Part shown: positions 1-24,033 of the stretch, in pieces
Position numbering within the stretch: the stretch's first letter is position 1
Layout: every line of letters starts with the position of its first letter
The notes under the pieces: model-generated
Seen by the model: only the letters and a program-made list of their open reading frames with translations
What the model was told of the DNA's origin: nothing
Databases searched by the model: none
From: a virus
IMG/VR virus record: IMGVR_UViG_3300030002_000109
Span: 1 to 24,033 of that record
Reading direction: 5' to 3' (one strand)
DNA length: 24,033 nucleotides
Program-made: the position numbers and the translations under genes

Positions 1-46
1 AACACTTTAATACGAGCGCAAAAACAAGGCATTAACCATAGGTGTG

Positions 47-105
47 TGTTAGCAGCATACCGCTTGTCTTTCGTATCAAAAAACTTTTTGCGGTTGCTGC
101 TAACA
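47..105. repeat. imperfect inverted repeat (long hairpin)
   Basis: The left arm (47-63, TGTTAGCAGCATACCGC) and right arm (90-105, GCGGTTGCTGCTAACA) are complementary apart from one unpaired base. They enclose a 26-base loop that itself contains AAAAA/TTTTT. No gene is seen to its left. It could be a terminator-like hairpin of an upstream gene, a REP-type palindrome or a protein-binding site. There is no clean T-run after the right arm. Confidence 0.55.
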
Positions 106-135
106 ATATTATATGCGTAGTTCAATTTTTTGACC

Positions 136-381
136 ATGTCTAAACACACTGAAATAAGCGATTTATACTTCAAAGCCTATATAGAAGGTGATATAGAAGA
201 CCATGAGATGGTTCAATTTATTGACCAAGCAATGTTGTATTTAGGAGCTAAAACATTGGCTGCTCAGGCTAAATATAAAGGAGTTGATTATAATGTAATA
301 AAGAAACAAAAGAAGCGACAATTCAATCCATTATACACATTCGTTGTCGGTGGTGTTGAGTTTGTCAAGAATAATGATTAG
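136..381 (+). CDS. small hypothetical protein, possible HTH
   Basis: This 81-residue protein is not assigned to a named family. The ATG at 136 is preferred over the in-frame TTG two codons upstream. The N-terminal half is acidic (YIEGDIEDHEM). The middle, LAAQAKYKGVDYNVIKKQ (about residues 41-58), has the shape of a small helix-turn-helix, and the C-terminal part is basic and then hydrophobic. It stands alone, followed by two strong hairpins and the TGTAGGTCG repeat region, so it appears to be a separate transcription unit from the structural genes. A small DNA-binding or regulatory role is only a guess from size and helix pattern. Confidence 0.6.
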   Translation: MSKHTEISDLYFKAYIEGDIEDHEMVQFIDQAMLYLGAKTLAAQAKYKGVDYNVIKKQKKRQFNPLYTFVVGGVEFVKNND

Positions 382-406
382 AATAACAGATCCGAAAGTA
401 ATTATC

Positions 407-435
407 AATGAGCTGACACAACGTGTCAGCTCATT
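407..435 (+). terminator. 13-bp perfect hairpin after small gene
   Basis: AATGAGCTGACAC (407-419) pairs perfectly with GTGTCAGCTCATT (423-435) across a 3-base AAC loop. There is no T-tract on the + strand, so termination is plausible but not proven. An extended palindrome acting as a binding site is an alternative. Confidence 0.5.
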
Positions 436-501
436 CTGTAGGTAGACACTCAGAGCCGTTACTAATATTTTTCAATTTACATTCAGTGCCGAAAGTAATT
501 C

Positions 502-530
502 AAGCCCGGGCAAAGCCTGGGCTTTCTTCT
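502..530 (+). terminator. intrinsic terminator
   Basis: AAGCCCGGGC (502-511), loop AAA, GCCTGGGCTT (515-524), then a pyrimidine-rich TTTCTTCT tail. The stem has one G-U pair. It is preceded by CCGAAAGTAATT (489-500), the same 12 bases that lie at 392-403 just before the hairpin at 407-435. Confidence 0.65.
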
Positions 531-652
531 CTTCAGATAGAGATTTCAGATCCGATACATTTCAATTTGTTTTTGCTCCATTTTCCCCCGCGCCCCCAAG
601 ATTTAAATAGAAAGCAATTAATTACAAATTGAAAAATATAAATCGAAATAAC

Positions 653-963
653 CGACCTACAGACCTACAGACCTATATATATATTATTTTTCAATAAAAA
701 ATTATTATATATAAGTGGTAATCATTGCTTTATGTTCGTGTATAGTTGTAGGACGGTGTAGGTCACAGATATATAATTGTAGGTCGGTGTAGGTCGTATA
801 AAAATATCCTTGTAGGTCGCTTTTCTGTTAAAACCTACAAATATAGGTCGAAAAACATATTTGTAGGTCGTTTTTTTATTGATAAATGTTTGGCTATATT
901 ATTTGAATTCAGTAACTTGTATGATAATAAAAAACTCCTGTAGGTCGATAGGTCGGTAGGACG
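653..963. repeat. iteron-like TGTAGGTCG repeat cluster around an AT-rich island
   Basis: Copies of TGTAGGTCG or close variants (TATAGGTCG, GTAGGACG, TGTAGGACG) lie at about 747, 757, 778, 788, 811, 842, 862, 939, 948 and 956. Complementary-strand copies fill 653-675, and a short inverted CCTACA lies at 834-839. Many start-to-start distances are near multiples of 10 bp (10, 21, 10, 23, 31, 20), suggesting protein bound on one DNA face. A nearly pure A+T stretch (about 676-713) sits between the inverted and direct copies, as in iteron-type origins with an unwinding element. No recognised initiator gene is in the window, so origin versus operator remains open. This also accounts for the gene-free stretch 382-1032 together with the hairpins at 407-435 and 502-530. 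Confidence 0.7.
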
Positions 964-1032
964 TAAAATATTGAAAAATATATTTTGAGTAAAAAAAATG
1001 TTTTAAATTTTTCAAAAAATAAAAACCATACA

Positions 1033-1599
1033 ATGAGCAAATTCACCATAAACATTCCTTGCAAACCTTACGTGAAAAGATTTTTAGAGTTAAATTACGG
1101 ATCACCGGTTGATTTTACGAAGGATAAGACGCTTTATATAGAATTTAGAAACAAACTTATGCGACCGTCAACTCGCTATAATAACTGCTACGATAAGTTG
1201 AAATTCGACAGGTATAGCGAAACAGTTTCTATAAAAATAACTGAATCAGATTTTTATCAATACGGTTGGGATTTATCGATTACGGATATGGTTAACTTCA
1301 ATGTAATTATTGAATCCCGGGCAAAAACGTTTATGTACATAATTGTCGGTACCCGATTATCTTTTGGTCAATACTTGACCGACTGTATTGGTTATTTTCA
1401 GCAAAAATATGATTTTCCTGAAACTGTGTGGCCAAAAGAAAGTATGATCAAAGATTGTCAGCGAAATCTGAATATTACAAAAAATGAAATTGTTAACAAT
1501 ATTTCTGAAATGATTGATAAAATAACAATAGTGAAATTGTCGGAAAAAAGGACAATTTCACACAAACTTAAAAAAGAACATGAAAGTACTAAATTTTGA
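1033..1599 (+). CDS. hypothetical phage protein downstream of repeat cluster
   Basis: The protein has 188 residues and I cannot assign it to a named family. The ATG at 1033 (MSKFTINIPCKPYVKRF) is chosen over an in-frame TTG at 985 because the latter adds a low-complexity Lys/Asn stretch. The sequence is basic and mixed alpha/beta. The first 110 residues look like a compact domain, and the C-terminal 60 residues are Lys/Glu/Ile-rich and probably helical (about 155-185). It is the first gene after the TGTAGGTCG repeat cluster and overlaps the next gene by 20 bases, so the two are likely co-translated. Binding to the adjacent repeats is an attractive but untested guess from position and charge. 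Confidence 0.75.
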   Translation: MSKFTINIPCKPYVKRFLELNYGSPVDFTKDKTLYIEFRNKLMRPSTRYNNCYDKLKFDRYSETVSIKITESDFYQYGWDLSITDMVNFNVIIESRAKTFMYIIVGTRLSFGQYLTDCIGYFQQKYDFPETVWPKESMIKDCQRNLNITKNEIVNNISEMIDKITIVKLSEKRTISHKLKKEHESTKF

Positions 1600-2056
1600 T
1601 TTTGATGGTAACCTTGGCGGGTTATCTCGAATGTTCGCAATCCCTGTTTCGAGCTATAAAAGAGTGAGGCGTGATCATACTACTAATTATAATTATTTGG
1701 AGGTAATCAACCCTGATAATATAATTGATATATACTTTACGGATGATACCGAGAACTTCACGGAGGATTTTGAGAACGGTGCCTATAAGGTTAATGTGTC
1801 GGGAATCAATCCAAAGTCGAATAAGATAAATCAGGAGCAACTCACACGGTTGCAGTCGGAAGTATATTGGTTTATTTTGTTCCAGGATAATAACGGATTT
1901 GTACGTTTGGCTGGTAATGAAGAAAACCAACCGGCTTTTAGTAGTTCCGAAACAACTGGCCAGATAACCAGTCGTAATCAGATCGCGTTTTCTTTCTCCG
2001 GCGTTCAGTCAGATTCATGTTTGTTTATTGAATTGGAAGAAATGGACAATTTATAA
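1580..2056 (+). CDS. conserved phage protein, likely virion/connector type
   Basis: This 158-residue acidic, beta-rich protein starts at an ATG inside the end of the preceding gene. From memory it has the feel of a recurrent Bacteroidota prophage family: an N-terminal FDFDGNLGGLSRMFAIP, then SYKRVRRD, a NYNYLEV(I)NPDNII strand, and a C-terminal half with DNNGFVRLAGNEE and TTGQITSRNQIAFSF. Such proteins occur among structural genes, so a neck or tail role is inferred. No catalytic motif or signal peptide is visible. The gene ends 24 bases before a hairpin and late-type promoter that separate it from the protease/capsid operon. Confidence 0.7.
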   Translation: MKVLNFDFDGNLGGLSRMFAIPVSSYKRVRRDHTTNYNYLEVINPDNIIDIYFTDDTENFTEDFENGAYKVNVSGINPKSNKINQEQLTRLQSEVYWFILFQDNNGFVRLAGNEENQPAFSSSETTGQITSRNQIAFSFSGVQSDSCLFIELEEMDNL

Positions 2057-2080
2057 GGGTTTTAGGTCTTTTTAAATGTT

Positions 2081-2119
2081 AAACAGTAGGGGGTTTTGTC
2101 CTTTCTACTGTTTTTTTTT
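2081..2119 (+). terminator. hairpin plus T-tract, overlapping a promoter
   Basis: AAACAGTAG (2081-2089) pairs with CTACTGTTT (2105-2113) and is followed by T through 2119. The loop (2090-2104) contains the GTCCTTT element of the promoter, so termination and re-initiation signals are interleaved. Confidence 0.6.
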
Positions 2120-2132
2120 GCGGTTACTTTTG
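2098..2132 (+). promoter_or_regulatory. late-type phage promoter, copy 1
   Basis: GTCCTTT begins at 2098 and TACTTTTG (TAnnTTTG type) ends at 2132, exactly base 35 from the first G. The protease/scaffold ATG lies 21 bases after the last G. The same geometry recurs at six other places in the window. Confidence 0.75.
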
Positions 2133-2152
2133 CTTAAAATAATTTAAGAGTT

Positions 2153-3262
2153 ATGGCAAAAGACAAGGTTATTGAAATCATTGGTGGTATCAATGATTAT
2201 AATATTTCTAGAGATTATGTAAAATACATGCTTGATCAGGCTGGTGCCGGTCCTGTATTTATTGATTTTTCATCACTTGGTGGTGATGTGAATCAGGCGC
2301 TTCAGATAAAGAAATTTATTGCAGATCGAGGCGATGTGACACTTCGCTATTTTGGATTCAATGCTTCTTCTTCAACGGTTGTTGGTCATGGTGCTGTGAA
2401 AACTCAGATTTATGAGGATTCAATGTATTTAGTTCATAAACCATTGGTTGGTACTGATCCTACTTGGGGAAGTATGAACGAAGATCAAATTCAAGCAGCT
2501 ATTGATAGTCTTATTTCAAAGAAAAATGATGCTTCAGCAGCAACACTTATAATTGCGCAGGAATATGTAACTAACCGTAATCTGGAGATGAGCAAGGTTA
2601 TGGAACTTATTACGGCAGGTAATTGGATTACTGCTCAAAAAGCTGTAGAACTTGGTTTGGTAGATGAAGTAATCCCTTCTAGTTCCAAAAAATCAGCTGT
2701 TACAAACGAAGTTATCGCCATGATGACTGCTAATGGTTTTCCTGCAGTACCTGTTGAAAATTCTTCCGAAGAAGAAAAAGAAGAAACTCTCATTACAAAA
2801 ATTATCAATAAAATAAATTCATCAACCAAAACAAAACCTCAAATGACTAAAGATTATTCTTTTATCAATTCCGTACTCGGAATTGAAGGCGTTGAAGTTA
2901 AGGATGGAATGGTCTCTGTGACCGTTGAAAACATCCTGAAGCTGAACAACGAGATCAAAGCCAAAGGTGATGCTGTAACAACCTTAACTGCTGAAAGAGA
3001 CACAGCAGTTACCGACAAAGCTACCGCCGAAACTGCTCTGAATGATGCGACAAGTAAAATTGACGCCATTCACCCATCTGTAAAAGCTGCTACGACGCTA
3101 GAAGCTAAAGTGACTGCTATTAATGCAGAATTAGCCAAACGTCCGGCTGCTAAAGTTGAAAAACCTCATGGTAAAGAATCAGAATCAAATGTTGAAGATG
3201 CAGCTGATTGGGATACTATCGATAACCTTGAGCATAACAAAATTGCTGACAAAGAAATTTAA
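2153..3262 (+). CDS. ClpP-like prohead protease with C-terminal scaffold
   Basis: The protein has 369 residues. Residues 1-175 are an S14/ClpP-type serine protease: the GGDV oxyanion segment at 43-46, GFNASSS at 68-74 with Ser72 the likely nucleophile by alignment of spacing to ClpP, His95 in YLVHKP, and the AGNWITAQKAVELGLVDEV segment at 155-173 that follows the third catalytic position. Residues about 200-230 are an acidic/basic linker. Residues 231-369 are Ala/Thr/Lys/Glu-rich and probably coiled coil, typical of a scaffold fused to the maturation protease. It would shape the prohead and be cleaved during maturation. Met231 (ATG at 2843) could allow separate scaffold production. The gene lies directly upstream of the capsid gene and has its own late-type promoter. 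Confidence 0.88.
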   Translation: MAKDKVIEIIGGINDYNISRDYVKYMLDQAGAGPVFIDFSSLGGDVNQALQIKKFIADRGDVTLRYFGFNASSSTVVGHGAVKTQIYEDSMYLVHKPLVGTDPTWGSMNEDQIQAAIDSLISKKNDASAATLIIAQEYVTNRNLEMSKVMELITAGNWITAQKAVELGLVDEVIPSSSKKSAVTNEVIAMMTANGFPAVPVENSSEEEKEETLITKIINKINSSTKTKPQMTKDYSFINSVLGIEGVEVKDGMVSVTVENILKLNNEIKAKGDAVTTLTAERDTAVTDKATAETALNDATSKIDAIHPSVKAATTLEAKVTAINAELAKRPAAKVEKPHGKESESNVEDAADWDTIDNLEHNKIADKEI

Positions 3263-3282
3263 ACCTTTTTAAACTAATTATT

Positions 3283-4233
3283 ATGGCTATCGATAAAACA
3301 GCTATTATTACTGAGTACGGTGCTTATTATAAGGCCGGAAGCGAAAACGAAAAACGGTTAAAGAGACTGTTGTTGTTTGGTCGCGAAACTACCAAACTTG
3401 CTACTGAAATTAAAACAGATGATACTATCTACCAGATGGGTCAATCTGTAATTTCTTCATTGGTACAGAGTTTCCAAAAAGGGTTCACTCCTAAAGGAGA
3501 TGTCAAATTCACTCCAAATGAAATCCGATTATTTCACTTTAAAGTGGATTTGGAAATTTGGCCTGATGATATTTCAGATAGCTGGTTGGGATTTTTGGAA
3601 AGTAATTCACTTACTCGTAAAGAGTGGCCACTTATTCGTTACATCATGGAATCTCACTTCTATCAAAAAGTTGATGATGATATGGAACGTAGAGTATATT
3701 ACAAGGGTGTTTTTGTTGCTCCTACTACCGGAACTGCCGGCTTGACAGAGAACTCAATGAATGGCTTGAAGTATTATTTGCAACATAAATCAGTAAACCA
3801 TGTTACGATGGCTGCTTTAGATGCTTCAACCATTTATGATGATGTTGAAGGATTCTATGAATCAATTTCAGCGGAATACCAAGGTCAAAAAATGATTGTC
3901 GCTATGTCACCATCGTGGAAGCGCAAATTCTTGAAAGACAAACGCGCTTTGGGTTATTACCAAATAAAAGGAGCGAATGAAATTGATGATAGCATTGATT
4001 TCACGCCTTCAAATGTTATTGGCTTACCTTCTATGGAAGGAACGAATGACATCTGGGCAACTCCAGTCGGAAACTTCTTGCATATTACCAAAAAGGGTGA
4101 AAATTCTTCAAAAGTAAATATTGAAGAATCTAAACGTTGTTTGGCTATAATGACTGACTGGTACGAAGGCTTAGGCTTTGGTATTAATGAAACTGTTTGG
4201 ACTAACGTTGCCGCTGCAGCTCCTGTGTCATAA
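3283..4233 (+). CDS. major capsid protein
   Basis: The 316-residue protein is placed immediately after the protease/scaffold gene, the usual position of the HK97-fold capsid gene. It is mixed alpha/beta with an N-terminal charged region (ENEKRLKRLLLFG, about 21-33), a central MESHFYQKVDDDMERRVYYKG helix region (about 126-148), and a C-terminal domain with MIVAMSPSWKRKFLKDKRALGYY. No membrane segment or enzyme motif is visible. It shares the promoter at 2098-2132 with the protease. A 20-base gap and no terminator separate the two genes. The assignment rests mainly on gene order, size and general resemblance to Bacteroidota phage capsid proteins. Confidence 0.75.
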   Translation: MAIDKTAIITEYGAYYKAGSENEKRLKRLLLFGRETTKLATEIKTDDTIYQMGQSVISSLVQSFQKGFTPKGDVKFTPNEIRLFHFKVDLEIWPDDISDSWLGFLESNSLTRKEWPLIRYIMESHFYQKVDDDMERRVYYKGVFVAPTTGTAGLTENSMNGLKYYLQHKSVNHVTMAALDASTIYDDVEGFYESISAEYQGQKMIVAMSPSWKRKFLKDKRALGYYQIKGANEIDDSIDFTPSNVIGLPSMEGTNDIWATPVGNFLHITKKGENSSKVNIEESKRCLAIMTDWYEGLGFGINETVWTNVAAAAPVS

Positions 4234-4259
4234 GTGTAATCTATTAAAATTCATATATT

Positions 4260-4844
4260 ATGAGTAGAGTAAATTTAGAATCTATCGACCATAATTTGGA
4301 AGGTGGAAATATGTCAGGAATTGTTCCTCAGCTGATATACGGTTATTTGGAAGATGTGGCTGTATGGCCAACTGAACCGGCACCTACGGTTGCATTAGGA
4401 GTAACAACTCCGTTGACGTTGGCAGCTGCCGGCGCATTGGTTGGTGACGTGGTAATGAAAGCCGGTACCCGTGCTTTCACGTTGGACTTTACCGAAGATA
4501 CCGGTTTGTTCAAAATCAATGTTGTAGGCGAAAATGACGGTGGTCATTTTGAATATGACTTGACTATCATTAAGGCTAAGATCCGCAAAATAATTTTGGG
4601 CTTCCAAAATGCTTCTGTTGATCGTAAAATGTTCTTTATCGTTACTGACGAAAATAGCCAAACTTATTTGATGGGTAGCAAAACCCGTGGTTGTGGTTTA
4701 CAAACTGGTGGCGATGGAAATACAACCGGTACAACCGGAAGTGATCGTAATCAATCGTCACTGAGCTACAAGTTCAGAACTCGTAGAGCACTCGTTTACG
4801 AGGGAGATACCGAAGATCTGTTGACCTTAGTTCCGGTATCGTAA
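4260..4844 (+). CDS. phage structural protein (tail tube or capsid accessory)
   Basis: The protein has 194 residues and is beta-rich. It has an Ala/Val/Gly/Thr-rich segment (about 40-66), an IRKIILGFQ strand, and a Gly/Thr-rich turn followed by SDRNQSSLSYKFRTRRALVYEGD near the C-terminus. The last part resembles the end of tail-tube-like beta barrels, in which a conserved loop precedes the terminal strands. It is the last gene of the capsid operon and ends 20 bases before a perfect terminator. A major tail protein, a capsid decoration protein and a head-completion protein all fit. I favour a major virion component because it shares the capsid transcript. Confidence 0.6.
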   Translation: MSRVNLESIDHNLEGGNMSGIVPQLIYGYLEDVAVWPTEPAPTVALGVTTPLTLAAAGALVGDVVMKAGTRAFTLDFTEDTGLFKINVVGENDGGHFEYDLTIIKAKIRKIILGFQNASVDRKMFFIVTDENSQTYLMGSKTRGCGLQTGGDGNTTGTTGSDRNQSSLSYKFRTRRALVYEGDTEDLLTLVPVS

Positions 4845-4864
4845 ATGCCAAATTTAAAATTTGA

Positions 4865-4894
4865 AAGCCTCTCACAATTGTGAGAGGCTTTTTT
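4865..4894 (+). terminator. intrinsic terminator of capsid operon
   Basis: AAGCCTCTCAC (4865-4875), loop AATT, GTGAGAGGCTT (4880-4890), then T to 4894. The 11-bp stem is perfect. The T-tract abuts GTCC of the next promoter with no gap. Confidence 0.9.
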
Positions 4895-4929
4895 GTCCTT
4901 TTATCGCACGGAAAAACGCACGACTTTTG
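4895..4929 (+). promoter_or_regulatory. late-type phage promoter, copy 2 (packaging operon)
   Basis: GTCCTTTT starts at 4895 and GACTTTTG ends at 4929, base 35. Here TA of the -7 box is GA. The next in-frame ATG (4962) is 33 bases after the last G, which argues against the TTG at 4893 as a start, because that codon lies upstream of the promoter. Confidence 0.7.
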
Positions 4930-4961
4930 CGTATCATATTTATTCACCTAATTTTAAATGT

Positions 4962-5780
4962 ATGGATGTAAACACCACTGCCGGGGTAAGAGATGAAGTT
5001 ATTACCTGGGTAAACAGTAAATCAAAAGATCTTGATACCGGACTCAATCTAATGGAGAAATCCGGTTATAAACCTCATGTGTGTGCTAATTTCTTGAAAA
5101 ACAGAAATAGACAGGATATTCCTAAGAAACTGGAGGCTGAACTTCGCTTGTATCTTCGCTATTATGCCAACCCAACGGCTGACATACACAAAGATGAAGA
5201 ACTTGAAGTTGAAAAGGCTATAGCCGAAAAGATTCTTAGCAATATTGAAATCGAATTGGCTAAGGATTATCCGCCAATTATCAAGCAGTTGCTTCAGATT
5301 TATTCCGACTCGTACAAAGATCGCTCAATTGCTCATACCGATTTGAAAGATGTAGGTGAAGCCAACGACGAAGAATCGATGGATAAACGTAAATCTATTC
5401 TGTTGGTAATTGGATCAATGAGCTTGCGTCAGGAAGCATTGTGGAAAGCGTTTGAAGCTTACAGGGCTGATGGTACTCTTCCTGAAGAAGAATTATTGAC
5501 AGCTGTGTTTGTTGCAGGCGAAGAAATGAATACTACTGAAGCACCTAAGCAAAGTAAATTCAAATTGGCTGAAACATTGGAAGATTTGAAAAAACAATCT
5601 GATGGTTGGAGAATCAAAATTTCAAAAGCCGGTAACCGCTTGAATTTCCAATCGGAAAAGAAAGAGGACAAACCAAATCCAATGCCTGAAGGTCCGAAGC
5701 GCATAACCGTTGAAAAGCACATTGAACGGCTTACGGCTGAGAAACTTTTGATTGACACAGCTATTGCTAACATGAAATAA
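4962..5780 (+). CDS. hypothetical protein, first gene of packaging operon
   Basis: The protein has 272 residues and no family I recognise. It is strongly charged and mostly helical. An N-terminal domain (about 1-75) contains GYKPHVCANFLKNRNRQDIP, a central helical region spans about 85-185, and the tail is Lys/Glu-rich and probably disordered or coiled (about 210-272). The ATG at 4962 is chosen because the promoter box ends at 4929. The stop codon shares its last base with the start of the PLD-like gene (TAATG), indicating translational coupling. A role in virion assembly or packaging is suggested only by position. Confidence 0.75.
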   Translation: MDVNTTAGVRDEVITWVNSKSKDLDTGLNLMEKSGYKPHVCANFLKNRNRQDIPKKLEAELRLYLRYYANPTADIHKDEELEVEKAIAEKILSNIEIELAKDYPPIIKQLLQIYSDSYKDRSIAHTDLKDVGEANDEESMDKRKSILLVIGSMSLRQEALWKAFEAYRADGTLPEEELLTAVFVAGEEMNTTEAPKQSKFKLAETLEDLKKQSDGWRIKISKAGNRLNFQSEKKEDKPNPMPEGPKRITVEKHIERLTAEKLLIDTAIANMK

Positions 5781-6361
5781 TGCTGGTTAAACACGTAAAA
5801 ATAGAGTTAAACGCAAATCAGAAAACTGATACTGCAAAGCAACCCGAAGCCATTGAAGCTTCGGGTGCTTCTCTTTATTTTTCGAGCGAAACAAGTTTGG
5901 TAACAAAACACCTGGGCACAATTACTCCGGGACAAGATAAGCATTATTGGAGCTTTGGAAACTTCAACATGATGAGGCTTATCTTTTGGGTATTGGAACA
6001 AACGGGACCGGCTGATATTATCCTGAGCACTTATTCAATCAGTCCAAAAACAATTCAGGGAGTCATTAACCGGAGAGAAAAAGGATTAATACGAAATATT
6101 CGTTTCCTGATCGATAATCGTGTTCGGTCATTATCTCCCAAGCCGTTCGACATGCTTGTAGCTAATTTTGATTATCGCTGCATATCCATTCACGCCAAAG
6201 TAGCGTGTATATGCAACGATAACTGGAATATAACTATAGTTAGCAGTCAGAACGCTACCGATAACCCGAAAATGGAACGAGGAACGATTTATACCGGTAT
6301 TGATATTTTTAATTTCGACAAAAAAGTATTGGAAAATGCATTTATCAGAGGAACAACTTAG
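5780..6361 (+). CDS. phospholipase D-like (HKD-type) protein
   Basis: The protein has 193 residues. The C-terminal half carries one HKD-like signature: IHAK with His138 and Lys140, an Asp at 147 (slightly displaced from the usual spacing), then IVSSQNAT (153-160), matching the GS/SS-x-N part of the PLD fold. An ADIILSTYSIS strand (78-88) fits the first half of a PLD domain. Single-HKD proteins can dimerise and act as nucleases or phosphodiesterases. In a packaging operon a DNA-directed role is conceivable. The start overlaps the previous stop by one base, and the end overlaps the next gene by 26 bases. The displaced Asp leaves catalytic activity uncertain. Confidence 0.65.
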   Translation: MLVKHVKIELNANQKTDTAKQPEAIEASGASLYFSSETSLVTKHLGTITPGQDKHYWSFGNFNMMRLIFWVLEQTGPADIILSTYSISPKTIQGVINRREKGLIRNIRFLIDNRVRSLSPKPFDMLVANFDYRCISIHAKVACICNDNWNITIVSSQNATDNPKMERGTIYTGIDIFNFDKKVLENAFIRGTT

Positions 6362-6611
6362 TGGAGTGGAAGAAATGGCTTACCGATGCTTCAGTCCGGA
6401 ACTCACAGCCATTAATATAGAGGTTGACGAAATAGAGTTTTGCGAGGCCGTAAGTATTCCAGGTACTGAAGAAAGAAAAGCCTACTACAAAGGCTTTATC
6501 CGGCAACAGACTGAGCTTTGCGAATCTATTATAAAATCAGCCGGCAATGGAAGCAATCCGGCACAACAACAATTATTATCACTTATTCAAATTCTAGCCT
6601 CAAGCTTATGA
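6336..6611 (+). CDS. small HTH-like phage protein
   Basis: The protein has 91 residues. The ATG at 6336 (MHLSEEQLSGVEEMAYRCFSP) lies inside the end of the PLD-like gene. The pattern of an initial helix, FSPELTAINIEVDEIEFCEAV (about 19-39), then AYYKGFIRQQTELCESIIKSA, resembles small Bacteroidota phage proteins with a terminase-small-subunit-like helix-turn-helix, as recalled rather than searched. It could help recognise phage DNA for packaging. Its stop overlaps the next start as ATGA, so it is tightly coupled to the glycosyltransferase-like gene. Confidence 0.65.
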   Translation: MHLSEEQLSGVEEMAYRCFSPELTAINIEVDEIEFCEAVSIPGTEERKAYYKGFIRQQTELCESIIKSAGNGSNPAQQQLLSLIQILASSL

Positions 6612-7348
6612 AATTACCCAAAATAGTAATGGTTATTCCCTGTTGGGAACGTGTTGAAGTATTTAGCCTGGTATGCAAACAGCTCGATATTTTTGCCGAA
6701 AAGACGAAAGAAATAATTGATTTCAGAGTAGTGTATGTGTTCAGCGAAAATGATCCTGAATTATTTGAATTGAAATATGCTTACTTGACCAGTAACCATC
6801 AAAGGCACCATATTTTCTCCGATAACGAATTACTGGGGCAAAAATTGAATGACGGAATTACTTATGCTCAGGTATACGAATATGACTACCTGATGAACTT
6901 TGGTAGCGATGATTTGATTCACGAAAGTATTATTGATCTATATATGCCATTTATCAATGCTAGGACTGCAATTTTCGGAATCAATAAACTTTATTTTCTC
7001 CAAAAGAATGAAGATCCTTTGTTTTTCTCAAGCTATAATGTGCCGTATGTAATTGGTGCCGGTAGAATGATTCACCGTTCGGTTGTGCAATATGTGATTT
7101 TCAAACATGGAGCACTTTATTTACCTGAAATAAACAGAGGTATGGACACCATGTCGGCCAAACGAATGGAAGAATGTGGATATAAACAACGGGTTATAGA
7201 TCCCGGAGAATTTCCGATGATTGTCGACATTAAGTCAGAAATCAATATAAATAGCTTTGAATCTATCTCTACGCATAAATCAAGGGTGAAAACGTGCGAT
7301 ATTTCGATACTTGAAAACGAATTTGAACTACTAAAAACGTACAAATGA
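6608..7348 (+). CDS. glycosyltransferase-like (GT-A type) protein
   Basis: The protein has 246 residues. The ATG at 6608 forms an ATGA overlap with the preceding stop and opens with KIVMVIPCWERVEVF, the first beta strand of a GT-A nucleotide-sugar domain. DYLMNFGSDDLI (93-104) supplies a DxD-like SDD at 100-102 that would bind a metal and nucleotide sugar. RGMDTMSAKRMEECGY (177-192) resembles the acceptor-side segment of GT2-like enzymes. No membrane helix is visible, so it is probably cytoplasmic. Acceptors could be capsid, tail, modified DNA or host glycan. It is unusual between packaging genes and overlaps both neighbours (ATGA on each side). Confidence 0.7.
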   Translation: MKLPKIVMVIPCWERVEVFSLVCKQLDIFAEKTKEIIDFRVVYVFSENDPELFELKYAYLTSNHQRHHIFSDNELLGQKLNDGITYAQVYEYDYLMNFGSDDLIHESIIDLYMPFINARTAIFGINKLYFLQKNEDPLFFSSYNVPYVIGAGRMIHRSVVQYVIFKHGALYLPEINRGMDTMSAKRMEECGYKQRVIDPGEFPMIVDIKSEININSFESISTHKSRVKTCDISILENEFELLKTYK

Positions 7349-7947
7349 AATCGATTGATCAACCAAAGTATCAAACTAAAAAGTCATTGGCTGAGCAAGA
7401 ACATGGACTTATTTTGGCTCATATTCTGGATCCGGACGAATCACCGCTTCCGGAAGAATGCAAGGATAAATTCAACCGTGTTATTTCTGCTGCTAAAATG
7501 CTGGATAGTTATCATCCAAGCAATGTTATTCCACGGTTACTTGCAAAGTATAATATAAATTTGAGCACGGCTAAAAAGGATATACAGCTCGCTCAGGAAC
7601 TTTTCAAGTCAAAACATACATTCGACTGGGATTACTGGCAACAATGGCAAATAAAGGATTTGGTTGATACAATCCACACTTGTAAATTGCTTGGAAAACA
7701 TAAGGAACGTATTGCAGCTCAAAAAGTGCTTCGTGAAGTTATTGGCGAAAAAACTGTTGGAGCGGAAGATCCTAAACGTATGGAGAAATCGACATTCAAT
7801 ATACAATTGAATGATAATAAAACGATTGTAAATCTAGATCTTAGTCAACTTAAAGGACTTACTCCAGCCGATATACATGTAATTGTAAGTGCTATAATTG
7901 CACCAAATGAAACAGATGATCAAGTTATAGAAATTTTAAACACATAA
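7345..7947 (+). CDS. putative terminase small subunit
   Basis: The protein has 200 residues. The start forms an ATGA overlap with the glycosyltransferase-like gene. A likely helix-turn-helix is SNVIPRLLAKYNINLSTAKK (about 59-78), followed by a long helical middle and a C-terminal segment FNIQLNDNKTIVNLDLSQLKGL that could mediate oligomerisation or contact with the large subunit. The assignment rests on this pattern and on the position one small gene upstream of the large terminase. It would bind the packaging site and load the large subunit. I recognise no diagnostic motif. Confidence 0.55.
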   Translation: MKSIDQPKYQTKKSLAEQEHGLILAHILDPDESPLPEECKDKFNRVISAAKMLDSYHPSNVIPRLLAKYNINLSTAKKDIQLAQELFKSKHTFDWDYWQQWQIKDLVDTIHTCKLLGKHKERIAAQKVLREVIGEKTVGAEDPKRMEKSTFNIQLNDNKTIVNLDLSQLKGLTPADIHVIVSAIIAPNETDDQVIEILNT

Positions 7948-7950
7948 ATT

Positions 7951-8082
7951 ATGGTAACAGAAAAACAAGTAACTAGAATTGTAAAATTCGCTTTTTTATT
8001 AGCTCCTATTGGTTTTGTAATGTCTTTTATATGGATATTTAAAGGAATTGTTTGGTTGATTACTCATGTTCACATTGGATAA
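7951..8082 (+). CDS. 43-residue single-pass membrane protein between the terminase genes
   Basis: ATG at 7951 and TAA at 8080-8082. The sequence begins MVTEKQVTRIVKF and then has a hydrophobic stretch (about 13-40) with aromatic residues. It starts 3 bases after the small-terminase stop, and its own stop shares a base with the large-terminase ATG (TAATG), so it looks translationally coupled rather than accidental. No family is recognised. A membrane effect, a holin-like role or simply a coupling peptide are all possible. Confidence 0.5.
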   Translation: MVTEKQVTRIVKFAFLLAPIGFVMSFIWIFKGIVWLITHVHIG

Positions 8083-9809
8083 TGGAAAATTACTACGAGG
8101 AAGATATTTCGCTAAATTCATTTCAGATTACCGCTCAGCTTTTTAAAGCTAAGATAAAATATATGATTGCCGGTCGTGCAACCGGTAAATCATTTATAAA
8201 TGGTGCTGAAGTAGATGAGAATATTCGTCTCATGCCTCGTGGAATCACAACTATTACTCAGGACACATTAGGTCAGGCATTGACCAAAACACTTCCGTCC
8301 ACATTCAAATATCTTGAGATGCTTGGTTACAAGAAGTATGATCCTAAAACAAAATCAGGTGATTACGTTGTTTGTTGCAAGCCTCCTGATCATTTTTATA
8401 CTCCGTATGAAAAAGTAATGAGCTACGAGCACATGATTACGTGTAGCAACGGTCATGCGCTTTATTTGCTTTCTCAAAAGGCTGGCGCTCGTGGTCCTAA
8501 TGCTGACTATAATATCACCGATGAGGCTTTGACCATTGACAAAGTAAAGTTTGACCAGGAAGCGGCAGCTACTAATCGTGGGAATGAAGAGATTTGGGGC
8601 TTTAAGCGGAAAGATGGCAAGCCAAAGCTTGATAAACATCACGGTTCAACGTTTACTTCTTCCATGGGCTATCTTCCGGAACACAAATGGATGACTAATC
8701 CGGCTCAATATTATGAAGATGAAGCTGGGATTCGTATATTTGAAATTTGGAATAAAATCGTAAATATCCAACTGCAGCTAATAAAGGCTAAAGTTGCCAA
8801 CGATGAAAAATTAGCCGTTGAATTATGGCATGAAACTGTACGTTTGCGCAAGCAAATGACCCCATTTGTGAGTAAGGATGGCGTTTTATTCATGTTATCA
8901 AATGCATTTGACAATATTCATAATATCGGGTTCTCTTACATCCTGAAAATGTACCAGGTCATGGACATGGTCACATTTATGATTGAGATCCTGAATTACT
9001 ACATTGACAAAGTAACCGATTGTTACTATGCTATTGACGAACGACATGTTTACTACAAAGCAGATAATGACGACTATATCCGTGGATTAGCTGATAATAA
9101 CAACTTTGATTGGAGCGAGCTGCAGAAACGACACTCATTGTATGATGCTGATTGTGATCAAAACAAACCTATCGAAATTACTCCGGATTGGGGCTCATCA
9201 AAGATTTCTCTCATAGAAGTTGCTCAGGAGCGCAACTTTGATTTTGTTACAGGACTTATTCAACGTACAGATAACAATATCAATGAGTTCTTTGTAAAGC
9301 CGGATGATAATCCTGATACAATGATCAACACATTGATGGATGAGTTCTGTCATTACTATCGCTTTCATAAGAAAAAGATTGTTGTATATACTATTGATAC
9401 TTATGGAGATATTAGATTAGCTAACTCCAAGAAGACATACAATCAACATGCTATATCAAGGCTTGAGCGTAATGGTTGGAAGGTAGAAACACGTAAGCAT
9501 CCGGGCAAAGAGCCTCCACACAATGATAAGTATCTACTTTGGCGTTATCTATTGCATGAGACAGATCCATCACTCCCAAAGAAGCGATTCAATGGAGCGA
9601 AGTGTAAGTATACGCTCATATCCATGAATAACACATCAGTTATATCGAAGCCTAACGGAACATTTGAAAAGAATAAAAAGAGTGAAGCACAAACCTCCGT
9701 GCTTCCAGAAGAAGCAACACACTTCGGTGATGCTGTCGATAAGAGGATATGGACTAAGTATGGTAAAAACCTCAAGAAAGGATCTACATTCGTAGACCCA
9801 CGCATATAG
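8082..9809 (+). CDS. terL: terminase large subunit
   Basis: This 575-residue protein is the motor ATPase and nuclease that packages DNA into the prohead. Walker A is GRATGKS (31-37) and Walker B is ADYNITDEA (141-149, Asp147/Glu148). The C-terminal RNase H-like nuclease has ITPDWGSS (Asp369), VVYTIDTYGD (Asp439) and FGDAVDKRIW (Asp550, Asp553) as likely metal ligands. The start at 8082 (MENYYEEDISL) overlaps the stop of the small membrane gene. An upstream in-frame TTG at 8052 would lie inside that gene. It is the last gene of the packaging operon and is followed by palindrome-rich DNA. Confidence 0.9.
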   Translation: MENYYEEDISLNSFQITAQLFKAKIKYMIAGRATGKSFINGAEVDENIRLMPRGITTITQDTLGQALTKTLPSTFKYLEMLGYKKYDPKTKSGDYVVCCKPPDHFYTPYEKVMSYEHMITCSNGHALYLLSQKAGARGPNADYNITDEALTIDKVKFDQEAAATNRGNEEIWGFKRKDGKPKLDKHHGSTFTSSMGYLPEHKWMTNPAQYYEDEAGIRIFEIWNKIVNIQLQLIKAKVANDEKLAVELWHETVRLRKQMTPFVSKDGVLFMLSNAFDNIHNIGFSYILKMYQVMDMVTFMIEILNYYIDKVTDCYYAIDERHVYYKADNDDYIRGLADNNNFDWSELQKRHSLYDADCDQNKPIEITPDWGSSKISLIEVAQERNFDFVTGLIQRTDNNINEFFVKPDDNPDTMINTLMDEFCHYYRFHKKKIVVYTIDTYGDIRLANSKKTYNQHAISRLERNGWKVETRKHPGKEPPHNDKYLLWRYLLHETDPSLPKKRFNGAKCKYTLISMNNTSVISKPNGTFEKNKKSEAQTSVLPEEATHFGDAVDKRIWTKYGKNLKKGSTFVDPRI

Positions 9810-9936
9810 TAATCGCACAACCAAATCATTTCGATGTGCTCAAGCACAGTCATTACACATTCACTATCCCTCGGATCCGGGGATAGTGAAAGAGTAATGT
9901 GCGATTATCATTCATCATTCGTGCGCTCATGATGAA
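9810..9936. repeat. nested inverted repeats after terL
   Basis: An outer pair, TAATCGCACA (9810-9819) and TGTGCGATTA (9898-9907), is perfect. An inner 20-base pair lies at 9851-9870 and 9880-9899 with two mismatches around a CGGATCCG centre. The two structures overlap by two bases, so they may be alternatives. A further perfect 8-bp hairpin pairs TTCATCAT (9911-9918) with ATGATGAA (9929-9936). There is no T-run after the large stem. It may terminate the packaging operon or mark a junction where the cargo cassette entered. Confidence 0.65.
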
Positions 9937-9938
9937 GA

Positions 9939-10011
9939 ATATATGAATAAGGACTGCTTTCGTGTATAGGACTGCTTTTAATTGTTAATAGGCGGTGTTG
10001 TATTCATATAT
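9939..10011. repeat. 11-bp inverted repeat enclosing an 11-bp direct repeat
   Basis: ATATATGAATA (9939-9949) and TATTCATATAT (10001-10011) are perfect inverted copies. Between them AGGACTGCTTT occurs twice, at 9950-9960 and 9968-9978, an 18-base period. No gene is seen here. From 10012 to about 10330 I see only AT-rich non-coding sequence. Confidence 0.55.
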
Positions 10012-10358
10012 CCTGTTAAAAAGTGCGGTTTTGAGTGCCTTTTCGATAGGGCAGGGTGTGCTTTGTTGTCAAAGTTTGCAACATAGTTGCAGGGATTTGG
10101 AGAGTTTAAGACGTTGAATGTTAAATAAATAGTAATTTATTAAGGTTTTTTAGTGTTTAGAAAAATATAGCGATTGCATAGATTCTGTTTTTTGAATAAT
10201 AAATGAATTTTCGACTTCGCACAACAAAAAATAATTTGATTTAAACAGCTTCGGTAATTTTATTATTTATGTACAAATTATTGTTAGTAATGTTGATAAA
10301 GAGTATTTAATATATTGATATACAGTATTATAATGTGTTTTATGTTGATATTTTTTTG

Positions 10359-10366
10359 TATCTTTG
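10359..10366 (+). promoter_or_regulatory. host-type -7 box of cargo cassette
   Basis: TATCTTTG matches the Bacteroidota TAnnTTTG consensus. The -33 region has no good TTG at the usual spacing (TGTG at about 10334-10337). There is no GTCC element, so this promoter differs from the phage late type. Predicted start is near 10370. Confidence 0.65.
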
Positions 10367-10369
10367 TAT

Positions 10370-10400
10370 TGTCAAAAGGTAGTCGAGCCACCTAATGACA
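10370..10400 (+). promoter_or_regulatory. 5'-terminal leader hairpin
   Basis: TGTCA (10370-10374) pairs with TGACA (10396-10400), and AGGT (10377-10380) pairs with ACCT (10390-10393), separated by a symmetric AA/AA internal loop. It would form at the very 5' end of the predicted transcript, where it could stabilise the message. Confidence 0.5.
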
Positions 10401-10439
10401 TAAATAAACTATTTTATTAACAACAAAAATTTCAAATTT

Positions 10440-10790
10440 ATGAAAGCAGAAAAAAATGTTAGTATCACTAACACCGAAGCGGACGAACTGACCGCAAAAT
10501 TAGAAGTACAACTTCAAGAAATTACCCACAAAAAAAGGTTGGCTGATAATAGGTCAATTTTCCTACAGAAAAAAAGCTCTCTAGACGAGTTTAAACAATT
10601 AATTGAAACGGAAATGTCATCGGGGAACTTTGAATCAACAAAGTTTAAACTTTCTTTTTCGACAGGAACGTACAGAGATGACGAAAAATTCACGATATCT
10701 AATACCGACCTGGTATTGTTTTTTGTGGATGGATTGACAAGCAAAATTGATGAACAGATTACGAAGCTTGAAACCGAACTAATCGGATAA
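10440..10790 (+). CDS. hypothetical coiled-coil protein
   Basis: The protein has 116 residues. The N-terminal half (about 13-60) is a charged helical stretch with a coiled-coil look (DELTAKLEVQLQEITHKK). A beta-like middle follows (FKLSFSTGTYRDDEKFTI), then a C-terminal helix ending KIDEQITKLETELIG. I recognise no named family. It is the first gene after a host-type promoter and 5' hairpin and is followed by a 12-bp hairpin, so it may be transcribed separately from the phage late genes. This suggests expression in a lysogen. Confidence 0.7.
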   Translation: MKAEKNVSITNTEADELTAKLEVQLQEITHKKRLADNRSIFLQKKSSLDEFKQLIETEMSSGNFESTKFKLSFSTGTYRDDEKFTISNTDLVLFFVDGLTSKIDEQITKLETELIG

Positions 10791-10796
10791 AAAAAA

Positions 10797-10833
10797 GAAT
10801 GTGTGGGATAAGTTTCGAGCCTCCCACACATTC
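10797..10833. terminator. 12-bp perfect hairpin, best as a minus-strand terminator
   Basis: GAATGTGTGGGA (10797-10808) pairs perfectly with TCCCACACATTC (10822-10833). Eight A's precede it (10789-10796), giving a T-tract on the minus strand. On the + strand the tail is only AAACCATTTT. It may be bidirectional, limiting flow between neighbouring genes. Confidence 0.65.
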
Positions 10834-10881
10834 AAACCATTTTACTAATTAAAATTTTCATTTTAAAAGCACTGCAAATTT

Positions 10882-11286
10882 ATGGAAACTACATCAAATA
10901 CGCAAACAAAACCAAAGCTTTACATTAAACGGAAACCAACCGAAAAGCAATTGGAAGCCATCAGGGCAAAACGTGACGAACTGAAATTGTTATCAATAGG
11001 AATTAAAGCACTTGTAAAAGAGGGTAAATACAATACGATTAACGAGGGATTAATTGAACTATATGCCGAAGCTGGGTACACGAATTTAAAAACCCTACAC
11101 CAATGGAATGAAATTAATATGAGCGTAAAGAAAGGCGAACACGCATTGTTATTGTGGGGAAGCCCGAAGAAAGAGGATAAGAAAGAAGAAACAACCGTTT
11201 CGGAAGATGGAGAAAAGAAAGAAACGTTTTACCCGCTTTGTTTTGTGTTCTCAGAAAATCAGGTACAACCAATGGTAGCAAGGTAA
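10882..11286 (+). CDS. small ArdC N-terminal-like protein
   Basis: The protein has 134 residues. Residues about 66-97 (YTNLKTLHQWNEI, SVKKGEHALLLWGSPKK) match the core of the ArdC N-terminal domain: a 'Trp, then KKGE.A..LW.P' arrangement that binds single-stranded DNA in antirestriction and primase-associated proteins. FYPLCFVFSENQVQP (116-130) fits the last strand. The metallopeptidase domain of full-length ArdC is absent. A charged Lys/Glu insertion (96-115) and a basic N-terminus are present. The stop overlaps the SymE-like start (TAATG). A DNA-binding or anti-defence role is inferred, with moderate confidence in the fold. Confidence 0.65.
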   Translation: METTSNTQTKPKLYIKRKPTEKQLEAIRAKRDELKLLSIGIKALVKEGKYNTINEGLIELYAEAGYTNLKTLHQWNEINMSVKKGEHALLLWGSPKKEDKKEETTVSEDGEKKETFYPLCFVFSENQVQPMVAR

Positions 11287-11525
11287 TGGAAAAGTTGTTA
11301 ACAGTGTGTAGAGCCACACAGGGGAATAAATATACATCTGCTATCAACATAAAAGGAGAGTATTTGAAAAAGTTTGGTTTTGAGTTGGGCGATTTTGTTA
11401 AGGTAGAAATCTGCAAACATAAAATTGTCATACAAAAAAATGTTAATACCGAGCTTTTAAATGCTATGGGAGCAAAGAACCCAGCACTTTTGACTATGAT
11501 AGAAAATTTAGGAATGACAGTATAA
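11286..11525 (+). CDS. SymE/AbrB-like small protein
   Basis: The protein has 79 residues. SAINIKGEYLKKFGFELGDFVKVEICKHKIVIQ (18-50) has the 'L.G.WL...GF..G..V.V....I.I' pattern of the SymE group, whose fold resembles AbrB/MazE swapped-hairpin DNA-binding antitoxins. E. coli SymE is an SOS-induced, RNA-regulated toxin. A shared fold does not prove that activity here. The ATG at 11286 shares a base with the ArdC-like stop. The C-terminal helix (51-79) is outside the core motif. It could be a toxin, antitoxin or transcription regulator carried as cargo. Confidence 0.65.
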   Translation: MEKLLTVCRATQGNKYTSAINIKGEYLKKFGFELGDFVKVEICKHKIVIQKNVNTELLNAMGAKNPALLTMIENLGMTV

Positions 11526-11547
11526 ACGCATTAAACAGCAATTGAAT

Positions 11548-11580
11548 AGGCTTCACCTCTTAATAAAGGGGGTGAATCCT
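11548..11580 (+). terminator. hairpin after cargo cassette
   Basis: 11548-11560 pairs with 11568-11580 over 13 positions with one mismatch and two G-U pairs, around the loop TAATAAA. There is no strong T-tract, so it is a possible terminator of the SymE-like gene only. Confidence 0.4.
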
Positions 11581-11589
11581 TCGTGTCGA

Positions 11590-11643
11590 CTACTTTTTGT
11601 CTCTCCAAAAAGTAGCAAAAAGGCGAAAACGCCCATAAAGGGC
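11590..11643. repeat. palindromic intergenic element
   Basis: CTACTTTTT (11590-11598) pairs with AAAAAGTAG (11607-11615). GGCG AAAA CGCC (11622-11633) and GCCC ATAAA GGGC (11631-11643) follow. Sequences of this form (CTACTTTTTG..CAAAAAGTAGCAAAAA) are, from memory, dispersed widely in Bacteroidota intergenic regions. It marks host-like DNA at the right edge of the cargo cassette. Confidence 0.5.
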
Positions 11644-11674
11644 AGAGTTGAAAAAAATATTTTGTAGTGCTGTT

Positions 11675-11707
11675 AGCATCGGACTGTGAAGTTCGGTGCT
11701 TTTTTTT
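11675..11707 (+). terminator. intrinsic terminator with GTGA loop
   Basis: AGCATCGGACT (11675-11685), loop GTGA, AGTTCGGTGCT (11690-11700), T to 11707. The 11-bp stem has two G-U pairs. The T-tract abuts the GTCC of the next promoter. Confidence 0.85.
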
Positions 11708-11742
11708 GTCCTTTTCCTAGCCTGTATTCCTTTTTAATTTTG
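11708..11742 (+). promoter_or_regulatory. late-type phage promoter, copy 3
   Basis: GTCCTTTTCC starts at 11708 and TAATTTTG ends at 11742, base 35. The ATG of the next gene is 21 bases further on. Confidence 0.75.
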
Positions 11743-11762
11743 TATCGTTAAAGTTTCAATTT

Positions 11763-12827
11763 ATGGTAGAAGATCGTTTCCCTGCTTCCGGATTAAGTGC
11801 TGAATATGGTGACATTGTGATTAGCAGTGTTGCCGGTTCTGTTATTGTAGAAATATCATATTCCGGATCAGTAATTTTATATGAAAATTATACTGCAGAT
11901 GCTGATGGAAAAATTTACATCAAGGAAATTGGAGAATTAGCATTAAGTCTTGTTGAGTCAACCGATTTTATGACAGCTAATGGTTATTCAGGAATTGGAA
12001 CTATTCAATTATCAATCTCAATTATTGGAGCAACAACCATTACGAAAACTGTAACATTTTACATTTCGAAGATTGATTTTAGAAGTACTCTAGATGTAGC
12101 ATTGCTTTCAAAAATTCCATTGTCAAGATCGACAATTAAAATAACTGGTCCAGGACGTACTGAGTGTGTTTCATTTTACGGAAATTCAACAGTAAAAGCT
12201 TATGTTGTAAAAAAGGGCACAGAACAGGATGTATCGGTTAGTTTTGATATTGTAAGTTATTCATTGGCCAATAAAATTTATAATACTAATGTTTCTCCGG
12301 AAATAATTGCTGCTCTGGCTGTATGTGAAGTTTCAGATTTGATTTATTATAACATATATACTTCTACAGATGCTATAGTTCAATTTAAGATGGATCATAA
12401 AAATTATCCTGCAAAATCTACATTTATTTTTATGAACTGTTTTGGTGCTCAGGAAACATTTACCTGTATTGCGGATAATGAAAGTTTGAAAAAGTGGAAT
12501 AGGGAATTTGGATCTACAAGTAATAATCAAATTCAGATTAGTGCTGATATGGTTGATTCTGTGAAAATTAATACAGGTAATGTGAATGCCAAATCTTTAG
12601 ATATAATAAGTGATTTGCTTCAGTCTGATCAGATTGCATTAATTGATGACTTGGGCTTTTTGCCAATTGTAATTACTGAAGAAAACTATAGTAATAATAG
12701 TCGGAGAGATCAATTGAAATCTATTGATTTTACATACCGGTTGAAGTCAAATAAACCTGTTTCAAGATATTCAGTATTCAAAAAACCAAAAGTGTTTAGT
12801 ACCGAATTCGATAATACATTCAACTAA
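11763..12827 (+). CDS. phage structural protein, likely tail/baseplate
   Basis: The 354-residue protein is beta-rich, Ser/Thr/Ile-rich and has few Cys. The first 100 residues form an Ig-like or tail-type beta domain (VIVEISYSGSVILYENY, TIQLSISIIGATTITKTVTFYI). The second half has FIFMNCFGAQETFTC (about 220-234) and a C-terminal stretch with FTYRLKSNKPV and FKKPKVFSTEFDNTFN. No signal peptide or enzyme motif is seen. It heads the operon containing the portal gene and has a late-type promoter, which supports a virion component. A distal tail or baseplate role is the best guess. Confidence 0.55.
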   Translation: MVEDRFPASGLSAEYGDIVISSVAGSVIVEISYSGSVILYENYTADADGKIYIKEIGELALSLVESTDFMTANGYSGIGTIQLSISIIGATTITKTVTFYISKIDFRSTLDVALLSKIPLSRSTIKITGPGRTECVSFYGNSTVKAYVVKKGTEQDVSVSFDIVSYSLANKIYNTNVSPEIIAALAVCEVSDLIYYNIYTSTDAIVQFKMDHKNYPAKSTFIFMNCFGAQETFTCIADNESLKKWNREFGSTSNNQIQISADMVDSVKINTGNVNAKSLDIISDLLQSDQIALIDDLGFLPIVITEENYSNNSRRDQLKSIDFTYRLKSNKPVSRYSVFKKPKVFSTEFDNTFN

Positions 12828-13114
12828 TGCATAATAGACCAATTGAAATACGGCGCAATATGGTTCTGAAGGAACTTGATATTAAATGGGATCCTTACGG
12901 AAATCGTAGGGTTTTCTCTATAAAGTTTGTGACTCTTTCCGGAAAGATACACTTTTTCCCAATGGCATGTTGCCGGGGATTACGATACGATGTGCATGAA
13001 GCTCGTCAGCGTGGAATACAGCCATGTGACGAACGCGGGAACCTTATAGATCATGTTTATCCGGTTGGCATTGATGCCATCACTCAATATAATCAAATGG
13101 AAGTAATACTTTAA
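12827..13114 (+). CDS. small hypothetical phage protein
   Basis: This 95-residue basic protein starts at a TAATG overlap with the preceding gene and ends 4 bases before the portal start. It contains IKWDPYGNRRVFSIKFVTLSGKIHFFPMACCRG, a beta-strand-rich stretch, and LIDHVYPVGIDAITQYNQMEV at the end. It is not recognised. The position between a structural gene and the portal, and its coupling to both, suggest an assembly or connector role. Confidence 0.7.
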   Translation: MHNRPIEIRRNMVLKELDIKWDPYGNRRVFSIKFVTLSGKIHFFPMACCRGLRYDVHEARQRGIQPCDERGNLIDHVYPVGIDAITQYNQMEVIL

Positions 13115-13118
13115 AACT

Positions 13119-14483
13119 ATGGATATATTATTTAACGACAAAGGAACTCCGCTTATTATGACTTCGAAGCGAGTGTTCGCTTCTACTACCGGAGCTCCTA
13201 AAGGTATTACTGCCGATGAAAAAAAGGCATTGATTCAGACGGTTGATACTAAATTGGATCAGGATTTTTTGGCGTTGACAGGAATACGCCTATTGGCTTG
13301 GAACTCAAATAATGATTTTCCGCAATGGGCTGACAAGATAATTACTTCTACCAGCGTGTTGAATTCGGGCTTAAAGTTCATTCGTAACTTCACCATTGGT
13401 CAAGGTGTGTACGCCTGTAGAGTTACCGGCTATGATGCTGACGGTAACGAAATACTTGAAGCATATCCGGATCCAATTCCACAACAGATTGTTTCATCTC
13501 CTACAACCAGGCGTTATTTTGAATTAGCCGGTCGTGATTATTTTAAATTCGGATGCTCAGGCGTTCAGCTAGTACCTAATGCTGACGGGTCTCAAATTGT
13601 AGGTCTGAACGTACTCAATGCTTATTATCTTCGCCTGAGTGAGCGTGATGCCAATGGGTTGGAAAAATGTGTCGTTTCCGGAAAATTCCCGGATAATCCT
13701 GGTACTGGTGATTTCACCGTATACGATGTGTTATTGGATTACGATCCAATCCTTGACATGGACATTCGCCGTGCGGAAGGTAAAGGCAAAGAAAGTGCAA
13801 TATTCATGATTCGCGATAGCTGGAGTAATCGCGACACCTATTCAGAACCTATATGGCTATCAGCTTATTTGGCCGGATGGATTGATATTGCAAAGTCAGT
13901 ACCGAAATATCTAAATAAAGCCTATAAAAATCAGGTAACTAATAAATTACATATTCAAATACCATACTCTTTTTGGGATAAGAAATTTCCTGAATCTGAA
14001 TTTGAGGAAAAGGCAGATAGAGAAGCTGCTATTGGCATGTATATGGATGATATTGAAACTAATTTATTAGGCGCTGAGAATGCCGAAAAACCATTATTCA
14101 CTCATTATTCTACCAGCGATACTAATGGTAAGATTGAAGATGGTTGGATAATTACAAGGGTTGATGGTGCCGGTAAAGATGCTGACAAACTTGTTACCAG
14201 TGCAGCTGCTAATTCAGAGATCCTTTTTGCTTTAATGATTAACCCGAACGTACTTGGTGCCGGGATGCCTGGTGGTACTTATGCCGGTAATCAGGGAGGT
14301 AGCAATATCCGTGAAGCCTTTTTAGTAAATATTGCCAACGCGTGGGTAGATCGTCAGAACTTTTTGGATCCGCTTGAAATTCGCCTACGATATAACGGTT
14401 ATACCGATGTTGTACTACGCTACCGCAATACCATACTTACCACGCTCGACAAGGGTAGTGGTACTCAGAAGAATTTAGCTTGA
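13119..14483 (+). CDS. portal protein
   Basis: The protein has 454 residues. The portal forms the dodecameric ring at the head vertex through which DNA is packaged and ejected. The most telling segment is NPNVLGAGMPGGTYAGNQGGSNIREAF (starting at residue 375), the Gly-rich 'GGS..RE' loop after a helical segment that is typical of portals. An N-terminal 'WADKIITSTSVLNSGLKFIRNF' (about 71-92) and a helical wing with WLSAYLAGWIDIAKSVPKYLNKAYKNQ (about 248-274) also fit. It lies downstream of terL and the capsid genes rather than between them, an uncommon order. A terminator follows 38 bases after its stop. Confidence 0.78.
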   Translation: MDILFNDKGTPLIMTSKRVFASTTGAPKGITADEKKALIQTVDTKLDQDFLALTGIRLLAWNSNNDFPQWADKIITSTSVLNSGLKFIRNFTIGQGVYACRVTGYDADGNEILEAYPDPIPQQIVSSPTTRRYFELAGRDYFKFGCSGVQLVPNADGSQIVGLNVLNAYYLRLSERDANGLEKCVVSGKFPDNPGTGDFTVYDVLLDYDPILDMDIRRAEGKGKESAIFMIRDSWSNRDTYSEPIWLSAYLAGWIDIAKSVPKYLNKAYKNQVTNKLHIQIPYSFWDKKFPESEFEEKADREAAIGMYMDDIETNLLGAENAEKPLFTHYSTSDTNGKIEDGWIITRVDGAGKDADKLVTSAAANSEILFALMINPNVLGAGMPGGTYAGNQGGSNIREAFLVNIANAWVDRQNFLDPLEIRLRYNGYTDVVLRYRNTILTTLDKGSGTQKNLA

Positions 14484-14520
14484 TTTTTTTTCATTTTGTA
14501 TTAGATTTACTCATAGACCA

Positions 14521-14559
14521 GGTACCGCTCAACTGTGAAGTTCAGTGGTATCGTTTTTT
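14521..14559 (+). terminator. intrinsic terminator with GTGA loop after portal
   Basis: The left arm (14521-14534) and right arm (14539-14552) enclose a GTGA loop, with one mismatch and two G-U pairs. CG and six T's (14554-14559) follow. Confidence 0.75.
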
Positions 14560-14571
14560 AAATAAATTACT

Positions 14572-14579
14572 TATCTTTG
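14572..14579 (+). promoter_or_regulatory. host-type -7 box giving a near-leaderless transcript
   Basis: TATCTTTG (TAnnTTTG) ends only 5 bases before the ATG at 14584. The usual start point would fall on, or one base before, that ATG. There is no GTCC element 35 bases upstream. Confidence 0.6.
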
Positions 14580-14583
14580 CGCT

Positions 14584-14700
14584 ATGCTTACCGAAAATCA
14601 AAAACAACGATTTATTTACCAACCACTAGCCGGGATTGCTATTCTGGCTATAGTTGCTATTATATATTTAGTATCAACATTTTTAAAATCTATTTTATGA
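14584..14700 (+). CDS. 38-residue single-pass membrane protein
   Basis: ATG at 14584 and TGA at 14698-14700. After a polar N-terminus (MLTENQKQRFIYQP) there is one clear hydrophobic helix rich in Ala/Ile (about 14-33) and a short FLKSIL end. The start sits right at the predicted transcription start. The stop overlaps the next gene as ATGA, which supports translation. Function is unknown. It may be a cargo-gene peptide made during lysogeny. Confidence 0.5.
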   Translation: MLTENQKQRFIYQPLAGIAILAIVAIIYLVSTFLKSIL

Positions 14701-15209
14701 AGAAAGTTTTATTACTAGCCGTAATGGCTATTTTTTTTGTTTGTGTGAATTCGTTTTCTCAAGTAGACTCAATTTGTGGAGTGCTTCCTAGCAAAAATGG
14801 GATTGTTACATTTGATAATGTCGTGAAAATTGATAGTCTTAGTTCAAATAAGCTTTATAATTATGCAAAGTTATGGATTTCACAGAATTTCGTAAGTTCT
14901 AAGGCTGTTATTGATTCAGACATTGAAAATTCAATGATTTCAATTTCTGCTATACTTGGAAATAATTCAGTTGAAAATTATTCTTTTAAAATGAATATAC
15001 AGTTTAAGGATAATAGATTTAAGTATACGATAACAGACATCATTCTTCATTTAAAATTTACAGGACTTCAACCTATTGATAAACATATTGAAGAATTACC
15101 TGCAATTATAGAATGTAAAAAATCGAGTCTAATTGAAATAAAAATGAAATTTGATAATTTAGTTAAAGGTTTAATTACTTCAATGAATAAAAAAAACGAT
15201 AATTGGTGA
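14697..15209 (+). CDS. secreted DUF4468-like protein
   Basis: The protein has 170 residues. Residues 1-21 are a classical signal peptide (MKKVLLLAVMAIFFVCVNSFSQ) with probable cleavage near 21. The mature part has VTFDNVVKIDSLSSNKLYNYAKLWISQNF (37-65), then an acidic stretch, repeated beta strands and a C-terminal helix. This matches the DUF4468 pattern ('TBP-like fold', common in Bacteroidota): V..d.lsk.eLy..A..W, later FKDNRFKYTITDI. The biochemical role of that family is unknown. The start uses an ATGA overlap with the tiny membrane gene. It is probably cargo exported by the lysogen, not a virion protein. Confidence 0.72.
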   Translation: MKKVLLLAVMAIFFVCVNSFSQVDSICGVLPSKNGIVTFDNVVKIDSLSSNKLYNYAKLWISQNFVSSKAVIDSDIENSMISISAILGNNSVENYSFKMNIQFKDNRFKYTITDIILHLKFTGLQPIDKHIEELPAIIECKKSSLIEIKMKFDNLVKGLITSMNKKNDNW

Positions 15210-15227
15210 AATAATTTCATTTTTTCA

Positions 15228-15257
15228 TTGCTATTTCAAAAAATAGTGTAATCTTTG
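15228..15257 (+). promoter_or_regulatory. host-type promoter of structured RNA/leader
   Basis: TTG at 15228-15230, an 18-base spacer, then TAATCTTTG (15249-15257). This resembles the Bacteroidota -33 TTG / -7 TAnnTTTG promoter with one extra base inside the -7 box. Predicted start is near 15261. Confidence 0.6.
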
Positions 15258-15260
15258 CAA

Positions 15261-15312
15261 CGCAGAAAACAAAATAGGACATACGGTGTCCACCAAACGA
15301 GGTGGTTTTTTT
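15261..15312 (+). ncRNA. short two-hairpin RNA ending in a terminator
   Basis: From the predicted start the RNA begins CGCAGAAAACA. GGACA TACGG TGTCC (15277-15291) and CCACC AAACGA GGTGG (15290-15305) follow, with the second hairpin followed by seven T's (15306-15312). The two stems share two bases, so they may compete. It could be a free small RNA or the first attenuator of a leader for the gene at 15467. Confidence 0.5.
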
Positions 15313-15342
15313 ATGCCCAAAAACTAACTTATTGAAAATATG

Positions 15343-15463
15343 GCGATGCCATATATCGAACCTGAACCGGTAACGGTCGACAGGTATTATGCCCTATGGT
15401 GTTTTCTGCAGCGATATATGAGCATCGCTTTTTTGTGCTCTAAAACCAAATGCAGAAAACACC
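15343..15463 (+). ncRNA. structured RNA element/attenuator before 15467
   Basis: An outer stem pairs 15343-15358 with 15412-15428 (one bulged base) and is followed by TTTTTT (15429-15434), a terminator with a large branched interior. Inside, CCTG/CAGG (15361-15364 and 15381-15384) enclose ACCG GTAA CGGT, a GNRA-loop hairpin. Loop bases 15398-15410 (GGTGTTTTCTGCA) are perfectly complementary over 13 bases to 15451-15463, which ends 3 bases before the ATG at 15467. Ten of those loop bases also match 15262-15271 at the transcript's 5' end. Mutually exclusive structures and a pseudoknot are possible. No known RNA family is recognised. Confidence 0.55.
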
Positions 15464-15466
15464 GTT

Positions 15467-15721
15467 ATGAACCAAACAACCACTCGTAGGCATCGCCCTA
15501 CAAAGCCGGTAAAACAACTACCGGTAGAACTTACCAAAATAACGAGCGTAGTCAATGCGCTAAGTTGCCTCAATGAATTTGTGAAAGAAGCCCGGAAAGA
15601 AATCCGGAGGCATAAAAATGTAAAGATGAGACTTCGTCAGGACGATTTATGCGGCTCTATGTTATTTGTATTCGATGATTTTAGTTTATGTATTGATTTT
15701 ACGGAAGGGATAACGGTATGA
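15467..15721 (+). CDS. small basic hypothetical protein
   Basis: The protein has 84 residues. The N-terminus is very basic (MNQTTTRRHRPTKPVKQLP), followed by a helical region with KEARKEIRRHKN and a beta-like end (LCGSMLFVFDDFSLCIDF). It is not recognised. It begins 3 bases after a segment complementary to the upstream RNA loop, so its translation may be controlled by that structure. The stop overlaps the next start as ATGA, making it the first of three coupled small genes. Confidence 0.65.
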   Translation: MNQTTTRRHRPTKPVKQLPVELTKITSVVNALSCLNEFVKEARKEIRRHKNVKMRLRQDDLCGSMLFVFDDFSLCIDFTEGITV

Positions 15722-15996
15722 CAAAAATAGACGGTTTTACAGTAAGTCCAGAATTGGTACAGTCGCTAAAAATGTGGTGTCCGCGTCGTGAGTATGACGA
15801 AACTTTACTTATGAGTTATATTGATTATATTTCTCGTATACAAGATTTTCTTTGTCGTCATATGGATGAATTGCCTCCAAAATGTATGCCTGAAATTAGT
15901 GAATATCTTGGCGAATTAGTAACTATTAAAGATGATTTAAAGCGACTTGAAAAATTATTACCAATAATTACGAATGAAGAAAGGGAAGCATCATGA
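15718..15996 (+). CDS. small helical hypothetical protein
   Basis: The protein has 92 residues and is mostly helical, with a central YIDYISRIQDFLCRHMDELPPK and a C-terminal coiled-coil-like LGELVTIKDDLKRLEKLLPIITNEE. It has ATGA overlaps at both ends. No family is recognised, and there is no signal peptide or membrane segment. A small assembly or regulatory partner of its neighbours is possible. Confidence 0.65.
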   Translation: MTKIDGFTVSPELVQSLKMWCPRREYDETLLMSYIDYISRIQDFLCRHMDELPPKCMPEISEYLGELVTIKDDLKRLEKLLPIITNEEREAS

Positions 15997-16289
15997 AAAA
16001 GAAACGAATTGGATTTGACTCCTACGGTGACGAAGATCCAGAAGAAAAAGACAACGTGAATAAATCCGTTGAGCAGATTAAAACCTTTCTACAGGCAATT
16101 TATTCTAATGATGGAACTACGGAGCAAAAGGAGTTCCGAACTACACGAGATCTGATCTATGAGCTACGGGATATGATTACGGCTGGGTTCAAAGATATGA
16201 ACGAAGCGCTTTCCGATTTAGGCTATGAACTGGAGTATCTGGAGGGAGTTCCACACTGGATTTTATACGAGAGAACCCCTAACCCCTAA
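15993..16289 (+). CDS. small acidic hypothetical protein, 3' end inside a repeat
   Basis: The protein has 98 residues. A basic start (MKKKRIG) is followed by acidic SYGDEDPEEKD, then helical segments and ALSDLGYELEYLEGVPHW. The last residues (RTPNP) and the stop are encoded by AACCCCTAACCCCTAA, the beginning of a Bacteroidota-style intergenic repeat that continues to the terminator, so the native C-terminus may have been replaced. It is ATGA-coupled to the previous gene. Function is not recognised. Confidence 0.65.
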   Translation: MKKKRIGFDSYGDEDPEEKDNVNKSVEQIKTFLQAIYSNDGTTEQKEFRTTRDLIYELRDMITAGFKDMNEALSDLGYELEYLEGVPHWILYERTPNP

Positions 16290-16339
16290 AGGGGAATAAA
16301 TCACCTCACCCCCTGCCCCCTCTCCTTAAGGCGAGGGGG
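16274..16339. repeat. REP-like intergenic repeat
   Basis: AACCCCTAACCCCTAAAGGGG is followed by a C-rich stretch (CACCTCACCCCCTGCC) and the CCCCCTCTCC..GGCGAGGGGG hairpin. This C-rich/G-rich type is, from memory, frequent between genes in Bacteroidota genomes. It has been co-opted here as gene end and terminator. Confidence 0.5.
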
Positions 16340-16345
16340 TTTTTT
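16316..16345 (+). terminator. intrinsic terminator
   Basis: CCCCCTCTCC (16316-16325), loop TTAA, GGCGAGGGGG (16330-16339), T to 16345. The stem is 10 bp with one mismatch. GTCC of the next promoter begins 3 bases later. Confidence 0.85.
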
Positions 16346-16347
16346 AT

Positions 16348-16382
16348 GTCCTTTTCCTGCCCTCACATAACTTATAAATTTG
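16348..16382 (+). promoter_or_regulatory. late-type phage promoter, copy 4
   Basis: GTCCTTTTCC starts at 16348 and TAAATTTG ends at 16382, base 35. The ATG is 21 bases later. Bases 16376-16394 are identical to 23749-23767 in copy 7. Confidence 0.78.
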
Positions 16383-16402
16383 TACAATCAAAATTATAAG
16401 TT

Positions 16403-17353
16403 ATGATATTCTCAGCACAAAAATGGAACAATGCTTCCGAAATTCAGCCGTATATAAGTGTAGCTGCCAGCTTATCGTTTGCCACTATGGAAGCGCCTCT
16501 CCGCAATGCTTTCGAAATGTTTTTGCGTTCGCTCCTGGGCGATGCGCTGATAACCGATATTGAAACATATTACGCAGATTCGGAGGCTACTCCCAAACAA
16601 AAGCGATTACTCCAGCTTGCACAGCGTGCCAATGCGTTGTTATCGCTTTGGTATGATTACGACGAGCTTCAGGTTGAAATAAGTGACTCAGGTGCTAAGC
16701 GTCAGGAATCAGACAAGGTTAAAACACCCTATAAGTACCAGGAACAATCACTAAAAAAAGGGTGGAAAGAAAAAGGCTTCAATGCCTTGGATGATCTCTT
16801 ATCTTATCTTGAGGCTGAAAAAGCCACTTTTACTCATTATACTTCCAGCTCTAAAAAAACGGAAATAGTGCGTAGTGCTGCCGAAATAGATCAATTTTAC
16901 TATATCAACGGTAGCCGGATTATTTTTCTTCGCCTGCAGTCACACTTCCGCAATGTGGTAAATACCATTGTTGCTCCACGGTTGGGAGATATCTATGCCA
17001 ATTATTTGACAGAAATTGTCAAAGATACTCCTGATGCTAAGTATGTGAAACTTCGTGGAGCATTGCTTCCGGTAGTGGTTTTTTATGCCGTTGCCCGCCT
17101 GATCCGCGAAACAGGTAGCCTGACAGATAAAGGTTTGTTTTTCGAAACATTGAAAAATTCCGACGATGCCGTGAACACGTCACCGGTTACCGATGAACGT
17201 GTAGTTTCTCAAGCGAAACTAGCTGAATCGGATGCAATAGCCTATTGGGCAATCGTTGAAAAATTACTCAAGACAGATTTTGCCTACACCGGACCATCGG
17301 TTAGTAAAATTCCAAAGCGTGATAATAACGATAAAAAATCTTTTTGGGGATGA
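16403..17353 (+). CDS. phage head-tail connector-type protein (DUF6712-like?)
   Basis: The protein has 316 residues. It is mainly helical, with an N-terminal MEAPLRNAFEMFLRSLLGDAL, a middle QEQSLKKGWKEKGFNALDDLLSYLEAEKATF, and a C-terminal helical region with QAKLAESDAIAYWAIVEKLL. The length and pattern recall a Bacteroidota phage family labelled DUF6712. This is recollection, not a search. It begins a new late operon and overlaps the next gene as ATGA. A neck or head-completion role is inferred from context. Confidence 0.6.
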   Translation: MIFSAQKWNNASEIQPYISVAASLSFATMEAPLRNAFEMFLRSLLGDALITDIETYYADSEATPKQKRLLQLAQRANALLSLWYDYDELQVEISDSGAKRQESDKVKTPYKYQEQSLKKGWKEKGFNALDDLLSYLEAEKATFTHYTSSSKKTEIVRSAAEIDQFYYINGSRIIFLRLQSHFRNVVNTIVAPRLGDIYANYLTEIVKDTPDAKYVKLRGALLPVVVFYAVARLIRETGSLTDKGLFFETLKNSDDAVNTSPVTDERVVSQAKLAESDAIAYWAIVEKLLKTDFAYTGPSVSKIPKRDNNDKKSFWG

Positions 17354-18138
17354 AAACACTGAAAGTTATAGACCACCGGTACTTTTTCTTTTTCGATAAA
17401 ACCATCGAACTTCAGGTACCTGAACGATGGGAAGATCTGAACGATAATCAGTTTACCGTATGTGCCGGCATTTATGTGGACCCACTTTCGGATATTGACT
17501 TTATAAGTCAGTATTTTGGTATAGATAAGCGTGTTGTGAAGCAAATTAGCAAGTTTGAACAATACAAACTTACTGAATTGGCCAGTTTCGTGGTGAAGCC
17601 AACCGGTACAGTGAATTTCTTTTACATTGATCAAATACCAGGAACAAAATTACTCTCTCCCGGACAAAAACTCCGTGGAGTTACGTTTGAGCATTTTGCA
17701 CTATTCGATACCTATTTTTTCGACTATGTAAATGATCCTACCGAAGCTAATCTTCGCACGTTTGTAGCTGCCGTTTACCTCAAAAAAGGGGATAGGATAA
17801 CCGATATCGATTTTGAAAAACATGTCAACTTATTTGCACGAAAAGTGGATAAAATGACATTATATGCCATTTTTCTAAACTACGTATTTCTTCGCGACTG
17901 GCTTTCGAAAGCATTTCCATCCCTATTTCAAAAATCAGACTCAAAAGAGGACGATGAAGATGACAGGAAAATAAAACCACAGAAAAAACCGAGTAGACCC
18001 GATTGGAACTCAATGCTCGATGGAGTTGTGGGAGAAAACATACTGGAATATGACAGTTACAAGGCTTTGCCTTGCATACAGTTATTCAAATTAATGAATA
18101 AACACATCAAAGAATTCAAACGTAATGGCCGAAAATAA
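17350..18138 (+). CDS. hypothetical tail-assembly-type phage protein
   Basis: The protein has 262 residues. The ATG at 17350 gives an ATGA overlap with the preceding stop. A TTG two codons upstream is less likely. The N-terminus is beta-rich (VIDHRYFFFFDKTIELQVPERWEDL). The middle is helical, with NLFARKVDKMTLYAIFLNYVFLRDWLSKAFP. A highly charged linker (SKEDDEDDRKIKPQKKPSRP, about 197-216) precedes the last helical piece. The architecture is like a tail-assembly chaperone or accessory, but no diagnostic motif is seen. It overlaps the next gene by 14 bases. Confidence 0.6.
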   Translation: MKTLKVIDHRYFFFFDKTIELQVPERWEDLNDNQFTVCAGIYVDPLSDIDFISQYFGIDKRVVKQISKFEQYKLTELASFVVKPTGTVNFFYIDQIPGTKLLSPGQKLRGVTFEHFALFDTYFFDYVNDPTEANLRTFVAAVYLKKGDRITDIDFEKHVNLFARKVDKMTLYAIFLNYVFLRDWLSKAFPSLFQKSDSKEDDEDDRKIKPQKKPSRPDWNSMLDGVVGENILEYDSYKALPCIQLFKLMNKHIKEFKRNGRK

Positions 18139-18655
18139 CGCATTATCAGACTTTACCACTTATATCTGTAACCTATGTAGAGCGCATGTGGAACTCAAGC
18201 ATACTTCATCGAGTAAGCACTTTATTGAGCTTAATTCCAACGAACAAATGGAGAATCAGCGACAGGCAGTTTATCCGCTTGTGGCCATGGAAAAACTTAC
18301 GGTAAGTTATACCGGACTCAATGACGCCGTTCGTAAAAGTCGCTACTGCGAAATCATGTTTTTGAATAAGGTAACAAGTAATGGAGATTTCGCAGCAGTT
18401 CAGGCTGTTAAAGATGCTATGGAAGCAATAGCAGAGGATTTTTTGAAGAAGATGAAGATAGATAAGCGTAGCCGATTATATCCATTCCTTAAGTGCCTGG
18501 AACTATCCAATATCGAATTGAATTTTATCGAAAATGAATCTATAAACCTACATGGCGTTCTATTGTCGTTGAATTTCGATCTTCCATTTATCGAAACATT
18601 GGAAGCTGGACGCTTTGATGATACTGTCCTTTTTCCACCTGTACCAGAAAGCTAA
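18125..18655 (+). CDS. hypothetical phage structural/connector protein
   Basis: The protein has 176 residues and starts inside the end of the previous gene. It is mixed alpha/beta, with AVYPLVAMEKLTVSYTG, a helix AVQAVKDAMEAIAEDFLKKMKID and a C-terminal LHGVLLSLNFDLPFIETLEAGRFDD. The shape is compatible with tail-completion or terminator proteins, but this is a guess from size and position before the tail fibre. The last codons (GTC CTT TTT CCA) double as the GTCCTTTT element of the promoter for the fibre gene, so coding and promoter functions overlap. Confidence 0.6.
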   Translation: MAENNALSDFTTYICNLCRAHVELKHTSSSKHFIELNSNEQMENQRQAVYPLVAMEKLTVSYTGLNDAVRKSRYCEIMFLNKVTSNGDFAAVQAVKDAMEAIAEDFLKKMKIDKRSRLYPFLKCLELSNIELNFIENESINLHGVLLSLNFDLPFIETLEAGRFDDTVLFPPVPES

Positions 18656-18660
18656 TTTTG
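18626..18660 (+). promoter_or_regulatory. late-type phage promoter, copy 5, inside a coding end
   Basis: GTCCTTTTTCC starts at 18626 within the preceding gene, and TAATTTTG ends at 18660, base 35, using that gene's stop codon as part of the -7 box. The tail-fibre ATG is 20 bases later. Confidence 0.78.
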
Positions 18661-18679
18661 TAACAAAATAATAATTATT

Positions 18680-21382
18680 ATGGCCATAATTGATTTATTA
18701 AACCGCGCTAAACAGGTAAAAACCGAAACTGTAGAACTAAATAATAGTTCTACACGTATTGGTGGTTTGTTTGAAGATACTCTAAATTATGTTGAGACAA
18801 TCTTGACCGGAATTTATGACGTTTCATATAAAATACCGCTTCCGGCAGGTCAATATTATACTGCTACAACTGCTAGAGCTGCAGTTCCGGTTTCTTTCCG
18901 CAAAAAAGGATTAGTAATATCTTATGATACTTCTTCCACTGTCTATGTTATTGAGGAATTCTATCAAGGCGAAGTTTCAGCATGGACAACTTCCGGTAAT
19001 TGGAAGAATAATACCAGTAAGATTTTAAATGCCATTTCTCTGATTGATGGTAAAGTTACAGATGAAGTTGGGTTAAGGATTGCGGGGGATGCTAATTTGC
19101 AGGGTCAGATAAATGCAGTTTCTGCCGGATCTTTAGGAGCAATAGCTTATAATGATCCGGCTCCAACACCTGGTAAAAATGGGTATTTTAAATTTTCAAA
19201 TGGTGGAAGTTGTACATTTATTACCGGCGGAGCAGTTACAGTAAAAGCACAAGATGAATTATCAGTAGAATTTACAGCACCATCAACTTATGTTTATAAG
19301 GCTATTGTGATTGATAATTCTCAATTTGTAAGCAAATCTGCTCAATCATTTACATCTGCAGAAAAATTGCAAGCTCGCAAAAATACAGAATCAAAACATG
19401 AGTATCAAGATGCTTCAATAGTTGATGCTGAAAAAATACCATTACCAAATATCGGTTGGAGGTCAACGTTAGGCGTATATACGGCACAATCAATGTTTTA
19501 TTCAAGCGATTTGATACCAATTGTTGGCATAATTTATATGTATGCACCAATTCACAGCAATGAAAGTGTTGCTACAGTTTGTTTTTTCAATTCTTCGGGT
19601 GTTTTTATATCGGCTTTTAAAGCAAGAAAAATTGGATTTTATTGCATCGATGAGTTTCCAGCTACAGCAACTCAATATACATTTACATCAAATACCGATA
19701 GTAGGACTTATTGGTGCAGAAATGGGGTTCAACAGGATTTAAGAAAATATATAAATGTTTCTGTAAATAATTTAAAAGTAGCCGATCCGAATTTAATTGA
19801 TTTGCCATTAACATGGGTAGCCGGTAGCTATTATAGTGCAACTACAGGTAATTTAGTTCCTCAAGGAGGATGGAATTACACTGCGCCTATTGATTTATCA
19901 TTAATCTCGTTAGCAATCTCGGGTAGCTACAATGATAATGGAACTGTTGCAAGCGTTTTATATCAGCGTGCCGATGGTACTTTTTTACAAAAAGATACGA
20001 ATCTTATTAACGGTACTCTTTATACAGATAAGATTTTAAACAAACCATACGAAGCTAAATACGCCATATTGTCTTGTCCTGATGCTGCAAAATTTACAGC
20101 AAAAAGCTCTACAAATATAAATATATCAGACCTTCCAGCTGCAATTACACCATTATATTTAGCTAAAGTGAAAAAACCAACTTATAATTATTTTATTGAT
20201 TATAACTTGTTTGTTCCGCTAAATTTGAAGCGTTGGATTGATGGGGATTATAATGGATTAGACAGTGTAGTAACAGCAACTTCGCTAGGATTATTTTCAG
20301 CCTACGGTTTTGGAAAAGAATTAAATATTGTCAATTCTGGAAGTATTGGGAATAAAGCAATTCTGATGATTCAAACTGTCCGTAACGAGTTGAAGGTTAG
20401 TAATAGAATTAATTTTCATTTTTTTGCTGTTGCAACAGTTTCTGGAACATATAGCATTCAATTATATAATTTGAATACATCAGTAAAAACAATTCCTTTG
20501 ATTTTGACAGCAAATGTAATTCAAGAGGTAAGTTTTTATTATGATTTTCCTAATGGATATGATTGGACAACATTTAGCCGACTAGTACTTTATAGCATTA
20601 ATCATCCGTCTACATCGACATTAACAGTTTCACCATTTGAAATATGGGATGGCAAATTACCACAACCGTCATTTACGAATCAAATTTCATTAAAAGAATC
20701 CAATATATTGATAGATAGAAGTGGATTCGTTGGGAAAAGAGGGTTGTTTATAGGAGACAGTATTTCGGTGACTAATGAACGGTTTTGGAAAGGTGTTCTT
20801 TCTACCCTATATGGATTTGACTATGTTTTACCAATTGCAGGACAATTAGCTCCTGCACAAGGAGGGATGCCACTTTATCCACATGTAACAGAAACAACGG
20901 GTTCAGAAAGTATATGGTATCGGTGCGGTGGCAATAGAATGAGTATTTATTCATTCGACAAGATAAATTTATTTGGCGGAACGAATGATTTAAATGCCGG
21001 CTATAACTTAGGTGCTGCTACTGATACAGCCTATAAAGATACGAATAGTCGGCCGGGTACTTTGACATGGTGTGCGGCATTTAAAGGGTGTATAGAGATG
21101 TTACAACGAGATTTCCCCGGCATTGAGATCGTTATTTGTACAGTTTTGGATACAAGTGGTTATGGCAATACAATGTATGATGGAACTTATAATACTCGCG
21201 AAGCCATGGCCATACGTCAGATGCAAATAGCTGCATTATACAATCTCAAATGTGTTCCATTCTTTTGGATGTCAGGAATAACAGCTCATAATACGCCAAT
21301 GATGACAGCGGATAGCATACATCCAAACTTATTCGGTGCAAATGGAATGGCTGCTTGTTATGCTGCTACTGTAGGTTTATAA
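18680..21382 (+). CDS. tail fibre / receptor-binding protein with SGNH esterase domain
   Basis: The protein has 900 residues. The N-terminal ~50 residues (LLNRAKQVKTETVELNNSSTRIGGLFEDTLNYV) resemble attachment segments of Bacteroidota phage fibres. A long beta-rich, Ser/Thr/Asn-rich shaft follows, with a lectin-like stretch near TWVAGSYYSATTGNLV. The C-terminal ~210 residues are an SGNH/GDSL hydrolase: FIGDSIS with Ser694, GGTND at 766-770, and DSIHP with Asp878 and His881. Such domains commonly remove O-acetyl groups, so deacetylation of host capsule or O-antigen during adsorption is likely. It has its own late-type promoter and precedes the lysis genes. Confidence 0.85.
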   Translation: MAIIDLLNRAKQVKTETVELNNSSTRIGGLFEDTLNYVETILTGIYDVSYKIPLPAGQYYTATTARAAVPVSFRKKGLVISYDTSSTVYVIEEFYQGEVSAWTTSGNWKNNTSKILNAISLIDGKVTDEVGLRIAGDANLQGQINAVSAGSLGAIAYNDPAPTPGKNGYFKFSNGGSCTFITGGAVTVKAQDELSVEFTAPSTYVYKAIVIDNSQFVSKSAQSFTSAEKLQARKNTESKHEYQDASIVDAEKIPLPNIGWRSTLGVYTAQSMFYSSDLIPIVGIIYMYAPIHSNESVATVCFFNSSGVFISAFKARKIGFYCIDEFPATATQYTFTSNTDSRTYWCRNGVQQDLRKYINVSVNNLKVADPNLIDLPLTWVAGSYYSATTGNLVPQGGWNYTAPIDLSLISLAISGSYNDNGTVASVLYQRADGTFLQKDTNLINGTLYTDKILNKPYEAKYAILSCPDAAKFTAKSSTNINISDLPAAITPLYLAKVKKPTYNYFIDYNLFVPLNLKRWIDGDYNGLDSVVTATSLGLFSAYGFGKELNIVNSGSIGNKAILMIQTVRNELKVSNRINFHFFAVATVSGTYSIQLYNLNTSVKTIPLILTANVIQEVSFYYDFPNGYDWTTFSRLVLYSINHPSTSTLTVSPFEIWDGKLPQPSFTNQISLKESNILIDRSGFVGKRGLFIGDSISVTNERFWKGVLSTLYGFDYVLPIAGQLAPAQGGMPLYPHVTETTGSESIWYRCGGNRMSIYSFDKINLFGGTNDLNAGYNLGAATDTAYKDTNSRPGTLTWCAAFKGCIEMLQRDFPGIEIVICTVLDTSGYGNTMYDGTYNTREAMAIRQMQIAALYNLKCVPFFWMSGITAHNTPMMTADSIHPNLFGANGMAACYAATVGL

Positions 21383-21420
21383 AATAATTTTATTCAATAA
21401 ACTATTTATAATAATTCCCC

Positions 21421-21900
21421 ATGAACCCATACATTTATATTAAATCCATTTTTTATACCATTTCAGGTTGGTTTTCGGCGATATTACTATATTTTTTGCC
21501 TATCAAAGATCTTGTTCATGCATTGGCTATAATGTTTGCTATAAATTTTGTATTGGGAATTTTAGCAGGTATATTAGTTCAGGGCGAAAAAGTTGATTTT
21601 AAAAAAGCATTATTAGCATTTGCCGAAATTGCACTGTACTTGGTAATACTTACCTGTGTATTTAATTTAGGTGAGAAAATGAAAGGAAGTGACTGGATTT
21701 TTGCTATGCTTATTTGGTTGACTTGGGCTTGGCATTATTTCTATGTTTCGAATATTCTCAAAAATATGACTCGTTTACTCCCAAATAGTAAAGGTTTACG
21801 CTTTGCCTATTATATTTTAGGTTTAGAATTTATAAAACGTATTCCCGGATTAAGAGGTTTCGAACGAAAAGAAAAATTATCTAAATCACCATGTAAATAA
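21421..21900 (+). CDS. phage holin
   Basis: This 159-residue membrane protein has four hydrophobic segments (about 8-28, 33-54, 66-83, 91-110) and a basic C-terminal tail (RIPGLRGFERKEKLSK). Placement directly before a second small membrane protein and the M15 endolysin supports a holin that forms membrane lesions to release or activate the lysin. It resembles the 'phage holin family' proteins of Bacteroidota. No promoter of the late type is seen upstream (21383-21420 is AT-rich), so it is probably read from the fibre promoter. Confidence 0.75.
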   Translation: MNPYIYIKSIFYTISGWFSAILLYFLPIKDLVHALAIMFAINFVLGILAGILVQGEKVDFKKALLAFAEIALYLVILTCVFNLGEKMKGSDWIFAMLIWLTWAWHYFYVSNILKNMTRLLPNSKGLRFAYYILGLEFIKRIPGLRGFERKEKLSKSPCK

Positions 21901-21907
21901 TCATAAT

Positions 21908-22147
21908 ATGAAAAAACCAACTCTATTTCAACGCCTAAAAGCAGCATTTAAGGCAGAAACGCCAGTATTTGCTCGTTTCTTTCAAACTTTATCAGTTGGA
22001 GTGGCTGCATTGCCACTGTATTACTCGGGTTTAGATCCCGAAATTAAAGCTGTTATTCCAAAAGATTACCTACTTACTATTGCGGTGGTAGGTGGAATTT
22101 TGATTGTTATTTGTCAGTTTTTTGAAAAGAAAGGAGGCGCAAAATGA
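21908..22147 (+). CDS. small membrane protein of the lysis module
   Basis: The protein has 79 residues. A basic amphipathic start (MKKPTLFQRLKAAFKAE) is followed by two hydrophobic segments (about 24-40 and 53-71) and a charged end (FFEKKGGAK). It begins 7 bases after the holin stop and overlaps the endolysin start as ATGA. A second holin, an antiholin or a lysis accessory would fit. The sequence alone does not decide. Confidence 0.65.
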   Translation: MKKPTLFQRLKAAFKAETPVFARFFQTLSVGVAALPLYYSGLDPEIKAVIPKDYLLTIAVVGGILIVICQFFEKKGGAK

Positions 22148-22599
22148 GCAAAATAGACACCCTTCACCCGCTTATTCGCGAAGAAGTAAGACAATTAGTT
22201 GATAAAATCAACACCTCAGTTTTGACAAGTAATGTCAAAATGGTAGTTACATGTGGTCTACGCACGTTTGACGAACAAAATGCCCTGTACGCACAAAAAC
22301 CGAAAGTAACCAACGCTAAAGGCGGTCAGAGCCTGCATAATTACGGCTTTGCATTCGATTTTTGTTTGGCCGTAGGCGGCAAAACTATCTGGGATGTGGC
22401 CAAAGATTTCGATGGTGACAAAGTTCCGGACTGGATGGAAGTGGTAAAAGTTTTCAAAGCTGCCGGATATACCTGGGGCGGAGATTTCCGAAGCATTACC
22501 GACCGTCCACACTTCGAAAAAACGTTTGGCCATACATGGCAACAACTATTAGTAATTAAACAAGCCGGCAAAACCGAAAACGGTTATGTCATAATATAA
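22144..22599 (+). CDS. endolysin, M15-type peptidase
   Basis: This 151-residue enzyme cleaves peptidoglycan peptides. It shows the zinc D-Ala-D-Ala peptidase/L-Ala-D-Glu endopeptidase pattern: GLRTFDEQNALYAQ (38-51), SLHNYGFAFDF with His65 and Asp72 as zinc ligands, and WGGDFRSITDRPHFE (111-125) with the catalytic acid near Asp120 and the third ligand His123. Length fits phage M15 lysins. No signal peptide is present, consistent with dependence on a holin. The start is in an ATGA overlap with the small membrane gene. Confidence 0.88.
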   Translation: MSKIDTLHPLIREEVRQLVDKINTSVLTSNVKMVVTCGLRTFDEQNALYAQKPKVTNAKGGQSLHNYGFAFDFCLAVGGKTIWDVAKDFDGDKVPDWMEVVKVFKAAGYTWGGDFRSITDRPHFEKTFGHTWQQLLVIKQAGKTENGYVII

Positions 22600-22604
22600 T
22601 TATC

Positions 22605-23213
22605 ATGAAAATACCAACACATAAATTACTCGCATTGCTCATTTTATTTGTTTTTGTAGCCTGTTCTACAGTTAAGAAAACAACCACTTCCAACATAAAG
22701 GAAGTGGTGAAATCTGATACTGAAGTATCGAAAAATACGGAAGCAAAACAAACTTCAAATTTTACGGACAAATCAAATATTGTGGAGTCGAAAACGATTG
22801 CTCAAGCGGATCTGGATTCTTCGGAATGTGATACAAGGATAATTGACTACGATACCAATAAACCAATTGTAGACGGCACAGGAAAGCCCCCTGTATTGCG
22901 TGAAACGGTTATTAGTAACAGAAAACACGTTAAAAAACTTGCCACAATCACAGATAAGAAGGATGAGCAAAAAAATGTACAATCAAACTATACAATGTTG
23001 CTCAAAAGCAACATTGATAGTATGCAACACATAAATACTTCACTTATAAGTAAAACTGAAACCAAGGAAACCCCAGTACCTAATAACTGGTTGAAATGGT
23101 TATTATCTGGAATAGTTATTTGTTTGGCGGTTGGTCTATTTTTGAAATTTAAAGGATTGAATTTAGTGTCCTTTATTTGGAAGTTTATCAGGAGTATTTT
23201 TGTATCGAAATAA
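22605..23213 (+). CDS. candidate unimolecular spanin (lipoprotein with C-terminal TM)
   Basis: The protein has 202 residues. The N-terminus is a lipoprotein signal (hydrophobic 8-19, lipobox ending VAC with Cys20). A long hydrophilic, Ser/Thr/Lys/Glu-rich periplasmic region follows (21-160). A single C-terminal membrane helix (about 162-182) is followed by basic residues. An outer-membrane lipid anchor plus an inner-membrane helix is the topology of unimolecular spanins such as phage T1 gp11, which fuse the two membranes at the end of lysis. It directly follows the endolysin. Its last codons contain a late-type promoter. A perfect 9-bp hairpin lies in the coding region (22683-22691 with 22700-22708). 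Confidence 0.68.
   Translation: MKIPTHKLLALLILFVFVACSTVKKTTTSNIKEVVKSDTEVSKNTEAKQTSNFTDKSNIVESKTIAQADLDSSECDTRIIDYDTNKPIVDGTGKPPVLRETVISNRKHVKKLATITDKKDEQKNVQSNYTMLLKSNIDSMQHINTSLISKTETKETPVPNNWLKWLLSGIVICLAVGLFLKFKGLNLVSFIWKFIRSIFVSK
23168..23202 (+). promoter_or_regulatory. late-type phage promoter, copy 6, inside a coding end
   Basis: GTCCTTTA starts at 23168 and TATTTTTG ends at 23202, base 35, all within the 3' end of the spanin-like gene. The next ATG (23248) is 46 bases later, a longer leader than for the other copies. Confidence 0.65.
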
Positions 23214-23247
23214 AACAATTATTATTAATAACTAAAATTAAATTCTT

Positions 23248-23652
23248 ATGAAAAGATTGATTTTTCTTTTAATTGCATTCGCCTGCGGTTTAACTACTGT
23301 GATTGCTTCTGATGTAGGTTCTAAGCCTACTCTACAATTACCAACGTCCGTGATTACGCAAATCACAGCCATGCCGGTACTTAATGCTGTTTGTTTTGAA
23401 ATGACTCCGGTCATTTATCAAGCTTCAGGAGTAACTCTGGTGAATAAGTATCAAATGGTAGGTAAAACGTTTATGCCGGTTGCAATTCTGCATTTAGATC
23501 CTGGCATATACATACAGGTGTCGGTAAATAAATTTAATCTACAAAACAGAACCTCAAACAATAGTTATACGCCATATTCGATGCTAAACAACTATGAACT
23601 ATTAACTGTCAACTATGAATTGAATTTACCTACTGCTCGACATGTTTCGTAA
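23248..23652 (+). CDS. secreted hypothetical protein, C-terminus possibly repeat-derived
   Basis: The protein has 134 residues. Residues 1-20 are a signal peptide (MKRLIFLLIAFACGLTTVIA) with probable cleavage before SDV. The mature protein is beta-rich and hydrophobic, with no recognised motif. The last ~20 residues (LNNYELLTVNYELNLP) are encoded by AACTATGAACTATTAACTGTCAACTATGAA, a quasi-repeat of AACTATGAA/AACTGTCAA units like common Bacteroidota intergenic DNA, so the native end may be lost. It is flanked by a late-type promoter and a strong terminator as a single-gene unit. Confidence 0.65.
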   Translation: MKRLIFLLIAFACGLTTVIASDVGSKPTLQLPTSVITQITAMPVLNAVCFEMTPVIYQASGVTLVNKYQMVGKTFMPVAILHLDPGIYIQVSVNKFNLQNRTSNNSYTPYSMLNNYELLTVNYELNLPTARHVS

Positions 23653-23678
23653 TTTGTATTTTTAAATGGTTTTTTTCA

Positions 23679-23710
23679 AACGCCCGGTCTGTGAAGATCG
23701 GGCGTTTTTT
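23679..23710 (+). terminator. intrinsic terminator with GTGA loop
   Basis: AACGCCCGGTCT (23679-23690), loop GTGA, AGATCGGGCGTT (23695-23706), T to 23710. The 12-bp stem has one G-U pair. Confidence 0.9.
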
Positions 23711-23720
23711 GTAGAAATAT

Positions 23721-23755
23721 GTCCTTTTACTATGCTGCGTTATTGCCGAAATTTG
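23721..23755 (+). promoter_or_regulatory. late-type phage promoter, copy 7
   Basis: GTCCTTTTAC starts at 23721 and GAAATTTG ends at 23755, base 35. The ATG is 21 bases later. A 19-base stretch (23749-23767) is identical to the one in copy 4. Confidence 0.72.
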
Positions 23756-23775
23756 TACAATCAAAATCAGATTTT

Positions 23776-24033
23776 ATGCAAAACCAAACTCCAAAGCTAA
23801 TTACCGAAGCCGAATTTAATCTTAAAGTAAGAGGCTGGACAATTAATGTTCGGGGTAGGATATCTTCCAATGCTCCAATTAGTGCCGAAAAACAGTGGGG
23901 AAAAAGAACTTCTAAAAAACTAGCTCAGTCGGTTATGTACCGGCTTAAAATGGAATTTGGCGCTACTTCTCGCATTCGCTATGAATTTGAACGACATGGT
24001 ATATTCTATCATTATGGCGTTGGACGTGGATAT
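23776..24033 (+). CDS. partial phage protein, cut by window end
   Basis: The first 86 codons are present and the frame is open to the end. It begins MQNQTPKLITEAEF and includes RISSNAPISAEKQWGKRTSKKLAQSVMYRL, then YEFERHGIFYHYGVGRGY. The 'RHG.F.H.GVGRGY' end recalls a recurrent small Bacteroidota phage structural protein, possibly tail completion, from memory only. The promoter copy 7, 21 bases upstream, supports the start and late expression. Confidence 0.7.
   Translation, partial: MQNQTPKLITEAEFNLKVRGWTINVRGRISSNAPISAEKQWGKRTSKKLAQSVMYRLKMEFGATSRIRYEFERHGIFYHYGVGRGY

Follow-up and report, generated by a model that had tools for sequence, protein, structure and literature searches.

The primary sigma factor of Bacteroidota has a consensus made of TAnnTTTG at -7 and TTG/TTTG near -33 (PMC7366714, PMC9723704), with transcription expected to begin about 5 bases past the final G. 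In Flavobacterium psychrophilum, TAnnTTTG spans -12 to -5 (PMC9723704). In T4 middle promoters, which depend on sigma appropriation by MotA and AsiA, the host -10 box is kept and a phage box takes the place of the -35 contact. The late promoters of phage Mu are activated by C, whose site at mom shares bases with the -35 element (PMC4461284), and phages phiEco32 and 7-11 use a sigma-like factor. The open-access literature searched yielded no description of a late-gene switch in Bacteroidales phages. The window, namely the entire 24,033-nucleotide stretch of viral DNA analyzed here, carries seven putative late promoters and the gene of a candidate activator:

1033..1599, + strand: OrfA, 188 residues, between the early and late regions; searches gave no described family

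As in Bacteroidota sigma-A promoters, the seven sites have a -7-like box, TAnnTTTG in five and GAnnTTTG in two (4895 and 23721), but the five TAnnTTTG boxes lack a TTG at the usual gap, and the sites present an 8-base box at a fixed distance instead. By analogy with T4 MotA/AsiA, a phage box would stand in place of the -35-type contact with the host downstream box kept, although the box sequence is different and OrfA has no found similarity to a solved structure. As with Mu C, one phage activator, inferred for the window phage, would serve several late promoters; in contrast to Mu, the spacing is rigid, the -7 box is near consensus, and OrfA has no Mor/C match in Pfam at E 0.1, which does not exclude remote similarity. 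The phiEco32 and 7-11 factors likewise serve phage-specific promoters, whereas here the -7 box is host-type and no sigma-like domain was found in OrfA.

A fixed-spacing motif ahead of late genes

GTCCTTT occurs nine times in the window, seven times on the + strand and twice on the - strand. TTTG ends at base 35 in all seven + copies and in neither - copy, while 100 dinucleotide shuffles of the window gave a mean of 0.05 GTCCTTT/TTTG pairs at that spacing (maximum 1). A preceding sequence-only reading had claimed seven + copies (first G at 2098, 4895, 11708, 16348, 18626, 23168, and 23721) with this geometry, which held for 7/7 (0.05 expected). Its ATG distances (21 bases four times, then 20, 33, and 46) also held: the last G lies 21 bases from the nearest ATG in four copies, 20 in one, 46 in one, and 29 at 4895, where the 272-residue gene has its in-frame start 33 bases away. 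It had overlooked the T before GTCC, present in 7/7 window copies, 47/47 distinct strict sites (12 records), and 94/102 distinct sites of a wider set (25 records). Since this T precedes GTCC at the window and strict sites, the box is in fact longer than GTCCTTT and reads TGTCCTTT. The seven putative late promoters are as follows:

2097..2132, + strand: putative late promoter 1, TGTCCTTT-N20-TACTTTTG; ATG 2153 (ClpP-type head protease) 21 bases on
4894..4929, + strand: putative late promoter 2, TGTCCTTT-N20-GACTTTTG; 33 bases before the 272-residue gene 4962-5780
11707..11742, + strand: putative late promoter 3, TGTCCTTT-N20-TAATTTTG; ahead of 11763 and of gene 13119, possibly in the portal position
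16347..16382, + strand: putative late promoter 4, TGTCCTTT-N20-TAAATTTG; ahead of the conserved 316-residue gene 16403
18625..18660, + strand: putative late promoter 5, TGTCCTTT-N20-TAATTTTG; ahead of the 900-residue protein 18680
23167..23202, + strand: putative late promoter 6, TGTCCTTT-N20-TATTTTTG; 46 bases before ORF 23248, past the M15-type lysis gene
23720..23755, + strand: putative late promoter 7, TGTCCTTT-N20-GAAATTTG; ATG 23776 21 bases on

The portal label of gene 13119 is inferred, as is a possible adaptor position for gene 16403. The 900-residue protein has a GDSL-like domain, with a match slightly below the Pfam cut-off, and in the longer twin record of the window (G008) the gene after the first one of promoter 7 encodes 1362 residues, a tape-measure-sized product. 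The 272-residue gene stands ahead of packaging genes, the spacer of promoter 2 contains the direct repeat CGCACG-N5-CGCACG, and promoter 5 overlaps the 3' end of ORF 18125-18655.

The motif, its fixed spacing, its strand bias, and its position before late genes are thus shown, while the start of transcription at these sites and the use of host sigma A are inferred. No TTG was found 19-21 bases before the window's five TAnnTTTG late boxes, supporting the earlier claim that GTCCTTT replaces the -33 TTG. Its further claim that cargo genes have host-type promoters was not supported, as the sole TAnnTTTG seen before a cargo ORF (10359) lacks a usual-gap TTG. Among the 47 strict sites, the first base of the -7 box is T in 70% and G in 30%, the search pattern having permitted only these two bases.

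Five of the seven boxes lie inside, or at most 15 bases from, a terminator-like hairpin:

2081..2113, + strand: terminator-like hairpin enclosing the box of promoter 1; z -5.2
4863..4892, + strand: terminator-like hairpin abutting promoter 2; z -7.6
11675..11700, + strand: terminator-like hairpin, promoter 3 beginning 7 bases on; z -4.9
16318..16339, + strand: terminator-like hairpin, promoter 4 beginning 8 bases on; z -3.5
23680..23705, + strand: terminator-like hairpin, promoter 7 beginning 15 bases on; z -5.7; beyond the span covered by one of the two hairpin scans

This proximity, and the placement of the first box within a hairpin, could suggest an RNA-level or other DNA element (a processing site, antiterminator loop, or packaging or replication signal) that falls beside terminators by chance. 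We consider this very unlikely because the spacing to a promoter -7 box is constant, 87/102 distinct sites have an ORF start no more than 40 bases away, and no terminator was seen beside the boxes at 18626 and 23168.

Distribution of the motif among phages and hosts

Pooling 28 records yielded 104 box-to-TTYG pairs at 35 bases on the late strand, compared with 0-11 pairs at each other distance from 20 to 60 bases and 6 pairs at 35 bases on the opposite strand. This count includes G008, omits near-duplicate or overlapping records (G012, G016, G017, G022, G024, G032, and G035) and short L loci, and was made after N letters were stripped from some records; the 102-site set derives from 25 of the 28, without Leef_1, 6H, and laban6-1. 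In terminase-related records, several of which overlap or duplicate one another, 34 places were found in 10/10 records versus 2 for the reversed pattern. The enrichment check proposed with the earlier claim was thus passed, keeping in mind that sites in relatives are partly inherited and not independent.

The motif is carried by Paludibacter, Dysgonomonas, and Draconibacterium prophages, by Bacteroides phage BT-TP2, which has B. thetaiotaomicron BG12 as its recorded host, and by all five Porphyromonas gingivalis phages sampled from one type. It is present in 9/20 named phage records. Some relatives display the box variants TGTCCTAT and TGTCCCA. A one-mismatch search of relatives was noisy, with controls matching as well; exact matches occur in 15/21 of its records, the six without being G023-G028, of which G024-G028 carry variant boxes; this set comprises 19/40 and 2/4 related loci, some others being covered by the terminase-related search and a small rest left out. 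In a 6-mer screen, the box ranked first outright in 10/24 records. In a 5-mer screen, the top-ranking words of the P. gingivalis phages did not include GTCCT. With a relaxed pattern, no pre-gene box was found in G011, L061, L067, L141, L142, L144-L146, L148, L149, L155, L163-L167, L169, and L170, many of which are fragments; despite this result, exact sites exist in G011, strict-spacing sites in L148 and L149, and one site by eye in L163. When 5-mers at a fixed distance were searched for in Leef_1, 6H, and laban6-1, no alternative box rose clearly above the opposite strand, and TAnnTTTG sites ahead of the genes of these phages are few. Conservation is thus shown, and a fixed signal, defined by motif, spacing, and position, stands at the head of late (particle-building) gene groups across a wide set of Bacteroidales phages, its use as a promoter being inferred.

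These data also bear on a host-only explanation, whereby the host enzyme, without help from a phage factor, would read TGTCCTTT as an UP-like or alternative -33 element of a variant sigma-A promoter. In its favor, the -7 box is host-type, 41/102 distinct sites have a T-rich 5' flank, and the one-mismatch motif exceeds the reversed-pattern control in three host genomes (26 versus 19 in G034, 14 versus 5 in G036, and 12 versus 3 in G037). However, the four other host genomes are at or below control. Across the seven whole host genomes, 13/18 exact TA-form matches sit on prophage-bearing contigs, and the remaining 5/18 fall on three unexamined contigs of a single MAG, G034. Moreover, the motif is present in 0/8 unrelated Bacteroidales phages, and unregulated late expression is improbable for a temperate phage. 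We therefore regard the host-only reading as unlikely.

OrfA as a candidate activator

We tentatively favor OrfA as the best candidate for the late activator, a choice inferred from position, co-occurrence, and elimination, with nothing measured. OrfA, which in BT-TP2 is gp8, sits one gene ahead of the head protease in BT-TP2, in relatives of the window, and in the four P. gingivalis phages that were seen along their full length; in MZ447863, it adjoins the primase, apart from OrfB. A late box upstream of OrfA was absent in 18/18 records (about 14 lineages). Against OrfA, L143 carries a 36-base variant box immediately ahead of it.

Among motif carriers, MZ447863 has an OrfA match with the window-type profile, the protein was found in MT835542, BT-TP2, and the five P. 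gingivalis phages by tblastn with the MT835542 protein, and Ingeline_1 has only a weak syntenic match. All eight named phage records without any OrfA match also lack the motif, and profile searches revealed no other non-structural, non-integrase family that was equally widespread. The link between the two OrfA branches is weak: the MT835542 protein was first found at E 7.7e-5 (best domain 0.062), and direct hhalign gave E 0.0021 with a probability of 13%. The OrfA profile used in the family screen missed MT835542, BT-TP2, and the P. gingivalis phages, and the A3 seed missed BT-TP2 in a follow-up screen; matches of the A5 profile hold by construction, as A5 was built from those same proteins. 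Leef_1, 6H, and laban6-1 have distant OrfA matches, yet no motif, and OrfA-bearing fragments L141, L142, L144-L146, L155, L164-L167, L169, L170, and MT835875 were boxless with the patterns used. In one lineage, OrfA is truncated early while the motif persists. Because motif carriers all have a related virion module, the co-occurrence, which is shown only in part, reflects partly common descent. The suggestion that a phage regulator should correlate with the motif was thus partly upheld, the motif mostly traveling with OrfA relatives.

Searches for a solved relative of OrfA were unsuccessful by sequence (best E 0.32), Foldseek (best E 1.3), and VIA (best Z 3.5, rmsd 2.4, 62 aligned), an absence that is no proof. 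Its AF2 model matched no solved DNA-binding protein, the MotA fold was absent from its Foldseek and VIA rows, and the single BFVD match under E 0.001 was Polaribacter phage Leef_1 A0A8E5EBJ1 (E 1.8e-5).

Two boxes at fixed spacing could also point to a phage-encoded alternative sigma factor recognizing both. This is very unlikely, since the -7 box retains the host consensus and OrfA has no sigma-domain match (Pfam, NCBIfam), although most early proteins were outside the Pfam scan.

Another early protein acting with host sigma on the same promoter class remains possible but less likely than OrfA. Examples are a 129-residue protein adjoining the primase and a 118-residue protein (G008 34331-34687). 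The 118-residue family was found in 10/29 records searched, all motif carriers, and is missing from the motif-free Leef_1, 6H, and laban6-1, which do have OrfA matches. However, it was undetected in carriers G011, G020, G025-G028, G038, MZ447863, and Ingeline_1, with the caveat that short proteins can evade detection. The tyrosine integrase was set aside, as its profile matches Pg005a, which lacks the motif, in addition to every one of the group's nine other phages. A further candidate overlaps OrfA:

1580..2056, + strand: OrfB, 158 residues

The OrfB model (pLDDT 80) is beta-rich, and its nearest, weak matches (best E 1.3e-3, TM about 0.3-0.4) are baseplate, tail-tube, and tail-completion proteins. 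OrfB was dropped as a regulator on this basis and is probably structural.

A putative late switch and its significance

On balance, and by a modest margin, we favor a joint reading in which the GTCCTTT copies are activator-dependent phage late promoters with OrfA as their most likely activator. Host RNA polymerase and its primary sigma factor would still read the -7 box [T/G]AnnTTTG; the host -33 TTG contact would be missing, with TGTCCTTT at about -40 to -33 in its stead. This placement over the host -33 element rests on published start mapping in a relative. A phage-made activator would read TGTCCTTT and either bridge to polymerase or re-aim sigma. OrfA, encoded where the early region ends and expressed without a late box, would then turn on a number of late operons jointly, most of these being separated from the preceding one by a terminator.

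A kept host -7 box with a phage box over -33 would be the layout of an activator-dependent promoter, as inferred from sequence alone. One criterion for such promoters is fulfilled, in that several late operons share a box whose position in or beside the -35/-33 region is fixed. The earlier proposal of a late promoter class needing a phage activator or altered sigma use is thus supported, with promoter use, the need for an activator, and its identity as OrfA all inferred.

A bolder reading, for and against which we see similar weight, is that OrfA founds a new activator family that redirects the sigma-A polymerase of Bacteroidota to a TGTCC box lying at -40 to -33. It may have codiverged with its box, as TGTCCTTT, TGTCCTAT, and TGTCCCA, in a deep temperate-phage lineage with Bacteroides, Porphyromonas, Prevotella, Paludibacter, and Dysgonomonas as hosts.

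The motif allows the late operons of such phages to be read from sequence. If confirmed, OrfA and its box would, to our knowledge, represent the first switch for late genes in phages of Bacteroidales. This work names a testable activator and a possible activator/promoter pair for Bacteroides genetics, and it offers a route to how phages take over the primary sigma factor of Bacteroidota, which is an unusual one.

Late boxes in the window and in related phages

A direct scan of the window, which is one complete virus record of 24,033 bases, placed GTCCTTT on the plus strand at 2098, 4895, 11708, 16348, 18626, 23168 and 23721, with a TTTG ending at base 35 in all seven copies. This pairing occurred on average 0.05 times, and at most once, in 100 dinucleotide shuffles, and TTTG at base 35 was absent from both minus-strand GTCCTTT copies of the window. 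The -7-like box of these inferred late promoters (1-7 along the window) had the form TAnnTTTG at five sites and GAnnTTTG at the other two. Because a T directly precedes GTCC in all seven window copies, we write the upstream box as TGTCCTTT. On the ruler of the Flavobacterium psychrophilum sigma-A box, in which TAnnTTTG spans -12 to -5 (PMC9723704), TGTCCTTT falls at -40 to -33, covering the -33 element, and no TTG was found 19-21 bases upstream of any of the five TAnnTTTG late boxes.

A set of 12 records supplied 47 distinct strict sites. At every one of them T occupied position 0 and the -7 box had A or T as its fourth base; conservation was poor across the 20-base spacer, and the remaining box letters were set by the search pattern itself. 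In diverged relatives, the spacing is preserved, occasionally as 36 rather than 35, and the final box bases vary: rumen types have TGTCCCAC/T, and types from Prevotella and Dysgonomonas have TGTCCTAT. A relaxed pattern (GTCC[TC][TA]...TT[TC]G) applied to 28 records gave 104 pairs at 35 bases and 11 at 36 on the late strand, with 0 to 8 pairs at each remaining distance from 20 to 60, versus 6 pairs at 35 on the opposite strand, inside a flat range of 1-12. In 25 records, T preceded GTCC at 94 of 102 distinct sites at 35 versus 81 of 238 off-distance copies; an ORF ATG lay at most 40 bases away for 87 of the 102 sites, and 7 had none within 130 bases.

The strict motif was present in all 10 terminase-related viral contig records, several of which overlap (34 places versus 2 for the reversed pattern), and the exact motif in 15 of 21 additional capsid and portal relatives (21 loci taken in out of 44 found). 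Prophages with the motif were found in Dysgonomonas sp. PH5-45, a Paludibacter MAG, the MAG Bacteroidetes bacterium GWC2_46_850 and Draconibacterium aestuarii. The TA form matched exactly 18 times across seven host genomes, 13 of them on prophage-carrying contigs and the other five on three further contigs of one MAG (G034), with no exact match in host genomes G036 and G037. With one mismatch allowed, G034, G036 and G037 exceeded the reversed-pattern control, and the other four host genomes did not. The five additional boxes of G034 lie on contigs C119, C191 and C248, where no portal or OrfA relative was found, and perhaps belong to other phages.

Among named phages, TGTCCTTT-N24-TTYG occurred in 9 of 20 records, each time on a single strand and without any reversed-pattern match in these nine.

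Copies of the motif in named phages
MT835542: 3
Ingeline_1: 2
MZ447863: 4
BT-TP2: 3
Five P. gingivalis phages: 3 each

The 11 motif-free phages were Leef_1, 6H, laban6-1, four other P. gingivalis phages, crAss001, B124-14, B40-8 and p00. P. gingivalis ATCC 49417 is the listed host both of 019a, which carries the motif, and of 005a, which does not, and the five P. gingivalis carriers represent 5 of 18 P. gingivalis records where an OrfA relative was found. MZ447863.1 (L176), named a Microcystis phage, holds a late box (extended form ACACGCTGTCCTTTT) together with relatives of the OrfA and OrfB seen in Bacteroidales phages; its host assignment may be questionable.

Of the claims made by the sequence-only reading, the seven GTCCTTT coordinates and the TTTG ending at base 35 held in full, and absence of the usual -33 TTG held for the five TAnnTTTG boxes. 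Enrichment in relatives, which it had proposed as a check, was found both against the reversed pattern and by strand at 35. We consider the motif very likely to be genuine and old, with a link to late genes.

Genes behind the boxes

The genes downstream of the boxes look late, as inferred from sequence alone:

Head protease, ClpP-type, following a late box
8052, terminase large subunit, in the packaging genes (tblastn matches to annotated terminases)
13119, portal-position gene (label inferred from size, order and profile matches)
16403, conserved 316-residue gene
900-residue protein with a GDSL-like domain (match slightly below the Pfam cut-off)
Genes ahead of a tape-measure-sized protein (label inferred from size, order and profile matches)

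The remainder of the phage is covered by a near-identical longer record (G008, 41,969 bases), whose additional genes encode an integrase-like product and an HTH protein resembling a repressor, followed by an early region that includes a primase-like protein; labels were assigned by eye, those of the integrase and primase being backed by profile matches. The phage appears temperate. A terminator-like hairpin contains, or lies within 15 bases of, five boxes of the window. The box of promoter 1 lies within such a hairpin, a layout seen by eye ahead of the protease in several relatives.

The promoter at 4894-4961 is the sole one whose spacer carries CGCACG-N5-CGCACG (11-base period); this repeat and the leader TTCACCTAATTTTAAA are preserved in several relatives and, in the window and its orthologues, possibly reflect additional control of that operon. 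An endonuclease-family gene (PHROGs 16945) lies inside the late region at 5780-6361 and is patchy in relatives. A cassette at 10882-11525 pairs an anti-restriction-like product (PHROGs 7245) with one that resembles SymE (Pfam PF08845, slightly under its cut-off), and laban6-1 holds relatives of both.

OrfA and OrfB ahead of the first box

Two genes lie directly ahead of promoter 1 in the window and ahead of the protease in relatives:

1033-1599 (+), OrfA, 188 residues, candidate late activator
1580-2056 (+), OrfB, 158 residues

OrfB was set aside as probably structural because it is predicted by model to be beta-rich and its nearest weak matches are baseplate and tail-tube proteins. The AF2 model of OrfA had a mean pLDDT of 84; sequence and structure searches found no solved relative, and no Pfam, PHROGs or NCBIfam family reached its curated cut-off (best weak matches: Pfam PMM, E 0.005; PHROGs phrog_36431, E 0.0069). 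Leef_1 A0A8E5EBJ1 was a fold match. The OrfA relative of MZ447863 neighbors the primase and is separated by about 10 kb from OrfB, away from the structural genes.

In BT-TP2, and in those motif carriers among the P. gingivalis phages that were viewed, a 156-162-residue protein lies one gene before the protease; BT-TP2 gp8 is annotated by its depositors as a transcriptional regulator. The P. gingivalis and BT-TP2 proteins were reached from an MT835542 protein that was itself found weakly (E 7.7e-5, best domain 0.062). When profiles of the two OrfA branches were aligned directly, the similarity was weak and ran collinearly along 128 columns (E 0.0021, probability 13%), and a two-sequence Leef_1/MZ447863 set bridged both (E 1.2e-13 and 5.2e-5). 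Iterated searching that started from the first branch recovered MT835542 (0.0012) and, over 35-38 residues, two P. gingivalis OrfA loci (6.5e-8 and 4e-5); BT-TP2 was not recovered.

No GTC-type box was found within up to 700 bases upstream of OrfA in any of 18 records from about 14 lineages (shorter sequence in G030, uncertain start in G027). Locus L143 has a 36-base variant box in that position. Directly upstream of OrfA, window 651-957 holds a cluster of direct and inverted TGTAGGTCG / CGACCTACA repeats, which are iteron-like and might mark a replication origin or an OrfA control region. In one lineage (G035:C23:151013-151528, and likewise G021 and G022), OrfA stops early at 162 residues through a TGA within its aligned range, with the late boxes preserved.

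Choice of a candidate activator and the inferred promoter class

In an elimination screen of G008 gene profiles against eleven other phages, the terminase, portal and 316-residue proteins each had matches in all nine wider-group phages, three of them motif-free, and these profiles found none in Pg005a or Pg013a. The tyrosine integrase was the only early gene in all nine, and was also matched in Pg005a; the OrfA profile matched only MZ447863, Leef_1 and laban6-1. Iterated searches of 29 records found a 118-residue early family in 10, and a 129-residue early family in 9 (plus two weak partial matches). For OrfA, one seed gave 21 records, many of which belonged to that seed, and the second seed gave BT-TP2. 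The motif-carrying fragments G004, G016, G029 and G031 gave no OrfA match; G004, G016 and G031 start at or past the protease, and G029 also lacks the terminase and capsid end.

OrfA relatives without a box occur in Leef_1, 6H, laban6-1, MT835875 and several short loci, where the box may differ, a fragment may lack it, or OrfA may have another role. Ingeline_1 has the motif and only a weak syntenic OrfA match (E 0.0021). The correlation of a regulator with the motif, another proposed check, was found in part. The late promoter class with an activator or altered sigma use, as first proposed, is supported as likely by motif, spacing and late-gene position, with starts inferred.

We infer an activator or sigma-appropriation layout from the combination of a retained host -7 box and a substituted -33 element. 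Host sigma A would read the retained -7 box and a phage activator would act at the box over -33; such a class is likely, its transcription start, sigma A use and activator need being inferred. The OrfA protein family has no described relative in the libraries searched. OrfA would be the phage activator of the late promoters, an inferred role, yet unmeasured, that we favor by a modest margin and as the best single choice.
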